In this document: positions 1-64,000 of the stretch, piece after piece
Layout: each line of letters begins with the position of its first letter
Numbering within the stretch: the first letter of the stretch is position 1
Assembly: GCF_017104565.1 (NCBI RefSeq)
Contig: NZ_JAAGPD010000001.1
Span: forward strand, 682,001-746,000
DNA length: 64,000 bases
From: Paraburkholderia sp. Tr-20389
GTDB lineage: Bacteria > Pseudomonadota > Gammaproteobacteria > Burkholderiales > Burkholderiaceae
Direction of reading: 5' to 3'
Translations under genes and position numbers: made by a program
The notes under the pieces: generated by a model
Seen by the model: the letters and a program-made list of their open reading frames with translations, nothing else
Told to the model about the DNA's origin: nothing
Database searches by the model: none

Positions 1-291
1 AAGACCTGCGTTCATTTCGCCCGACGCGTGCTGGATCGCAAAGGTCGCCGCAAGCGCGTCGCGCAGTTCGACGAACGTGACCATCAGTCCGTCGCCTTCC
101 GTGCGGATCAGACGGCCGCGATGCGCCGGCACGATATCGTTCTCGATGTGCGCCTTGTAGCGGCGCCACCGTCCCGCTGCTTCGACTTCGTTGTCCTGGA
201 TCAGCCGGCACGACTCCACGAGATCCATGAACAGGACCGTACGAACGACACGCGCGAGCCCATCGGATGAGCAGGAGGAATCTGCAGTCAC
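1..291 (-). CDS. Class III adenylate/guanylate cyclase domain protein, N-terminal part (runs off window)
   Basis: The minus-strand frame is open to the window edge and reads as the start of a class III nucleotide cyclase, which makes cAMP or cGMP from the NTP. Both metal-binding Asp regions are visible: LFMDLVESCRL near the start and RTEGDGLMVTF further on. The spacing fits the subgroup of cyclases that are often followed by TPR domains. I chose the GTG at 291. The frame stays open upstream to an ATG at 477, so a longer N-terminus is possible, and no clear Shine-Dalgarno sequence decides. The next gene downstream on the map (623-1690) encodes a protein with a cyclic-nucleotide-binding domain, which suggests a functional link. 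The C-terminus is outside the window. Confidence 0.72.
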   Translation of the reverse strand, partial: MTADSSCSSDGLARVVRTVLFMDLVESCRLIQDNEVEAAGRWRRYKAHIENDIVPAHRGRLIRTEGDGLMVTFVELRDALAATFAIQHASGEMNAGL

Positions 292-508
292 GTTGTTGCT
301 GGCCTTTAAAACGTACGTGATATCGGCTCGCGATCCGCTTCGCCGCATTCGCGCAATCGTTGAGAACGCATCGCAATGCAGCGGCCGCGCATGCAGATGC
401 AACGCTGCGCCGGCGGGTCGAAGTGCGGATGGCTCGCGTGTCGCGTCGGTCGGCAAAACATGCGCCCCGACGGTCATTTCGACGTGCGATTGCTATGTGT
501 TATAGATC

Positions 509-537
509 AAAAACCGCCGTTTAAAACGGCCTTTTTT
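509..537. terminator. Bidirectional intrinsic terminator
   Basis: A GCCGTTT/AAACGGC hairpin at 516-530 has an A-tract (509-513) on one side and a T-tract (532-537) on the other, so it can terminate in either direction. It lies about 85 nt beyond the stop of the minus-strand regulator at 623 and separates that gene from the cyclase. Confidence 0.65.
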
Positions 538-622
538 CCTGAATCGGGTTTGCGTCATTCAAACCGTCGGACGCAGCACGGCGATTGATATCGCGCATGT
601 AAATAAACCGCTGCACATGAAA

Positions 623-1690
623 CTAGTTTTTCGCGCGCAGATTGTCCGCTTCGAGCCGGCGCGTAATTAAATGAATCAGATAAGTAGCGAACTCCGGATC
701 CTGATAATAAAGCCGCATGGCATCCGTCGCCGAGACCATCAGCAATTCGCAATCGCTGATGCAGCGCGCGGTACAGGTGCGCCGGTGATCCGGCGAAAAG
801 AGTCCGATCTCGCCGAGCACCGTGCCTTGCCCGACTTCGATGTTGATCTCCAGCAGGCTCACCGTGCCGCGCACGACGTAATACAGCGCGTCGCTCGGAT
901 CGTTCTTGCGGAACAGCACTTCGCCCGCCTTGAAGCGTGACGGCATCGTGAACGCCAGCAGTCTGCCCACTGAAAGCTGGCCGTCCAGCGCGTGATGCAG
1001 CTGCGCGTCGCCGATCTGCTGCAAGCGCGCGGCGGCCACGCTCGCCTGCCCGCGGCTGCCGACCTTCAATGCCTTGTAGACGGTATACAGGTGCACCTTC
1101 ACGGTGCCTTCCGTGATGTTCAACTGTTTCGCAATCGACTTGTTGGTTTCGCCGCGCGCAGCCAGCGCGAGCACCTGAATTTGCCTGGGCGTGAGGACGT
1201 GAGGCTTCGCGTCGGACGATGCTTCGGCCGATGCTTCGGCGATAGCCAAAGCGGAGGCGTCGGGTGTGGGCGCATCGTTCGCGGACAACTCCGGCGGGAG
1301 CGCTTCCAGCACCAGCGGCGCGGACGCCGGATAACGACTGCCGGCAAGCACGAGACGCAGTGCATCCAGCAGCGCCCGTCCCGATTCCGATTTGCCGAGA
1401 TGCCCCGCGACGCCCGCCGACACGAATTGCTCGACCGTCCGCGGATCGACGGCTGTCAGCAATACGAGCACGGGCAAGCCCGCTGAAAGACGCTGCGATG
1501 CCGTCGCCACGCTGAGCGCATCGGGCAGATAGTCGCCGTCGAGCACGATCAGATCGGCGGGCGCGCCGCTCTCGAAGACGTTCGACGCGTAATCGGCACA
1601 ACGCACGTCGACCTGCTCGCCGAGATCGGCGAGAAGACGCGCGACCCCATCGCGAAACAGACCTGTCGGAGCGACGAACAGAATCAGCAT
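623..1690 (-). CDS. Response-regulator-like protein: receiver, LuxR HTH and C-terminal cNMP-binding domain
   Basis: A 355-residue three-domain regulator. Residues 1-115 resemble a receiver with Asp51, Thr79 and Lys100 in place, but the acidic pair that binds Mg near residue 8 is absent (LFVAPTG), so phosphorylation is doubtful. Residues 166-215 form a LuxR/NarL helix-turn-helix (LTPRQIQVLALAARG, then TEGTVKVH). Residues about 240-345 form a cyclic-nucleotide-binding beta roll with a cassette-like GEIGLF followed by RRTCTA. The start is ATG 1690 with AAGGAG at good spacing. The order receiver-HTH-cNMP is unusual, because CRP-type proteins have the cNMP domain first. Proximity to a class III cyclase suggests it senses that enzyme's product; this is inference. 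Confidence 0.85.
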   Translation of the reverse strand: MLILFVAPTGLFRDGVARLLADLGEQVDVRCADYASNVFESGAPADLIVLDGDYLPDALSVATASQRLSAGLPVLVLLTAVDPRTVEQFVSAGVAGHLGKSESGRALLDALRLVLAGSRYPASAPLVLEALPPELSANDAPTPDASALAIAEASAEASSDAKPHVLTPRQIQVLALAARGETNKSIAKQLNITEGTVKVHLYTVYKALKVGSRGQASVAAARLQQIGDAQLHHALDGQLSVGRLLAFTMPSRFKAGEVLFRKNDPSDALYYVVRGTVSLLEINIEVGQGTVLGEIGLFSPDHRRTCTARCISDCELLMVSATDAMRLYYQDPEFATYLIHLITRRLEADNLRAKN

Positions 1691-1849
1691 GCGCGTCTGC
1701 TCCTTTGCGGTTGGCCGGCGGTCCGTGTGCCGCGTGCACCTTGCTATTGATATGAATAAAACAAAGCGCCCGCGCTGCTAACCGTTATAGGACACGCAAC
1801 GCGATGCGTGTGGCGCGCCATGCGCATCGTACGGCCGCGCGAACGCGCT

Positions 1850-3088
1850 TCAGCGCACGTACGATTCGACGATTCCCGCTGCCGCGCACAGCAGTACGAC
1901 GAGCAAGGGCCGCACATTCCAGCGCGTGAGCAGAATCAGCGCGATCACGGCGACGGCGAAGTCGGCGGCGGAGAGAACCGCACTCGTCCACACGGGCGAA
2001 TAGAATGCACTTGCCAGCAAGCCGACCACCGCCGCATTCGCGCCCGCCAGCAGCGCCGCCACGGGCGGCCGCACGCGCAACGCCTGCCAGTGCGGCAGCA
2101 CGGCGATCACGAGCAGCAGGCCAGGAAGAAAGATGCCCGCCGTCGCAAACAACGCGCCGAGCGCGTGATGGGATGCCGGACTCATGATCCAGCCGAGGTA
2201 CGACGCGAACGTGAACAGCGGCCCCGGAACGGCCTGCGCCGCGCCATAGCCGGAGAGAAATTCGTTGGCCGATATCCAGCCGCTCGCGACCGTCGCCTGC
2301 TGAAGCAGAGGCAGAACGACATGACCGCCGCCGAATACGAGCGCACCGGACCGATAGAACACGTCGACGACCCTGAGCATCCACGCGCCAGGAAGAAGCG
2401 CTTCCAGCGCGGGCAAGCCGACCAGCAACGCACAGAACAGCACGAGCGCGATGACGCTCGCAACGCGCGGCAAAGCAAAGGCGTGTGCATCGTGCGACAG
2501 GTTGCGTGCGTCGGCGGATGTCGAAGTCCGGCAGAACATCAACCCGAGCAATGCGCCGCCGGCGATCACGATGATCTGCGCATACACGGTCACGAGCATG
2601 CTCAACACGGCGAGCGCCGCCAGCGCGATGGCTGCGCGCACGCGATCGGCACACAGGCGTCGCGCCATGTCCCAGATGGCCTGAGCAACGACGGCGACTG
2701 CGACGAGCTTCAACCCGTGTACGAGGCCCTGGCCGATTGCGTTGTCCAGCAGACCGGCGATGCGCGCGAAGCCGGCCATCAGGATCGCCGAAGGCAACGT
2801 GAAGCCGAGCCACGCGGCCAGGCCGCCCCACCATCCCGCTCTCAGCAGGCCGATCGAAAAACCCACCTGGCTGCTCGCCGGTCCAGGCAGGAACTGGCAG
2901 AGCGCGAACAGATCGGTGAAGGTCGTGTCGTCGAGCCAGCGCCTGCGCTCGACAAACTCGCGGCGAAAGTAGCCGATGTGCGCAATCGGCCCGCCGAAGC
3001 AGGTGCAGCCAAGCAGCAGGAAGACACGCAGCACTTCGAATGCGCTGCCGGTGCGCGTCTCGCGACGCGACGTGCTTTCACTTTCCAT
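1850..3088 (-). CDS. chrA: Chromate transporter, ChrA family (CHR)
   Basis: A 412-residue integral membrane protein with the two homologous halves of long-chain ChrA proteins, which export chromate from the cytoplasm. Signature stretches are FGGPIAHIGYF near residue 33, LPGPASSQVG near residue 67, the second-half GGGHVVLPLLQ, and PGPLFTFASYLG. About ten hydrophobic segments are visible. No ChrB regulator is next to it. The neighbour downstream is the LuxR-type regulator on the same strand, but a gap of about 160 nt makes cotranscription uncertain. The start is ATG 3088; there is no strong Shine-Dalgarno. Substrate assignment is by family only, since sulfate or other oxyanions are possible for diverged CHR members. 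Confidence 0.9.
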   Translation of the reverse strand: MESESTSRRETRTGSAFEVLRVFLLLGCTCFGGPIAHIGYFRREFVERRRWLDDTTFTDLFALCQFLPGPASSQVGFSIGLLRAGWWGGLAAWLGFTLPSAILMAGFARIAGLLDNAIGQGLVHGLKLVAVAVVAQAIWDMARRLCADRVRAAIALAALAVLSMLVTVYAQIIVIAGGALLGLMFCRTSTSADARNLSHDAHAFALPRVASVIALVLFCALLVGLPALEALLPGAWMLRVVDVFYRSGALVFGGGHVVLPLLQQATVASGWISANEFLSGYGAAQAVPGPLFTFASYLGWIMSPASHHALGALFATAGIFLPGLLLVIAVLPHWQALRVRPPVAALLAGANAAVVGLLASAFYSPVWTSAVLSAADFAVAVIALILLTRWNVRPLLVVLLCAAAGIVESYVR

Positions 3089-3250
3089 AAGGATGGTCGA
3101 CGGGCGTAAGGTCCGATGCGCTTCAGGCGAAGCGCATCACTCTAACGCAAATGACTTGCGGCGCGATGGTTCGACATTCGCAGCAGCGCGCTGCCGTTGC
3201 CCGACGCATGCAGACGTAGGCGGGGCGATGCCCGCCTCGTCGCAACATGC

Positions 3251-4759
3251 TTACTTGAGATCGACGGACACGAAGCTGCGCGCGTGATTGCGCTGGATCA
3301 GCAACGCCGCCTTCTTGCCCGCCTTCGCCGCGAGCGATGCGAGTTCGTCCTGCGACGCGACCAGCGTCCCGTTCAGCGACAGCACCACATCGCCCGGCTT
3401 GATGCCGGCATTGCCTCCCGTTCCCGATACGTCGTCGACCATCAGGCCTTGCGGGAGTCCCGTCGTGCGCCGTTCGTCGTCCGTCAGCGGGTGCATGCTG
3501 AGACCGAGATGATCGAGTGCGCCGTCATCCGTTGCGGCCGCTGTCTCGGACTTCGCGGAAGCCGTCGCGCCGATCATCACCGTGATCTGCTTGCGATTGC
3601 GAATCAGCTTGACGGGAACCTTGGCCCCCTCCTGCACGTCGAGATCCTGATCGGCGAGATCGGCGGCGTGTTCGATCGGCTTGTCCGCGACCTGCATGAT
3701 CACGTCGCCCGCTTTCAGTTTGCCCGCCGCTGCGGGACTGCCGGGATCGACGGCAATCACCAGCGCGCCCGCCGCACGCGGCAGCCCGAACGCGCCCGCG
3801 AGACCGGGATCGACGTCCTGCACCTGCATGCCGAACGCGCCGCGCGCTTCCTTGTCTTGCGTCTGCAACTGTGCACGCACCTTGTTCGCCATGTTGATCG
3901 GGATAGCGAAGGTCAGGCTCTGAAAGCGATCGCCGTCGGCATAGACCTGCACGTGAATGCCGACCACTTCGCCCGCCCGGTTGAACACCGGTCCGCCCGA
4001 ATTGTCCGGGTTCAATGCGCCGTTGGTCTGGAAGAACGGGAACTTCGTGCCGTCGGCCAGCGTGCGCGACGTCGCGCTGACGATACCCGCTGTCACCGTG
4101 TTCTGATAGCTGTCCGGCGAGCCGATGGTCAGCACCTGCTCGCCGACGCGCACACGCGTCGAATCGCCGAGCTTGACGACAGGCAGCTTCGTCGCCTCGA
4201 TCTGGATCACCGCGACGTCGCTTTGCGCATCGACGGCCACCACTTTCGCCTTGAACTCGCGCCGGTCCGTCAGGCGTACGGTCACGTCGTCCGATCCGTC
4301 GACGACATGCGCCGTCGTCAGTATCAGGCCATTCGGGCTGACGATGAAACCCGAGCCCACACCCGAGATCGCGCGCGGCGCACTGGCCTGGCCGTCTTGC
4401 GCTTGCGGCATCGCCTGCCGGAAGAACGCGAACAGCGGGTCATCGCCGTCGATGGTTTCGGAACTCGTGCCCGACGCGGGCGCCGGTGCAGCCGGCACCG
4501 CGGAGGCCGCCAGCGGCTTCTCCGGCAAGATCGCGCGGATGTTCACGACGGCCGGTCCATAGCGCTCGACGATCGACGGGAAGTCCATCGTCGCGTTCGC
4601 ATTCTCAGACGCCGCGTGCTTTTCTTTCGCCGGTGCGGATGCGGATGTTGGCGCGGATGCAGCGCCGGCACTCGCCGCGTTCGTGGTGGAGTAAGCGGCG
4701 AGACATGCCGCTGTCACGGCAGTGCAAAGCCAGATGTGGGATATGGACGAGTGAAGCAC
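3251..4759 (-). CDS. Do/HtrA-family periplasmic serine protease with two PDZ domains
   Basis: A 502-residue DegP/DegQ/MucD-type protease for quality control of misfolded periplasmic proteins. A GTG start at 4759 is chosen because GGAGG sits six bases upstream. The protein then begins with a signal peptide (hydrophobic core around LCTAVTAACLAAY). A Ser/Asn/Ala-rich linker leads to a trypsin-like domain with His in LTTAHVVDG, Asp in DAQSDVAVI and Ser in NPDNSGGP, followed by two PDZ domains. The residue two before the catalytic Ser is Asp, where the family normally has Gly (GNSGGP). That position helps form the oxyanion hole, so activity may be altered. A longer frame to 4984 exists but would bury the signal peptide. 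Confidence 0.9.
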   Translation of the reverse strand: MLHSSISHIWLCTAVTAACLAAYSTTNAASAGAASAPTSASAPAKEKHAASENANATMDFPSIVERYGPAVVNIRAILPEKPLAASAVPAAPAPASGTSSETIDGDDPLFAFFRQAMPQAQDGQASAPRAISGVGSGFIVSPNGLILTTAHVVDGSDDVTVRLTDRREFKAKVVAVDAQSDVAVIQIEATKLPVVKLGDSTRVRVGEQVLTIGSPDSYQNTVTAGIVSATSRTLADGTKFPFFQTNGALNPDNSGGPVFNRAGEVVGIHVQVYADGDRFQSLTFAIPINMANKVRAQLQTQDKEARGAFGMQVQDVDPGLAGAFGLPRAAGALVIAVDPGSPAAAGKLKAGDVIMQVADKPIEHAADLADQDLDVQEGAKVPVKLIRNRKQITVMIGATASAKSETAAATDDGALDHLGLSMHPLTDDERRTTGLPQGLMVDDVSGTGGNAGIKPGDVVLSLNGTLVASQDELASLAAKAGKKAALLIQRNHARSFVSVDLK

Positions 4760-5299
4760 AGCGCACCTCCGTGGCGTTCGTGATGCCAAGCACTGTGAGG
4801 AAATTATTTCGCGCGCTGCCACCGGCGACTGTGACGTAGCACACCGAAGAATTCGAAAAGAAAGGGAACCCGGACAGCCGGCGCGAAACACGAAGCCACA
4901 CACTCCTTCCGCACGCGCGGATGAAGCGATCGACCCTTTATGCTTGTCGGATTGGATCGAAGTCGAGGTGTGTTTCGGCAGCATGTTTGCCCGCGATGGA
5001 CAATCAGGGACGCGAACGGTTCGCTCGCACGCGGGCCGCGCGACGGCCTGGCCGACGCGATCAACACTGTGCTCTCCCTTGCTTCATTTATAGAGAGCCT
5101 GCGAAGAAATTGCAGCGAGTACAAATCCTGGCATGTGCCGTTCTTATGTGTCAGTTTCAGGTCGATGCGTCCCGCGTTGTCGCGATGCAATATGCGCCGT
5201 GGCGCTTTTCGAGCCGCGTCACAACAGATTCCCCCGGACGCGGCACAATAAGATCTATTCGCCGCGCCCGCGGCGCCAACCGTCATTGCGAGGTCGAGC
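4760..5299. other. Gene-free divergent intergenic region
   Basis: About 540 bases separate the divergent protease and small hypothetical gene. Several open frames cross it on both strands, but none has coding-like composition or a recognisable product. It presumably holds both promoters; I could not identify a convincing -35/-10 pair. Confidence 0.5.
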
Positions 5300-5608
5300 A
5301 TGGAGACGAAACTGACCGCCCACCTGCCCACCGTCGACGTCGAAATCACGCGCCGCAAACTGCCTGAAAGGCATGCGGAAAGCGTGACGATCCACATTAC
5401 GGCGGTGCCTTCCCTCGAGGCCGCCGCGCGATGGTTCGTGCAACCGGATCTGTTTGCGCTGGCGTCGCCGCTGTCGATGTTCTCGATGTGGTCGATGTGG
5501 CTGCGCGCGTGGCAACCGTGGCTGCCGTCCGCCGTTGCAGCCGTTCACGCTGCTCAGGAACCGGAGAAGCGGCTGACGGAAAACAGGGATGCCGCATCGC
5601 ATGACTGA
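5300..5608 (+). CDS. Small hypothetical protein, 102 aa
   Basis: The protein begins METKLTAHLPTVDVEITRRK and has a central Trp/Met-rich stretch (FSMWSMWLRAWQPWLP) that could be an amphipathic or membrane-associated helix. I do not recognise a domain. It sits 41 nt upstream of the zinc alcohol dehydrogenase on the same strand and may share its promoter. Codon use is G/C at third positions like its neighbours, which supports a real gene. Its function is unknown. Confidence 0.55.
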   Translation: METKLTAHLPTVDVEITRRKLPERHAESVTIHITAVPSLEAAARWFVQPDLFALASPLSMFSMWSMWLRAWQPWLPSAVAAVHAAQEPEKRLTENRDAASHD

Positions 5609-5649
5609 ATGACGCTTTAGTCGCGGCTTCCGCATGAGGAGGATCGAAC

Positions 5650-6651
5650 ATGCGCGCAATGGTTTTCGACGGTTCGGGCCCGGTGCTCGCCGAGCGCGAG
5701 TTGACGCTGCGCACGCCGGCGCCGGGCGAAGTGCTGATCGACGTGCTGGCGTGCGGCGTGTGCCGGACCGACCTGCATGTAGTGGATGGCGAGTTGACCG
5801 AGCCCAAGCGCCCGGTGATTCCCGGGCACGAGATCGTCGGACGGGTCGCGGCGCGTGCGGCGGATGTGACGGCGTTCGATATCGGCGAGCGCGTGGGCGT
5901 ACCGTGGCTCGGTCACACCTGTGGCGTCTGCGCGTACTGCGCGAGCGGCCGCGAGAACCTGTGCGATGCGCCCGGCTTCACGGGCTATACCATCGACGGC
6001 GGCTACGCCGAACAGGTGATCGCCGATCATCGCTATTGCCTGCATCTGCCCGAACGTTACGACGACGCCCAAGCCGCGCCGCTGCTGTGCGCGGGTCTCA
6101 TCGGCTATCGCACGCTGAGCATGGCGGGCGACGCGAAGCGCGTGGGCATCTACGGTTTCGGCGCGGCAGCGCATATCGTCGCGCAGGTCGCGCGTCATCA
6201 GGGCCGTGCGGTGTATGCGTTCACGCGTCCCGGCGACGATACCGCGCAACAACTCGCGCGCAGGCTCGGCGCGACGTGGGCAGGCGGCAGCGACGAAGCG
6301 CCGCCCGAACCGCTCGATGCCGCGCTGATCTTCGCGCCCGTCGGCGCACTCGTGCCCGCCGCATTGCAGGCCGTCGTCAAGGGCGGCGTGGTGGTGTGCG
6401 GCGGCATTCACATGAGCGACATCCCGGCGTTTCCGTATGCGTTTCTGTGGGGCGAGCGCCGCGTGGTCTCGGTCGCCAATCTCACGCGCGCCGACGGCGA
6501 CGCGTTCATGAAGATCGCCGGCGACATGCAGCTCGATATCGAGGTGACGCGCTATCCGCTCGCCGACGCCAATCGTGCGCTGGATGATTTGCGCTGCGGA
6601 CGGGTGTCGGGGGCTGCGGTGCTGATGTGCGACAACGAGGGCGCTTCTTAG
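5650..6651 (+). CDS. Zinc-dependent alcohol dehydrogenase (MDR family)
   Basis: A 333-residue cytoplasmic medium-chain dehydrogenase predicted to oxidise alcohols with NAD(P). Catalytic zinc ligands are visible as Cys in CGVCRTDLH and His-Glu in PGHEIVG. The structural zinc loop has four Cys in HTCGVCAYCASGRENLC. The coenzyme fold starts around residue 163 (VGIYGFGAAAH), somewhat degenerate from GxGxxG. The closest family I recognise is the AdhA-like short MDRs. The start is ATG 5650, with GAGGAGG just upstream (5635-5641). Its stop overlaps that of the convergent glutaminase by two bases. Substrate is not determinable. Confidence 0.9.
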   Translation: MRAMVFDGSGPVLAERELTLRTPAPGEVLIDVLACGVCRTDLHVVDGELTEPKRPVIPGHEIVGRVAARAADVTAFDIGERVGVPWLGHTCGVCAYCASGRENLCDAPGFTGYTIDGGYAEQVIADHRYCLHLPERYDDAQAAPLLCAGLIGYRTLSMAGDAKRVGIYGFGAAAHIVAQVARHQGRAVYAFTRPGDDTAQQLARRLGATWAGGSDEAPPEPLDAALIFAPVGALVPAALQAVVKGGVVVCGGIHMSDIPAFPYAFLWGERRVVSVANLTRADGDAFMKIAGDMQLDIEVTRYPLADANRALDDLRCGRVSGAAVLMCDNEGAS

Positions 6652-7562
6652 AAAATCGAGCGGCCCGTTTGGGTGGTCAACCACTCCAGCGCCAGCACGC
6701 CAGCCAGCGAATTGCCGTTGCTGTCCAAGCCCGGCGACCACACGCATACAGCCATCTCGCCCGGCAACAGCGCGACGATGCCGCCGCCCACGCCGCTCTT
6801 CGCGGGCAAGCCAACGCGATAGACGAAGTCGCCCGCTGCATCGTAGGTGCCGCATGTGAGCATCAGTGCCGACAGACGCTTGGCGGAACTCGAATCGAGA
6901 ATGCGCTCGCCCGTCGACGGCACGACGCCGCCGTTGCTCAAATACAGCGCGGCTTGTGCAAGCTCGACGCAGCTCATCGAAATCGCGCACTGCCGGCAAT
7001 AGGCATCGACCACGACTTCGGGCGGCATCTCCATGTTGCCGAAGCTCGCCATGAAATGCGCCATCGCGCGATTGCGATGCGCGTGCTGCAATTCGGATTG
7101 CGCGACGCGCATATCGTAGTCGATCGACGGCACGCCGGTGACGCGCCGCATGAATTCGACGAGCGCGGTCTCCGCCTTTACGAAGCGGCGGCTCAGTACA
7201 TCGGTGACGATGAGCGCGCCTGCATTGATGAACGGATTGCGTGGCTTGCCCTGCTCGGCTTCGAGTTGCACGAGCGAATTGAACGCGTTGCCCGACGGCT
7301 CGCGGCCGACGCGTTGCCACAAGTCGTCGCCGAGCAGCTTGAACGCCATCGTGCAGGCGAACAGCTTGGAAATGCTCTGAATCGAAAAACGCGTGTCGGC
7401 CTGCCCCACACGAAAGACGTCGCCCGACGTCGTGACCACGGCCATGCCGAAGCTGTTCGCGGGCACTGTCGCGAGTTCGGGGATGTAATCGGCGACGCGC
7501 CCCTTGTCGAGCCAGGGCTGCAAGTCGGTGTGAATCTGTTCGAGGATGCGGGAATAGTCCAT
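6648..7562 (-). CDS. glsA: Glutaminase A
   Basis: Hydrolyses L-glutamine to glutamate and ammonia. It is a beta-lactamase-fold serine enzyme: the SxxK motif SISK follows RFSIQ, and later conserved blocks are FINAGALIVTDVL, the SNGG region and SGVGGGIVALLP. The length of 304 aa from ATG 7562 (MDYSRILEQI) matches bacterial glutaminases. The frame extends to 7640, but that part overlaps a strong hairpin and is probably not translated. The 3' end overlaps the convergent alcohol dehydrogenase. The APC permease upstream on the same strand may feed it amino acids, though a hairpin lies between them. Confidence 0.95.
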   Translation of the reverse strand: MDYSRILEQIHTDLQPWLDKGRVADYIPELATVPANSFGMAVVTTSGDVFRVGQADTRFSIQSISKLFACTMAFKLLGDDLWQRVGREPSGNAFNSLVQLEAEQGKPRNPFINAGALIVTDVLSRRFVKAETALVEFMRRVTGVPSIDYDMRVAQSELQHAHRNRAMAHFMASFGNMEMPPEVVVDAYCRQCAISMSCVELAQAALYLSNGGVVPSTGERILDSSSAKRLSALMLTCGTYDAAGDFVYRVGLPAKSGVGGGIVALLPGEMAVCVWSPGLDSNGNSLAGVLALEWLTTQTGRSIF

Positions 7563-7628
7563 CGAGGCGTTCGAGCGATGACGGTAGGTGAATGGATACG
7601 GTACGCGCTTCGATGGCTCGACAAACGC

Positions 7629-7659
7629 AAAGCGGATCACGATGTGCGTGATCCGCTTT
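7629..7659 (-). terminator. Hairpin terminator after the APC permease
   Basis: Perfect 13-bp arms (7629-7641 and 7647-7659) enclose a 5-nt loop, 66 nt past the permease stop. The T-rich tail on the minus strand is weak, so efficiency is uncertain. Confidence 0.55.
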
Positions 7660-7724
7660 CACGATGATGCGAGAACAGCGTCGGCCCGGAGCGCGAGCGC
7701 TATTCTGCACTGAAAATATTTCAG

Positions 7725-9368
7725 CTAGTGCGCCGACATCCACTCGTCGGCTTGCGAGCCGCTCGTCGCGTGGCCAGACGCCTTGTCGCCGTGGACTGGA
7801 TCGCGCTCGTCGAGATAAGCCGAGCGATAACCCGTATGCACGCCCCAATAGTAGAAGATCAGCGAGAACACGATCACGACCAGCATGTCCCAGCCGTACG
7901 GCAGCACGCCCATGCCGCCGAACTGCTTGCTGCCGATCAGCGACAGGATCGCCATCACGGGCAGATACGCCACCAGCCACCACGCCGCCTTCAGATCCTG
8001 ATTGAAGCCCGAGAAGCCCGACTTCGCCTGGAAGTAGAAGAACACCGGCAGCGCGACGATCATCAGCAGGATGATCTCGCCCGTCAGCGGCCACTTCGCC
8101 CAGTACAGGATCAGCGACGCGCACACGAACGCGAACGGTGCGATCAGGCTCATGCCCGGAATGTGCAGCGGACGCTCGATGTCGGTCGCCGCGCGGCGCA
8201 GTGCCATCAGGCTGATCGGGCCCGTCAGGTACGAGATCACCGTCGCCACCGAAATCACCGCCGCCAGCGAACTCCAGCCGCGGAAGAAGAACAGGAAGAT
8301 GAACGATACCAGCAGGTTGAACCACATCGCCGGACGCGGCACGCCGTACAGCGGATGCACGCTGCCGAAGATCTTCGGCATCGTGTTGTTGCGCTCCATC
8401 GCGTAGATCATGCGCGTGGTCGTCGCCATGTAGGTCGTGCCCGTGCCGCTCGGGCTCACGAACGCATCGACGTACAGCAGGATCGCGAGCCAGTTCAGGT
8501 TCAGCGCGATTGCCAGTTCCGCGAACGGCGACTTGAAGTTGAACTGGCTCCAGCCCTTCATCACATCGGCCGGGTTCACTGAGCCGATGTACGCGACCTG
8601 CAGCAGCACGTAGATCACCAGCGCCAGCAGGATCGAGCCGATCACCGCGAACGGCACGCTCTTCGCCGGATTGCGCGCTTCGCCCGCGAGGTTGATCGGA
8701 CTCTGGAAACCGTTGAACGCGAACACGATGCCGCTCGTCGCCACCGCCGTCAGCACCGCCGACCAGCCGTACGGCGCGAACGTCCCCGTGCCGCCAAAGC
8801 TGTCGCCGAGGTTTTCCTTGTGAAAGCCGCTCATCATCAGGCCGAGAATCGTCAGGCCGGGAATGATGAACTTGAAGATCGTAATGGCGGTATTGGCGCG
8901 CGCGAACACCTTCACGCCCCAGTAGTTCAGCATGAAGTAGATCACCACCAGCACCGCCGACAGCAGCAGACCAGGCGTGGTCAACGAACCATCGATGAAC
9001 AGGTTATGCGCCCATTCATACGGCCACGTGCTCATGTACTGGATCGACGCTTCGGCTTCGATCGGAATCACCGATACGATCGCGATCCAGTTGGCCCACG
9101 CGCTGATGAAGCCCACCAACGCGCCATGAGAGTAACGCGCATAACGCACCATGCCGCCCGACTCGGGGAACATCGCGCCGAGTTCGGCGTACGTCAGCGC
9201 GATCGCGAGAATCACCACCGCGCCGATCACCCACGCGCACAGCGCCGCAGGGCCTGCAATCTTGGCCGCCTTCCAGGCGCCGAACAGCCAGCCGGACCCG
9301 ATGATCGAGCCGAGCCCCGTCAGCATCAGCGCGAACGGGTCGATGTGCCGTTGAATAGAACTTTTCAA
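7725..9368 (-). CDS. APC-superfamily amino acid permease
   Basis: A 547-residue cytoplasmic-membrane transporter with about twelve hydrophobic segments. The first helix carries the APC substrate-binding signature GLGSIIGSGWLFG. Other typical parts are FNGFQSPINLAGEARNP and the TRMIYAMERNN loop. The C-terminal 40 residues are hydrophilic. It belongs to the amino acid/polyamine/organocation family; substrate is unknown, but glutaminase next door suggests glutamine, glutamate or aspartate. The start is a TTG at 9368 with GAGGAA seven bases upstream, and no ATG precedes the first helix. A perfect palindrome lies about 200 nt upstream (9569-9591). Confidence 0.9.
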   Translation of the reverse strand: MKSSIQRHIDPFALMLTGLGSIIGSGWLFGAWKAAKIAGPAALCAWVIGAVVILAIALTYAELGAMFPESGGMVRYARYSHGALVGFISAWANWIAIVSVIPIEAEASIQYMSTWPYEWAHNLFIDGSLTTPGLLLSAVLVVIYFMLNYWGVKVFARANTAITIFKFIIPGLTILGLMMSGFHKENLGDSFGGTGTFAPYGWSAVLTAVATSGIVFAFNGFQSPINLAGEARNPAKSVPFAVIGSILLALVIYVLLQVAYIGSVNPADVMKGWSQFNFKSPFAELAIALNLNWLAILLYVDAFVSPSGTGTTYMATTTRMIYAMERNNTMPKIFGSVHPLYGVPRPAMWFNLLVSFIFLFFFRGWSSLAAVISVATVISYLTGPISLMALRRAATDIERPLHIPGMSLIAPFAFVCASLILYWAKWPLTGEIILLMIVALPVFFYFQAKSGFSGFNQDLKAAWWLVAYLPVMAILSLIGSKQFGGMGVLPYGWDMLVVIVFSLIFYYWGVHTGYRSAYLDERDPVHGDKASGHATSGSQADEWMSAH

Positions 9369-9747
9369 TTGTCTTCCTCATATCTCAGGTGCACGGCTTC
9401 GCGCTGCCACCTTGCGCTGGCATCGGCGAATTCCGGCTTTCCTTGTTATTCGATAGCGAAGTGCGACCGCTGCCGCACGCTACGCCGCGAGAGGTATCGT
9501 CGACGGTTCTGGTGCCGTCGAGCGAGTGCGGGATGGTCGCGAAACGGCCCGGCGGCGTCCAATGCCAATTGCGCATGAGGGTCATGCGCAAAAAACATAA
9601 CGTAGAAAGAACGCTGATGCGACGGGGCGTTAGCGCTAGTGGGCAGTGACACCCGTCAACATCCGGGCACGCCAGGAGAATGCGCACAGCATATTGAGAC
9701 TGACGACACGCATACAAACGCTATCAAAGGGCTTTCGGCGTAACGCC
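9369..9747. other. Intergenic region upstream of the APC permease
   Basis: No gene is visible in these 379 bases. The only structured element is the palindrome at 9569-9591, annotated separately. Confidence 0.5.
9569..9591. promoter_or_regulatory. Perfect 10-bp inverted repeat, candidate operator
   Basis: Arms TTGCGCATGA and TCATGCGCAA are separated by GGG. The hairpin is not followed by a T-tract on either strand, so an operator is more likely than a terminator. It lies in the leader region of the APC permease gene. Confidence 0.45.
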
Positions 9748-10428
9748 TCAACCGCCCAGCGCGATGATCGCCATGGTCAGCAGGACACCCAGCGCCGTCA
9801 TCGACAGCCCCGCTCGCATGCTGCCGACGCCCGAGAAGCGGCCAAGCGCAAAGCCCGCGCCGAACAGCATCACGAGCGTCAGCACGCGCGAAACGATGAG
9901 CGCCGTCTTGACATCGCTGAGCACGACGAACGGCAGCGCAACCGGAAAAGTGGAGATCACGACGATGAGGAAAATGCCCAGCGCGCCGATGAAGTCGGCG
10001 CGCACGAAACGCACACGGGCATGCAATATCGGAGTCGCTACGATCCGCGCGCGAATCGCTTCGAGCTCCGAATCGGCGACGAGCGTTTTCAGCGCTTTAG
10101 GCAAGGCATCGCGCAACGCCTGCACGGCGACGGCGGGATTTTTCTCGCGCTGCACGGTCATCGCGAGCGTCACACGCCGGTCGCGATTCGTCAACGTGCG
10201 CACCAGGAACATCACGGCATCGGCGAGTCCCCATGCGAGATTACAGCCCAGCGCGGAATACAGCATCTTGCGGCCCGCGTCTTCGCCTGCCGTGACGGCC
10301 GATACTGCGCCGACGAACGTCAACGCCATAAACAGTCCGAAGCACAACTCGGATACACGGTCGACGGTATCCAGCACCGGCTCGCGCGTCGCGCGCTCGT
10401 CCCCTGCCGCCTGCGTTGTGGTGTCCAT
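9748..10428 (-). CDS. VIT1/CCC1-like membrane protein
   Basis: A 226-residue membrane protein starting at ATG 10428 with AAGGAGG at ideal spacing. The first membrane pair (LCFGLFMALTFVGAVSAVTAG, split by charged GEDAGRK) and the ALGCNLAWGLADAVMFL segment resemble the vacuolar iron transporter (VIT1/CCC1) family. A long soluble middle portion precedes two or three further C-terminal helices (LSMTALGVLLTMAIIALGG). Divalent-metal transport is possible but not shown. It lies downstream of the acyltransferase on the same strand, 119 nt apart. Confidence 0.75.
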   Translation of the reverse strand: MDTTTQAAGDERATREPVLDTVDRVSELCFGLFMALTFVGAVSAVTAGEDAGRKMLYSALGCNLAWGLADAVMFLVRTLTNRDRRVTLAMTVQREKNPAVAVQALRDALPKALKTLVADSELEAIRARIVATPILHARVRFVRADFIGALGIFLIVVISTFPVALPFVVLSDVKTALIVSRVLTLVMLFGAGFALGRFSGVGSMRAGLSMTALGVLLTMAIIALGG

Positions 10429-10547
10429 TGCGCCTCCTTCTGCATCGACGGCCCTCGCCCCTTTCGAATGGTAGCGGGAGCAGCCGGGGTGCGATATTGG
10501 ACCAAAGGCGCACGGCGCTCCCTGCGTCGAGCGGCAATACATCACGC

Positions 10548-11732
10548 TCAGCGCGATCCGTGAAAGCGTCCGTCGACGTGCGACAGCAGCTTGCGCGACA
10601 GGCGTGTCGCGCGTCCCTGGATCAGGCGGTCGGAGAGACGCGATAACCCATACGACGCAACCAACGCGGTCAGCACGGTCATGACGTAAAGCACCAGCGA
10701 CACGTCGCGATCCGTTTGCCGGAAGGTGCCTTCGAAGAAATGGAACGTCGCGTACACACAAATGAAGTGCCACAGATAGATGCCGTAGCTCTCGCGCCCC
10801 AACGCCGACGCGCACTGCCGGACGACAAGCGTCGCGCGCGACTGCATCATGCGGCGCACGGCATCGGTTTGCGAACAGACGAAAAGCAGGAACGCAACGG
10901 CCGCACATGCGGCAAAGATCGGCGCAAACGCGTGCGACTTCGCGAGCCACACGCCGAGCGCCGCCGTGGCGAATGCGAACGCGACGGCCAATGCAAAGTA
11001 CGTCCATGCGCCGCGCTTCGTCACGTTCGATGTACCGAGCAGATGCGAACGGAATCCATACCACGCCCACATGCCGACGATAAAGCACGGTCCCTGCACG
11101 GGCGGCCAGAAGTAGCTGAACGAGTTGTTGCGGACCTGACAGTCGAGCGTGCCGTTGCAATCGCCGATCGACAGCGTCGCGACGGAGAGCGCCAGCAGCA
11201 CCAGCGTCGCCAGCATGAGCCGCACGCGATTCATCGCGGCAAAGAACAGCAGCGGTGCGATCAGATAGAACAGCATCTCCACGCCGATCGACCATCCGCC
11301 CGGCACGACGTTGTTGATCGCCGTCGGCGACAGCGCATGCAGGAACAGCACGTTGAGCAGGATGTCGACGGGACCGTGCGCGCCGAGCACCCACGCGCGC
11401 TCGAAGCCCGAATGCATGGCGCCGTAGCTGATCGCGCCGTAGACGGCAATCGCCGCGTAATACAGCGGAGCGATGCGAAAGAAGCGTTTGATATAGAAAC
11501 GCAACGTGACGTGCCGCGCATCCGTACAACGCTCGTGATCGATTTCGAGCGTCATGAAGATCGTGATCGCGCTGATCACGAAGAACAGCTGCACGCCGTA
11601 TTGGCCCATGCGGGCCATCAGCGTGACAGCATGCGGCAGATTGGGAAACTGAAACGACAGGTGTACTGCGACTACCCCGACGATCGCGAGCGCCCGACCT
11701 GCGTCGAGCGCGGCAACGCGTCCTTTATCCAT
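10548..11732 (-). CDS. Acyltransferase 3 family membrane protein (OafA/YrhL type)
   Basis: A 394-residue polytopic protein. It opens with the family signature RVAALDAGRALAIVGVVAVH, containing the conserved His, followed by GVQLFFVISAITIF and the RFFRIAPLY motif. About ten transmembrane helices follow. Family members transfer acetyl or other acyl groups to extracytoplasmic sugars, such as O-antigen or exopolysaccharide residues. The start is ATG 11732 with GAGGAGG upstream. No polysaccharide genes are nearby, so the acceptor is unknown. Confidence 0.85.
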   Translation of the reverse strand: MDKGRVAALDAGRALAIVGVVAVHLSFQFPNLPHAVTLMARMGQYGVQLFFVISAITIFMTLEIDHERCTDARHVTLRFYIKRFFRIAPLYYAAIAVYGAISYGAMHSGFERAWVLGAHGPVDILLNVLFLHALSPTAINNVVPGGWSIGVEMLFYLIAPLLFFAAMNRVRLMLATLVLLALSVATLSIGDCNGTLDCQVRNNSFSYFWPPVQGPCFIVGMWAWYGFRSHLLGTSNVTKRGAWTYFALAVAFAFATAALGVWLAKSHAFAPIFAACAAVAFLLFVCSQTDAVRRMMQSRATLVVRQCASALGRESYGIYLWHFICVYATFHFFEGTFRQTDRDVSLVLYVMTVLTALVASYGLSRLSDRLIQGRATRLSRKLLSHVDGRFHGSR

Positions 11733-11854
11733 CGACTGTCCTCCTCGCGTTCGTGAGTGCGCCTGGCAAGGCCGCGAGGTCCGTGGACAAATCGTGCTAA
11801 GCGGAAGTTCCTGTTTTTTTAGCGCGTGTCGCGTTGTGCGTCGAATACGCCGCT

Positions 11855-13771
11855 TTATGCCGCTGCCGGTTGTTCCGCGAGATGCAGCGCTTCGCGGCTC
11901 GTCTTGTGTTCGTCGATCAGGCGATAGACCGTCTCGCCCGGCACCGTCTCCGATTCGAGCAACTGGTTCGCGATTGCGCGCAGCACGGGCGCGTTATCGT
12001 GCAGCAGCGAATAGCACGCGTCGTTCAGATCCTTGAGCAGGATGTTCGCGTGTTCGATCGCCCCTTTCATCTGCAGGCCCGCATATTGCGCGGGCAGCGC
12101 CGCGAGACTGAAGAGATTGCCGTCGGCGTTGAAACCGAACTTCGACACCATGTCGAGACTGATGCGCGATGCTTCCTGCAAGTCCTGCGCGGCACCGCTA
12201 GACGCTTCCGAGAACATCAGCAGTTCGGCATTGCGCCCGCCCAGCAGCACCTGGATTTCATTGCGCATTTCAGTTTCGCGGTACAGGTGCTTGTCCTGCG
12301 TCTTCGTGATCAGCGCGACGCCCAATGCGCCGCCGCGCGGCAGAATCGTTACTTCTTCGAGGATGCCCGTGCCGAGCAAAGCCGCCACGAGTCCGTGCCC
12401 TGCTTCGTGAACGGCGATACGTGTGCGCTCGTCTTCGGTGAGCGCGCGTTCCGCGCCATTCACGTCGCCGATGCGCGCGATCTTGATTGCTTCGACGAAA
12501 TGCCTTGCCGCGACTGTGTTGTCGCCGGCCTTGCGCGCGACGAGCCCCGCCTGGTTCACGACCATCGACAATGTCGCCGGCGACAAGCCCGTGGTCAGCC
12601 GCGCGAGCTGAGTGAAGTCGATGTCGTCGGCCTTCGACGTCAGCTTCGCGGCATAGAAGCGGATGATCTCCGCGCGATCTTCGAGATCGGGCAGACGCAC
12701 TGCCACCGTGCGATCGAAACGGCCCGGACGGCGCAATGCCTCGTCGAGGTTGTCGGGGTGATTCGTCGCCGCCACGATGATCACGCCTTCGTTCGATGCG
12801 AAGCCGTCCATCTCCGCGAGCAACTGGTTGATGATGCGGTTGCTCTCGGCTTCGACGGGTCCGCCGCCCGTATCCGTGCGTTTCGCAAGACCGTCGGCTT
12901 CGTCGATGAAAATCACGGTGGGCGCATTCTTGCGCGCAAGTTCGAACAGATGCTTGACCTTCTGAATACCGACGCCGTAGTACTTCGCGCTGAAATAGCT
13001 GCCCGTGATCGAAATGAAGTTCGCGCCGCATTCGCCGGCGAGTGCCTGCGCGAGACGCGTCTTGCCCACGCCCGGGCCGCCCGTCATCAGGATGCCGCAT
13101 GGCGCGCGCACGCCCATGCCCGTGAACTGCTTCGGATTGGTCAGATAGGCCTGAATGTCGGACAGTGCGGCTTTCGCTTCGCCTGCGCCGATCACGTCTT
13201 CGAACGAAAGCGCCGGCGTCTTTTCGAGCAGCCGCGCGCCGCCCGTCATTTCGCGGCGCATGAACCACACGAGCCCGCCGATCAGCAGCAGCGGCAGCAG
13301 CACGCTGATCGCGTCGCGTGCCTTGTCGAACGCGTCGATCCAGCGTGCGGAGCCCGTATGAATATTGGCGTCAGGCAAAAAGACCAGTTGATACGGAGAC
13401 TTCGCGTCCGCTTTCATCTCGCCCAGCAGCAGCGCATTGGAAAAGGCCGAGTTGTGATCGGTGACGTAGTACTTCGCGCCGTCGCCCGTCGACACGAGAA
13501 TCGCATTCGGACTCACGCCGATGGCCGTCACGTTGCGCTCGCGAATATCGCGCAGCATCTCCGATGCGTCGCGCTCCTGATGTGTCCACGCCGACGCGTC
13601 CTTGCGCATGTCGCTTGCGACGCCCGTCAGAACCGGCGCGCTTTGCACGGTACGCTGCTGATCGTGGCGCAAATGCAGGAAAGTCACGAGCGCCACGAAC
13701 GCCGTTGCAGTCACGCCAAGCATCACATAGCGGCCGTAACGGGACCAGAACGTATTCTTTGCCGGTTTCAT
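11855..13771 (-). CDS. FtsH-like AAA+ membrane metalloprotease, divergent paralogue
   Basis: A 638-residue protein with FtsH architecture. It has TM1 (about 13-33), a periplasmic domain, TM2 (about 156-172), an AAA module with Walker A GGPGVGKT at 231-238 and Walker B VIFIDEAD near 287, and a zinc protease with HEAGH at 455-459. The FtsH pore loop normally reads FVGVGA; here it is YYGVGI. The second region of homology (GLSPATLSMVVNQAGL) also differs from housekeeping FtsH (GLSGADL). It is therefore probably an accessory FtsH with its own substrates. The start ATG 13771 (MKPAKNTFW) has AGGA upstream; a longer frame to 13849 is unlikely because it would displace TM1. Confidence 0.88.
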   Translation of the reverse strand: MKPAKNTFWSRYGRYVMLGVTATAFVALVTFLHLRHDQQRTVQSAPVLTGVASDMRKDASAWTHQERDASEMLRDIRERNVTAIGVSPNAILVSTGDGAKYYVTDHNSAFSNALLLGEMKADAKSPYQLVFLPDANIHTGSARWIDAFDKARDAISVLLPLLLIGGLVWFMRREMTGGARLLEKTPALSFEDVIGAGEAKAALSDIQAYLTNPKQFTGMGVRAPCGILMTGGPGVGKTRLAQALAGECGANFISITGSYFSAKYYGVGIQKVKHLFELARKNAPTVIFIDEADGLAKRTDTGGGPVEAESNRIINQLLAEMDGFASNEGVIIVAATNHPDNLDEALRRPGRFDRTVAVRLPDLEDRAEIIRFYAAKLTSKADDIDFTQLARLTTGLSPATLSMVVNQAGLVARKAGDNTVAARHFVEAIKIARIGDVNGAERALTEDERTRIAVHEAGHGLVAALLGTGILEEVTILPRGGALGVALITKTQDKHLYRETEMRNEIQVLLGGRNAELLMFSEASSGAAQDLQEASRISLDMVSKFGFNADGNLFSLAALPAQYAGLQMKGAIEHANILLKDLNDACYSLLHDNAPVLRAIANQLLESETVPGETVYRLIDEHKTSREALHLAEQPAAA

Positions 13772-14230
13772 CTGTTGATTCCTAAAACGGGCCGTAACGC
13801 GGCCTTTTCGCGTATTCGCGCGAACAATAAAACGGAGTGCACCGCGCACGGTGCGCGTGACGAGACGGAGTGGAAAGTGGCCGGACTACCCGAGGCGCAG
13901 CCGCGAGCGAGGAAGGGACCAGCTATTTAGTGCAATGATGTCGGTAAAAAAGACACGCGCATGCGTCCCTCTTTCAACCTCAGAGTACTTAACGCATTAT
14001 GCCCAGGCTTATCCCATTTCCAAAACAGTAGAAAAGGGCTTATTTAAGGGCTGATTCGCGCGATCGAATCGATCTGCCTGAATAGAAGGGGCTTTGCGGT
14101 CGATGTCCCGCATTCGTGTCCAAATGGGAAAACACTTTTTATCTTCGCGAAGGCCGCGAAGGATTTTCGCGCGGACGTTGCATCCGCGCTAACGGCAAGC
14201 TATAGCCAACTACGGCCAGCTGCACGAAAC
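13772..14230. other. AT-richer intergenic leader of the FtsH-like gene
   Basis: No gene is visible in about 460 bases. The stretch 13930-14060 is markedly AT-rich for this genome and probably contains the minus-strand promoter. A 7-bp hairpin with arms CTTCGCG and CGCGAAG lies at 14143-14161 without a T-tract. Confidence 0.4.
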
Positions 14231-14259
14231 GGCGAGGCGGACTGCCCTTCCGCCTCGCC
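14231..14259 (-). terminator. Hairpin after the DUF1328 gene
   Basis: Perfect 10-bp arms GGCGAGGCGG and CCGCCTCGCC with a 9-nt loop, 12 nt beyond the DUF1328 stop. The T-tail is poor. Confidence 0.5.
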
Positions 14260-14270
14260 TGCGCGCCGCG

Positions 14271-14432
14271 TCAGCGCCGCACGACACCCATCAGCAGCGT
14301 CACGATGAAGATGACGAGGAACAGGAAGAACAGGATCTTCGCAATGCTGGCCGCGCCTGCTGCGATCCCGCCGAAGCCAAATACAGCAGCTATGAGCGCA
14401 ATGACAAAGAAAACCAAAGCGTAATAAAGCAT
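14271..14432 (-). CDS. DUF1328 (UPF0391/YtjA-type) small membrane protein, 53 aa
   Basis: Two hydrophobic helices ([20 protein letters not shown] and [19 protein letters not shown]) joined by a short [11 protein letters not shown] loop are diagnostic of the DUF1328 family of tiny inner-membrane proteins. These have no defined biochemical role and are often stress-induced. The start ATG 14432 is preceded by GGAGG. The longer open frame to 14579 is rejected because the added residues are not conserved-looking and the internal Shine-Dalgarno is strong. Confidence 0.85.
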
Positions 14433-14571
14433 GATCTGACCTCCGTTGCTCGAGTTGTGGTCCCGGCTGCACGCGCGGCGACGTTCAACCACCGGAGCAA
14501 ACACCGTACCTATCGCGAGGCAACGAAGGCGTCCATGTCTGACGATACGACCTGGACGTGTACTCCAAAAC

Positions 14572-15009
14572 CTACGCAATGGCCGCGACGGCAGCGCGCA
14601 AACCCAGCAGATAGCTGTTCACGCCAAACCCGCAAATCTGGCCCTTCACGATTTCCGCGAAAACGGATTGGTGACGAAACGGCTCACGCGCATGGATGTT
14701 CGACATATGAATCTCCACGACAGGTACGGTCAGAATCGCGAGTGCATCGCGAATCCCGTAGCTGTAATGGGTCCATGCGCCCGCGTTGATCAGCACGGCG
14801 TCCGTCTTGTCGGTGAACGCCTGATGAATCCGCAGACACATGTCGCCTTCGTGATTGGTCTGATAGCTCTCGACCTCGACATTCAGTTCGCGCCCGAGCG
14901 CCTGCAATTCGCTGTCGATCTCTTCGAGCGTCACCGTGCCGTATTGCACGGGGTCGCGCTTGCCGAACATGTTGTGATTGATCCCGTGAAGCATCAGTAC
15001 TTTTTTCAT
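14572..15009 (-). CDS. aroQ: Type II 3-dehydroquinate dehydratase
   Basis: A 145-residue type II dehydroquinase interconverting 3-dehydroquinate and 3-dehydroshikimate. Catalytic elements are intact: Arg in the FGKRDP loop, the Tyr of QYG, Asn in INAGAWTH with its catalytic His, and [15 protein letters not shown]. The N-terminal HGINHNMFG differs from the common NGPNLNLLG of biosynthetic enzymes. The start ATG 15009 has a strong GAGGAGGTGA. It is the second gene of an operon with a Gfo/Idh/MocA oxidoreductase (22 nt gap), and a LysR gene diverges. That context suggests a catabolic enzyme for quinate/shikimate-like compounds rather than the housekeeping copy. Confidence 0.93.
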
Positions 15010-15031
15010 GTCACCTCCTCGTTATTTGCAA

Positions 15032-16093
15032 TCAGGCTGCCGCGTGCAGCCTCGTATCGATGATCGCGCCCGTGCGCGCCGATTCCGCGATCGCCTCGGT
15101 GATGCGCAGGTTTTGCAAGCCGTCGCGCACGGTGACGAGCGGCTGCGCGCTGCCCGCTATCACATCGCAGAAGTGTTCGAGTTGCCGTTCGAGCGGATCC
15201 GCGCGCTCGACGCTCGCCACAGAAGTCTCGAACGGCTTCCACCACGAACGGTCCTCTTTGCGCGCATAGGTTTTCAGGCGCATCGTCGGCACCGACAGCG
15301 AACCCATGTCGCCCGCGATCACATAGCAGTCTTCGTCATCATAGGATGCGTAGCTTGTGTTCTCCTGCGACGTCTGCTCCCAGCTGCGCGGCGAGGCAGC
15401 CGTATCCGACAGCAGGAACGTGCCGAGCGCACCGCTTTCGAAGCGCAGATTGATCGCGACGGTATCCTCGACGGCGAACTGGCGCGCTGCGTTCGACGCA
15501 AACGCCTGCACCGCGACGATCTCGCCGCACAGCGAACGCAGATTGCCGATCTCGTGAATCAGGTTGAGCAGGATCGGACCGCCGCCCGCTTCGCGCCGCC
15601 ACGGTGCGGCGTCGAAGTAGTCGTCTGGCTTGAAGAAGACGGCGCTGCCCATCACGCCGACGATCCTGCCGATCCGCCCTTGCTGGATGATCTCGCGCGC
15701 CGTCGCGAGAATCGGACTGTGCGCGCGATGATGGCCGACCAGCAGCGGCACGCCCGCCGCGTCGGCAGCGGCACACAGGCGCTCGCCTTCGTCGAGCGTA
15801 TGGGCGACGGGCTTCTCGATCAGCGCGGGCACCCGCGCGTCGATGCATTGCAACGCCTGTTCTGCGTGGAGCTGATTCGGCGTCGCGAGCACCACGCCGT
15901 CGGGACGGCCTTTCTCCATCAGCTCGCCGAGCGTGTGAAACAGCGGCACGTCGGCGCTTTGCGCAACCTCTTGCGCGGCTGGGCCGGGATCGACGATCGC
16001 ACTCAGACGGCAGCGCGGATTCTGCTGGATCAGTTCGATATGGCGCCGGCCGATAAGCCCGGCGCCCGCGACGGCAAGCTGGATTCGTCTCAT
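15032..16093 (-). CDS. Gfo/Idh/MocA family NAD(P)-dependent oxidoreductase
   Basis: A 353-residue two-domain dehydrogenase. The N-terminal Rossmann fold has AVAGAGLIGRRHIE at residues 7-20. The hallmark EKPVAHTLDEGE follows near residue 93, and the C-terminal domain contains a candidate catalytic His in LNLIHEIGNLR. Members oxidise or reduce polyols and sugar or cyclitol derivatives. Upstream of aroQ in the same operon and divergent from a LysR gene, it may act on a quinate- or shikimate-like cyclitol; this is inference. Start ATG 16093 has a weak ribosome site. Confidence 0.88.
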   Translation of the reverse strand: MRRIQLAVAGAGLIGRRHIELIQQNPRCRLSAIVDPGPAAQEVAQSADVPLFHTLGELMEKGRPDGVVLATPNQLHAEQALQCIDARVPALIEKPVAHTLDEGERLCAAADAAGVPLLVGHHRAHSPILATAREIIQQGRIGRIVGVMGSAVFFKPDDYFDAAPWRREAGGGPILLNLIHEIGNLRSLCGEIVAVQAFASNAARQFAVEDTVAINLRFESGALGTFLLSDTAASPRSWEQTSQENTSYASYDDEDCYVIAGDMGSLSVPTMRLKTYARKEDRSWWKPFETSVASVERADPLERQLEHFCDVIAGSAQPLVTVRDGLQNLRITEAIAESARTGAIIDTRLHAAA

Positions 16094-16183
16094 GATTTCG
16101 CGTTGTATGGCCGCCCAGGGATTGGACGGCTTCGTGAATTGAGACTAGATTACTCGTGCCGATCACAAACATAATCCGACCAG

Positions 16184-17140
16184 ATGGAAAATCATAATGC
16201 GCTTTTAGCCACGAATGACGGCTTCCTGCGCGACCTGCAGTTGTTCTGCACCGTGGCGCGCCGCGCGAGCTTCGTCACCGCATCGGCGGAAATGGGTATC
16301 TCGCCTTCGCATGTCAGCAAGCGCATCGCGCTGCTCGAAAAGAGCCTCGGTGTGAAGCTCTTCATGCGAACCACGCGCCGCGTCAGCGTGACGAGCGACG
16401 GCGAAGCCGCCTTCCAGTGGGCGCAAAAGATCCTCGACGACGTACAAGGCATGTCCGACGCTTTCTCCGGCCTGAAGAGCGATCCGCGCGGCATCCTGCG
16501 CATCAGCACGAGTCTGCGACTGGGCCGCGAACATGTGTCGCCGATTCTTTCGCTGCTGCGCAAGCGCTACACGGGCCTGGAAATCTGGCTCGAACTGCTC
16601 GACCGCCGCGTCGATCTCGTCGGCGAGGGATTCGATATCGACATTCGGGTCGGCAATATTCAGGAGCCGCATCTGATCGCACACAAGATCGTCGACAGCG
16701 TGCGGATCCTGTGCGCATCGCCCGAGTATCTGAGGCGCGCAGGCACGCCGCGCACGCTCGCCGATCTCGCGCAGCACGACTGCCTGCTGTTTCGCGAGCG
16801 CGACCAGCGCTTCGGCGCGTGGCGCCTGTCGGGACCGGACGGCGAGAAGTCGGTCAAGGTGACGGGCCCCGTCGCGTCGAATCACAGCGACATCGTCCAG
16901 CAATGGGCGCTCGATGGTTACGGCATCATCATGGTGTCGGTGTGGGACGTCGCGTCGAGTCTCGAATCGGGCGCGCTCGTGCGCGTGCTGCCGCAACATC
17001 ACCAGCCCGCCGACGTGTGGGCCGTGACGTCCGCGCGCGCGTCATCGTCCGCGAAGCTTCGTGTATGCGTGGAGTTTCTGAAGGAGCATTTGACGCGCGG
17101 GCCGTACGCGTTGAAAACGCGCGGCGTGGGCGGGCTATGA
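16184..17140 (+). CDS. LysR-family transcriptional regulator
   Basis: A 318-residue LTTR. It has a winged helix at about residues 12-72 (ASFVTASAEMGISPSHVSKR, then FMRTTRRVSVT) and a periplasmic-binding-protein-like effector domain from about residue 98. It is transcribed divergently from the oxidoreductase/aroQ operon across 90 bp, the classic arrangement for LysR control of the neighbouring operon in response to its substrate. The start is ATG 16184; later Met codons would cut the HTH. Confidence 0.92.
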   Translation: MENHNALLATNDGFLRDLQLFCTVARRASFVTASAEMGISPSHVSKRIALLEKSLGVKLFMRTTRRVSVTSDGEAAFQWAQKILDDVQGMSDAFSGLKSDPRGILRISTSLRLGREHVSPILSLLRKRYTGLEIWLELLDRRVDLVGEGFDIDIRVGNIQEPHLIAHKIVDSVRILCASPEYLRRAGTPRTLADLAQHDCLLFRERDQRFGAWRLSGPDGEKSVKVTGPVASNHSDIVQQWALDGYGIIMVSVWDVASSLESGALVRVLPQHHQPADVWAVTSARASSSAKLRVCVEFLKEHLTRGPYALKTRGVGGL

Positions 17141-17148
17141 AGCGGACC

Positions 17149-17180
17149 GGCGCGAACGGGCATCTCCGCCCGTTCGCGCC
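17149..17180. terminator. Hairpin between convergent LysR and kdgT
   Basis: Perfect 13-bp arms at 17149-17161 and 17168-17180 with a 6-nt loop lie in the 62-bp gap between two convergent genes. It is probably a shared bidirectional terminator. Confidence 0.65.
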
Positions 17181-17202
17181 GTTTGACGTTGCAGCGTCCG
17201 CG

Positions 17203-18219
17203 CTACTCGTGCGCGCCGAGCGGTTTCAATTCACCGACGCTCTCTTCTTCGATCTGCTGGTTCACGCCCGCCTTCATCCGCGCTCGCCGCGACCACATTG
17301 CGGTGAGGATCGGCACGAGAATCGCGGTGACGAGACATGCCGTCGCGACCATCGCCGTCGCGGCGGGAACCATCGGCTTGAAGCGCGGAATCATCTCGCC
17401 GATGATCGACGGATTGGCGACCGCCGCACCCGCCGTCGACGATGCCGCAAGACCCGCCGCCCCATTGCCGCCCGCGATGAACTTGTCGGCGAGAATCAGC
17501 GGAATGCCCGTGATGACGATCACAGCAAGGCCGAGCAGCACGCCCGGAATGCCGCTCTTGACGATCACGTTCAGATCGATGCCGTTGCCGAGCGCGAAGC
17601 CGAAGAACGGAATCAGCGGCACCACGCAACGGCCGAACAGTTCGCGCAGCGCGCTATCCAGATTGCCGAGCGTAAAGCCGATCAGGAACGGCAGCACCGC
17701 GCCGACGAACAGACGCGGCTCGAAGAACGCAACGCCCGTCGCGCCGAGAATGATCATGCTGACGAGCGGCCCCGATTCGATCGACATCAGCACGAACGCG
17801 CCCGCCTCTTCTTTCGTCCCGTATTGCTGCATGACAGCGGCATACAGACCGCCGTTGGTCATGTCCATCGAGGTCGTGATCGCCAGCACGGAAAGCCCTG
17901 CGAACAGCCCCGTCTTGATCCCGTCGATGGGCAGCAGCGACGACGCGACGATCGTGGCGAGCCACGCCACCAGCATCTTCGTGACGAGCAGCGTGCCCGA
18001 CTTGCGCAGCACGGTGCCCGTCGCGCGCAGGTCGATGGTCGCGCCCATGCAGAAGAACCAGACAGCGAGAATCGGCACGGTGCCCGTGATGAGGCCGTTC
18101 GTGAATGATCCAAAGTACTTGCCTGCGCCAGGCGCGAACGAATGCACGCAGGCGCCGAGCAACAGCGGTATCAGCATGAGACCGCCCGGTACGCGGTCGA
18201 TTGCCTTCTTCAGTTTCAT
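17203..18219 (-). CDS. kdgT: 2-keto-3-deoxygluconate permease
   Basis: A 338-residue inner-membrane transporter of the KdgT family, which takes up 2-dehydro-3-deoxygluconate by proton symport. Recognisable blocks are [20 protein letters not shown] at the N-terminus, [18 protein letters not shown], and [19 protein letters not shown]. About ten helices are present. The start is ATG 18219 with GGAGGAGAC. It diverges from kduI-kduD-iclR, and the 280-bp region between them carries two matching palindromes. Together the set would import and convert pectin-derived uronates. Confidence 0.94.
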
Positions 18220-18317
18220 GTCTCCTCCATACGACGCCAGGCCGGTGATGGGAACGGCGAACTGTCCGGTATGAGTCCGGCTTCGTCCGCCCGTTCGCGG
18301 ACTATAGCATCGGTAAA

Positions 18318-18330
18318 GGAACGTTGTTCC
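18318..18330. promoter_or_regulatory. Candidate IclR/KdgR operator 1
   Basis: GGAACGTTGTTCC, arms GGAAC and GTTCC, lies about 100 nt upstream of kdgT in the divergent kdgT-kduI region. The symmetry fits the short palindromes bound by IclR-family dimers. Confidence 0.5.
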
Positions 18331-18416
18331 GTTTTTGTTCGCATGGAGATTAATCGTTTACCCTGCTTTTGCAAGCCACCTCCCGCTATGTGGCCATTTG
18401 GCGATTTTCCTATTTC

Positions 18417-18429
18417 GGACCATCGTTCC
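18417..18429. promoter_or_regulatory. Candidate IclR/KdgR operator 2
   Basis: GGACCATCGTTCC differs from site 1 at three positions. It lies 71 nt upstream of the kduI start and exactly 99 nt from site 1. The pair flanks the presumed divergent promoters. Confidence 0.5.
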
Positions 18430-18499
18430 GATCATGCTAGACTGCGCGCACAGCCAACCCGGACGCCGCATCCAGATGCCGTCCCGCAGCGGAGGAGAC

Positions 18500-19336
18500 A
18501 TGGAAGTCAGACAGAGCATCAACAGCGAATACGCGAAAACGCTCGACACAGCCGGACTCAGGAAGGAGTTCCTGGTCGAGAAGGTGTTCCAGCCCGACGC
18601 GCTCGCGCTCACGTATAGCCATATCGACCGGATCATCGTCGGCGGCGCGTTTCCGCAGACGCGCGCCGTCGAAGTGCCCAGCGCGCTCGGCAAGTCGATC
18701 GGCGTCAGCTATCTGCTCGAACGGCGCGAGCTGGGTGCGATCAACATCGGCGGCGACGGTTGGGTCGAAGCGGACGGCAAGCGCTTCGTCGTGCGCAACG
18801 AGGAAGCCATCTATGTCGGCAAGGGCACGCAGTCGCTCACATTCGGCAGCGACGATCCCGCGCGGCCCGCGAAGTTCTATCTGAACTGCGCGCCTGCCCA
18901 GGCGACGTACCCGACGCGCACCATCACGCTCGCCGAAGCGTCGCCGCAGACGCTCGGCGATCCCGCCACGAGCAATCGCCGCACGATCTACAAGTTCATC
19001 GTTCCGGAAGTGCTGCCCACCTGCCAGCTGTCGATGGGCATGACCAAGCTCGAGCCCGGCAGCCTCTGGAACACGATGCCCTGCCACACGCACGAGCGGC
19101 GCATGGAGGTGTATTTCTATTTCAACGTCGCCGACGATGCCGCCGTCTTCCACATGCTCGGCGAGCCGCAGGAGACGCGTCACATCCTCGTGCACAACGA
19201 ACAGGCCGTGATCTCGCCGAGCTGGTCGATCCATTCGGGCGTCGGCACGCGCGCCTATACGTTCATCTGGGGCATGGTCGGCGAGAATCAGGTGTTCGGC
19301 GACATGGACCATCTCGCCGTGCGCGAGCTGCGCTGA
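18500..19336 (+). CDS. kduI: 5-dehydro-4-deoxy-D-glucuronate isomerase
   Basis: Isomerises 5-keto-4-deoxyuronate, the product of unsaturated galacturonide cleavage, to 3-deoxy-D-glycero-2,5-hexodiulosonate. The 278-residue length from ATG 18500 equals the E. coli protein, and GGAGGAG precedes the start. It is a cupin-fold zinc enzyme; ligands are visible in [15 protein letters not shown] (two His and a Glu) and in [18 protein letters not shown] (His). It forms an operon with kduD (25 nt gap). The longer frame from 18335 has no support and would cover operator 2. Confidence 0.96.
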
Positions 19337-19361
19337 GGCACTTCATCGAGAGGAATCGCGC

Positions 19362-20132
19362 ATGACTTCGCAACCGACGCATCCCTTCGACCTCACCGGC
19401 AAGGTCGCGCTCGTCACGGGCAGCAACACGGGCCTCGGCGCAGGCATGGCGTGCGCGCTGGCCGCCGCGGGCTGCGATATCGTCGGCGTGAGCCGTTCGG
19501 ACGACAGCGACACGGCGCAGCGCGTGCGGGCGCTCGGCCGCCGCTATGCCGGCGTGAGCGCCGACCTGTCGAACATCGCGCCCGTCGACGACATCGTGCG
19601 CGCCACGCTCGAAGCCTGTGGGCGCATCGACGTGCTGGTGAACAACGCCGGCATCATCCGCCGCGCGGATGCGCTGTCGTTCAGCGAAGACGACTGGGAC
19701 GACGTGATGAACGTGAACCTCAAGAGCGCGTTCTTTCTCGCGCAGGCGGTCGCGCGCCACTTCGTCGAGCATGAGAAGCGCGGCAAGATCATCAACGTCG
19801 CGTCGATGCTCTCGTTCCAGGGCGGCATTCGCGTCGCGTCGTACACGTCGTCGAAGAGCGGCATGCTCGGGCTCACGCGCCTGCTCGCGAACGAATGGGC
19901 TGCGCGCGGCATCAACGTGAATGCCATCGCGCCGGGCTACATGGCGACCTCGAACACGGCGGCGCTGCGCGAAGACGAGCAGCGCAACGGCGAAATTCTC
20001 GCGCGCATTCCGGCGGCACGCTGGGGCACGCCCGACGATCTCGCGGGGCCGGTGGTGTTTCTCGCGTCGTCCGCTTCGGACTATGTGCACGGCCATACGC
20101 TCGCCGTCGACGGCGGCTGGCTCGCGCGATGA
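19362..20132 (+). CDS. kduD: 2-dehydro-3-deoxy-D-gluconate 5-dehydrogenase
   Basis: A 256-residue short-chain dehydrogenase reducing the KduI product to 2-keto-3-deoxygluconate. It has the SDR glycine motif TGSNTGLGAGMA, the NNAG motif, catalytic Ser in VASMLSFQGG, YTSSKSG with Tyr and Lys, and a C-terminal HTLAVDGGWLAR. The start ATG 19362 has GAGAGGA upstream. It sits directly after kduI. The kinase and aldolase (KdgK, Eda) that finish the pathway are not in the window. Confidence 0.95.
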   Translation: MTSQPTHPFDLTGKVALVTGSNTGLGAGMACALAAAGCDIVGVSRSDDSDTAQRVRALGRRYAGVSADLSNIAPVDDIVRATLEACGRIDVLVNNAGIIRRADALSFSEDDWDDVMNVNLKSAFFLAQAVARHFVEHEKRGKIINVASMLSFQGGIRVASYTSSKSGMLGLTRLLANEWAARGINVNAIAPGYMATSNTAALREDEQRNGEILARIPAARWGTPDDLAGPVVFLASSASDYVHGHTLAVDGGWLAR

Positions 20133-20220
20133 TGTGAATTGCAGGGCGCTCGCGGTATATTTCGCCGATTGGCAACATCGTTGTGGAAAGACGGCGCGGG
20201 ACAACCGGCGCGAAAACTTT

Positions 20221-21099
20221 ATGGCAGCTATCGACAAACCCAAGACCACGGCATCGCGCAAGCGGGCCGCCTCCCCGCTGATGTCCGACGCGGACGCCGC
20301 CGATAAAGGCGAGTCGCTTTCATCCGTCGCGCGCGTGTTCGCGATTCTCGGCGCGATCGGCGACAGCGGGCAGATCGGCATCAGCGAACTGTCGCAGCGA
20401 CTCTCGCTGTCGAAGACGACCGTGCATCGCATGCTGCAAACGCTCAAGGCGCTCGGCTACGTGACGCAGGAAGTGGAGACCGAGCGCTACCGGCTCACCG
20501 TGCGTCTGTTCGAACTCGGTGCGAAGGCACTGGAGAGCGTCGACCTCGTGCGCGAGGCCGACATCGAAATGCGCCGGATCGGCAACGCGACGCGCGAAGC
20601 CGTGCACCTCGGCACCTTCGACGAAGACGCGATCATCTACATTCACAAGATCGACGCCGACTACGGGTTGCGGATGCAGTCGCGCATCGGGCGGCGCAAT
20701 CCGCTGCACAGCACGGCGATCGGCAAGGTGCTGCTCGCGTGGATGGAGCCCGCCGAAGCACGCGAAGTGCTCTCGCATATCGAGTTGCGCAAATCGACGG
20801 CGAAAACGCTGTCGTCCGCCGAGGCCGTGATGAGCATCCTGCCGCAAGTCCGCGCGCAGGGTTATGGCGAAGACATCGAAGAACAGGAGGAAGGCTTGCG
20901 TTGCCTCGCCGTGCCCGTCTTCGACCGGTTCGGCCGCGTGATCGCCGGCCTCTCCGTGTCTTTCCCGACGATGCGCTGCGGCGCGGACACGAAGCTGCAC
21001 TACGTCGCGCTGCTCAAGGACGCGGGTGCCGCCCTGTCGGCCAGGCTGGGTTATCGCGCGCCCGCACCGGAAGCCGCCGAAGTCACGCATCCAGGCTGA
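20221..21099 (+). CDS. IclR-family regulator (KdgR-like)
   Basis: A 292-residue IclR protein with a winged helix at about residues 36-90 (ISELSQRLSLSKTTVHRMLQ) and the effector domain with GRRNPLHSTAIGKVLLAW and EEGLRCLAVPVFD. ATG 20221 is taken as the start. The frame extends into kduD but has no reason to start there. Lying just behind kduD, it is the obvious regulator of kdgT and kduID. The two GGAAC-type palindromes upstream are candidate targets. Upstream of itself, CAACATCGTTG around 20173 may be a weaker autoregulatory site. Confidence 0.92.
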   Translation: MAAIDKPKTTASRKRAASPLMSDADAADKGESLSSVARVFAILGAIGDSGQIGISELSQRLSLSKTTVHRMLQTLKALGYVTQEVETERYRLTVRLFELGAKALESVDLVREADIEMRRIGNATREAVHLGTFDEDAIIYIHKIDADYGLRMQSRIGRRNPLHSTAIGKVLLAWMEPAEAREVLSHIELRKSTAKTLSSAEAVMSILPQVRAQGYGEDIEEQEEGLRCLAVPVFDRFGRVIAGLSVSFPTMRCGADTKLHYVALLKDAGAALSARLGYRAPAPEAAEVTHPG

Positions 21100-21487
21100 A
21101 GCGCGGTTTGCGGACGGCGCTCGACGCACTGTGGCCGACCGTCATTTTTCTGCCTCAATCCTTACCGAAATGAACTGCGCTCGCCGGCCCGAACCGGCGA
21201 GCATGCCGTTCGCATCGACACCGCGTTTTTCCTCATAGGTAATCTCGCGCGCAATGTGCGTTACATCGCATCCGGCGCGGACGAATACTGGCAAGTTCAT
21301 TCACATCATGTTGATCGTGCGGACGCAGCGGGACGCGTCCGGTGCCTGGGGCCGCCCCTGGTACATGCACGCGTGCAGCATGGGTGTCGGGAGATTCCGG
21401 CGGGTGGCTGGTCGTCATGCGACCGGCACCGGGCTTCCGTACAGAGAGTTGTGTTTGCCGTGTATGACCACCTGCGAGGTAACAACC
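21100..21487. other. Intergenic region before the proline-rich protein
   Basis: About 390 bases hold the hairpin at 21179 and otherwise nothing recognisable. It presumably contains the promoter of the gene at 21488. Confidence 0.4.
21179..21202 (+). terminator. Hairpin downstream of the IclR gene
   Basis: Perfect 9-bp arms GCTCGCCGG and CCGGCGAGC with a 6-nt loop, 80 nt after the IclR stop. There is no T-tract, so this is a weak terminator call. Confidence 0.4.
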
Positions 21488-22198
21488 ATGAGAATCAGCG
21501 CATTGCTCGGGTCTGCGGCGTTGACCGTGACCTTGAGTCCAGCCCTTTCGCCGGCTACGGCGTGGGCTGACGGGCCGCGGTCAGCCTATGACAGCGGCGG
21601 CGTCAGCGAGGCTTCGCTCGATCCGGGCGAAGAGCAGATGACCGCCGATGAAGAGAACAAGGCACGCCTGAAGGATTTGAGCGAGGCCTATCACAGTGGC
21701 TACACCGCTCGTGCGAAGGAGGATGCCGAAACGTATGCGTCGTTGCGCGACCAGTTGAAGCGCACGAAGACATCGGTACAGCAACCGCCGCCTTTGCCTG
21801 CGGGCGAGCCGGGCGACGACGGTGCCCAGGTGCGGCGGGTGAGCCAGCCGCGGGTTGCCCAGCAGCCATTGCAGGCGGCGTATGAAGATGACGATGCGGC
21901 GCCTGTGCAGTATGCGCCTGCTCCTGCGGCCAGGCCTCGTTATCGGGCTGCGCCTGCGCCTGCGATGTATACGCAAGCGCCTGTTTATGACGGGCCGTCG
22001 CCGGAAGAGATGGAGACCGTTGTGTTTCAGCCTTATCAGGCGCCGCCGCCCATGCCGATGCCCATGCCCGTGCCCGTGCAATACGTGCAGTCGTATCAGC
22101 CTGTATATGTCAGCCCTCCGCCTGTCGTGCCCGTTCAATATGCTTCGGCGTATCCGGTTTATCGGCCGTATGGATGGCGGGGATACGGGTGGAGGTAG
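21488..22198 (+). CDS. Secreted proline-rich protein of unknown function
   Basis: A 236-residue protein starting at ATG 21488 with GAGGT upstream. A signal peptide (MRISALLGSAALTVTLSPAL, cleavage near TAWADG) is followed by an acidic, Lys/Glu-rich segment predicted helical (about 45-100). A low-complexity Pro/Ala/Tyr/Val-rich C-terminus follows, with PMPMPMPVPVQYVQ-type repeats, ending YGWRGYGWR. It is likely periplasmic or cell-wall associated. I recognise no enzymatic domain. The tandem repeat region lies immediately downstream. Confidence 0.75.
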   Translation: MRISALLGSAALTVTLSPALSPATAWADGPRSAYDSGGVSEASLDPGEEQMTADEENKARLKDLSEAYHSGYTARAKEDAETYASLRDQLKRTKTSVQQPPPLPAGEPGDDGAQVRRVSQPRVAQQPLQAAYEDDDAAPVQYAPAPAARPRYRAAPAPAMYTQAPVYDGPSPEEMETVVFQPYQAPPPMPMPMPVPVQYVQSYQPVYVSPPPVVPVQYASAYPVYRPYGWRGYGWR

Positions 22199-22318
22199 GG
22201 TCGCCGCTCTGCGGGTTTGCCAATTCTTCGCTGGCATCCGCGTGATGTTCTCTTGCTTCATGCGTTGCCCCTGTGCGGGGCGGCAATTTTGCCTGCGGCG
22301 CGGCGTTGCCGGTTTGGT

Positions 22319-22363
22319 TTTTTGCTTTTGCTTTTGCTTTCGCCTTTGCTTTTGCTTTCGCTG
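22319..22363. repeat. TTTTGC-type hexamer tandem repeat
   Basis: About seven imperfect TTTTGC/TTTCGC units lie directly outside the left arm of the inverted repeat. Confidence 0.7.
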
Positions 22364-23025
22364 GCATCCGCGCTTCGTCTCTGGTCCGCTTGCGTTGCCC
22401 CTGTGCGGGGCGGCACCTACTTTTCTTTGCAGCGGCAAAGAAAAGTAGGCAAAAGAAAGCCGCTCACACCGCCAATCCTTCTCCCTGCCTGCGGGCCCCC
22501 AACGGGTCCCGCACTCCATACGGCAACACCCGTTTTAACGCGCGTTGCCAGCGCCTCGAACAGGCGCATCACCCACTCCAGTCACCCGTAGCGCAGCCAG
22601 CGGCAGCGAACGGTTTGCGCCGCCCAGGTGGCAAACTGTGTGTAGCTTGGCGCGCCGTACGCGTCGGCGCTCTTACGACACCGATCCCGCTTTTCAGTCC
22701 GAAGTGGTGCACTTCCGTCGCGATGGCCTACACACAGTTTGCCACCTGGGCGGCCGTGGACGTCTGGTAACGCGGTCCGCGTCGCGGGAGTGTGAAGCGG
22801 GTGATGCGTGAGTTAGCACGCTGGCAACGCGCGCAAACAAGCGCGTTGCCGCGTGGAGCGTAAGAACTGTTGGGGGCCCGCAGGCAAGAACTAGCATTCG
22901 CGGTGTTAGCCCGCTTTCTTTGCTTACTTTCTTTGCGGCGGCAAAGAAAGTAAGTGCCGCCCCGCACAGGGGCAACACTAGCAAACCAGAAGCAAACCGC
23001 GGATGCCGGCGAGAGACCAAACCCA

Positions 23026-23085
23026 AACCCGAACCCGAACCCGAACCCACCCCCAACTCCAAAACCCAAAAACCCAAAACCCGGC
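23026..23085. repeat. ACCCGA/AACCCA hexamer-like tandem repeat
   Basis: Perfect ACCCGA units, then degenerate AACCCAAA-type units, lie just outside the right arm of the inverted repeat and just before the porin stop codon. Confidence 0.7.
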
Positions 23086-23110
23086 AAAGCCCGCGCCTCG
23101 AAGGCAAAAC

Positions 23111-24577
23111 TCAAAACCCAAACTTCGCCTCAACCCCAACATAATCAGCATTCTTCGCGCCGAGAGCGCGAACAGAATCTCCGACTTGAAAGTGCACAGC
23201 TTCAACTGCCAGCGCGACATTAGCGCTAACACTCCAATCAGCGCGAACCTGCGCATACATCCCCGTCCACCGCGTGCCCTTCCCCGCCGTGCCGGGCACC
23301 ACAGCCGATCCCTGCCCATAGATGGCATCAGCCGTGGTCGCACGCCACTGAAACCCAACCGCAGTCAGCAACGAAACCTTCGGCGTCACCTTGAAGGTAA
23401 TCGACGGCTTGACGTGAATCAGATTGCTATACCCCGTGTAACCCGCCAGAGTGAAATAGTAGCCATTGGGAAACAGCGGATTAAAAGTCCCAACCCGCCC
23501 ATCGCCAGGATGGCGATCCCCCGACGCGCCATCCACTTGCAGCCCGATGCGCGGCGTGCCCGGCATCGTCGCCAGCGTATAGCCGCCCAGCATGCCAAAC
23601 GCCCACGCACCGATCGTGTCCTTGCCCACGTGACCGGTCTGCAGCATCGTTTCAGCGTCCCAATCGAAAGGCAAGACCTTGCCCGCATAACGCACGTCGA
23701 ACACATCGCGATGCTCCGTGCCCGAAGCATCGAGAAAGCGCGCGTTGTCGCGGTTGTAGCGCGACCAGTACGCGGACAGATCGCCCGGCCCTGTGTTCGC
23801 GCGCTCCACACGCACGCCGCTGAACGTCAGATGACGGTTGGACACATCGTCAAATGTCGTCGCGTCACGGTACTGCACCGGCTGCGTCATGTAGCCGATG
23901 AAACGCCACTTGCCGATTTCATAATCGGCCCACAGCGCATCGAATGCCTGCCGCACGTTCGGGCCGTCGCGAACGGAGACGAAGCGCTGCAAGTCGAACG
24001 CCATCTCCTGACGCCCGACGCGCGCCTTGAACGTGCCGCCGCCCACGCCATAGACGAATGCAACGAACGCCTGCTCGATATCGAGCGGATTCTTGTCGAC
24101 GGGCGACACGGAATCCTTGCCGAACGGTCGCGCATCCTCGAGCTGGAAAAACGCCTGCACGTGCTGGCCAACACGCGCATCGGCATGCACCTCCGCGCGC
24201 TGGATCACGTAGCTGTCCGGCCGCGCGCTGCCGAGGCCGAACAGCGGCGTGTTGTTCAACTCGAAGCGCTCGCGCAGATTCGCGCCAAGCGACAGATACG
24301 TCGACGGATCGCCGCCGAGCGGAATGTACTTGAGCGCATCGAACGGCTTGCGCGGCACGCACGGCAGCGCGAGCACCGACCAGTCCTCCTGCCATCGGTT
24401 GAACGACAGCGGCGACGGCCGCGTCGCCGTACAGGCCGACGCATTCGCGGCAGGTGCGGATGCGGAAGCATCGGCGGCGAGCGCGTTCGCGCCCTCCACC
24501 AGGCCGCATGCGGCAAGCGACGCGCAGGCCGCCACCCTCGTTGCGCGCTTCATCGCGCCCTTCCCCGGCCGTCGCAT
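23111..24577 (-). CDS. Alginate-export-domain outer membrane porin (AlgE-like)
   Basis: A 488-residue outer-membrane beta barrel. The signal peptide runs MKRATRVAACASLAACGLVE to about ALAADA. The mature part has the alginate_exp features: YLSLGANLRERFELNNTPLFG, QRAEVHADARVGQHVQAFFQ, DIEQAFVAF, and a C-terminal YVGVEAKFGF ending in Phe, as barrel proteins do. ATG 24577 follows the VOC stop by two bases (TGACGATG); ATG 24553 is an alternative with a better ribosome site. As last gene of the minus-strand operon it may let the operon's substrate cross the outer membrane. The solute is unknown. Confidence 0.85.
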   Translation of the reverse strand: MRRPGKGAMKRATRVAACASLAACGLVEGANALAADASASAPAANASACTATRPSPLSFNRWQEDWSVLALPCVPRKPFDALKYIPLGGDPSTYLSLGANLRERFELNNTPLFGLGSARPDSYVIQRAEVHADARVGQHVQAFFQLEDARPFGKDSVSPVDKNPLDIEQAFVAFVYGVGGGTFKARVGRQEMAFDLQRFVSVRDGPNVRQAFDALWADYEIGKWRFIGYMTQPVQYRDATTFDDVSNRHLTFSGVRVERANTGPGDLSAYWSRYNRDNARFLDASGTEHRDVFDVRYAGKVLPFDWDAETMLQTGHVGKDTIGAWAFGMLGGYTLATMPGTPRIGLQVDGASGDRHPGDGRVGTFNPLFPNGYYFTLAGYTGYSNLIHVKPSITFKVTPKVSLLTAVGFQWRATTADAIYGQGSAVVPGTAGKGTRWTGMYAQVRADWSVSANVALAVEAVHFQVGDSVRALGAKNADYVGVEAKFGF

Positions 24578-24579
24578 CG

Positions 24580-25515
24580 TCACTTCTTCACTTCGTGGAT
24601 CTCGGCGACATAGCCGCCGGGAAACTCGACCATCGCGGTGCGCCCTTCCACCGTGCGGTTCGCGGGCGACAGCACCTTCACGCCGACGCCTTGCGCCTTC
24701 GTGAGCGTCGCGTCGAGATCGGCGACCTGATAGCCCGTCGTCTCGCGGCCGAACGGATACGGCAGCTTGCCGTCCGTCACGAACACGAGCATGTTGCCGA
24801 AACCGGACGCGATCCGCACGCGCCGGATCGTCTCGCCGGGGCGACCGATTTCCGCGCCATCGGCATGACGGTCGTCGGACGCGACCTTGCCGTGCGAGAA
24901 GCGCACGAAGCGCTTGATGAAGTTGTCGGCCGCTTGCGGCGACACGTACACGCGATTGTCCGGCACCGTTTCGAGCGGGCCGTACGACGGCGCCTTCGTG
25001 TGCCAGTACAGCTGCATATAAAGACCGCCCGGCCACTGGATGACGGCATCCTTGCCGATCGGGTCGTCGAAGGTATCGACGATCACGTCCGCGCCCGCCG
25101 CGCGCGCAGCACGCACTGCCTTGTCGATATCCGTGACGAGATAGCCGGTGCGCTCGCTGCCGAACGGATACGGAACGGGCGTCTGGAACGCGAACACCGA
25201 CAGCATGCCCACAGGCGTCTGCACGTATTGCGACGCTGTCTTGCTCGGCGTCGGCGTGACCGTGAACACGGCACGCTGCGAAGCCTTGCCGCCGAAGGTC
25301 GCGACGAAGCTGTCGACGAATGCGTCGATGTCCTGGCTCGACACATACACGTGCGTCGTGTCGTACTGCGGTCCGACGGACACGACGGGCGAGGTCTTGC
25401 CCGCGTTCTGATGGTCGGCTTCAGCGAATGCGGGCGTGCCCGCCAGCGTCACGCCGAGCGCCGCGATCGACACGACCACGGCACGCAACAATCGATACAT
25501 CTTGACGGTACTCAT
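24580..25515 (-). CDS. Periplasmic VOC/glyoxalase-fold protein, two tandem domains
   Basis: A 311-residue protein with a signal peptide (LLRAVVVSIAALGVTLAGTP, cleaved near AFAEA). Two repeated vicinal-oxygen-chelate modules follow, each containing a YPFG block: PVPYPFGSERTGYLVTDIDKA and PYPFGRETTGYQVADLDATL. Most VOC proteins are cytoplasmic, so export is unusual. Metal ligands cannot be assigned confidently. Start ATG 25515 has AAGGAG at good spacing. It lies 35 nt after DUF1275 and 2 nt before the porin, so it is very likely in the same operon. The reaction is unknown. Confidence 0.8.
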   Translation of the reverse strand: MSTVKMYRLLRAVVVSIAALGVTLAGTPAFAEADHQNAGKTSPVVSVGPQYDTTHVYVSSQDIDAFVDSFVATFGGKASQRAVFTVTPTPSKTASQYVQTPVGMLSVFAFQTPVPYPFGSERTGYLVTDIDKAVRAARAAGADVIVDTFDDPIGKDAVIQWPGGLYMQLYWHTKAPSYGPLETVPDNRVYVSPQAADNFIKRFVRFSHGKVASDDRHADGAEIGRPGETIRRVRIASGFGNMLVFVTDGKLPYPFGRETTGYQVADLDATLTKAQGVGVKVLSPANRTVEGRTAMVEFPGGYVAEIHEVKK

Positions 25516-25550
25516 GAAAACACTCCTTGCAGGTAATGGATGCGGCGCGA

Positions 25551-26312
25551 TCAGGTTCGGGATGAGCTTCCCGATGGTGAAGCGCCCGTGTGTCTCGACA
25601 GCACCGCGAGCACGCATAGCGCGGCGAGCGGCAGCAGCAGCGCCCAGAACGACGCGAGCAGATAGCCCGCCGCGCCCGCACCCGCGCCGATCGCGAATCC
25701 GGCGACGGGCGGCAACGTGCGCACGAGGCGCGTGCGCGCCGCGTGCCGTGCTTTCGCGTCGCCGGGTGAAAACAGCAGATCGAAGGCGTCGATCACGGCC
25801 TGCGTGACGTTGCCCGTCATCACCGTGTTCGCGACGACGGAGCGCGCAGTCAGACGGCCATGCGCGTTCTGCACGCCCATCGCCGCCGCGCCGAGCAGGC
25901 CGCAGGCAATCGTCAGCGGCGCGTCGGCGTCGGCGATCGGCACGGCCAGCACGCCCGCCACCATGAAGCCCGCGAGTAACACCGCCTGCATCGCATACAG
26001 CGCGCAGGCACGCACGCCATGTCCTCGCGCGAGCAGATGGTTGTCGAGCACGCGGGCCAGCACGATCCCCGCGACGAACGCGGGAAAGGCCAGCCACTTG
26101 ATCAACAGCCCCTTCCCTGCACCCGCCAGGCCCGAGCCGATCAGGATGAAGTTGCCCGTCACGTGCGCGGTAAACAGGCCGAACAACGCGACGAAGCCCA
26201 GCGTATCGACGTAGCCCGCAATCGTCGCGAGCCATGCGTCCTCGCCCGGCACATGATCGGGTTGCGCCGCGACCCGCGCGTCCGCGCCCGCGCTCACTTG
26301 TCCTTGCTGCAT
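25551..26312 (-). CDS. DUF1275 (YoaK-like) membrane protein
   Basis: A 253-residue inner-membrane protein with six to seven helices. Family features are GYVDTLGFVALFGLFTAHVTGNFI and GVQNAHGRLTARSVVANTVMTGNVTQ. No function is established for the family. ATG 26312 overlaps the 3' end of the XapX gene by 19 nt, implying translational coupling, and the local ribosome site is weak. It is the sixth gene of the minus-strand run starting with the YcaC-like hydrolase. Confidence 0.85.
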   Translation of the reverse strand: MQQGQVSAGADARVAAQPDHVPGEDAWLATIAGYVDTLGFVALFGLFTAHVTGNFILIGSGLAGAGKGLLIKWLAFPAFVAGIVLARVLDNHLLARGHGVRACALYAMQAVLLAGFMVAGVLAVPIADADAPLTIACGLLGAAAMGVQNAHGRLTARSVVANTVMTGNVTQAVIDAFDLLFSPGDAKARHAARTRLVRTLPPVAGFAIGAGAGAAGYLLASFWALLLPLAALCVLAVLSRHTGASPSGSSSRT

Positions 26313-26530
26313 GACGAAGCTTGCGTGTTGCTGGTGACGGCCGGCGCGCTTTGCGTCTGCGCATCGGGCGTGCGGATCTGCGCCTGCACGAACGGAATCG
26401 CATGCTCGCCGATCACGATGCCGAGCAGGCCCGCCAGCGCGATCAGCGGCGGCGCGGGCGACTGCACGCGCACGAGGTAATACAGCAGGCCGACCACGAG
26501 GCCCGCGCCCAACGAAATCAGATAGGACAT
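26294..26530 (-). CDS. XapX-domain small membrane protein, 78 aa
   Basis: Two hydrophobic helices (LISLGAGLVVGLLYYLVRVQ and PPLIALAGLLGIVIGEHAIP) followed by a hydrophilic Ser/Thr/Gln tail match the XapX domain family, named from XapB-linked proteins and without known activity. ATG 26530 has GAGGAG nine bases upstream. It overlaps the DUF1275 start. A 103-nt gap to the HD-like gene upstream could hold an internal promoter. Confidence 0.82.
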   Translation of the reverse strand: MSYLISLGAGLVVGLLYYLVRVQSPAPPLIALAGLLGIVIGEHAIPFVQAQIRTPDAQTQSAPAVTSNTQASSCSKDK

Positions 26531-26633
26531 GGCTCACTCCTCGCGCGCCGCATCGATTCGCGAGCGCGCTTTGCTTCGGTTTTCATGGCTTCGCTGTGCG
26601 TCCCATTGCTTGCCCGATATCGACGATGCCGCG

Positions 26634-27296
26634 CTAGTCGCGCCACGGCGAGCCGAGGATCAGTCCGCAAAAGTTCGTCCGGCAGAAGTTGGGATCGACG
26701 CGTTCCAGCACATCGGCGCTCATCGTGCCGAACGTCGACATGGGGCGATGCATGACGCCCCGTCCGATCGCTTCGATCATGCGTTCCTTGAATCGGATGC
26801 CGCGCGGCCACGCGGCGACGATCTGGTCGCGCTCCGCCTGGGACCACGCGTCGAGGTTGTCGGCGAACAGATCCGCGCGAACAGCCGACGCCAGCACGCG
26901 TGTGAGCGGCGACATGTACGCGGGCAGTCCGGGCGTCGTGTGCAGCGCGATCGCGCACCATACGTCGTCGAGCACGCCGGACGACGCGCCATCGCGCTGC
27001 ATGAACGCACGCGCCGCATCGGCGCCGTCGATCTCGTAGCGCAGATTCGAATGCGCATACGCCGCGCTCAAACCCATGTTCGTGTACATGGCCGCGACGT
27101 ATAGCGTCTCGGGCTCGCATGCGACGCGTTCCTGCCGCGCCGCCAGCGCGGCGAACACGAATACGCGCGACGCATGCGCAGTCACGACATCGGGTAGCGA
27201 CGCGTGCGCGGCTTCCGCTGCGGCAATCGCCAGCGGCGTCTGCGGAATGCCGATGCCGGCCACTTCGACGCGTCGTGCCGTGCGCGCGTTCAGCAT
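26634..27296 (-). CDS. HD-superfamily-like protein with lost HD doublet (paralogue 1)
   Basis: A 220-residue helical protein resembling the cyanamide-hydratase-type HD hydrolases: AHASRVFVFA at 40-49, then ETLYVAAMYTNMGLSAAY, then IALHTTPGLP at 117-125. The metal-binding HD doublet, expected where MYTNMG stands (T72, N73), is missing, so canonical metal catalysis is doubtful. The tail TFGTMSADVLERVDPNF and NFCGLILGSPW is nearly duplicated in the protein at 45457-46098. ATG 27296 overlaps the DoxX stop by seven bases. It is in the operon with an amidohydrolase and DoxX. Confidence 0.8.
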   Translation of the reverse strand: MLNARTARRVEVAGIGIPQTPLAIAAAEAAHASLPDVVTAHASRVFVFAALAARQERVACEPETLYVAAMYTNMGLSAAYAHSNLRYEIDGADAARAFMQRDGASSGVLDDVWCAIALHTTPGLPAYMSPLTRVLASAVRADLFADNLDAWSQAERDQIVAAWPRGIRFKERMIEAIGRGVMHRPMSTFGTMSADVLERVDPNFCRTNFCGLILGSPWRD

Positions 27297-27703
27297 GATC
27301 GTTCCCGCTGCCCGGACGCATGCGGCCGCAGCGCAATGCGGTAACGCCCCGCGCCGCCGATCGCGAGCGTCCCGAACATGATGAGCAGCATCCACGCGAA
27401 TTGCCCCTGATCGAGCGTCCATTCGCGATGCACGAGGCCCAGCGCGACGATGCTGACCAGCATGATCGGCACCGCGGCGAGCCGCGTCGCGATGCCGGCG
27501 ATCATCAGCAGCGGACAGACGACCTCCGCGAAGATCGCGAACGCGAGCGTCAGCGTCTTGCCGAGATGCAGCGGATCTTCGATCGCACCGAGCTGGCTCG
27601 TGTAATGGAGCGCCTTCGGCAATCCATGCACGAGCAGCACGAGCACGCTTGCAGTCACGCGCAGAAACAGCAGCGCGGCGTCGGGGGCGGAAAAGCGGTT
27701 CAT
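27290..27703 (-). CDS. DoxX family membrane protein
   Basis: A 137-residue protein with four helices: LFLRVTASVLVLLVHGLPKA, LTLAFAIFAEVVCPLLMIAG, LAAVPIMLVSIVALGLVH, FAWMLLIMFGTLAIGGAGRY. This is the DoxX/DoxD-like fold; members are linked to redox and thiol stress, but no activity is assigned here. ATG 27703 lies 14 nt after the amidohydrolase stop, and its end overlaps the HD-like gene. The frame extends upstream to 27850 inside the amidohydrolase and is rejected. Confidence 0.85.
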   Translation of the reverse strand: MNRFSAPDAALLFLRVTASVLVLLVHGLPKALHYTSQLGAIEDPLHLGKTLTLAFAIFAEVVCPLLMIAGIATRLAAVPIMLVSIVALGLVHREWTLDQGQFAWMLLIMFGTLAIGGAGRYRIALRPHASGQRERSC

Positions 27704-27717
27704 CGCGTGCAGATGCC

Positions 27718-29598
27718 TCAGAACGCGAAGCAGCTGCAACCAAGCGCGCCCCAGAACGAGTTCGCGTCGCTCGCGGGTACGTTGCTGCGCCACGCCCACG
27801 CATGCGCATGACGATGCACGCCGCACAGGTTCACGCACGCGTCGTTGCACGACTGCGCGAGCGGCGCGGCGGCGGGACGGTAGCGCGCATAGCCGCCGAA
27901 TTCCGCAACGGGAGACCAGGTCGGGCTCACGGGCAGCGCGGGCGGAGCGAAGGTTTCAAACTCGTCGACGGCATAGACGATGCGGCCGTTCACCACCGTC
28001 ATCACCGACGTCAGATGCTTGATCGCTTCTTCGTCGACCGTGAAGAAGTCGTCGGACAGTACGGCGAAATCGGCGAGTTGCCCCGGCACCAGCGCACCCT
28101 TGCGCGTGTCGTCGTTCGAGAACCATGCGCTGCCGACGGTATATCGGCGCAGCGCCTCCATGCGATCGAGCCGGTCCTGCGCGGCATACATCGGCGTGCC
28201 GCCCACGGTGCGTCCCGACACCAGCCAGTACAGCGACACGAACGGATTGAAGCTCGCCACACGCGTCGCGTCGGTGCCCGCGCCGACGGGCAGTCCCGCC
28301 GCGAGCATCTGCCGCACGGGCGGCGTGCGCGCCGCGGCTTCCGCGCCATAACGCGCGATGAAGTATTCGCCCTGATACGCCATCCGGTGCTGGATCGCGA
28401 TGCCGCCGCCGAGCGCGGCAATGCGCTCGATATTGCGTTGGGAAATGGTTTCGCAATGGTCGAAGAACCAGCGCAGCCCATTGAATGGCGTGTCGATGTC
28501 GACGCGCTCGAACACATTGAGAAAGCGTTCGATCGATTCGTCGTAAGTCGCGTGCAGCCGGAACGGCCAGCGGTTTTGCACGAGCAGGCGCACGACGGCT
28601 TCGAGTTCGCTTTCCATCGCGTCGGGCAGATCGGGGCGCGGCTCCAGGAAATCTTCGAAGTCCGCTGCGGAGAACACGAGCATTTCGCCCGCGCCGTTCA
28701 CCTTGAGGAAGTCGTCGCCGTCGCCGGGCTTCGTGACCTTGACCCACTTCGCGAAGTCTTCGATTTCCTTCTTCGCGTTCTGCGTGAACAGGTTGTACGC
28801 GATGCGCACCGTCAGTTCATTGCGCTTCGCGAGCTCCATGATGACCGCGTAGTCGTCGGGATACGCCTGATAGCCGCCGCCCGCGTCGATCGCACTCGTC
28901 ACGCCGAGCCGGTTGAGTTCGCGCATGAACTGACGCGACGAATTCATCTGGTCTTCGAGCGGCAGCTTCGGGCCTTTGGCAAGCGTCGCGTACAGCAGGC
29001 CCGCGTTCGGGCGCGCGATCAGCATGCCCGTCGGATTGCCGCGGCGGTCGCGCTGGATTTCGCCGCCCGGCGGATTCGGCGTGTCACGGTCATAGCCGAC
29101 GGCACGCAGCGCCGCCGCGTTCAGCAGCGCGCTATCGTAAAGATGCAGGATGAAGACGGGCGTGTCGGGCGCGATCGCGTTGATCTCTTCGAGGGTCGGG
29201 CCGCGCTTCTCCGCAAACTGGAATTCGTTCCATCCGCCGACCACGCGCACCCATTGCGGCGCCGGCGTGCGCGCGACCTGCGCGCGCAGCATCTCGAGCG
29301 CATCGTGCAGCGACGGCACGCCGTCCCAGCGCAGTTCGAGATTGAAGTTGAGACCGCCGCGAATCACGTGAAGATGCGAGTCGTTGAGACCCGGAATGAC
29401 CGTGCGGCCCTTCAGGTCGATGCGGCGTGTGGCATCGTTCGCCCATTGCATCATGTCGTGATCGTTGCCGCTCGCGACGATCTCGCCTTTGGACACGGCC
29501 AGCGCCGTCACGAACGAACGCTTGTCGTCCTGCGTCGCTATCTTGCCGTTGTAGATCACCAGGTCCGCAATGCGGGCGGGCTGAATGGGTGCGGTCAT
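27718..29598 (-). CDS. YtcJ-like metal-dependent amidohydrolase
   Basis: A 626-residue amidohydrolase-superfamily protein. An N-terminal beta sandwich (ADLVIYNGKIATQDD) is followed by the metal motif PGLNDSHLHV, the His of FRLHATYDES, WFFDHCE, IQHRM and the Asp of VGAGTDATRVASFNPF, then the C-terminal sandwich (LADFAVLSDDFFTV). Relatives hydrolyse N-substituted formamides, amides or cyclic ureas. The extra Cys/His-rich tail (residues about 585-626) is unusual. Start ATG 29598 has GGAGAG upstream. It lies 112 nt behind the YcaC-like gene and begins a tight series with DoxX and the HD-like protein. Confidence 0.9.
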   Translation of the reverse strand: MTAPIQPARIADLVIYNGKIATQDDKRSFVTALAVSKGEIVASGNDHDMMQWANDATRRIDLKGRTVIPGLNDSHLHVIRGGLNFNLELRWDGVPSLHDALEMLRAQVARTPAPQWVRVVGGWNEFQFAEKRGPTLEEINAIAPDTPVFILHLYDSALLNAAALRAVGYDRDTPNPPGGEIQRDRRGNPTGMLIARPNAGLLYATLAKGPKLPLEDQMNSSRQFMRELNRLGVTSAIDAGGGYQAYPDDYAVIMELAKRNELTVRIAYNLFTQNAKKEIEDFAKWVKVTKPGDGDDFLKVNGAGEMLVFSAADFEDFLEPRPDLPDAMESELEAVVRLLVQNRWPFRLHATYDESIERFLNVFERVDIDTPFNGLRWFFDHCETISQRNIERIAALGGGIAIQHRMAYQGEYFIARYGAEAAARTPPVRQMLAAGLPVGAGTDATRVASFNPFVSLYWLVSGRTVGGTPMYAAQDRLDRMEALRRYTVGSAWFSNDDTRKGALVPGQLADFAVLSDDFFTVDEEAIKHLTSVMTVVNGRIVYAVDEFETFAPPALPVSPTWSPVAEFGGYARYRPAAAPLAQSCNDACVNLCGVHRHAHAWAWRSNVPASDANSFWGALGCSCFAF

Positions 29599-29710
29599 CG
29601 TCGCTCTCCGTCAAACGTAGTCAGGCCGGGGTCAAACGTTCCCCGACGCGCGACGCCATGAACGCCGCGCGTGAGGCACTACTGGAAGTGCTAAAGGCTT
29701 TCAGCCCCGA

Positions 29711-30346
29711 TCAGCCCGCCTCGCTCGCGTGCTCGCCGAGGATCTGCTTCGCGTAGCGCACGCCGATGCCGTACGCGCTGTGCGCCTTGAAGATGTCCAT
29801 GCAGCCTTCGTACGTTTCGCCGCGCGCCCAGTCGCGTTGCAGTTCGCACATGAACTGCAGCGAGTTCATCGGCACGGCGCCCGCCTGCACGATGCGCTGC
29901 ACGGCGCGCTCATGCGCTTCTTCCGTGATATCGCCGCATGCGTCCGTCGGCACGTAGATCTCGAAGCCTTCCTTGAGCATCTGAATGGTCGGGAAGGTCA
30001 CGCACACTTCCGTCCACAGACCGGCGATCACGATCTTCTTGCGGCCCGTGGCCAGGATCGCTTCGCGGAAGCCCTTGTCTTCCCATGAGTTCATCGACGT
30101 GCGGTCGATCGGCTTGAGTTCCGGAAACACCGCCTGCACTTCGGGCAGCAGATGGCCGCTGAACGAGTCGGCGGCGATCGTCGTCAGAACGGTCGGCACC
30201 TTGAAGAGCTTCGCGCTCTTCGCGAGGATCTGGACGTTGTGCAGAACGTTGGTACGCTCGTGCGAGTGCGTGCCGAAGAACATCTGCGGCTGATGGTCGA
30301 TAAGCGCGAGCGCGCACGTGTCGGGCGTCAACAGTTCATAGGCCAT
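29711..30346 (-). CDS. Isochorismatase-family hydrolase, YcaC-like
   Basis: A 211-residue cysteine hydrolase of the isochorismatase superfamily. Asp in ALALIDHQPQMFFG, a Lys in the middle and Cys in GLWTEVCVTFPTIQ form the expected triad. The YcaC subgroup is octameric and has no firm substrate. The start is ATG 30346 with GGAG six bases upstream; the frame to 30496 is not supported. It heads a same-strand run of eight genes ending with the porin, and its 257-bp upstream region carries the TTAA direct repeat at 30564-30581. Confidence 0.9.
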   Translation of the reverse strand: MAYELLTPDTCALALIDHQPQMFFGTHSHERTNVLHNVQILAKSAKLFKVPTVLTTIAADSFSGHLLPEVQAVFPELKPIDRTSMNSWEDKGFREAILATGRKKIVIAGLWTEVCVTFPTIQMLKEGFEIYVPTDACGDITEEAHERAVQRIVQAGAVPMNSLQFMCELQRDWARGETYEGCMDIFKAHSAYGIGVRYAKQILGEHASEAG

Positions 30347-30563
30347 GAGTAGCTCCATTTCGCAAAGATGCGAGAGACCCGCACGGTTGCCTGGCAGCAA
30401 CCGCGCTAGCGTCCGGTTAGTAGTCGGATAAGTCGACGTTGCATCGGCGATGCGGATGCGAACGGCTTCGTCGCGCAGCTCAGGCGCGAGTTTCACAATG
30501 CCGCTTGGGCACTACGACCTGGGAGAAGATTAGTGACGGGCGGACTTAAAGTCCTGATGACGG

Positions 30564-30581
30564 CCTTAATCGTTATTAAAG
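30564..30581 (-). promoter_or_regulatory. STAND box a: TTAA direct repeat upstream of the YcaC-like hydrolase
   Basis: The minus strand reads CTTTAATAACGATTAAGG, with two TTAA half-sites exactly 10 bp apart. A third TTAA lies 20 bp further (30546-30549) inside a GGACTTAAAGTCC palindrome. It is 218 nt from the hydrolase start. The spacing matches tandem binding by OmpR-type winged helices. Confidence 0.5.
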
Positions 30582-30603
30582 GCGCTTGATTAAGCCTGTG
30601 TGA

Positions 30604-33390
30604 TCAGGCGCGAGACTGAATGGCGACGACGTGCAGCGGTGCACGCGTGTTCGACGCATTGCGCGTCGTTGCTCGCCCGGCGCCATTGCGCTGCCCGCAT
30701 TCGAGCGAAGCCGCGAACCAGCGTTGCGCCTCGTCATGACGGCCGAGCGCGCGCAGCACGTCGCCCTTGATGCGGCACAACTCGGCGTTGTACCAGCGCT
30801 CGCCGTTGTCGTCGGCATGATGCAGCGCCTGTTCGATCGTATCGAGCGCGTCTCTTGCGCGCGCTTCGTTCGTCATCGCGACGGCGAGCTGGCCCAGCAA
30901 CGGCGAGAGCTGCGCAAGATAAGCCGTTGCGCGCAGCATGTCGATCGATACGGCGAGCCGCTCGACGGCGGCGCTTCCCGTTTCCATCAGCGTCATGAGC
31001 CATGCTTCATAGCACGCGCAACACGCACTCCAGATCGTGAAGCCGAAGCGCGTGGACAGTTCATGCAGCACGTCGATGCCATGCCGCGCCGCCGCGCGAT
31101 CGTTGTTCAGCAGCGCAATCGGCACCAGCGCTTCGACGAGCACATAGCAGGTGACCATTTCATGGTCATACTCGACAGCCGAATCGAAGCAGCGCGCGGC
31201 GAGATCGTAGGCATCGTCGCGTTGTCCCTGCACCCAAAGCACGCGCGCGAGCGTCGCCCGCGCGACGATGCCGTGATCGACGCGGAAGCCCGTCATGTGC
31301 CAGCGGCTCAGCGGCTTCGCTTCGTAGGCCGAGATCATCCGTTCGAGCAATTCGCGGGCGCGGCACTGGTCGCCCGTATAGTGCAACGCGATGCCTTCGA
31401 CGCGATCCGCGAGAACGGCGAGCGTCGCATGGCTGCCGCTGCGCGCGAGATCGCCGAAACGGCGCGCCAGCATCAGCGCATCTCGCGCGCGTCCGGCGTA
31501 TTGATGCCAGTTCCACACGCCCCAGCGCGCGCGTGATGCATAGTCGGGCTGACCGGCCCGCACTGCTTCATTCAGCACGAGCGTCCAGGCTTCGCGCGTT
31601 TCCGTCAGCGGACCTTCTGCATAAACGAGGGCCGCCGCCAGCGCCGACACCAGCCTCAGGCGCGTCTCGACACCGACGGTCGTGTCGTCCTCCTCCCGCT
31701 CCGCAATGAGCCGCAGTGCAGCGCGCGCACGGCTGCAACACTCGTCGACGAGCGAGAGGTCGTAGAGATAAGGCACGGTGACGGCGGCAAGCGCAATGCC
31801 CGTCGCGTGATCGCCGCGTGAGCCGAGCGTCCAGTCGAGCGCCGTGCGCACGTTGCCGAGTTCGCGCGTGAACTCGCCGAGCCATTCGACGACGGGCCGT
31901 TCGGCCCAACGCTTCTGGGCCGTTTCGAGCAGTTCGAGAAACAGCGTCGCGTGCGCGGCGGCGGCACGCGTGCGCTCGCCGTTGTCGTCGAGTTGCTGCT
32001 GCGCATACGCACGCGTCGTTTCCAGCAAACGATAGCGATAGGACGAGCCCTCGAAGTCCGTCGTCAGCAGCGAACGCGATACGAGGCCGCTCACGGCGTC
32101 GAGTGCTTCCATGCGCGCGAGCCCGGCGTGCCCTGCCATCGCACACGCGGCATCGAGCGTGAAGCCGTTGACGAAAGTACCGAGCCAGCGCAGCAGCTTC
32201 TGCTCGTCCTGGCCGAGCAGCCGGTAGCTCCAGTCGAGCGTCGCCTTGAGCGTCTGATGGCGCGGCAATGCCGTGCGCCGCCCGCCCGTGAGAATGCGGA
32301 AACGGTCGTCGAGATGTTCGGCCAGCAGGCCGATGCCGAGCACGGCGGCGCGCGACGCCGCCAGTTCGAGCGCGAGCGGAATGCCGTCGAGGCGGCGGCA
32401 CACTTCGCCCGTCAAGTAAATGGTGCTGTCGTCGAGCGAAAACTGCGCGCCGTCTGCCTGCGCGCGTGCCAGAAAGAAGCGCACGGCGTCCGTGCGCAGC
32501 ACGCCGGCGCCCGGTTCGTTCGCCGTCGGCACGGACAGCGGCGGCACCTGATACACGATCTCGTCGCGTACGCGCAGCGCCTCGCGGCTCGTCGCCAGCA
32601 CGCGCATGCGGCTGCCCGCGCCCGTCAGCGCCTCGGCCATCGCCGCGACGATCTCCAGCACCTGCTCGCAGTTGTCGAGCACCACCAGCGCGTCGCGCTC
32701 GCGCCATTCCGCGGCGATCTGCGCGAGCGCCGTGCGGCTCGCCGACAGACGGCTGCCCATCGCGAAGGCGAGTGCATCGAGCGCCGACTGCGCGTCATAC
32801 ACGGCGGCGAGCGGCACGAACACCACGCCATCGGCGAAATCCTGCTGGACGGCATGCGCGACTTCGACGGCAAGGCGCGTCTTGCCGATGCCGCCCGTGC
32901 CCACGAGCGTCACGGTCTGATGTTCGCGCAACGCGCTTTTCACACCGTCGAGCGCGTCCCGGCGGCCGATCAGTTCCGGCACGCGTACAGGCAGCGGCCG
33001 GCGCACGGGCCGGGCGGCCGGGCTGTTGACGGGCAGGCCGGCGTCCGCACTTTCAGCCGATGGTTCGCTTGCCGGTGCTGCGTGCGCGCCGGTGTCCGCC
33101 TGCAAGATCAGACGGTAGCCGCGTCCCGGTACGGTAGCGATGCGCTCGCGCTCGTCGCCGAACGCACGGCGCAGCGCGGAGATATGAACCTGAAGATTGT
33201 TCTTTTCGACGACCGTGGTCGGCCAGACGGCGCGCATGATCTCTTCTTTCGATACGACATCGCCATCGGCGGCAATCAGCAGCGCGAGAATGTCGAATGC
33301 GCGGCTGCCGATCGGCACCTTCCGCCCATCGAGACGCACGTCGCGATGATCGAGTGAAACCTCGAGTTGACCGATCCGGATCGTCGTCAT
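30604..33390 (-). CDS. STAND regulator A: OmpR winged helix, NB-ARC ATPase, TPR-like region
   Basis: A 928-residue regulator. Residues 1-95 are an OmpR/PhoB winged helix (SRAFDILALLI, recognition helix LQVHISALRRAF, TVPGRGYRLI). The ATPase starts at the Walker A GTGGIGKT (164-171), with Walker B ALVVLDNCEQVL and the helical GIPLALELAASRAAVLGIG segment. The C-terminal half (about 450-928) is Ala/Leu-rich helices of TPR-like spacing. STAND proteins bind an inducer through the repeats and oligomerise on ATP binding. ATG 33390 is used; there is no Shine-Dalgarno, and the frame extends to a TTG at 33426. Paralogues are at 34860 and 40353. Confidence 0.9.
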   Translation of the reverse strand: MTTIRIGQLEVSLDHRDVRLDGRKVPIGSRAFDILALLIAADGDVVSKEEIMRAVWPTTVVEKNNLQVHISALRRAFGDERERIATVPGRGYRLILQADTGAHAAPASEPSAESADAGLPVNSPAARPVRRPLPVRVPELIGRRDALDGVKSALREHQTVTLVGTGGIGKTRLAVEVAHAVQQDFADGVVFVPLAAVYDAQSALDALAFAMGSRLSASRTALAQIAAEWRERDALVVLDNCEQVLEIVAAMAEALTGAGSRMRVLATSREALRVRDEIVYQVPPLSVPTANEPGAGVLRTDAVRFFLARAQADGAQFSLDDSTIYLTGEVCRRLDGIPLALELAASRAAVLGIGLLAEHLDDRFRILTGGRRTALPRHQTLKATLDWSYRLLGQDEQKLLRWLGTFVNGFTLDAACAMAGHAGLARMEALDAVSGLVSRSLLTTDFEGSSYRYRLLETTRAYAQQQLDDNGERTRAAAAHATLFLELLETAQKRWAERPVVEWLGEFTRELGNVRTALDWTLGSRGDHATGIALAAVTVPYLYDLSLVDECCSRARAALRLIAEREEDDTTVGVETRLRLVSALAAALVYAEGPLTETREAWTLVLNEAVRAGQPDYASRARWGVWNWHQYAGRARDALMLARRFGDLARSGSHATLAVLADRVEGIALHYTGDQCRARELLERMISAYEAKPLSRWHMTGFRVDHGIVARATLARVLWVQGQRDDAYDLAARCFDSAVEYDHEMVTCYVLVEALVPIALLNNDRAAARHGIDVLHELSTRFGFTIWSACCACYEAWLMTLMETGSAAVERLAVSIDMLRATAYLAQLSPLLGQLAVAMTNEARARDALDTIEQALHHADDNGERWYNAELCRIKGDVLRALGRHDEAQRWFAASLECGQRNGAGRATTRNASNTRAPLHVVAIQSRA

Positions 33391-33548
33391 CTGATGGGGT
33401 GATGTTGAATACTGTGGAGCTTGCAACGGCCGTTGCGCAAACCTGCAAGGCTCACACTATACGATGCCAGGTCGACATGGGCTGTGAAGCGTGACAGCCA
33501 TGATGGGTGTGAGCGGATAAAGAAACGCGAAACAGTGTACAACGAACA

Positions 33549-33580
33549 AAAGCCGCCCTGCATGGCGCGCGGGCGGCTTT
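33549..33580 (-). terminator. Intrinsic terminator of the alpha/beta hydrolase gene
   Basis: Arms AAAGCCGCCC and GGGCGGCTTT with a 12-nt loop are followed on the minus strand by a TTTTGTT tail. It is 43 nt past the hydrolase stop, so that gene is probably monocistronic. Confidence 0.8.
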
Positions 33581-33622
33581 CGATACAGCGCATCGCAGCT
33601 CGCGCCGCAACGCTTCGGGTGC

Positions 33623-34618
33623 TTAGACCTTCAGGAACGACAGCAGATCGGCGTTGACCTGTTCGACATGCGTGCTGCACATGCCGTGCGGCGCGCCTGC
33701 ATAGACCTTCAGCGTCGCGTTCTTCACTAGCTTCGAGGCGAGCTTCGCCGAGTCGTCGATCGGCACGATCTGGTCGTCGTCGCCGTGCAGGAACAGCGTC
33801 GGCACGTCGATCTTCTTCAGGTCGTCCGTATAGTCGACTTCGGAGAACTGTTTGATGCACTCGTACTGGCCTTTGATCGAGCCTTCCATGCCCTGGCGCC
33901 AGAAGTCCTGGATCAGCCCTTGCGAAACCTTGGCGTTCGGGCGGTTGAAGCCATAGAACGGCGTCGCGAGATCCAGATAGAACTGCGAGCGGTTGGCGGC
34001 GACGCCTGCCCGGATACCATCGAATACGGACATCGCCAGGCCGCCGGGGTTGGCTTGCGTCTTCAGCATCAGCGGCGGCACCGCGCCGATCAGCACCGCT
34101 TTCGCGACGCGCTTCGAACCATGACGGCCGATGTAATGCGCGACTTCGCCGCCACCCGTCGAATGGCCGACCAGCATCGCGTTCTTCACGTCGAGGGCGT
34201 CGAGCACGGCGGCCAGGTCGTCCGCATAGGTGTCCATGTCGTTGCCGCCCGACGACTGACCCGAGCGGCCATGTCCGCGGCGATCGTGCGCGATCACGCG
34301 ATAGCCCTGGTTCACGAGGAACAGCATCTGCGGATCCCACGCATCGGCGCTCAGCGGCCAGCCGTGCGAGAAGACGACGGGCGTGCCCGTGCCCCAGTCC
34401 TTGAAGAAAATCTCCGTGCCGTCCTTCGCCTTCACGAAGCTGCCACCTTGGTGATGTACGCGCTGCGCGTGACCGCCCGTGGTCGCGCTGCTGGCCGTGC
34501 CCGCTGCATTGGCCGCGAGGCTCGACATGGCCGCCACGGCCCCCGCCATCGTCGCCCCTGCCGACAGCAGCCTGCGCCGCGATTCCGATGGTGCGGCCGT
34601 GTAGCTCTGCGTGCTCAT
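33623..34618 (-). CDS. Tat-exported alpha/beta hydrolase, non-heme haloperoxidase-like
   Basis: A 331-residue protein with a twin-arginine signal ([20 protein letters not shown]) and an alpha/beta hydrolase of the cofactor-free chloroperoxidase/arylesterase group. It shows oxyanion loop [14 protein letters not shown], nucleophile GHSTGGG, acid HGDDDQIVP and base GAPHGM. Export of such an enzyme is uncommon and suggests a periplasmic ester or lactone substrate. ATG 34618 has GGAG eight bases upstream. It has its own terminator (33549) and a TTAA direct repeat about 140 nt upstream. It lies between STAND regulators A and B. Confidence 0.9.
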
Positions 34619-34756
34619 ATGTTGTTCTCCGTCGTTGCATCGCATCGCGCAGGCTTGCGCGGCGATGGTGTTGTCGATGACCGGACACAGCCGGCAAGCC
34701 GGCTTGTCACGAGTGACGGAGCTTAACGATGTGTAACGCCAAAGTCCTTGCGTGCG

Positions 34757-34775
34757 GCTTAAACGTCCTTAAACG
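34757..34775 (-). promoter_or_regulatory. STAND box b: TTAA direct repeat upstream of the alpha/beta hydrolase
   Basis: The minus strand reads CGTTTAAGGACGTTTAAGC, a clean direct repeat of GTTTAAG with 10-bp period. A second imperfect pair (TTAA 34723, GTAA 34733) lies closer to the gene. An AGGACTTT word between them also occurs near box a. Confidence 0.55.
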
Positions 34776-34859
34776 CAGACAGGCGGTCCGCCGGGCACAA
34801 TGACGTTAAGGAATTTTCAGGCGAGGCTAGACAGTCGAAGCGATCAAACTAGACGCGCT

Positions 34860-37793
34860 TCACATGTCGCCGGCCATGACGGGCTGTCCGCTATCCGCAT
34901 CGAGATCGTGCGACTGGCGTGCCGCGCGTGCGTCGTGCAGCAGTTGCGCGAACCGGCGGATATCGGGCGCGTTCGATTGCACGTCGAGACGCGTGCCCAT
35001 GTCGGCAAGCAACGACGAAGCGCGTGCCGTCTCGCCCCGTTCGAGCAGATGATCCACGAAGTTCAGCACCGCGCGCAGTTCGAGCATCGGCGCATGCTGC
35101 TCTCTCGCCGTCTGCATCGCGTCGAGCAGATGGCGCCGCCCGTCCGTTTCGAACTCGTCGGCCATCGACGCGCGGCCGCTCGACTGGATCGCCCGCGCAT
35201 GCTCCAGTGCCGTCACGCCCTGCACGCGCTGCAACTCCGCGATGAAGAAATGCTCGCCATGCGCGTGGCAGTGCTCCAGCGCCTCGTCGAGCCGGGTCCG
35301 CGCCTCGGCGATGCGCCCCGTGCGCGTCAGCGCCTCCGCGCAGATCGCGATCGTCGGCGTCAATACGCGCCGGAAGCCGCACGACATCAAACGTTGCAGC
35401 GCCGGTTCGAGCTTCGCGAGACCGGCCTGCGGATGTCCCTGAAGAATATCGAGGTGACCCGCGTGACACTCGGCATACGCTTGCCAGATTTCGAAGCGGT
35501 TCAATGCGACCTGCGATTGCAGCACAGCGAGATAGCGCGATGCCGTTTCGAGTTGGCCGCATTGCAGCGCGATGGGCACGGCGGCCACCGCCAGCACGTG
35601 ACTGAGCGACGGCTCCAGCATGTCGGGCCGAATCGAATTGACGATCTTCTCGACGAGCTGCATCGCCTGCTCGGGATGCCCCTGCATCCACACGATCCGC
35701 GCGAGCGTGCCGTTGCCGAAGTTGAACGGATCGACGGGAAGGTCGACGCAATCCGTCGCGGCCGCGCCGAGTTCCGTCAGCCCAGCGATGGCCCGCTCCA
35801 GCCGCGCCCGCGCCTGCTCCTGCTCGCCGAAGCAATGCAGCGAGACGGCGATCATCTCGGCGCCGAGTATCTGCTGCCACGGCGTGCCGCAACGCTCCGC
35901 AAACGCCTGGAAGCGCGTCGCGAAGCGGAACGACGCGTGTATGTCCGAACACGCGAGCGTCGAATTCCATGCACCCCATAGCGCACGCGCCTCGAAGGCC
36001 TCGTCGCGTGCCTCGCGCGCGAGCACCAGCACGCGTTTCCACAATGGGGCCGCCTCGTGTATCGCGCCGCCCGCATGCAACAGCGTCGATGCATACGCGG
36101 AACACAAGCGCATTTCGCAGAGCGTGTCCACGGAACCGGGCGGCAGTGCGTCGAGCGCTGCCAGCGCGCGTCCCGAACGCTCATGACATTCGTGCAGCAG
36201 CGCGCCCTGCATCAGGGTGCCCACGAGCGAGCCCGCCAGCGCGACGCCAAGCGCCGCATTGCCGCCCGGCGAGAACGCCCATTCGAAAGCGGCACGCGCG
36301 TCGTCGAGCGCGAGGCGTGGCTCGGCGGCGGGAAGTCCCTGCGCGGTATCGCCGACAGGCATCTTGCCGTGCTCGATCCGCTCTTGCAGGTACTGCATGT
36401 GCCGCGACGCGATGCGCTGCAGTTCGCCTTCGTCGCGCAGCTTTTCCATCGCATAGGCGCGCGTCGATTCCGTCAGCCGGTATTGCGCGATCGCGCCGTA
36501 GAACTCGACGGACAACAGCGACTTGGTGGCCAGTTCGCTCAGGCTGGAGATAACGGCCGCGATGGGCATGTCGGGCTCGGTGGCGACGGTGCAGACGGCG
36601 TCGAACGTGAACGCGCCCGCGAAGAAGCCGAGCCGCCGGAACAGCATCCGCGAAGTCGCGTCGAGCAACGCGTAGCTCCAGTCGAAGGTCGCGCGCAGCG
36701 TCTGATGGCGCGGCAGCGCCGAGCGCAGGCCGCCCGTCAGCAGATTCAGGCGATCGTCGAGGCGCGACGCCACGCCTTCGACGCCGAGCGTCGCCACGCG
36801 CGCGGCCGCGAGTTCGATCGCAAGCGGAAGGCCTTCGAGCCGCCGGCAGATTTCGCCGATGAGTCGTATGGCATCTTCGTCTGCCTCGCATTCGGGCGCG
36901 ACCGACTTCGCCCGGTTCAGAAACAGTTCGACGGCCGAATGCGCGAGGATCGCGCTGATAGAGGCGTGGTTCGCGGAATCGATCGCGGGCACCGCGAGCG
37001 GCTCGACGCGAAACACCGACTCTGCCCAGATATGCAAGGGCTCACGGCTCGTCACCAGCACGCGAAGCGCATGGGCGCGCGCGGTGAGCGCTTCGACGAG
37101 CGTCGCGATCACGTCGATCACGTGCTCGGCATTGTCGAGTACGAGCACGCACGGCGCCGCAGCAAGCACGTCGGCGAGGCGCTCCTGCGTCAGATATTCG
37201 TCGGAGGCGTCGATCCGCAATGCGCCCGCGAGCGTCTTCAGCACGGCCTCGCGCGTCGACGCCCTCGCCAGTTCGACGAAGCACACCGGCTCGCCGAAGC
37301 GGTCGCGCATCTCCCGCGCGACATGAACGGCGAGACATGTCTTGCCGATGCCGCCCGCGCCGATCAGCGTGACGACGGAGGCCTGTCCCAAACGGTCGAC
37401 GATCTGCGCGACTTCTATGTGACGGCCGACCAGCGTCACCGGGCAGGCAGGCAGTCCGCCGCTCGACGGCGTGCCGCTCTGGCGCTCCGCCGCGCGCGCG
37501 TGACGGCTCTCCGACACGAGCATATAGCCGCGTCCCGGCACGGTCTTGATGAGTTCGCGGTCCGCGCCGAACAGCTTGCGCAGCGCCGCGATATGCACCT
37601 GAAGCCGGTTCTCTTCGACGATGGAACCCGGCCACACGGCATCCATGATCGCGTCCTTCGACACGATGCCGCCGTCCGCGCGATACAGCACTTCGAGAAT
37701 GTCGAAAGCACGGGCGCCGATCCGCACCGGTCGGCCCTGCTGACGAATCTCTCGCTGTTCGAAGTTGACGAGCAATGTGCCGATCTGAATCAT
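34860..37793 (-). CDS. STAND regulator B: OmpR winged helix, NB-ARC ATPase, long TPR-like region
   Basis: A 977-residue paralogue of regulator A. It has a winged helix at 1-95 (ARAFDILEVLYRADG, recognition helix LQVHIAALRKLF, TVPGRGYMLV), Walker A GAGGIGKT near 145, Walker B PCVLVLDNAEHVI and GLPLAIELAAARVATLGVEG. From about residue 420, Ala/Leu-rich repeats (RLALDDARAAFEWAF, then many ELGAAATD-like helices) run to the end. ATG 37793 has GGAG just upstream. The frame continues to 37955 without support. It diverges from an AraC gene across about 490 bp. The inducer is unknown. Confidence 0.9.
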   Translation of the reverse strand: MIQIGTLLVNFEQREIRQQGRPVRIGARAFDILEVLYRADGGIVSKDAIMDAVWPGSIVEENRLQVHIAALRKLFGADRELIKTVPGRGYMLVSESRHARAAERQSGTPSSGGLPACPVTLVGRHIEVAQIVDRLGQASVVTLIGAGGIGKTCLAVHVAREMRDRFGEPVCFVELARASTREAVLKTLAGALRIDASDEYLTQERLADVLAAAPCVLVLDNAEHVIDVIATLVEALTARAHALRVLVTSREPLHIWAESVFRVEPLAVPAIDSANHASISAILAHSAVELFLNRAKSVAPECEADEDAIRLIGEICRRLEGLPLAIELAAARVATLGVEGVASRLDDRLNLLTGGLRSALPRHQTLRATFDWSYALLDATSRMLFRRLGFFAGAFTFDAVCTVATEPDMPIAAVISSLSELATKSLLSVEFYGAIAQYRLTESTRAYAMEKLRDEGELQRIASRHMQYLQERIEHGKMPVGDTAQGLPAAEPRLALDDARAAFEWAFSPGGNAALGVALAGSLVGTLMQGALLHECHERSGRALAALDALPPGSVDTLCEMRLCSAYASTLLHAGGAIHEAAPLWKRVLVLAREARDEAFEARALWGAWNSTLACSDIHASFRFATRFQAFAERCGTPWQQILGAEMIAVSLHCFGEQEQARARLERAIAGLTELGAAATDCVDLPVDPFNFGNGTLARIVWMQGHPEQAMQLVEKIVNSIRPDMLEPSLSHVLAVAAVPIALQCGQLETASRYLAVLQSQVALNRFEIWQAYAECHAGHLDILQGHPQAGLAKLEPALQRLMSCGFRRVLTPTIAICAEALTRTGRIAEARTRLDEALEHCHAHGEHFFIAELQRVQGVTALEHARAIQSSGRASMADEFETDGRRHLLDAMQTAREQHAPMLELRAVLNFVDHLLERGETARASSLLADMGTRLDVQSNAPDIRRFAQLLHDARAARQSHDLDADSGQPVMAGDM

Positions 37794-38280
37794 GGCCTCT
37801 CCAGCAAACGCTGTTCGCGAATTCGATGGACCGATGGTGTGCACCTGGTTGAAGGTCGGGGATCGGGCGTGCGTGTCGTCGCCGCGAGCGTGTTCATTGG
37901 CTGCGCGTATTGCGCCGTCACGCGGCCCACTAATTGGGCTGTGTCGACAGGGCAAATGGGCGGGTTAAAACAGAAATATCTGAAAGAGATTGTAAACAGG
38001 CCGTCACCAAGTGTCTTGAATAATAGTGACCTGATTAGACATTGTGAGGACTTTTTTGCCGTTCTGAGGCCGGCTTCACATCTTGCGCATTGCGTCCGGG
38101 TAACATCCGCAAGCAGGCAAATTCAGCCAAAATAGCCGCCCGCTCAAAGCACGGGAATCGTCCCGGCATATGGACATATAAGCCGGCAAACACACTTTGA
38201 TTAATTTGGCCATGTTTTTCTTCAGTGTAAACTGGCGCCGATTATGTTTCACTGGCAATGCATGAATCGAGGAAATGCCC
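37794..38280. other. AT-rich divergent promoter region between STAND B and AraC gene
   Basis: No gene is visible. The stretch 37930-38240 is the most AT-rich large segment in this half of the window, consistent with promoters and possible silencer binding. It has no TTAA pair with 10-bp spacing. Confidence 0.45.
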
Positions 38281-39195
38281 ATGTCGACTTGCGCCCATCC
38301 TGCAGCAGCCGCGCCGCCCAAGCCAAAGGACACCCTTGGATGCGTGTCGAGCAAATTGCGCAAGGACATCGAACTGGATATCGGCGACATACGCTTCTAT
38401 CGCAAATGCATGGACGATGCGCATCTGGATCGCGTCGCGATGCCCGCCTGCGATCGGGGTTTTCTGGTCGGCATTTCGCTGAACAGCGGGCATCGACGGA
38501 ATATCTTTAACGGCGAGCGCACTGTCACTAAACGGTTCGAATCGGATTCGATTTATATCCGCGATTTCTCAGAAGATTATCGCGCGGATCTATATGGGAA
38601 TTTCGACTTCGTACTGGTCGAATTATCGCGTGCATTCTTCACACGGCTGAGCGACGAAACGGGCGGTCACGGCATCAGCGGGCTCACGTGCGCGCTCGAA
38701 CAGAAAGATCCCGTGCTCGGCCACCTCGCGCGTGCGCTCGATGGTCACCTCGCCCACTACAGCGCAAACGGCTCGCTGTTCGTCGAGCAGATGAGCGTCG
38801 TCGTCGGCACGCACCTCGCGCAGCGCTACGGCAATCTGCGCAAGACGAGTCCGCGCGCGAAAGGCGCGCTGTCGCACGCGCATGAGGCGCGCGCGAAGGA
38901 ACTGCTGATCGAGCGCTCACGCAACGGCGCATCCATCGCCGACGTCGCGAGCGAATGCAATCTGTCGCGCGGCTATTTCATCCGCGCCTTCACGCGCGCC
39001 ACGGGGCGCACGCCGCATCAGTGGCTGCTCGAACAACGGGTGATGGAGGCACGGCAACTGATCGGCGCCACCGACATGACGTTGACCGAAATCGCGAGCT
39101 TCTGCGGCTTCGCGGATCAAAGCCATCTGAGCCGCGTGTTCCTGAAAGCGGTCGGCATGTCGCCGGGCGCATGGCGGCGCGCGGCGGGACGTTAG
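38281..39195 (+). CDS. AraC-family regulator
   Basis: A 304-residue protein with an N-terminal cupin-like sensor half (residues 30-170) and a C-terminal double HTH (about 205-300: GASIADVASECNLSRGYFIR, then MTLTEIASFCGFADQSHLSR with RVFLKAVGMSPGAWRR). ATG 38281 is chosen because GAGG lies eight bases upstream; ATG 38275 is only two bases from it. It is divergent from STAND regulator B and may control, or be controlled with, the surrounding hydrolase genes. The effector is unknown. Confidence 0.9.
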   Translation: MSTCAHPAAAAPPKPKDTLGCVSSKLRKDIELDIGDIRFYRKCMDDAHLDRVAMPACDRGFLVGISLNSGHRRNIFNGERTVTKRFESDSIYIRDFSEDYRADLYGNFDFVLVELSRAFFTRLSDETGGHGISGLTCALEQKDPVLGHLARALDGHLAHYSANGSLFVEQMSVVVGTHLAQRYGNLRKTSPRAKGALSHAHEARAKELLIERSRNGASIADVASECNLSRGYFIRAFTRATGRTPHQWLLEQRVMEARQLIGATDMTLTEIASFCGFADQSHLSRVFLKAVGMSPGAWRRAAGR

Positions 39196-39414
39196 ACGCG
39201 CGCGTCGCGACGGTGTGTTGCTGTTCGAATGCAACGTGACGATGCAGGTCATCCCCGCGTGGGGTGTGCGAAACGGCCTCGCATCGATTGCCGAATCGCA
39301 CGCTCATGCCTGCGTCCGGCAAACGGCAAACAATGGATTCATGTATTGCGCCAACACGCGCGCGACTGCATGCTATCGGCGACGATCCATTGAACGCTTC
39401 ACACGACGCCATTC

Positions 39415-40335
39415 ATGAACCTCTCTTTCGAAGTCCTCCAGGCACTCGACGCGATCGATCGCACGGGCACGTTCGCCGCCGCTGCGGAAGAACTGCACAA
39501 AGTCCCGTCGTCGTTGACGTATCTCGTGCAGAAGCTGGAGGTCGATCTGGGCGTCAAGCTGTTCGAGCGCAGCGGGCGCCGCGCGAAGCTCACGCATGCG
39601 GGCCGTGTGATCGTCGAGGAAGGGCGGCGCCTGCTCGAAGCCGCTCGCGAACTCGAACAGAAAGCGAAGCGCATCGAGCACGGCTGGGAGTCGGAGTTGC
39701 GCGTGGCCGTCGACGAGATCATTCCATTCGATCTGATCTGGCCTCACGTCACCGACTTCTACAAGCTCAATCTCGGCACGCGGCTGCTGTTGTCGAAAGA
39801 AACGCTCGGCGGAACATGGGATGCGTTGATCACGCGGCGCGCGGATCTTGTCGTGGGCGCAGCGGGCGATCCGCCGCCCATCGCCAATCTCGTCGCGAAG
39901 CCGATCGGCTCGCTGAAACATGCGTTCGTGGTCGCACCCGGCCATCCGCTGGCGTCGGCTGCCGAACCATTGACGATCGACACCGTCGCGCGTCATCGCG
40001 CGGTCGCGATCAGCGATACGTCGCGCAAGCTCGCGCCGCGCACGATCGCACTCGCCGCCAATCAGGAAGTGCTCACCGTGCCGACGCTCGACGCGAAGCT
40101 CGCCGCGCAGATCAAGGGCCTGGGCGTGGGGACGGTGCCCGAGTGTATCGCGGCGGGACCGATCAATCGCGGCCAGTTGGTACGCAAGGAAGTCTGCGGC
40201 ATGCGCGACGTCACGCAGTTCTTTCTTGCATGGCGCGACGACGAAGCAGGCAAGGCGCTACGCTGGTGGGTCGATCAACTCGACCGGCACGATCTCATCG
40301 ACGATGTCGCGCAACGTCTCGCGGTCATGGGGTGA
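39415..40335 (+). CDS. LysR-family regulator
   Basis: A 306-residue LTTR with the winged helix at residues 5-65 (TGTFAAAAEELHKVPSSLTY, KLFERSGRRAKLT) and the effector domain beginning ELRVAVDEIIPFDLIWPHV near 95. The sensor resembles the DUF-free YhaJ/AllS-type group by eye, but this is weak. It stands between the AraC gene and STAND regulator C. No obvious divergent target is next to it, because regulator C is convergent. Confidence 0.9.
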   Translation: MNLSFEVLQALDAIDRTGTFAAAAEELHKVPSSLTYLVQKLEVDLGVKLFERSGRRAKLTHAGRVIVEEGRRLLEAARELEQKAKRIEHGWESELRVAVDEIIPFDLIWPHVTDFYKLNLGTRLLLSKETLGGTWDALITRRADLVVGAAGDPPPIANLVAKPIGSLKHAFVVAPGHPLASAAEPLTIDTVARHRAVAISDTSRKLAPRTIALAANQEVLTVPTLDAKLAAQIKGLGVGTVPECIAAGPINRGQLVRKEVCGMRDVTQFFLAWRDDEAGKALRWWVDQLDRHDLIDDVAQRLAVMG

Positions 40336-40352
40336 GCGCTGCGCTCAACGCT

Positions 40353-42359
40353 TCATGCGTACTTGCTCGACGGCATGAAGCTCAAAAGCCGCGTCGACGC
40401 ATCGGCACGCCGGCGCTCGCCTGATGCGCCGACCGGCTTCTGCACCAACCCTTTCGCTTGCAACAGCAATTGCCCTGCGTCCTTGAAGTCGTCGAAGTCG
40501 TCGAAGTCGCGGCCTTCGCACACATTCGCACATGCCGAATGCAGCAGTTGCGCAGCGCGCGCCTCGAATGTCTCGTCGCCCGACTCCAGCACCTCTTTCC
40601 AGATCGCATGTGTCTCGGCATTGGGCCCGTGTACGAGCACAAGCGACGCGCCGAGCGCCGCAAGTAGACGCACCCGCGCGCGCATGCGCGTCGACGCGCA
40701 ATCTGAGTCGTGCGTGGCCGGCAACGCAGCGAGCGAGCGCCGCGCCCACACGCAGCACTCGTCGATCAGCGACAGCTCATGGAACAGAAAGACGGCATTG
40801 ACAGGCAACGTGTCGCGCAACGCCTCGTCGCCATCATCGGACAACACCCACGCAAGCGCAGCGCGCACCTCGTCGAGCAGCGCCGGCATCCGGCTGCGCC
40901 AGCTTTCGCCAGCCGTCTTTCCCGCTGAGCCGCCATCAATCAGCCCCGACAGATAGCGCGCGTGATTCAGCGCGACCATGCGCCGTTCGCCGTTGTCGTC
41001 GAGCTTTTGCAGCGCGTACATACGCGTCGTCTCCAGCAGGCGGAACGCAGCATGGCCCGGCTCCGTGCTTGCAACCACCAGCGACTTCTCGACCAGCGAC
41101 GCCATCGCGACGACCACATCGAGTTCGCGCAACACGCTGTCCGCTGCAACGGCAATCGCGGCTTCGAGCGGAAAGCGGTCGGCGAACAGACCGACACGGC
41201 GCAGCGTCTTGCGCTCGGCTTCGTCGAGCAGCGCATGACTCCAGTCGAGCGTCGCCTTGAGCGTCTGATGGCGCGGCAGCGCGGTGCGCGTGCCGCCCGT
41301 CAACATGCCGAAGCGGTCGTCGAGATGGGCAGCAAGCGTATCGATGCCGAGCACCGCCGCGCGCGCGGCCGCGAGTTCGATCGCAAGCGGAATGCCGTCG
41401 AGCCGCCGGCACACCATGCCCGTCACGTGGATGCTCGGCTCGTCGGCGGCGAAGCGCGCGTCGATCGCCCGCGCGCGCATCAGGAACAGGCTGACGGCGC
41501 TGCTGCGCAATACCTGCGGCGTGTCGTCGTTCGGCTCGGGCACGTCGAGTGCGGGAACCCAGTACAAGGTCTCGGATGGAATGCGCAACGGTTCACGGCT
41601 CGTCGACAGCACGCGCAACTGCGGACACGCGCTCAACAGATGGTGTGAAAGGTGCGCAGCGGCGTCGACCACATGCTCGCAGCTATCGAGCACGATCAGC
41701 ATGCGCCGGCCGCCGATCGCTTCGACGAGGCGTTCGCGTGTCGAGTCACAGCCATCGGGATGCACGCCGATCACGGATGCGAGCATCGCCAGCACGCCGC
41801 ACCTGTCCGACGCCGCGCTCAGCGAAACGAAATGAACACCGCCGGGCGCATGATCCATCAGGCGGCGCGCGACCTCGATCGCGACGCGTGTCTTGCCGAT
41901 GCCGCCCGAGCCGAGCAGCGTCACGTGACTCGCTTTGCCGAGCGCATCGCACACGTGAGCGATCTCTTCATCGCGTCCGACCAGCGCAGAGCTGAATGCA
42001 GGCAGGTTGTGCGGCACGGCCGTTCGCCGCTCGACATTCGCGGTCTTTTCGTCGGCACGCTGTACGGTCGCCGCGCCGCGCACGAGCCGGTAACCACGAC
42101 CCGGAATGGTCTTGATCAGGTCGCGGCTGTCGCCGAGCAGCTTGCGCAGCGCCGACATGTGCACCTGAAGATTGTTGTCGCCGACCACCGTTTCGGGCCA
42201 CACGCGCTCCAGAATCGCGTCCTTCGACACCAGCCCGCCTTGCGCCTCGATCATCAATTCGAGTATGTCGAAGGCACGATTACCGATGCGCACCGTCTTG
42301 CCGTCGACACGCGCTTCACGGCGCGCAAGATCGATGTCGAGCGGTCCAATGCGGATCAT
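40353..42359 (-). CDS. STAND regulator C: OmpR winged helix and NB-ARC ATPase, short C-terminus
   Basis: A 668-residue paralogue of regulators A and B. It has a winged helix at 1-95 (NRAFDILELMIEAQG, recognition helix LQVHMSALRKLL, TIPGRGYRLV), Walker A GSGGIGKT near 150, Walker B MLIVLDSCEHVV and GIPLAIELAAARAAVLGID. It ends about 260-310 residues earlier than the others, soon after the first few helical repeats. It may therefore sense a different ligand or none, or it may be a truncated copy. ATG 42359 is used. Its end is 17 bp from the convergent LysR stop. Confidence 0.9.
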   Translation of the reverse strand: MIRIGPLDIDLARREARVDGKTVRIGNRAFDILELMIEAQGGLVSKDAILERVWPETVVGDNNLQVHMSALRKLLGDSRDLIKTIPGRGYRLVRGAATVQRADEKTANVERRTAVPHNLPAFSSALVGRDEEIAHVCDALGKASHVTLLGSGGIGKTRVAIEVARRLMDHAPGGVHFVSLSAASDRCGVLAMLASVIGVHPDGCDSTRERLVEAIGGRRMLIVLDSCEHVVDAAAHLSHHLLSACPQLRVLSTSREPLRIPSETLYWVPALDVPEPNDDTPQVLRSSAVSLFLMRARAIDARFAADEPSIHVTGMVCRRLDGIPLAIELAAARAAVLGIDTLAAHLDDRFGMLTGGTRTALPRHQTLKATLDWSHALLDEAERKTLRRVGLFADRFPLEAAIAVAADSVLRELDVVVAMASLVEKSLVVASTEPGHAAFRLLETTRMYALQKLDDNGERRMVALNHARYLSGLIDGGSAGKTAGESWRSRMPALLDEVRAALAWVLSDDGDEALRDTLPVNAVFLFHELSLIDECCVWARRSLAALPATHDSDCASTRMRARVRLLAALGASLVLVHGPNAETHAIWKEVLESGDETFEARAAQLLHSACANVCEGRDFDDFDDFKDAGQLLLQAKGLVQKPVGASGERRRADASTRLLSFMPSSKYA

Positions 42360-42618
42360 GAGCGGATAGCGCAGGCATGCGCGCGCCACGCTTCACGGCG
42401 CGCGCCGCTGATTACGATTGGACAGGTACCGCTGGTCGAGCAGGACACGATGCGTAGCATGCGGCATACCGGTTGATGTGCTTGGCAGTCTAGAACGGCT
42501 CGGCTCGCGCATGGGTGGAAAAATCCGAACGATCCGTTCGAAAATTTTGAAGTCGGTGCGCGGGCATCCAGCAACACAGCGCGTCTGCGTAAGCGAGCAC
42601 ATCCGTCACGTGCGATCG

Positions 42619-43611
42619 TCATCGTCGCGGCGCGGCGTCGTAGTTGACGGGCACCCACTGATACGTCGCGCCGTCTTTGCGGATATGCCCGACACCCGGA
42701 AACGCGACATGCGCGGCGGCGACGAGATCGCGCCGTCCGGCAACGAGATCCAGCATGTCGCGCCGTGCGCGCTTCGCGTCGGCGGCGTCGCTGTCGTATT
42801 CGACGGAGGCCTGCGGGTGCTGCAACTGGATCGCCGCCACGTGCACGATGTCGCCCCACACGACGAGCCGTTGCGACGCGCTCTCGACGACATACGCACT
42901 GTGCCCCGGCGTATGACCGGGTACGACGAGCGCGCGTATGCCCGGCTCGATCGTCACATCGTTGCCGCTGAACGGCTTGAAGCGCCCTGCCGCGACATAC
43001 GGCGCAACCGATGCGCTCGCACTGTCGAAGAAGCTGCCGAGAAAGGCGGGCGCCTTCGACCTGTTCGCGGGATTGAGCCAGTAGTCGGCTTCGGCCTGGC
43101 TGGTTCTAACGACGGCGTTCGGAAACGTCATCGCACCATTCGTCACGATGCCGCCCACGTGATCCTTGTGCAGATGCGTGAGCAGCACTTCATCGACGTC
43201 TTCGGGACGGTAACCCGACGCGCGCAGATTTGCGATCACCTTGCCGCAGCAATCGCCGTACAGCACGCCTGCGCCGGCATCGATCAACACGAGCTTCGAT
43301 CCCGTGTTGATCAGGAACGCGTTGATCGACCCCTGCACGGGCGCTTGCAGGAACTCGCGGTCGAGATCGCGCTGGATATCCGCTTTCGACACGCCTTGCA
43401 CGACGGTATCGATCGGGAACGGATGCGTGCCATCGGAAAGCGCCGTCACTTCCAGATCGCCTGCCGTCATCCGGTAGAAGCCGGGCGCTTGCGTGCCGGC
43501 CATCGGCGCGGCAGCGAATGCATCGACTGGCAAAGCCGCCGCACCGCACATGCACGACACGAACAGACACGCGCGCAGCCATGCTGCGCGCCATGCGTGA
43601 AGACTCTTCAT
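42619..43611 (-). CDS. Exported metallo-beta-lactamase-fold hydrolase
   Basis: A 330-residue MBL protein with a signal peptide (WLRACLFVSCMCGAAALPVD, cleaved near AFAAAP). The zinc motif is THLHKDHVGG, followed by His in VVPGHTPGHSAYV and Asp in VVWGDIVHVAA, placing it with lactonase/quorum-quenching-like MBLs. The insert around the Cys-Cys pair (YGDCCGKVIA) is unusual. ATG 43611 is used; the extended frame to 43665 lacks support. It follows the flavoprotein by 72 nt, with TTAA box c in that gap. It may hydrolyse a lactone or ester in the periplasm; substrate is unknown. Confidence 0.88.
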   Translation of the reverse strand: MKSLHAWRAAWLRACLFVSCMCGAAALPVDAFAAAPMAGTQAPGFYRMTAGDLEVTALSDGTHPFPIDTVVQGVSKADIQRDLDREFLQAPVQGSINAFLINTGSKLVLIDAGAGVLYGDCCGKVIANLRASGYRPEDVDEVLLTHLHKDHVGGIVTNGAMTFPNAVVRTSQAEADYWLNPANRSKAPAFLGSFFDSASASVAPYVAAGRFKPFSGNDVTIEPGIRALVVPGHTPGHSAYVVESASQRLVVWGDIVHVAAIQLQHPQASVEYDSDAADAKRARRDMLDLVAGRRDLVAAAHVAFPGVGHIRKDGATYQWVPVNYDAAPRR

Positions 43612-43671
43612 GGGTTCTCTCTCACTCGCTTCGACATGCGCCGAAGCATAGCGAGTCCCACGCACAGCGGC

Positions 43672-43690
43672 GGCTAATTGTTCTTAAATG
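43672..43690 (-). promoter_or_regulatory. STAND box c: TTAA/TTAG direct repeat upstream of the MBL gene
   Basis: The minus strand reads ATTTAAGAACAATTAGCC, half-sites 10 bp apart with one mismatch. It overlaps the flavoprotein stop codon and is 62 nt from the MBL start. Confidence 0.4.
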
Positions 43691-45414
43691 TTCTGTGCCG
43701 CCGTGTTGTATTGCGCGAGATACGCATGAATCTGACTGACGACGGCCGCGCCGTCGCCCACCGCGGACGCCACGCGTTTCGTCGATTCGGAGCGCACGTC
43801 ACCCACCGCGAACATGCCGGGCAGACTCGTTTCGAGCGGATAGTGAATGCCGATATCGACGTGTGTCTGCGTGCGCCGCGCAAAGCCCGTCACGACAAAG
43901 CCGCGGCTATCGAGTTCGACGCCGCTCGACGCGAGCCAGTCTGTCTTCGGATCCGCGCCGATGAAGAGAAACAGATGGCGCGTTTCGATGATCTCGTCGT
44001 CCTCGCCTTCGCGCCGCACGTGAACGTGTGTCAGCCCGGCTTCATCTCCTTCGAGCGTCTTCAACGTGCAGCGCGTGCACACGGATACGTTGGGCAGCGA
44101 GCCGATCCGGTCGATCAGATACTTCGACATGCTCGCGTTCAGGTCCGCGCCGCGAATCAGCACGCGGATGCTGCGCGCGAAGTTGGCGAGAAACACGGTC
44201 GCTTGCCCCGCCGAATTACCGCCGCCCATCAGCACGATGTCCTGGCCTTTGACGAGCTTGGCCTCGATGGGCGACGCCCAGTAGTAGGTGCCGCGTCCTT
44301 CGTAACGGTCGAAGTCCGCGACGACGGGTTTCCGGTATGCCGCGCCGCTCGCGACGACGAGCGTGCGCGCGCTGACCTGCTGGCCGTCCATCAGCGTCAG
44401 CGCATAGGCGCCGTCCTGCGTATCGACGTTCATCACCTTGCCGGGTATCGCCAGATGCGCGCCGAACTTCAGCGCCTGCTGGAACGCGCGCGCCGCGAGC
44501 GCCTGGCCCGAGATGCCCGTCGGAAAGCCCAGATAGTTTTCGATGCGCGAACTCGCGCCTGCCTGGCCGCCCGGCGCACGCTGATCGAACACGGCAACCG
44601 ACAGACCCTCCGTGGCCGCATAGACGGCGGCAGCGAGTCCCGCAGGCCCGGCACCGACGATCGCCACGTCGTAGATGTGCGAGCGTTCGAAGGTCGGCAC
44701 GAGACCGAGGCATGACGCGAGCTGCGCTTCGTCGGGTGCGCGCAGCACGGAGCCGTTCGGGCAGAACACGAGCGGGAAGTCGTCAGGGCCCGTCGTGATG
44801 TCCGACAGCAGCGTCGCGGCTTCGACGTCATGGCGTGCGTCGATCACCATCGCGGGATATGCATTGCGGCGCAGAAAACCCTGCAATCTGACCAGCCGCG
44901 CATCGTCGCCGTTGCCGACGATGATCGGCCCCAGTCCCTGTTCGATCAGACCCAGCCGGCGAAGAATCAGCGCGCGCATGATGTGCTCGCCGAGTTGCGC
45001 ATCGGCGACGATCAACGCACGCAATTTTTCCGGCGAGACCACGAGCGTTTCGCAATCGGTCAACGCAACGCCGTCGATCAGCGCGGGCTTGCCCGACAGT
45101 TGCGCCATCTCGGCCATGAAATGCCCGTCGTCGTGTTCTGTCACGAGCGTCGAGCGGCCGAAGCTGTCGCGCGAAAAGATCCGTACGCGCCCATGCAGCA
45201 GCACGAACAGCCCCAGCGCAATGCGGCCTGTTTCGAAGATCAGCGCGCCCGCCTTGAACGACATCGGCTGCGCGAAGCGGCGCAGGCTGCCGATTTCCGC
45301 AGCGGACAGCCGCGGAAACATCTGATGCTGGCGATACTCCAGCGACGAATAGGGCATCGCCAGGTCCGGCGCGGCCGCATCGGGCGAGGTAGAGAGAAGT
45401 GCCGGGGTATTCAT
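43684..45414 (-). CDS. cNMP-like domain fused to thioredoxin-reductase-type flavoprotein lacking the redox CxxC
   Basis: A 576-residue fusion. Residues about 32-150 form a cyclic-nucleotide-type beta roll, but the cassette Arg is missing (GKPALIDG where PRxA is usual). About 170-235 is a receiver/thioredoxin-like spacer. FAD binding starts near 250 (VAIVGAGPAGLAAAVYA), NAD(P) binding near 395 (IVLMGGGNSAGQA), and the FAD-closing GMFAVGDVRS lies near 540. Where thioredoxin reductase has its CxxC there is GTYYWASPIEA, so no dithiol exchange is expected; a flavin oxidoreductase or sensor role is likelier. ATG 45414 is used. It follows the HD-like gene by 42 nt. Confidence 0.88.
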   Translation of the reverse strand: MNTPALLSTSPDAAAPDLAMPYSSLEYRQHQMFPRLSAAEIGSLRRFAQPMSFKAGALIFETGRIALGLFVLLHGRVRIFSRDSFGRSTLVTEHDDGHFMAEMAQLSGKPALIDGVALTDCETLVVSPEKLRALIVADAQLGEHIMRALILRRLGLIEQGLGPIIVGNGDDARLVRLQGFLRRNAYPAMVIDARHDVEAATLLSDITTGPDDFPLVFCPNGSVLRAPDEAQLASCLGLVPTFERSHIYDVAIVGAGPAGLAAAVYAATEGLSVAVFDQRAPGGQAGASSRIENYLGFPTGISGQALAARAFQQALKFGAHLAIPGKVMNVDTQDGAYALTLMDGQQVSARTLVVASGAAYRKPVVADFDRYEGRGTYYWASPIEAKLVKGQDIVLMGGGNSAGQATVFLANFARSIRVLIRGADLNASMSKYLIDRIGSLPNVSVCTRCTLKTLEGDEAGLTHVHVRREGEDDEIIETRHLFLFIGADPKTDWLASSGVELDSRGFVVTGFARRTQTHVDIGIHYPLETSLPGMFAVGDVRSESTKRVASAVGDGAAVVSQIHAYLAQYNTAAQNI

Positions 45415-45456
45415 CGATCAACCTTGACTGAATGTTCTGATGTGGCGGGCATCCGC

Positions 45457-46098
45457 CTAGTTCGGCCACTCCGATCCCAGCACCAGCCCGCAGAAATTGA
45501 GGCGCCGGTAGTCCGGATCCCATCGGTCGAGCACGTCCGCGTTGACGGTGCCGAAAGTCGTCTCGGGACGATGCTCCATGCCGCGCGCGTACGCTTCGAT
45601 CAGCTTCGTCTTGAAGCCGCGTTCGCGCGGAAACGCCTGCACGATGGCGTCGCGCTGTTGCGAAGTGAACTCGAAATAGCGTGTGCCTCGTATGTCCATC
45701 TGCACGCCCGCGCTGACGAGCAACACGAGCGCGGACATGTGGTCGGGAATGCCCGGCGTGGTATGCAGCGCAATCGCGTTCCAGACATCTTCCGCCGCGA
45801 ATTCGTCGACGCCACGTCCGAGCAGGAACTCGCGGGCTTCGTTCGCGCTATCGACCTCGAACCGGTTCGGCGAACGGCTGTAGCGCATGTGCAAGCCGAC
45901 GTTGTGGAATAGCGTGCCGACATAGAGCAGGTCCGGATCGAATTCGAGCGCCTCCCTGACGCCCGTCAGAGCAGCGAACAGAAATGCACGCAGCGCGTGA
46001 TGCAACAGCAGTTCGGATTCGATGCCGCGAACGTGATCGAATGCGGCCCGGGCCAGCGCGGTCTCGGGTATGTCGACGCCGGCAATATTCCTGTTCAT
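45457..46098 (-). CDS. HD-superfamily-like protein (paralogue 2)
   Basis: A 213-residue homologue of the protein at 26634-27296, sharing NAIALHTTPGIP, TFGTVNADVLDRWDP and NFCGLVLGSEW. The metal doublet reads HN (H65-N66 in LFHNVGL) instead of HD; paralogue 1 has TN. Both belong near the cyanamide-hydratase-like HD group. ATG 46098 has GGAGGAG. It is first in an apparent operon with the flavoprotein and MBL gene, and box d lies about 110 nt upstream. Function is unknown; the intact His here may retain some metal binding. Confidence 0.8.
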   Translation of the reverse strand: MNRNIAGVDIPETALARAAFDHVRGIESELLLHHALRAFLFAALTGVREALEFDPDLLYVGTLFHNVGLHMRYSRSPNRFEVDSANEAREFLLGRGVDEFAAEDVWNAIALHTTPGIPDHMSALVLLVSAGVQMDIRGTRYFEFTSQQRDAIVQAFPRERGFKTKLIEAYARGMEHRPETTFGTVNADVLDRWDPDYRRLNFCGLVLGSEWPN

Positions 46099-46643
46099 CC
46101 AGTCTCCTCCGCGCCGGACGATGCCCCGGCCATATGCTCCCGTGCAGCCGGCTCTTCCGACGCATCGTGCAGCGTAGCAATACGGGGTAGAGAATACTTT
46201 GTCGGATCATTAAAAAACCTTAATACGTACGGTGAATTTACGTGCTTCACGTTCAGACGGGGCTCGCTTTTCCGGTTCGACATGCGCTGCCTATGCGCTC
46301 GACATCGCGCGGCGCGCGCGACGAAACAGATCGCGCTTTCACTAAACACGTTGCTGCATGCGATGCGCGCGCGGGCACATCGCGCGCGGCTCCCGGCTTT
46401 AAATTTTCTGAAACGCGCGCCGTCCGGGCGGTCACGCTTTGCGGCCCCCGTCGACAGGAAAAGATGCAGCGCGTGAACCCATCCACCTATACCAACGTAT
46501 GAAGTGTTGACTACCTGGATTAAGCGGGCGTCCCAACGTACGATGGTCCATTCGTTCGCCTCGTTCTATCTTTCTCTCAAGCGGTGAAGCGTCATATTCC
46601 GCACCAGAGAAAACAGATCGGACAGCACGAGGTGAACGGTTTC
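46099..46643. other. Intergenic region with box d
   Basis: About 545 bases between divergent genes. Only box d is recognisable. Short frames here have no coding-like features. Confidence 0.45.
46208..46225 (-). promoter_or_regulatory. STAND box d: TTAA direct repeat upstream of HD-like paralogue 2
   Basis: The minus strand reads GTATTAAGGTTTTTTAATG, TTAA half-sites 10 bp apart, in a T-rich setting. Confidence 0.45.
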
Positions 46644-47087
46644 ATGGACAAGATCTTGAGCATGCGCATCTTCTCGCGCGCCGTATCGTCGCTCGAAGAC
46701 CATCTGCAGGCGAGACTCCTGCAACGGACGACGCGCAAGATATCGCTGACGGAACCCGGCGAGCGCTACTACCAGAAGTGCAAGAAGATTCTCGCGGACC
46801 TCGAAGATGCCGAGGCCGAAGCGGGCGCAGGCGTCGCGGCATTGCCCGTGCACTGCGTGACCGACGACATCCGCGACGGCAGGCCGGTGCAGTTGTTTCC
46901 CGAATCGCGCCTTCAAAATACGGGCGTATTTGCCGTTTATTCAAGCAGGCATCACATCGACGCGAAGATCAGGACGTTTATCGAGTTTCTGACTTCGCAC
47001 CTGAGAGCCGCGCTCGACAGCCGTCTTTTCAACGAGCACTCCAATCAGACCTTCGGTTGTCTCGCGCGCGTAGTGGAGAATGCATGA
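46644..47087 (+). pseudogene. LysR relic with two internal in-frame deletions
   Basis: The 147-residue frame begins like a LysR protein (MDKILSMRIFSRAV) and then jumps to SSLEDHLQARLLQRTTRKIS. The residues that should form the helix-turn-helix between them (about 25-30) are gone. After the linker (KKILADLEDAEAEAG) it jumps again to a late effector-domain segment (GVAALPVHCVTDDIRDG) and ends with the usual HIDAKIRTFIEFLTSHLR. Roughly half the normal 300 residues are missing, yet the frame is intact. DNA binding is not expected. The stop overlaps the start of the next gene (ATGATG). Confidence 0.7.
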
Positions 47088-47437
47088 TGCGCACCATCGC
47101 CTTTCCCCGTTTCCGGGCTACCTATGTGATCGCAGCGTGCAGCGTCGCGCTGGCAGCGACCGGTGCATACCAGGCGCCGGGACTGATGCAGGCCATTCTC
47201 GTGGTCGGTGCGAACGCGCAATTGCCGCTGGAACGGCTCGCCGCGCAGGCCGATGCAAAGGCACCTGTTGCGGACGCCACTGTTTCTTCGACGGCATGGA
47301 AAGAACATGTGGCGCCCCAGGCGAGGCCTGCGGTACAAAAGCGCGATGAGTCCGGCCAGTCGATGCGCAACCGCCATGGCCGTCACGAAACGCACGGCTA
47401 TGAGCGCGGCGTGACGGACTACAAATACTGGACGTAG
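47084..47437 (+). CDS. Hypothetical exported or membrane-anchored protein, 117 aa
   Basis: It has an N-terminal hydrophobic segment (YVIAACSVALAATGAY), then GANAQLPLERLAAQADAKA, then a basic, Arg/His-rich tail ending GVTDYKYWT. It is probably secreted or anchored. ATG 47084 with GGAG upstream overlaps the stop of the LysR relic; ATG 47087 is equally possible. I recognise no domain. Lineage-restricted proteins of this kind are common in this group. Confidence 0.6.
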   Translation: MMRTIAFPRFRATYVIAACSVALAATGAYQAPGLMQAILVVGANAQLPLERLAAQADAKAPVADATVSSTAWKEHVAPQARPAVQKRDESGQSMRNRHGRHETHGYERGVTDYKYWT

Positions 47438-47537
47438 ATCGAACCGCACGCGCCTGCGTGGCGCTCGCCGTATCTTCGCCGATACGCTCCGTTACCTCGC
47501 TGGATCCGGCATCTCTGCGCTACGGCCGCGCGCACTC

Positions 47538-47723
47538 TCACCCGCCGCCGCTTCCCGATCGATCCCGCTTGTCTTTACCCGGTTTTTCGTCATCGGATTC
47601 GATGCGCGTCGTGCCGCCTTGCGCCGGTGCGTCACTCGCAGGAAACGAGTCTTCGATTGCCTCGTCCACGCGATGCTCCGGCTTCTCGCTAGTCGGGTTC
47701 TGTTCCTTCTTCGTGCTGGACAT
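47538..47723 (-). CDS. Small acidic hypothetical protein, 61 aa
   Basis: MSSTKKEQNPTSEKPEHRVD is followed by EAIEDSFPASDAP, a pattern (RVDEAIExSFPASDPP) that recurs in small disordered proteins of many proteobacteria with no known role. The tail is Lys/Asp/Gly-rich. ATG 47723 has GGAGG at good spacing, which is stronger support than the longer frame to 47741. It is likely unstructured and cytoplasmic. Confidence 0.65.
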   Translation of the reverse strand: MSSTKKEQNPTSEKPEHRVDEAIEDSFPASDAPAQGGTTRIESDDEKPGKDKRDRSGSGGG

Positions 47724-47876
47724 GTTCGCCTCCACTTCCAATGGTCGAAGTAGTTTCGCCTGAGCAAAGCACGTTCCCCGCTTTGCAGCGCCGCGGAATC
47801 CCGTCTAAATGGCGACGCCAGGCTACACGTCCATCAGCACGCGCGGCCCCACGCCGCGCGAAAGCGGCACGCACAT

Positions 47877-48263
47877 TCACAGGATCGCCGCGTCGCGCAG
47901 CACGCGAGCGAGGATCATCGCGTCCGCATTGACGGGCGCGGGGCGCGGATTCGGCTTGTACACGGCGTCGCCGGGATGGATAGCCTGCCCGCTCATCGCG
48001 CAGAAGCCCGACATGCGAGCACGCGCCATGCGCCAGACCTGGTCGCCGAAACAGCCGCGCGTCGAATCGCGCCACGCGATCGTAGCCGTCGACGGCGTCG
48101 GCCGGTCAATCAGCGTCACCGCGGCGCCGAAGCGTCCATCGGCGCAATGTGTCTTGCGACGCGACTGCGCGCGCCCTTCCACGTCAGCCATCAGGCGGGA
48201 AGGCGTGTTCAGCAGGCCGATGGTCTGCGTCCACGGATCCATCGCGTTTGCGTTTGCCAGCAT
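47877..48263 (-). CDS. DUF3331 domain protein
   Basis: A 128-residue protein with family features typical of Burkholderiaceae: MDPWTQTIGLL near the start, VTLIDRPTPSTATIAWRD, CFGDQVWRMARARMSGFCAM and SGQAIHPGDAVYKP, ending with NADAMILARVL. The paired Cys residues and compact fold suggest a small beta-rich, possibly metal-binding protein; function is unknown. ATG 48263 has AAGGAG. It follows the AraC gene on the same strand by 67 nt. Confidence 0.85.
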   Translation of the reverse strand: MLANANAMDPWTQTIGLLNTPSRLMADVEGRAQSRRKTHCADGRFGAAVTLIDRPTPSTATIAWRDSTRGCFGDQVWRMARARMSGFCAMSGQAIHPGDAVYKPNPRPAPVNADAMILARVLRDAAIL

Positions 48264-48330
48264 GTGGAAACTCCTTTGGAAAGCGATCGGTTCAGGCATT
48301 GCTTCTGGATTGTCGGAGGAACGGCGCCGC

Positions 48331-49290
48331 TCAGCGTGCGCCGCCGGCCTTCTCTTTCCAGCGGTGCGGCGTCTCGCCGACGAACCTCTTGAAGACCGTC
48401 GTGAAGTGCGCCTGCGAACGGAATCCGCAACCAAGCGCGACATCCATCACGTTGTGCTTCGACGTCACGAGCAGATGCTGTGCGTGCTCGACACGGCGGC
48501 GCAGCAGATATTCATGCGGACGCAGAGCCGTTGCACGGCGGAATTGCGCGGCGAAATGCATGCGCGTGAGACCCGCGCTCGATGCGATCTCGGCAAGGCC
48601 GATGGGTTCGGCGAGATGCGCATCGACGAATTCGATCACGCGGTTCATGCGCCACTGCGGCAGCGGCGCGGCTTCGCGCGCACGCCGCGCCGCACCGGCA
48701 AAATGACGGGCGACGACGCGCGACACGATGGCGAGGCTCACGCTGTCGGTGAAGATCTTGCCGAGCGCGGCGTCGTTGCTCTGCGAAACGGCCAGCGCCT
48801 GACCGAGTCGTTCAAGCACCGGGTCGCGGATCAGTTCGGGATCGTCGAGCACGATGTCGCCGTCGCGCGTGTGCTGGAACAGATCCTCGTAGCACTCGCC
48901 GAGCACCTGTTGCGAAACGAACAGATGCAGCACATCGGCGGACGATGCGAACACCGCTTTGGTCGGCACGCCGGGCGCCGTCACCTGCACCGCACCGGCA
49001 GTCAGGCGGCCATGCACGAGCCGGCGGCCGGCGTGATCGAATGTGAGCGCCGCGCACTTCAGATTCAGCCCGATGCAGTGATCGGCGACGCTGCCTTCGT
49101 TCGCCACCGCGAGAGGTGCGTTGCCCGCGTGTGTCCAGCGCGCGACGACGACGTTGCCGCCACGCGCCGCCATATCGAAAGCCGAGGCGTTCATGCGCCG
49201 CCAATGCTCTTCCGCGACGATGGAAGGCGCCGGGCACCGGGAGACGACATCGGCGAGGTGAGCGGGTAGATCGAGCATAGTGGAGGTCAT
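48331..49290 (-). CDS. AraC-family regulator
   Basis: A 319-residue regulator. The C-terminal double HTH (about residues 215-312) includes EPIGLAEIASSAGLTRMHFA and HNVMDVALGCGFRSQAHFTT followed by VFKRFVGETPHRWK. The N-terminal 200 residues form an unassigned sensor domain. ATG 49290 is used, with ATG 49278 possible. A perfect palindrome, GGTTGAATCAACC, lies about 125 nt upstream and may be autoregulatory. DUF3331 is downstream on the same strand. Confidence 0.88.
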   Translation of the reverse strand: MTSTMLDLPAHLADVVSRCPAPSIVAEEHWRRMNASAFDMAARGGNVVVARWTHAGNAPLAVANEGSVADHCIGLNLKCAALTFDHAGRRLVHGRLTAGAVQVTAPGVPTKAVFASSADVLHLFVSQQVLGECYEDLFQHTRDGDIVLDDPELIRDPVLERLGQALAVSQSNDAALGKIFTDSVSLAIVSRVVARHFAGAARRAREAAPLPQWRMNRVIEFVDAHLAEPIGLAEIASSAGLTRMHFAAQFRRATALRPHEYLLRRRVEHAQHLLVTSKHNVMDVALGCGFRSQAHFTTVFKRFVGETPHRWKEKAGGAR

Positions 49291-49412
49291 CGCAGGTCCA
49301 TCCGATTCAGTGATGTGATTGCGGCCCGAAACAGCGGCGCCGCGATGAATCAAAGTTAATCGCACGGAACCGGCGCGCCTAGCCGTACATACGGTTGCTC
49401 ACACAGTCGAAT

Positions 49413-49425
49413 GGTTGAATCAACC
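49413..49425. promoter_or_regulatory. Palindrome GGTTGAATCAACC upstream of AraC gene
   Basis: Perfect 6-bp arms around a central A, in an AT-rich patch of an otherwise featureless 355-bp intergenic region (49291-49645). It is a candidate operator. Confidence 0.35.
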
Positions 49426-49645
49426 TATATGAAGGTTTAATAGACGTGCAGCCCGACGCATGCGGACGCGGACGCCTTCACGATGCGCGCGAACGCGTGC
49501 GTCCTGTCGCCGCACTCGCGCGAGAACCGAACAGAAACAAGGGAGAAAAGAAGCAGGAAGAGACCCGAAACGAACGCTTTGCCGCGTTCGCTACGCACTC
49601 GGGAAGGAAGAGACGGGACAGCGATCGCCAGCCCGCCAGGGAGCC

Positions 49646-50320
49646 TCAGGGACCGCGGTGCGTGCGCGGCGACGTGCCGGAATCGAGCGACTTCACGCCG
49701 AGCGCTTCCGCCTTCAGAACGAAATCGGCGAGCGAACGGGACTCCATCTTTTTCATCGCCTGGCCGCGATGGATCTTCACGGTGATCTCGCTGAGGTTCA
49801 TCTCGGCGGCGATCTGCTTGTTCATCAGGCCGCTTGCGACAAAGGCCATCACCTCGCGCTCGCGCGGCGTCAGCGACTCGTACATGCGCCGCAGCTCCGA
49901 CACCGAACGTTCGGACTTCCTGCGCGCTTCGTCTTTCGCGAGCGCACTGGCGACGGCGTCGAGCATGTCCTGATCGCGGAACGGCTTGGCGAGGAAGTCC
50001 ATCGCGCCCGCCTTCATCGCCTTCACGGACATCGCGATGTCGCCGTGCGCCGTCATGAAGATGATGGGCACGCGCACGTCGCCCGCCGCGATCTGCTCCT
50101 GCACGGCGAGACCGCTCTGGCCTTTGAGGCGTACGTCGAGAATCAGGCAGCTCGGCATATCGGGCTTGTCGAACGACAGGAACTCCTGCGCGGATGCGAA
50201 CGTCTCGACCCGCAAGCCCACCGAGCGCAGCAGCATCGAGACGGCCGCGCGCATCGAATCGTCGTCGTCGACGACATAGACGATCGACGGATTCGCGTCG
50301 TTCATTTCATCACTGCTCAT
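49646..50320 (-). CDS. FixJ/NarL-type response regulator
   Basis: A 224-residue two-domain regulator. The receiver (about 12-125) has the acidic cluster VVDDDDSM, phosphoacceptor Asp in CLILDVRLKGQSG, Thr in IIFMTAHGD and Lys in FLAKPFRDQD. The LuxR HTH (about 148-205) has LTPREREVMAFVASGLMNKQ and SEITVKIHRGQAMKKM. ATG 50320 overlaps the end of the histidine kinase by 11 bases, so the two are coupled and form a pair. Targets are unknown. Confidence 0.94.
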   Translation of the reverse strand: MSSDEMNDANPSIVYVVDDDDSMRAAVSMLLRSVGLRVETFASAQEFLSFDKPDMPSCLILDVRLKGQSGLAVQEQIAAGDVRVPIIFMTAHGDIAMSVKAMKAGAMDFLAKPFRDQDMLDAVASALAKDEARRKSERSVSELRRMYESLTPREREVMAFVASGLMNKQIAAEMNLSEITVKIHRGQAMKKMESRSLADFVLKAEALGVKSLDSGTSPRTHRGP

Positions 50321-52511
50321 CGCACGTTCCTTTATCGATCGGCAACACGAATTGCATCGTCGCGCCCCGCCCTTCTTCGGACTCGGCCCAGATACGCCCG
50401 CCATGCGCCTCGACGATGGACCGGCAGATGGACAGACCCATGCCCATCCCATCTGCCTTCGTCGTGAAGAACGCGTTGAACAGCCGCCCGACACTCTCCC
50501 CGCTGATACCCGTTCCCGAATCTTCGACGGCGACCTGCCCGTAATGCCCGTCCACGCGGCGCGTGCCGATCCGCATATGCCGCGCGCGCCCCGTCACGCC
50601 CGCCATTGCCTGCACGCCATTCATCACGAGATTGATGACGACCTGCTGCAACTGCACGCGATCGCCGCACACGAACAGCGGCGGCTCCGCGTAGCTCGCT
50701 TCCAGTTCGACCCTTGCGGCATCGAGTTCGCGCCGCACGAGCTCGATCGATTCTCTCACGATACCGTTCAGGTCGAGCACCGCCTGGCTCGGGTCGCGCT
50801 TCTGCGCCATCGCGCGAATCTGCCTGATCACGTCGCTCGCGCGCTTCGCGTCGCGCACCATTTGACTGATCGATTGGCCCACTTCGCCGAGATCGGGCTT
50901 CGCGCGATTCAGCCAGCGCGTAGCGGCATCGCCCGCCGTGACGATCGCAGCGAGCGGTTGCGTGACTTCGTGCGCGATCGACGCGGCCAGTTCGCCGAGC
51001 ATCGTCACGCGCGTCACGTGCGCGAGTTCCGCCGTCGAGCGGTCGAGCGCGTCCTGCGCGAGCTGCCGCTCCGTCACGTCCATCAGCGCGCCCACGTATT
51101 CGATGTTCGCCGACTGCGGCACGGCCAGATGCGCGACGTAGTGCACGTACTTGATGCGGCCATCGGGCATCTGCAGCCTGTGCTCGACGTCGACATAAGG
51201 CGCGCCCGACAGACCCGCAGCGTAGGCATCGCGCACGCGCGCGAGATCGTCGGGATGCGTGCGCGCGAGAATCAGCTGCATGGCGGGCATGTAATCGGGC
51301 GAATATTCGAAGATCCGGTAGACCTCGTCGGACCACCACATGTCGCCTGCCGGCAGCCGCGTCGCGATACTGCCCGTGCGGCTCAGACGCTGCGCGTCGG
51401 ACAGGAAAGCCTCGCTGCGCTCCAGCGCCTGCTCGGCCTGCTTGCGCTCTTCGATGTCGGTATTCACGCCGTACCAGCGCAGGATGCGGCCGTCCTGATC
51501 GCGCAGCGGCTCGGCGCCGATATGCATCCATCGGTACGCGCCATTGCTCTGGCGAATCCGCGCCACGTTCTCGAACGGCTTGCCCGTTGCGATCGCGCCG
51601 CGCCACGCCGCGTGCATCGCGGACCAGTCGTCGGGATGCACGATCGATGTCCACACTTCGCCGCTATTACCAGCGAGCGTGATGCCGAGTTCGTTCCAGC
51701 GCCGGTTGATGTAGCTCAGCTCGCCGTCGCGCGACGAACTCCAGACCATGCCCGGAATCGCGTCGATGGTCGCGCGCAGTTCTTCCTGCTGCCTCAGCAA
51801 CTCGGCTTCCATGCGCTTGCGCACCGTGATGTCGTTGTTGGTGGCGAGCACCGCGCGCGGCCTGCCCTTGTCGTCGCGCCATAGTGCGAAGCGGCTCGAC
51901 ACGATGACCGAACTGCCGTCGCTGCGCACGCGCTCCAGTTCGCCTTCCCAGCGCCCTTTGCGCACCACTTCGTCGCGCAGTGCGTCGATGGGAATGGACG
52001 ACGAGGTGCGGGTCAGTTCGTGAATGCGCTGGCCGATCGCCTGGTTCGCAGTCCAGCCGTACAGTTCTTCCGCGCCCTGATTCCAGAACGTGATGCGGTC
52101 GCTCATGTCGTAGGCGACGATCGCGTCGTGCGTCAGGTTGAGCAGCTGGATCTGCTCCTGCAGCCGTGCCGTGTTCGCCTGATTGCGCAGCGCGAGAAAG
52201 GACGTCGTACCGATTGCGAGCAGACTCACGACGCAGCGCGCGATCGAGCCGCCCGAGTAGTTCACGTCGTGCGACATCATGAACGCGACGAGCGTCAGCA
52301 CGACGCAGGTGCAGGCAGTGGCGATTGCGGCCTGGCGCGAGCCCGTCGACGCAACCAGCAGCACCACGACCACGTACAGCACGGCAATGGCGATATCGAG
52401 CGGTGTCAGCGCGTCGATCACGAAGACGGTCACGCCGACGACGACGGCAAGCGCAAAGAGAATGCGCGCGTCGCGAGGCGACGTCATGCCTGCGCCCTGA
52501 CGGAACATCAT
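50310..52511 (-). CDS. Membrane PAS-domain sensor histidine kinase
   Basis: A 733-residue kinase. Four hydrophobic segments in the first 120 residues are followed by three PAS domains (about 130-245, 255-375, 390-500; PAC-like RWMHIGAEPLRDQDGRIL). HisKA contains the phospho-His in ASIAHEVTQPLAAIV, and the HATPase has N-box VVINLVMNGVQAMAG, EDSGTGIS and GMGMGLSICRSIVEAHGG. The arrangement resembles FixL-like kinases, but no heme ligand could be assigned. The start is the ATG pair at 52511/52508, with GGAG upstream. It works with the overlapping FixJ-type regulator; a single-domain receiver lies just upstream. Confidence 0.93.
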   Translation of the reverse strand: MMFRQGAGMTSPRDARILFALAVVVGVTVFVIDALTPLDIAIAVLYVVVVLLVASTGSRQAAIATACTCVVLTLVAFMMSHDVNYSGGSIARCVVSLLAIGTTSFLALRNQANTARLQEQIQLLNLTHDAIVAYDMSDRITFWNQGAEELYGWTANQAIGQRIHELTRTSSSIPIDALRDEVVRKGRWEGELERVRSDGSSVIVSSRFALWRDDKGRPRAVLATNNDITVRKRMEAELLRQQEELRATIDAIPGMVWSSSRDGELSYINRRWNELGITLAGNSGEVWTSIVHPDDWSAMHAAWRGAIATGKPFENVARIRQSNGAYRWMHIGAEPLRDQDGRILRWYGVNTDIEERKQAEQALERSEAFLSDAQRLSRTGSIATRLPAGDMWWSDEVYRIFEYSPDYMPAMQLILARTHPDDLARVRDAYAAGLSGAPYVDVEHRLQMPDGRIKYVHYVAHLAVPQSANIEYVGALMDVTERQLAQDALDRSTAELAHVTRVTMLGELAASIAHEVTQPLAAIVTAGDAATRWLNRAKPDLGEVGQSISQMVRDAKRASDVIRQIRAMAQKRDPSQAVLDLNGIVRESIELVRRELDAARVELEASYAEPPLFVCGDRVQLQQVVINLVMNGVQAMAGVTGRARHMRIGTRRVDGHYGQVAVEDSGTGISGESVGRLFNAFFTTKADGMGMGLSICRSIVEAHGGRIWAESEEGRGATMQFVLPIDKGTCDEQ

Positions 52512-52758
52512 GAGGCTCCGTGCATGCGATGTGTCGCATGGCTGTGGGGCGGACGGCACATCTTCGGCATAGGCATTCCTCGCGAGCGTTTGTCTGCGGG
52601 CGGCGCAACCCCGATTCGCGCCGCTGCATGCGCCGCCCGACAGTCGGACATCCAGGAAGCCGGCCCATTTCGATCCGGATTGCAGTGTATCCGAACGCCT
52701 CGAAATCCTCTGACATGGGGTCGCGGCGCGGCGACGCGCGCCCGCCTCCGCGTCTGCC

Positions 52759-53142
52759 TCATTCGCCGCCGGCTCTGCCGGGCCCTATCTTCGCGAGACA
52801 GCGCGATACCTCGCCGCCGTCGACGGGCTTGGTCAGCACGCACATCGCGCCCAGGTCGAGCGCCTGGCGGCGCACCGCGTCGGATGCGAAAGCGGAGATG
52901 AAAATGATGGGCTGCGTGACGCCCATTTCCAGCAAGTGACGATACATGTCGAGACCGCTCATGCCGGGCATCTGCACATCGGAGATGATGCAGGCCACAT
53001 TGCTCGCGATGCCGGATGCGAGAAACGCCTCGGCCGATGCATAGAGCCGGACATCCCAATCCAGCGAACGAACGAGGCTCGACATCGCGATACGGACGGA
53101 TTCGTCGTCGTCGATGACTGAAGCGATCGGGTGGTTGTGCAA
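52759..53142 (-). CDS. Single-domain response regulator (receiver only)
   Basis: A 127-residue receiver with the full active site: VIDDDESVR, phospho-Asp in CIISDVQMPGMSG, Ser in IIFISAF and Lys in CVLTKPVDGG. There is no output domain, so it probably acts by protein contact or as a phosphate sink. It starts at TTG 53142 with GAGGAA seven bases upstream. It lies 247 nt upstream of the histidine kinase on the same strand and may be the kinase's second partner. Confidence 0.9.
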   Translation of the reverse strand: MHNHPIASVIDDDESVRIAMSSLVRSLDWDVRLYASAEAFLASGIASNVACIISDVQMPGMSGLDMYRHLLEMGVTQPIIFISAFASDAVRRQALDLGAMCVLTKPVDGGEVSRCLAKIGPGRAGGE

Positions 53143-53527
53143 GCGTCTTTCCTCGGCCGTTAGTTGACAACGGCACGCTGCTGCGTAATGCCGTTCATGG
53201 TGAGTTCATCTTATGGGAACAGGGCCGCCGCGAGAATCATATGTAGGTATAGTTCTGCCAGCCTTGTGGGTTGCGAGCCCCGCCCCGTCTGGCTGTGCGG
53301 CCTGCGTTCGGGCTCGCCCGCTTCATTCGCCGTGCATTTCCGGCGCTGCGCGTGCCTTACGTAAACTGATGCGTGGACGGGTAGAGGCGATCGGCCGGAA
53401 TGGCCGCGCCGTGCAGTCGCGGCGGGGCAAAACATCGACCACTTTCCGTGCGCGCGACGTGAGCGGCATCGCTTCGATTACGACGAAAGTGTGACAGCGC
53501 TTAAGCATCTCTTCATGTTTCAGCGCC
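53143..53527. other. Intergenic region
   Basis: I see no gene in these 385 bases. Short frames on both strands lack ribosome sites. The downstream end holds the promoter-like TATGAT of the candidate RNA. Confidence 0.4.
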
Positions 53528-53539
53528 TATGATCCAAAC

Positions 53540-53605
53540 CGGTTCCCGTGCACCCCCTCGTAACCACGAGAACCCATTTAGCCGACGAGAACGTCGGCTT
53601 TTTTT
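53540..53605 (+). ncRNA. Candidate small RNA with two hairpins and a terminator
   Basis: No plus-strand gene lies upstream, yet a textbook plus-strand terminator is present. Arms GCCGACG and CGTCGGC (53581-53598) with loop AGAA are followed by seven T. Just before it is a smaller hairpin, CTCGT-AACC-ACGAG (53557-53570). A -10-like TATGAT is at 53528-53533; the -35 is unclear. A transcript of about 65 nt is inferred. Confidence 0.4.
53581..53605 (+). terminator. Strong plus-strand intrinsic terminator
   Basis: A 7-bp GC-rich stem, 4-nt loop and T7 tail. On the minus strand it lacks a T-tail, so it fits the convergent PilZ gene poorly. Confidence 0.8.
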
Positions 53606-53637
53606 CGTCCCGGCCTGAACGCAGCCGGATCGAAAAC

Positions 53638-54564
53638 CTAAGCGAAGCCGCCGTTGTGCAACGGATTGCGCTCGGCGGGCACGGCCCCCGTCAGCACATC
53701 CATCACATAGTCTTTCACCAGTGCGCGCACGTCGCCCGACGTGTTGCCGAACTCGGCGCCCACCAGGGTTTCCCCGCCCTTCGTGCGGCGGTTGCGCGCG
53801 ATGCAGTTGAGCGGTGCCGTGCGCACGCGGCCCGCACGCGAGAGCGGCAACGACAGCTTGAAATGTTCTCCGGGCGCGAGCGAATTCGAGTTCACGAGCA
53901 GGCCGACGCCGGCCGCGCTCAGATCGACAGCACGGACTTCCGTACCCGCCATCGGCCGGTCGTTTCTCGACAGGTGCGCCGTCACGTCGATGCCGATACG
54001 CACGTGCCGACGCAGCGCACGCGAGCGGACTTCCGTTGGATAGCGCAGATACAGCACGTCGAACGGCGTCGCATGACGGCCGATGACTTCCGATTCGAAC
54101 GCATGCCGGTAGCGTCCCGCGATGAATTGGCCTTCGACGGCCTCGCCTGGCGCGAACGCGGGATCGACATCCTTGCCCGCGAGCAGCAGGCTGACATCGT
54201 CGAGCACGCCGACGAAGCGCGTGCGCGAAGAGATGGCCGGACCGCTGGCCAGTGTGATCACGAAGTCTTCGGGGGTGCAGCCCGCCTGGGGAAATGGGCC
54301 GACGAATGTCTGCTCGTCGTGATCGCGCCGCGTGCGAGCGGCGGGTGCAGCCGCGCCGTCTTCCTGCGCAGGCAGCGTGTCGCTGCGGCGTTCGCCGGGA
54401 AGCAGATGCCTGAACGGTCCTAACGCAAAGAGTCGCTCGCATTGCTCCGCGCTCTGAACGATGTGCCCGCGGCCCATCAGCAGCTTGCCGTCCGCCGTAT
54501 AGACGGAAAACGGCAGCGGAACTCCGATCGTGACTTCCCGTTGCGACAGCGGCACCAACGGCAT
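53638..54564 (-). CDS. PilZ-domain protein, predicted c-di-GMP receptor
   Basis: A 308-residue cytoplasmic protein. The N-terminal 130 residues form an unassigned domain (VTIGVPLPFSVYTADGKLLM). The middle resembles a YcgR-N-like flagellar brake domain (about 105-185). The C-terminal PilZ domain (about 185-290) has both c-di-GMP motifs: RxxxR in RSRALRRHVRIG and DxSxxG in DLSAAGVGLLV. ATG 54564 has GAGGAGAG upstream; longer frames are unsupported. It stands alone, so the controlled process (motility, polysaccharide) is unknown. Confidence 0.88.
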   Translation of the reverse strand: MPLVPLSQREVTIGVPLPFSVYTADGKLLMGRGHIVQSAEQCERLFALGPFRHLLPGERRSDTLPAQEDGAAAPAARTRRDHDEQTFVGPFPQAGCTPEDFVITLASGPAISSRTRFVGVLDDVSLLLAGKDVDPAFAPGEAVEGQFIAGRYRHAFESEVIGRHATPFDVLYLRYPTEVRSRALRRHVRIGIDVTAHLSRNDRPMAGTEVRAVDLSAAGVGLLVNSNSLAPGEHFKLSLPLSRAGRVRTAPLNCIARNRRTKGGETLVGAEFGNTSGDVRALVKDYVMDVLTGAVPAERNPLHNGGFA

Positions 54565-54915
54565 GACTCGTTCTCTCCTCTCAGTAGCTTCTTTGGCTTT
54601 TTTACTGCATCGCGATTGCGCGGATGCATACAACCGGCAAGTATGCACGACGCCGCGCCTATGACCAACTGGCAAACGTTTGTCTGCGTCGATTGTTTCC
54701 ACAGAAGAAAAAGCGCCGGATCGCACGCGATGCCAGGATCGCAACACTTCCTTTCCCGCCGCTCAAGAATTTTCGCGGCAGGGCGTCCCTATAATGACCA
54801 CCATCGGCCACGACGGGTGCCCGGCTTTTGCCTCGGCGCGTTTCGCGTGCTATCACTGCGTAGCGCCCCTGCGTCGCGAAAGCCGCGCCCAAAACACTGC
54901 ACAGGAAGACTCGAC

Positions 54916-55341
54916 ATGACTACCCAGGCACTTACCGCCGGCATCGATCACGTTGGACTGAGCGTTCGCGATCTGAACCTGACACGCGATTTCTTCGTGG
55001 AATGCCTGCACTGGACCCAGGTCGGCGAAAGGCCGGAGTACCCCGCTGCCTTCGTATCGGATGGGCACGTGATGGTGACGTTGTGGCAAATCACGAATCA
55101 GGACAGGCGCGTCGAGTTCGATCGCAAGAGCAACGTCGGCTTGCATCACCTTGCGTTGCGCGTCGGCAGCGAAGCAGCACTCGACGAAATTTTCAGGCGC
55201 GTTTCGCAGTGGCCCGGCGTGAAGGTCGAGTTTGCGCCCGAGAATCTGGGCCCGGGACCCAAGCGTCACACGATGATCTATGAACCTGGCGGCATCCGGC
55301 TCGAGTTCGATTTCGATCCGCGCTTGCAAGCGGCCGGCTAA
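54916..55341 (+). CDS. VOC/glyoxalase-fold protein
   Basis: A 141-residue single-polypeptide VOC protein, starting GIDHVGLSVRDLNLTRDFFV. Potential metal ligands are His in GIDHVGLS, His in NVGLHHLALRVG and Glu in GIRLEFDFDP. It may be a lyase, dioxygenase or resistance-type protein; no finer call is safe. ATG 54916 has AGGAA upstream. The longer frame to 54442 crosses the divergent PilZ promoter and is rejected. Confidence 0.85.
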   Translation: MTTQALTAGIDHVGLSVRDLNLTRDFFVECLHWTQVGERPEYPAAFVSDGHVMVTLWQITNQDRRVEFDRKSNVGLHHLALRVGSEAALDEIFRRVSQWPGVKVEFAPENLGPGPKRHTMIYEPGGIRLEFDFDPRLQAAG

Positions 55342-55491
55342 GACGACTATTCCATTACCGCCAGACAAGCCCGTGATGACCGGCTATCACCGCGGGTGAT
55401 ACCCCTATCAAAACAAACCGCGCGTTCTCCTCGTGATCTGTTGCTAGAGTGGTGCCAGTGCAGTTCAGCGGCAACGGAGCAGAGGTTGAAC

Positions 55492-56439
55492 ATGGACCAG
55501 CTTTATATGTTGAAGGCGTTCGTCTCGGCGGCGCAGCATCAGAGTTTCAGCAAGGCGGCTGCCTCGCTGGGCGTGACGACGGGTTCCATTTCAAAGGCGA
55601 TTGCGAAGCTGGAAGCATCCATCCAGACGCGCGTGCTTCATCGCACCACACGCTCCGTCACGCTGACGGAAGAGGCGCAATCCTACTACCTGAGCTGCTG
55701 CCGGCTGCTCGAAGAACTCGAAGAAGCGAATCGCCGCATCATGCGCGAACGTGAGGTGGACAGCGGCAAGCTGCGTCTCGTGATTCATCCGATGCTCGTC
55801 AGCGATACGTTCTCGCAGTTTCTGTCGAGCTATCGCGAGGTTGCGCCGAATGTGAACCTCGTCGTGTCCGTGCACGAGGGCGCCGTCAATCTCTACGACG
55901 GACAGTTCGACATGGCGATGCTGCCGCCGCATCAGGTCGAACAGTCGGCCGTGATTCGCAGAACCTTGTTCAGGTCGTCGCGTTCGCTCGTCGCGTCCGC
56001 CGACTATCTCGCGCAGCGCGGCATACCCCGGCGCGCCGCTGATCTGTCCGAGCACTTCCTGCTGCTGCCGACGCAATCACGCCAGCGCAACACGAACTAC
56101 GTGCAGATGAGCGAAAACGGCGCACCCGTTCAGGTGATTCCGATGTCGTCGATGGATGGCAATGACGTGTTGCTGCGCGCAGCGGCACTCGCGGGCGCCG
56201 GCATCGCGGAGTTACCCGAAGCGATTGCGCGTGAAGATGTGGCGATGGGCAAGCTGGTTCCCGTATTGCCCAACTGTTCGATCTCGGACAGCGAAGTCGA
56301 AGTTTGTCTGTTCTATTCGCATCGGGAATTGCTGCCCGCGCGCTTCAGGACATTCGTCGACTTTTGCACAGAGTTCTTTCGCCTCAACGGCGCACGGCGC
56401 CGCATGCCGTTTCTCCATGCCGAGCAGCGGGCCGCTTGA
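55492..56439 (+). CDS. LysR-family regulator
   Basis: A 315-residue LTTR. It begins MDQLYMLKAFVSAAQHQSFS, with HTH ASLGVTTGSISKAIAKLEA and the TTRSVTLTEEA wing. The effector domain starts near residue 90 and includes YDGQFDMAMLPPHQ. ATG 55492 gives the canonical LysR N-terminus; the frame from 55396 adds an implausible leader. It is convergent with the next LysR gene, 9 bp between stops. No target is obvious, although the VOC gene lies upstream on the same strand. Confidence 0.92.
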   Translation: MDQLYMLKAFVSAAQHQSFSKAAASLGVTTGSISKAIAKLEASIQTRVLHRTTRSVTLTEEAQSYYLSCCRLLEELEEANRRIMREREVDSGKLRLVIHPMLVSDTFSQFLSSYREVAPNVNLVVSVHEGAVNLYDGQFDMAMLPPHQVEQSAVIRRTLFRSSRSLVASADYLAQRGIPRRAADLSEHFLLLPTQSRQRNTNYVQMSENGAPVQVIPMSSMDGNDVLLRAAALAGAGIAELPEAIAREDVAMGKLVPVLPNCSISDSEVEVCLFYSHRELLPARFRTFVDFCTEFFRLNGARRRMPFLHAEQRAA

Positions 56440-56448
56440 GCAGCTAAT

Positions 56449-57336
56449 CTAGGCAGCCGCCATCACGGGGCCAAGCTGCGAACGGGTGACTTCGACGAAA
56501 GCCTGCATCGCGCTTGAAACATACGCGTCGTGACGACGGATGAACAGCGTGGCCACCTGCGCCTTCTCGGGCGGCAACCCATGAAGCGCGACGATCCCCT
56601 GCTCGGCCGCGTTGGCAACTACACCGCGCGGCAATAACGTCACGCCGATCCCCGCCGCGACGCACGCGATGATCGCATCGAGCGAGCCGAATTCGAGTGG
56701 CGTGGCCGTGACGATGCCCTTCTCCGCAAGCAGCGCTTCGAGCCGCTGACGGTACGAACAACCCAGTCTGAACACGATCGTCTTGAGGTCGGGCGACGCG
56801 GGCAGCGCATCGATCGAGCGCACGTTGCGCGACGTCACGAGCACCAGTTCTTCCTGGAAGATCATCTCGGCATGCAGATCGGGATGATCGACGGGGCCGG
56901 CAACAAATGCACCGTCGAGCCGGCACGCGGCGACGTCTTCCGTGAGACTGCAACTCGTGCCCGTGGTCAGCGACAGGCGCACATCCGGATAGATCCCTGC
57001 GAAGTTGCTGAGGATGGGCGACAGGCGCAGCGCCGCCGTCGTTTCGAGCGTGCCCAGCGCGAGCGCGCCTGCGGGCGGGCCATCGTCGAGCGCGGCGAGT
57101 CGCGCATCCGCGAGCAGCTTGGCGATACGCGCAGCGTACGGCAGCATCCGTTGACCCGCGGGCGTCAGACTCACGCCGCGCACGTGCCGTTGAAACAGCG
57201 CGACACCGATCTCGCGTTCGAGAGAGCGGATTCGTGCTGTCACGTTGGACTGAACGGTGTGAAGTTCGACAGCCGCCCGGTTCATGCTGCCATGACGGGC
57301 CACTGCCTCGAAGACCTTGAGGTCGGCGACATCCAT
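56449..57336 (-). CDS. LysR-family regulator
   Basis: A 295-residue LTTR. HTH is at residues 3-60 (VARHGSMNRAAVELHTVQSN, ALFQRHVRGVSLT), with the effector domain beginning ALALGTLETTAALRLSPIL. The effector half resembles the group that includes PtxR/CynR-like regulators only loosely. ATG 57336 is the first Met and gives the canonical start. It is convergent with the preceding LysR gene. Confidence 0.92.
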   Translation of the reverse strand: MDVADLKVFEAVARHGSMNRAAVELHTVQSNVTARIRSLEREIGVALFQRHVRGVSLTPAGQRMLPYAARIAKLLADARLAALDDGPPAGALALGTLETTAALRLSPILSNFAGIYPDVRLSLTTGTSCSLTEDVAACRLDGAFVAGPVDHPDLHAEMIFQEELVLVTSRNVRSIDALPASPDLKTIVFRLGCSYRQRLEALLAEKGIVTATPLEFGSLDAIIACVAAGIGVTLLPRGVVANAAEQGIVALHGLPPEKAQVATLFIRRHDAYVSSAMQAFVEVTRSQLGPVMAAA

Positions 57337-57472
57337 GCTGGGTACCTCGATGAATTCCCTAAGGCCTTTGCGCGGCCTACGGGTCGACGCTCATCGTACA
57401 CCAAAGACGTAGCGCTCACCGGCGCAATGCACACGCATCATGCGCGTGCATTGCGCGCTAGCCGAAGCTTGC

Positions 57473-57784
57473 TCAAGGACGTGCGTAGACGGAATCCAGT
57501 CCAACGACTTCGCGTGCTTTCGCACGCGCGCCCGATGCCGATTTCGCCCCGTCCGCTTCACCATAGGCAGAGTTCGCCGCGAACTTCTGCGCACTGATAC
57601 GCGCTTCGGCTTCCTGCAGATTCTTCGGATATTGCGTGGCATCGACAGCGGCGTTGTAGCCGGCCTGTTGCAGTTCGACCAGTTGCGCGCGAACCTCGGC
57701 GCGAGTCAAAGGCTGGTTCGACTGCGCAAACGAAGCGATGGGAAGCGCGAAAAGTGCAGCGACGATGATCGACTGGAGTTTCAT
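57473..57784 (-). CDS. DUF4148 secreted small protein
   Basis: A 103-residue protein with a signal peptide (MKLQSIIVAALFALPIASFA, cleaved at AQS). The DUF4148 core is LTRAEVRAQLVELQQAGYN, then YPKNLQEAEARISAQ. It belongs to a periplasmic family expanded in Burkholderia and relatives; function is unknown. ATG 57784 is used. No operon partner is apparent. Confidence 0.9.
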   Translation of the reverse strand: MKLQSIIVAALFALPIASFAQSNQPLTRAEVRAQLVELQQAGYNAAVDATQYPKNLQEAEARISAQKFAANSAYGEADGAKSASGARAKAREVVGLDSVYARP

Positions 57785-57976
57785 GGTTTCTATCTCACGA
57801 GAGTGGGTTGACTCACAGAGATCGCTGCTGCGCAGTGCGCGCGGTCAGCAGCGATCTCCAACGTTGAGATATTTGAACCTGTGAAAGTATCTGGCCTGCT
57901 TCCCTATGCATACGTTTTGCAGCTTTATGTATCGGCGTGCATCGCGAATACATCGGGATACAAAGCCAGCGCTATT

Positions 57977-58102
57977 TCACTGCGCCTTGCGGCGCTTCTG
58001 CTGCTCGCTGCTCGCGGTGATCAGCGTGCACTGAAGGGGATGCGCGAGTTCTGCGGCAAATCCGCCCGCAAGAAAGAACAAGATTGCCAATAGACGTTTC
58101 AT
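57977..58102 (-). CDS. Putative small secreted peptide, 41 aa
   Basis: ATG 58102 preceded by GGAGAG encodes MKRLLAILFFLAGGFAAELA, a good signal-peptide-like leader. A short mature part follows with one Cys (HPLQCTLITASSEQQKRRKA) ending in Gln. The ribosome site and leader support a real gene, but nothing else does. It is 192 nt upstream of the DUF4148 gene on the same strand. Confidence 0.5.
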   Translation of the reverse strand: MKRLLAILFFLAGGFAAELAHPLQCTLITASSEQQKRRKAQ

Positions 58103-58281
58103 GATGCTCTCCGGCTTCGAATAACGCCTTCGTTATAGCGCACGGCACAGGTTCATTTGTGTCCCAATGTATCGGAGCGCACGCCTGATACAAGACGATT
58201 CAAATGCGCGACATGACGACACAGCGCAGATACGCGCGATCGTTTCAATACGTCCATGTCTTCCACCTAAAGGACGCCGAC

Positions 58282-58842
58282 ATGTTCTCCCGAATCAAGA
58301 CCTCGATCACCGTCGCCGCAGTGGCCGCCCTCGCCGCGCTCGGCGCAGTGGTCGCCACCAGCGGCGCCTCGACTGCCGTTCCCATCGAGAAGAATCACGC
58401 TGCGCCGGAATTCACGGGCATCGATCAATGGCTCAACTCGCCGCCGTTGACCATGCAGCAGTTGCGCGGCAAGGTCGTGCTGGTGGACTTCTGGACATAC
58501 ACCTGCATCAACTGCGTCCATACGCTGCCGCATGTCGAGAAGCTGTATCAGAAGTACAAGGATCAGGGACTGGTCGTGGTGGGTGTGCACACGCCCGAAT
58601 ATGCGTTCGAACGCGAAACGAAGAAGGTCAGCGCCGCCATTGCCGAATACGGCCTGCATTACCCGGTCGCGCAGGACAACAGCTACGCGACATGGAACGC
58701 GTACGGCAATCAATACTGGCCCGCGGTCTATCTCATCGACAAGCAGGGACACGTCGTCTATAGCCACTTCGGCGAAGGCGATTACGACCAGATCGATGCC
58801 GCCGTGCGCGAGCAACTCGCGCGCCCCGGTCAGGCGGGTTGA
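58282..58842 (+). CDS. Exported thioredoxin-like/TlpA-family protein
   Basis: A 186-residue thiol protein. An N-terminal hydrophobic anchor or signal (ITVAAVAALAALGAVVATSG) is followed by the redox site DFWTYTCINCVHTLP (CxxC with Ile-Asn between), the cis-Pro region WPAVYLIDKQG, and a GEGDYDQID tail as in the C-terminal domain of DipZ-like proteins. It likely acts on periplasmic thiols or peroxides. ATG 58282 has AAAGGA upstream. The tautomerase remnant and Ohr lie downstream on the same strand. Confidence 0.9.
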   Translation: MFSRIKTSITVAAVAALAALGAVVATSGASTAVPIEKNHAAPEFTGIDQWLNSPPLTMQQLRGKVVLVDFWTYTCINCVHTLPHVEKLYQKYKDQGLVVVGVHTPEYAFERETKKVSAAIAEYGLHYPVAQDNSYATWNAYGNQYWPAVYLIDKQGHVVYSHFGEGDYDQIDAAVREQLARPGQAG

Positions 58843-59124
58843 CGACAGGCGTGGCCGGTCAGCCGGTTGAGGCACGTCGAGGCTCCAGACGTCGAAGCGC
58901 GCCTTCGTCTGCAAGAAAACGCGAGCTTTGCAACACTATGCGGTCTGTGCGTCAAGCGATTGGGCGCGCAGACGGCGTGGCGAAAGCAGGCGCACTGCTT
59001 GCGGACTGACCCGGCAGCGGCGGCAAAAGTGTCGGCGTTCGGCACGTCTCGACAGGTAAAAGCTTCCACCACGGCGGCATTCTGACGGACGCCCCATTCC
59101 TCAACTACGATCGAGGGGAGCAAG

Positions 59125-59360
59125 ATGCCGATAGTCACTATCAGGTCACGCGCGAAGGCACGACGCCGGGCGCGGACTGCGTGAGCGCCGAAGAAAAAGC
59201 GCAGTTGATCAACGGCGTGAGCCAGTTGTTGCTCGACGTGCTGCACAAGCCTCTGGAATCCACCTTCGTCGTGATCGAGGAGGTGCCCACGGAGAATTGG
59301 GGTTGGGGCGGTCTGCCCGCCCTGGAGTATCGAAAGCTCAAAGCATCGAAACAGGCCTGA
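59125..59360 (+). pseudogene. Frameshifted tautomerase-family gene
   Basis: ATG 59125, after a GAGGGGAG site, encodes MPIVTI, the N-terminal strand with the catalytic Pro of 4-oxalocrotonate-tautomerase-like enzymes. After 18 bases the family sequence continues in another frame from 59145 ([31 protein letters not shown]) to the TGA at 59360. Supplying one base near 59142 restores a single 78-79 aa frame. It is either a genuine single-base deletion or a sequencing error. Confidence 0.75.
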
Positions 59361-59407
59361 CCCGCAGTCTTCCAACAACACGCAGGACTTCATCGAAGGA
59401 GTTTGCC

Positions 59408-59833
59408 ATGTCGCTCGAAAAGGCCCTTTACACCGCGCACGCAACCGCAACGGGTGGCCGCGACGGACGCGCCACCGTGCCGGACGCCGGCCTCGATTTC
59501 AAGCTCACGACGCCGAAGGAACTCGGCGGAAAAGGCGGAGAAGGCGCCAACCCGGAACAACTGTTCGCGGCCGGTTATAGCGCGTGCTTTATCGGTGCGA
59601 TGAAATTCGTTGCCGCACGGGACAAGATCGCGATGCCCGCCGATGCGTCGATCGACAGCAGCGTCGGGATCGGAACGATTCCGAATGGCTTCGGCATCGA
59701 AGTTGCGATGAAGATTTCATTGCCTGGTATGGACCGTGATGCTGCGCAGGATCTGATCAACAAGGCTCACATCGTGTGCCCGTACTCGAACGCGACACGC
59801 AACAACATCGACGTGACACTGACGCTGGTTTGA
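59408..59833 (+). CDS. ohr: Organic hydroperoxide resistance protein (Ohr/OsmC superfamily)
   Basis: A 141-residue thiol peroxidase reducing organic hydroperoxides to alcohols. Both redox Cys contexts are present: [14 protein letters not shown] (peroxidatic) and [17 protein letters not shown] (resolving). [16 protein letters not shown] at the start is typical of Ohr. ATG 59408 has AAGGAG. It is followed by a good terminator and preceded by the tautomerase remnant. OhrR is not adjacent. Confidence 0.95.
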
Positions 59834-59855
59834 GCCCGCGCTTTAGCGCATGAAT

Positions 59856-59890
59856 GCCGGCTGCAATGCTGTATTGCGGCCGGCAATATC
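59856..59890 (+). terminator. Intrinsic terminator of ohr
   Basis: 12-bp arms at 59856-59867 and 59873-59884 (one G-T pair) with a 5-nt loop are followed by a T-run on the plus strand. Confidence 0.75.
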
Positions 59891-59906
59891 TTTTTGCCCA
59901 ATCGAT

Positions 59907-60104
59907 TCAATCGAGCAGGCCATTCACGACAGCGGGACTATGCGAGTCCATCCAGTCGTATGAATCGCTGAAATGCGCCCACGCCCAGTTACGCGGCACA
60001 GCGGCCTCTTGTGCTTGCTCGCTCGATACCGCTTCGACGCGGACGCGCACGCCTGCGCCGCTATGGTCGTCGATATTCCGGAAGTTCAAAGATTCGCGCT
60101 TCAT
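59907..60104 (-). CDS. Small hypothetical protein, 65 aa
   Basis: It begins MKRESLNFRNIDDHSGAGVR and continues with a Trp-rich segment (RNWAWAHFSDSYDWMDS). ATG 60104 has GAGG upstream. It is soluble and acidic; I recognise no domain. It is convergent with ohr. Confidence 0.55.
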   Translation of the reverse strand: MKRESLNFRNIDDHSGAGVRVRVEAVSSEQAQEAAVPRNWAWAHFSDSYDWMDSHSPAVVNGLLD

Positions 60105-60307
60105 TGCCTGATCCTCAGTAGAGCCTGCCACGACGTCGAGCCTCAAACGTCGGCCTTTGATGTCAGACTACGCGCACTCACGCGATCGACAAACCGGGCT
60201 GCATAGAATTCACAGTTTTCAAATCGGGAATAATCCGGAGATCGAGCCGAATCGATTCGATGCACAAACGCTTGATTTAACTTCGGACCAATCCGCCAAA
60301 ACACAAA

Positions 60308-60335
60308 AACGCAGCCCCTGTAAAAGGGCTGCGTT
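60308..60335 (-). terminator. Intrinsic terminator of mmsA
   Basis: Arms AACGCAGCCC and GGGCTGCGTT with an 8-nt loop; the minus strand continues with TTTTTGTG. It is 24 nt beyond the mmsA stop. Confidence 0.85.
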
Positions 60336-60358
60336 TCTCTCAGTTTATTGCGCGTGAC

Positions 60359-61870
60359 TTACTTCGCAGTGGGCATCGCGAACTCGGCGCCCTTCTCGAT
60401 GCTCTCCGACCAGCGCTGCATGATCGACTTCTGCTTCGTATAGAAGCGCACGCCCTCTTCGCCGTATGCATGCGTGTCGCCGAACAGGCTGCGCTTCCAG
60501 CCGCCGAAACCGTGCCATGCCATCGGCACGGGGATCGGCACGTTGATGCCGACCATGCCGACCTCGATGCGGCGGCCGAACTCGCGTGCGATGTGACCAT
60601 CGCTCGTGAAGCACGCGACGCCGTTGCCGAACTCATGCGCATTGATCAGTTCGACGGATTCCGTAAAGTCCTTCACACGCACGCACGCGAGCACCGGACC
60701 GAAGATTTCTTCCTTGTAGATGCGCATGTCGGGGGTGACGTTGTCGAACAGCGTGCCGCCCGTGAAGAAACCGTCTTCATGACCCGGTACCGTCAGACCG
60801 CGACCGTCGACCACCAGCGTCGCGCCTTCCTTCACACCTTCGGCGATATAGCCTTCGATCCGCTCCAGCGCCTGGCGCGTGACGATCGGGCCCATTTCGG
60901 CATCGGCCTCCATGCCGTTCTTCACGATCAGCGTGCGGGCACGCTCGGCGAGCATCGGCATGATCTTGTCGGCCACGTCGCCGACCAGCAGCGCGACGGA
61001 AATCGCCATGCAGCGCTCGCCGGCCGAGCCGTATGCGGCGCCGATCAGCGCGTCGACGGCCTTGTCGAGATCGGCGTCGGGCATCACCACCATATGGTTC
61101 TTCGCGCCGCCCAGCGCTTGCACGCGCTTGCCGTGCTTCGCGCCCGTTTCGTAGATGTAGTTTGCAATCGGCGTCGAGCCGACGAAGCTCACCGCCTTGA
61201 CGTCCGGGTGCGTGAGCAGTGCATCCACGACGACCTTGTCGCCCTGCACGACGTTGAAGATGCCATCGGGCAGCCCGGCTTCTTTCAACAACCCGGCCAT
61301 GAACAGCGCGGCCGACGGATCGCGCTCGCTCGGCTTCAGAATGAACGCGTTACCCGTCGCGATTGCAACCGGGAACATCCAGCACGGCACCATGCACGGG
61401 AAGTTGAACGGCGTGATACCCGCGACGACGCCCAGCGGCTGACGCATCGTCCAGTTGTCGATACCCGTCGACACCTGTTCCGTGTAATCGCCCTTCAGCA
61501 GTTGCGGAATGCCGCATGCAAATTCGATCACGTCGATACCGCGCGACACTTCGCCCTGTGCGTCCGAGAACACCTTGCCATGCTCGGCCGTGATGATGGC
61601 GGCCAGTTCGTCGCGATGACGGTTCATCAGTTCGAGGAAGCGCAGCATGACGCGCGCGCGCCGGATGGGCGGCGTATCGGCCCACTTCGGAAACGCAGCC
61701 TTCGCGCTGGCGACGGCCGCTTCGACATCGGCGGTTTCGCCGAGCAGCAGCTTGCGGGCTCGCGCGCCCGTGGCGGGGTTGAAAACGGCCTGGCTACGGC
61801 TTCCCGTGCCGCTGACGCGCTGGCCGTGAATGAAATGACCCACGTCTGCGCTGTCGGTATAGGCTTGCAT
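60359..61870 (-). CDS. mmsA: CoA-acylating methylmalonate-semialdehyde dehydrogenase
   Basis: A 503-residue aldehyde dehydrogenase that converts methylmalonate or malonate semialdehyde to propionyl- or acetyl-CoA with NAD and CoA, in valine, inositol or beta-alanine breakdown. Signatures are [20 protein letters not shown], the nucleotide-binding [16 protein letters not shown], the catalytic Cys in [16 protein letters not shown] (no ALDH Glu upstream in the usual place, as in MmsA), and [18 protein letters not shown] 61870 has AAGGAGGAG. It diverges from a LysR gene; no mmsB is adjacent. Confidence 0.95.
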
Positions 61871-61938
61871 GTCGGCTCCTCCTTCGTGATTGGCGTTGAT
61901 TGAAGTGTAGAAAGGCGCGGACACGCTGGAAAGAGGCT

Positions 61939-61956
61939 AACATTGAAATCAATGTT
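61939..61956. promoter_or_regulatory. Perfect 8-bp palindrome, candidate LysR operator
   Basis: AACATTGA-AA-TCAATGTT between mmsA and the divergent LysR gene. A degenerate copy (CATCGTGAACAATG, 61960-61973) follows about 20 bp on. The ATTGAAATCAAT core fits the T-N11-A symmetry of LysR sites. Confidence 0.55.
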
Positions 61957-61978
61957 TGCCATCGTGAACAATGAGTGT

Positions 61979-62920
61979 ATGGAAACGCAAAATATCGAAG
62001 ATCTGTGGACGCATCTGCACTGGCTCACGATGCTCGCCGAACAGGGCACCTACACGGCGGCGGCCGCGCGCCTCGGCGTCAGCAAGGCGGCGATGAGCCA
62101 GCGCATTTCCGAGCTGGAGCGCGCGGCGGGCATTTCGCTGGTGCAGCGCACCACGCGCAGCGTGCGCCTGACGGAAGCCGGCCAGCAGCTCGTCGACGCC
62201 ACGCGCGGTCAATATGCGCAGATTGCGGCGAGCTTCGCGCAGGTGCGCGAACTGTCGGGCGTGCCGCGCGGACAGGTGCGCGTGACCGCACCCGTTGCAT
62301 TCGCGCGGCAGCAACTGGTGCCGAAGCTGCCCGAGTTTCTGTCGGCAAACCCGGCCGTCCGCGTGCAGCTCGAAGTGTCGGACAGGCTCGTGTCGCTCGC
62401 CACGGAAGGCTTCGACCTCGCGATACGCCACAGCGCGGAGCCGCCCGATACGCACGTCGCGTGGAAGCTGTGCGACACGCATTCCGTGATCGTCGCGACG
62501 CGTGCCTACCTGCGTAAGCGCGGCACGCCGAAGTCGCCGGACGACCTCACCTCGCACGATTGCCTGTTCTATCCGCGCTCGATGGGCGAGCCGATGTGGT
62601 CGTTCGAGCGCAAGTCGGCGCGCAAGAACGCCGCGCGGCCCATCACGTTGCCCGTGAAAGGCCCGTTTTGTGCCAACAACAGCGAGACGCTGCGCGACGC
62701 CGCACTCGAAAGCCTGGGCATCGCGCTGGTGCCGGACTTCACCGCGCAGGCCGCCGTGCAGGCGGGCAAGCTGGTGGTCGTGTTGCCCGACTGGCGCGTG
62801 ACGGGTGCGTTCGCCGAGCAGCTGTATATCGTGCGGCCTTACGCGTCACATGTGCCGCGCGCGGTCGGCCTGTTCGTCGGCTATCTGCGCGAGCGTTTCG
62901 CGCAAGGTTTCCCCGTCTGA
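61979..62920 (+). CDS. LysR-family regulator, divergent from mmsA
   Basis: A 313-residue LTTR with [23 protein letters not shown], wing [13 protein letters not shown], and an effector domain from about residue 90 ([20 protein letters not shown]). ATG 61979 is chosen because the upstream Met/TTG codons lie inside the palindromic operator. It probably regulates mmsA across the 108-bp divergent region. The effector may be an intermediate of the semialdehyde pathway. Confidence 0.92.
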
Positions 62921-62921
62921 G

Positions 62922-63761
62922 CTAGACGCCAACGCCATCCGCATAGCGGGAGATCAGCAACTTCACGCGCTCTTCGGCGACCTCCGATGCGGGCGTGTAG
63001 ACCACGAGGCTGAGATCCGGCCGCCCGTGCACCGCGAACGCCGAATATTCCAGCTCGATCAGCCCAAGCAGCGGATGCACGATCGTCTTCGTGCCTTCGT
63101 CGTTGGCGCGCACGTCATTGGCGCGCCACATCGCATCGAATTCGGGGCTCAGCTGACTGAGTTCATCGACGAAAGCCTGAATGGTCTTCGCCGCGCCGCT
63201 GCGTGCCGCATCGGCGCGAAACGCCGCGACCACGAAGCGCGCGACGCTCTCCCAATCCGGCTGCGCGGCGCGCACATGAGCATCGAGGAAGATCAGACGC
63301 AGGATGTTGCGCTCGCGGGGCGCAAGCGCCGCGTAGTCCGTCAGCACCGCTTGCGCCGCTCGATTCCACGCGACGATATCCCATGTGGAAGTTCTCACCA
63401 GCGCGGGACTGAACTCCATCGCATCGAGCACGCGCTGCATGCGCGGCGTCACGCCGTTGGGCGCCTGATAACGAACCTCCGGCGGACGCCCGAGGCCGAT
63501 CAGAAACAGATGCTCGCGCTCGACGTCCGTCAGCATCAACGCACGCGCGATGCGGTCGAGCACGTTAGCCGACGGCGCACCGCCGCGCCCCTGTTCGAGC
63601 CACGTGTACCACGTCGCGCTGACGTTCGCGCGCTGCGCAACCTCTTCGCGCCGCAAACCCGGCGTGCGCCGGCGCGTCACGGGCAGCCCCAGCGCCGCCG
63701 GATCGAGCTTCGTGCGGCGGTCTCTGAGGTACATCCCGAGCAGATTGTCGTTTGCGTCCAT
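62922..63761 (-). CDS. XRE-type HTH regulator of the MmyB-like family
   Basis: A 279-residue protein. The HTH is at residues about 8-75 ([40 protein letters not shown]). A C-terminal MmyB-like PAS/ligand domain has [19 protein letters not shown] and [17 protein letters not shown] 63761 is preferred (AGGATG upstream); ATG 63767 is possible. These regulators often control the divergent gene, here an SDR-type oxidoreductase. Confidence 0.9.
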
Positions 63762-63860
63762 GCTCATCCTGTTAGTCCGTATACCTGTAAGACGTCACTA
63801 CTTCACCCCGATAAGCGATGCACCGATAGTAACGCTTCATCGATACAGGAGGATTTCATC

Positions 63861-64000
63861 ATGCGTGTGTTCGTGACGGGTGCAACGGGATTCGTCGGCT
63901 CGGCGGTGGTCAACGAACTGGTCGCCGCGGGGCATCAGGTGCTGGGACTCGCCCGCACCGATGCCGGTGCGCAAGCGCTCGCCGCAACGGGCGCGCAGGT
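63861..64000 (+). CDS. NAD(P)-dependent SDR/epimerase-like protein, N-terminal part (runs off window)
   Basis: ATG 63861 with AGGAGG encodes [20 protein letters not shown], an extended-SDR Rossmann start, followed by [17 protein letters not shown]. The rest is outside the window. It diverges from the XRE regulator, which probably controls it. Confidence 0.85.

Follow-up and report, generated by a model that had tools for sequence, protein, structure and literature searches.

Winged helices of the OmpR/PhoB type read tandem half-sites spaced 10-11 bp apart, and MalT, a transcription activator, reads DNA through a C-terminal domain of the LuxR type. The half-sites of KdpE have likewise been described as such a tandem. 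An ATP-driven STAND core and a sensor made of helical repeats are common to MalT and other TPR-sensor STANDs (PMC6468293). AfsR and the large SARPs of Streptomyces unite an OmpR-type DNA-binding domain, a nucleotide-binding oligomerisation domain and a TPR region, and the afs box consists of two 11-bp repeats that are centred at -29.5 and overlap the -35 element (PMC10936776).

Here we analyse a gene cluster from a 64-kb stretch of DNA of a soil Paraburkholderia (the window), in which the STAND proteins A, B and C stand beside genes for small hydrolases (Table 1). The locus resembles AfsR in that a presumed STAND-type activator is paired with a direct-repeat operator adjoining a poor promoter. 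It differs from AfsR in that no BTA domain was reported after the winged helix in STAND A, B or C (Pfam, E 0.001), and in that the putative operators are repeats of 10 bp with centres close to -52.5 or -42.5, reckoned from the -10 hexamer, instead of 11-bp repeats at -29.5; the NCBIfam AfsR model matched the ATPase part of STAND A and B weakly, far under its cut-off. The Trans_reg_C winged helix, which Pfam reports in the STANDs of the cluster, is common to OmpR/PhoB-type response regulators, CadC/ToxR and KdpE, and the solved structures related to STAND A by sequence are those of response regulators, CadC and PhoB. What sets the STANDs apart from the OmpR/PhoB regulators is the STAND ATPase to which this winged helix is fused and the lack of any receiver-domain match in Pfam; unlike MalT, the STANDs carry their DNA-binding domain, of OmpR type, at the N-terminus. 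The literature search, which left most subscription journals outside, returned no proteobacterial OmpR-type winged-helix STAND with a described operator. One winged-helix regulator that it did return is of the MarR type and unrelated (PMC13101487).

The gene cluster and its paired half-sites

All three STANDs possess the P-loop G-x-G-G-I-G-K-T that is expected of a STAND ATPase core, and match NB-ARC in Pfam (E-values of 2e-05, 4.3e-09 and 3.4e-05 in A, B and C). In the C-terminal sensor region a TPR_19 match occurs in STAND B alone, weak and under the cut-off. The recognition-helix region is the same at most positions in A, B and C, and across 151 rows, which include alphaproteobacterial ones, it is well conserved, not near-invariant. 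Three of the enzymes match NCBIfam models at scores under the cut-offs, which are curated ones for the first two: hydA the YcaC model (5.2e-43), the MBL hydrolase AidB (5.9e-59) and the HD protein TIGR03401 (2.5e-08). A GTG further upstream, which would give hydA 261 aa, is disfavoured as its start because relatives show indels upstream of the ATG in the alignment. Since a gap of 42 bp separates them, the HD gene and the oxidoreductase gene downstream probably lie on one transcript.

Table 1. Genes, putative operators and promoter hexamers of the cluster (positions in the window)
Feature	Position	Strand	Remarks
hydA, YcaC-like isochorismatase-fold hydrolase	29711..30346	-	211 aa; Pfam PF00857 3.2e-28 on longer 29711-30496 frame
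hydA -10 hexamer TAATCT	30527..30532	-	37 nt after second half-site start
hydA -35-position hexamer AGGACT	30550..30555	-	non-consensus
hydA putative operator TTAATAACGATTAA	30566..30579	-	YcaC-like hydrolase promoter
STAND A, with winged helix, ATPase of NB-ARC type and C-terminal region	30604..33390	-	928 aa; Pfam, scanned as 30604-33426
hydB, alpha/beta hydrolase	33623..34618	-	Arg-rich signal-like N-terminus; Pfam PF00561 3.1e-34
hydB -10 hexamer TAAGCT	34720..34725	-	37 nt after second half-site start
hydB -35-position hexamer AGGACT	34743..34748	-	
hydB putative operator TTAAGGACGTTTAA	34759..34772	-	alpha/beta hydrolase promoter
Extra half-site pair TTAAGGAATTTTCAGG	34806..34821	+	strand opposite to hydB operator; no -10 hexamer at proper distance
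STAND B	34860..37793	-	977 aa; Pfam, scanned as 34860-37955
AraC-type regulator gene	38344-39195		adjoins STAND B
STAND C, short form	40353..42389	-	678 aa; Pfam
MBL-fold hydrolase, AidB-lactonase-like	42619..43611	-	signal-peptide-like N-terminus; Pfam PF00753
MBL -10 hexamer TATGCT	43645..43650	-	27 nt after second half-site start
MBL putative operator TTAAGAACAATTAG	43674..43687	-	TTAA-N6-TTAG
Cyclic-nucleotide-binding domain fused to thioredoxin-reductase-like FAD oxidoreductase	43684..45414	-	Pfam
HD-domain protein, cyanamide-hydratase-like	45457..46098	-	Pfam PF01966
HD -10 hexamer TACGCT	46171..46176	-	TG-extended; 37 nt after second half-site start
HD -35-position hexamer AAGTAT	46194..46199	-	
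HD putative operator TTAAGGTTTTTTAA	46210..46223	-	HD gene promoter
Extra half-site pair TTCAGAAAATTTAA	46399..46412	-	far upstream of HD gene

An earlier, sequence-only reading of this DNA had proposed pairs of TTAA half-sites in four promoters, and rechecking the letters located all of them where it had placed them (30564-30581, 34757-34775, 43672-43690 and 46208-46225), including the TTAA-N6-TTAG variant of the MBL promoter. Its remark that TTAA is scarce here also holds: base composition predicts about 70 copies, and 28 are present. The window holds three exact copies of TTAA-N6-TTAA (30566, 34759, 46210), where 100 dinucleotide shuffles give a mean of 0.02 and a maximum of 1. The genome scan that it had called for returned 10 places in 9.0 Mb, three of them in this window; the probability that at least three of ten genomic copies fall inside a given 16 kb is 7e-7, uncorrected for the pattern having been picked after being seen. 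A matrix from 13 promoters, from which the window and near-orthologous clusters were excluded and in which distant homologues of the hydB and HD promoters were still included, puts the four sites at ranks 1-4 in the 64 kb (25.4-29.9 bits); the fifth score is 21.8, at the extra pair far upstream of the HD gene, and the top score of 10 shuffled windows is 17.4. Rfam gave no family at gathering score across 29000-47500.

A feature that the earlier description did not contain is the promoter geometry, with a -10 hexamer 37 or 27 nt away and AGGACT at the -35 position. Each of the four promoters has a TANNCT -10 hexamer at a constant distance downstream, which is 37 nt from the start of the second half-site in hydA, hydB and HD and one turn shorter in MBL (27 nt), where no -35 element is present. 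Taking the -10 hexamer as -12 to -7, the half-sites lie at about -59/-49 in the former three and at -49/-39 in MBL. Both half-sites share one strand, in TTAAG/TTAAG order with TTCA variants on the gene strand, and form direct repeats as OmpR/PhoB-type regulators use them.

Elsewhere in this genome the pattern lacks such surroundings. None of the seven remaining exact copies has a -10 hexamer at offsets of the 37/27 type; these copies score at most 16.4 and 13 further matches to a relaxed pattern at most 13.1, whereas the four sites under study reach 31.2-36.4, all with a matrix that was built partly on near-orthologues of the window. A wider regulon in this genome was considered and set aside, no further exact copy or relaxed-pattern match showing the promoter geometry; the relaxed pattern would miss sites of the MBL or HD kind.

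Conservation and co-occurrence with STANDs

Relatives were sampled as 60 stretches around STANDs (L109-L168; 974 kb), drawn from 29 of 35 STAND genomes from the best STAND matches downward among 122 places altogether, with the weaker ones mostly left out; some of the stretches are the second half of a cluster, without a STAND. In this set TTAA pairs 10 bp apart, start to start, number 28, and every other distance from 3 to 45 yields 0-6. Because this peak comes from relatives' DNA not seen beforehand, it answers the objection that the pattern was chosen post hoc. All 28 pairs are intergenic by our own gene calling, as are 58 of 58 matches to a matrix whose training set overlapped with these stretches; shuffled copies give 5. 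Among -10 matches, 13 of 19 take offsets of 36-39 or 27-28 (46 offsets tested; 71 oriented sites reduced to 47 groups), and several relatives' sites are without any -10 hexamer; in our -35 listing of relatives, rows L169, L174 and L175 are off by one base.

Comparison of orthologous promoters, as the first reading had suggested, found that near relatives retain the operator, the usual variant of its half-site being TTCA. The hydA operator is retained in seven aligned near-orthologous promoters; an eighth (L154, 96% hydA), which is not among the hand-chosen aligned rows, is without it, and so is genome G013, despite its STANDs and a hydA of 96% identity. The hydB homologues L053, L063 and L154 contain no TTAA pair at a comparable place even when one mismatch is allowed, and several MBL and HD homologues have no TTAA pair at all. 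In the HD alignment the 16 bp operator window ranks first of 315 for conservation; for hydA, hydB and MBL, other stretches are better conserved than the operator (ranks 74, 36 and 87 of 315). The plant symbiont Paraburkholderia phymatum STM815 has all four sites, one with a TTCA half-site. A link of the locus to plant-symbiosis expression in P. phymatum was considered and set aside: one article names an operon, Bphy_5790-92, with a beta-lactamase-domain protein and a reductase (PMC8305402), but its tags could not be tied to this locus.

Of 59 genomes sampled from the genus, 35 encode STANDs whose winged helix is of OmpR type, at 1 to 11 matches per genome. A degenerate motif, built from STAND-linked sites, is present in 13 of these 35 genomes and in none of 24 STAND-less ones (Fisher 4e-4, kinship uncorrected), and is absent from the other 22 STAND genomes. 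It has 17 matches, seven of which are separated from any STAND by over 10 kb or are on other contigs; four of the seven have a homologue of the same hydrolase downstream and the -10 hexamer in place. Taken alone, the STAND-distant matches fall in six genomes, all with STANDs (chance about 0.04); a reversed control motif gave seven matches in six genomes, two of which have STANDs. Eight further motif places comprise five with a -10 hexamer at 38 and a downstream homologue of hydA (4) or hydB (1), two where the hexamer is missing (L172, L173), and one with the hexamer at 27 and no known target (L171).

The regions upstream of hydA and hydB homologues point the same way: 18 of 42 in STAND genomes and 0 of 18 in STAND-less genomes score at least 18 (p 5e-4), which leaves 24 of the 42 below that score. 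A good -10 hexamer is found in 8 of the 18 passing regions and in none of the other 10. This comparison covers 45 of 68 hydA matches and 15 of 119 hydB matches, the latter hand-picked; the hydA matches left out are 11 at 40-43% identity, a partial one at 51% and 11 covered by other loci (G000, G001, G006, G008, G012, G013, G020, G032:C42, G042, G043, G053). Outside the genus, 32 alphaproteobacterial STAND loci yielded two weak matches (shuffled 1), neither with a -10 hexamer.

Candidate binders and probable mode of action

Sites, spacing, -10 geometry, conservation in near relatives and co-occurrence with STANDs are all outcomes of the computation, and we consider it likely, judging from sequence, that the pairs are activator operators of a small hydrolase regulon bound most probably by STAND winged helices. 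The sequence-only reading had called them operators of the STAND regulators. Their status as operators has stood up, the sites being intergenic, conserved, at a fixed distance from the -10 hexamer and found before homologous genes elsewhere, and what connects them to the STANDs as binders is an association.

The alternative that survives best, which we still regard as unlikely, is an unlinked regulator that happens to co-occur with STANDs, such as an OmpR-type response regulator or an isolated 112 aa winged-helix protein (G000:C102). Spacing and position would suit any OmpR-type winged helix, and this wHTH-only protein, which the genome does encode, is 51% identical to the winged helix of STAND A; however, a free regulator should leave sites in STAND-less genomes, where none of the 18 hydrolase upstream regions has one. 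The AraC-type regulator beside STAND B is a less probable binder still. AraC proteins, too, read two boxes one helical turn apart beside the -35 element, the gene is part of the cluster, several relatives have it close to hydB, and all 23 AraC-bearing genomes also have STANDs. It is nevertheless missing (E 1e-60) from G029, G032, G057 and G058, all of which have sites, and HD, MBL and hydA genes that lie on other contigs have sites before them as well. The cluster's LysR is disfavoured as binder, being missing (E 1e-100) from G008, G018, G021 and G032, all with sites.

No more credible than the AraC protein is the idea that the STANDs bind in order to repress, or to anchor an inactive oligomer. 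At the MBL site a repressor would be placed to obstruct the -35 region, but the -35 hexamers are poor and the hydA, hydB and HD operators lie upstream of them; activation is favoured since an operator upstream of a poor -35 is the usual activator position. Chance clustering of AT-rich intergenic words, for which the after-the-fact choice of pattern and the higher A+T content of intergenic DNA might speak, has next to no probability and is taken as refuted by the spacing, the conservation, the -10 distance and the recovery of sites before homologous genes on other contigs.

For STAND-bound operators we infer the following scheme, and with it any assignment of individual STANDs to promoters. The TTAA pairs would be direct-repeat operators of a single activator-dependent promoter type, on which two OmpR-type winged helices would occupy neighbouring TTAAG half-sites, separated by one helical turn, and either lie immediately before a poor -35 (AGGACT or AAGTAT; none in MBL) or cover it. 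The bound activator, most likely a STAND of the cluster, would recruit sigma70 RNA polymerase to the TANNCT hexamers. In its ADP form the STAND would be closed and monomeric. The C-terminal sensor region would respond to an inducer, and oligomerisation in the ATP state would pair the winged helices. The output would comprise YcaC-like, alpha/beta, AidB-like MBL and cyanamide-hydratase-like HD hydrolases and a thioredoxin-reductase-like enzyme, a set that appears suited to the breakdown of small molecules.

A possible common operator code for NLR-like sensors

We tentatively speculate, while holding the opposite to be somewhat more probable, that several NLR-like STAND sensors with diverged sensor halves and alike recognition helices converge on one operator code. 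If so, many chemical inputs would be wired to common detoxifying hydrolases through duplication of sensors and not of promoters; hydrolase genes unlinked to STANDs would also come under the common code, and STAND C, in genomes that have lost the MBL gene, would be controlled by an operator of its own. A defined operator would make the STAND regulon readable from sequence and, together with the fixed promoter geometry, would provide a ready reporter to screen for inducers of an NLR-like bacterial activator. In relatives, the paired TTAA signal accompanies this little-known family of sensors, which are similar to immune receptors.

Half-site pairs and promoter geometry

The sequence-only reading had claimed that TTAA half-sites lie 10 bp apart in promoters of the region encoding the STAND regulators A, B and C. 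This holds: the window contains three exact TTAA-N6-TTAA copies against 0.02 expected, and the MBL site is TTAA-N6-TTAG, as had been noticed. A scan of the 9.0 Mb genome, which it had proposed, found ten exact copies, including these three. Since the pattern had been chosen by eye, we examined its spacing outside the window, in 974 kb of sequence from 29 relatives (60 stretches surrounding STAND homologues). There, distance 10 accounts for 28 TTAA pairs, all of them intergenic, and each other distance from 3 to 45 for 0-6. The site consensus is TTAA(G/T)AAC-R-W-TTA(A/G)G (32 rows, all selected for a TTAA pair and many related). Several orthologues carry TTCA in place of TTAA on the gene strand, suggesting direct rather than inverted half-sites. 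PhoB/OmpR operators have a half-site spacing resembling that of the TTAA pairs.

Read toward the gene, a TANNCT hexamer begins 37 nt past the start of the second half-site at hydA, hydB and HD, and 27 nt past it at MBL; at the seven other genomic TTAA-N6-TTAA copies, checked in both orientations, TANNCT was absent from such offsets. When the sites of the window and its relatives are collapsed to 47 groups, 13 of 19 hexamer matches over 46 offsets fall at offsets 36-39 and 27-28. The -35 position is occupied by AGGACT in hydA and hydB and by AAGTAT in HD, and the MBL promoter has no -35-like element; of the 25 promoters listed, 16 have AGGAC at this position or within one base of it. Judged by their sequence, the four promoters look activator-dependent.

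Second half-site pairs, lacking a -10 hexamer at the right distance, recur among relatives in several promoters of hydB and HD genes. Between its -10 hexamer and its ATG, hydA has a leader of about 180 nt; the seven aligned rows show strong conservation of this leader, which has no Rfam match.

The gene cluster and its relatives

The cluster matches Paraburkholderia second replicons, best pBPHY01 of P. phymatum STM815 (89.7% identity, 95% covered), where all four sites are present with the -10 distances of the window.

Features of the cluster in window positions; gene starts are from our own gene caller
Feature	Position	Strand	Remark
Second half-site pair, HD promoter	46399-46412	minus	TTCAGAAAATTTAA
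HD gene	46098-45457	minus	
Thioredoxin-reductase-like FAD protein	45414-43684	minus	cyclic-nucleotide domain; next after HD gene
MBL gene	43611-42619	minus	
STAND C	42389-40353	minus	short form, 678 aa
LysR gene	39415-40335	plus	
AraC gene	38344-39195	plus	
STAND B	37793-34860	minus	
Second half-site pair, hydB promoter	34806-34821	plus	TTAAGGAATTTTCAGG
hydB	34618-33623	minus	alpha/beta hydrolase
STAND A	33390-30604	minus	
hydA leader	30347-30526		
hydA	30346-29711	minus	YcaC-like
Amidohydrolase gene		minus	after hydA in cluster order

Comparison with orthologous promoters supported the pattern among near orthologues, but many of the more distant homologues lack the site. It is kept in seven of eight hydA promoters of genes at least 96% identical, the window counted (L154 is without it), in all four aligned hydB rows, in four of five aligned MBL rows, with a similar pair in three of the more distant ones, and in 9/9 HD rows, seven of them with TTCA. 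At hydB, L111 and L113 have the TTCA form, whereas the homologues L053, L063 and L154 show no site. No MBL gene was found in genome G042, where the promoter of the MBL type precedes STAND C instead, nor by our gene caller at the STM815 locus. At L112 5141 and L238 16121-16568, where no MBL gene was found, its promoter and operator are still present before STAND C. This retention suggests that STAND C has its own operator.

The final third present in STANDs A and B is missing from STAND C, and the corresponding open frames in near relatives measure about 630-680 aa. A genome search with STAND A returned no full-length relatives beyond A, B and C. An open frame of 112 aa (G000:C102:106184-106480, L010) has a winged helix 51% identical to that of STAND A and no ATPase; it could possibly compete or cooperate with the STANDs at these operators. 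The AraC and LysR genes of Paraburkholderia largidicola are separated by genes for HlyD, outer-membrane efflux and FUSC proteins (L237 10447-15327), which are absent from the window.

Association of the sites with STAND proteins

We looked for a degenerate motif derived from STAND-linked sites, and for STANDs themselves (E 1e-80), in 59 Paraburkholderia genomes, 35 of which have STANDs. The motif gave 17 matches in 13 genomes, all 13 among these 35; a reversed control gave seven matches in six genomes, two with STANDs. The motif's derivation makes proximity to STANDs likely, and ten of the 17 matches are indeed no more than 10 kb away from one. The remaining seven are spread over six genomes, 6/6 with STANDs (chance about 0.04 by our own arithmetic, indicative because kinship among genomes is ignored). 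Eight further motif places were fetched, and five have a -10 hexamer at 38 and a downstream hydA (4) or hydB (1) homologue, three of them on contigs without a listed STAND (G006:C5, G012:C12, G008:C2). Upstream of further hydA/hydB homologues, a matrix score of at least 18, a value reached by 0.3% of shuffles, occurs in 18/42 cases in STAND genomes versus 0/18 in STAND-less ones; a good -10 accompanies only 8 of these 18 sites. G051, whose hydA is 87% identical with a stop in its frame, has neither STAND nor site. The AraC and LysR genes are each missing from several genomes that have sites. The claim that the sites are STAND operators draws on this association, in which motif matches and hydA/hydB upstream sites are confined to STAND genomes, and from which we infer binding by one or more of A, B and C.

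In the recognition-helix region VEENNLxVHxxALRK, more than 90% of 151 winged-helix rows agree at four positions and more than 60% at most others; the rows include alphaproteobacterial STANDs with motif-less loci, so that helix conservation by itself is not enough to define the code. The motif was not found in 22 of the 35 STAND genomes or at alphaproteobacterial STAND loci, and G013 has STANDs and hydA with no site, so that other STAND clades have either a changed code or different targets. The sequence TTAACAACATTTCA, common to two Rhizobiales STAND loci (L080 5734, L090 5756), lies about 250 bp ahead of the STAND match and may be a diverged operator. Several hydA homologues of about 50% identity (L190, L191, L192, L193, L194, L205) share a second element of the GGAAT...ATTCC kind past the operator place; two of them, L192 and L193, come from STAND-less genomes.

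Proposed mechanism and enzymes

According to PMC10936776, the STAND activator AfsR carries an OmpR-type domain and acts on direct repeats, a combination also predicted here from sequence. Unlike SARPs such as AfsR, the STANDs of the window have no reported BTA domain, and repeat length and position differ; they are not SARPs.

Most likely, a ligand would activate the STAND proteins, which would oligomerise, driven by ATP; their winged helices would bind in tandem at -59/-49, or -49/-39, and recruit sigma70 polymerase to these promoters, whose -35 elements are poor. The enzymes of the cluster are YcaC-like, alpha/beta, AidB-lactonase-like, cyanamide-hydratase-like and thioredoxin-reductase-like, each best match falling below its curated cut-off. 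This set suggests that they may degrade some small molecule, either reactive or foreign.
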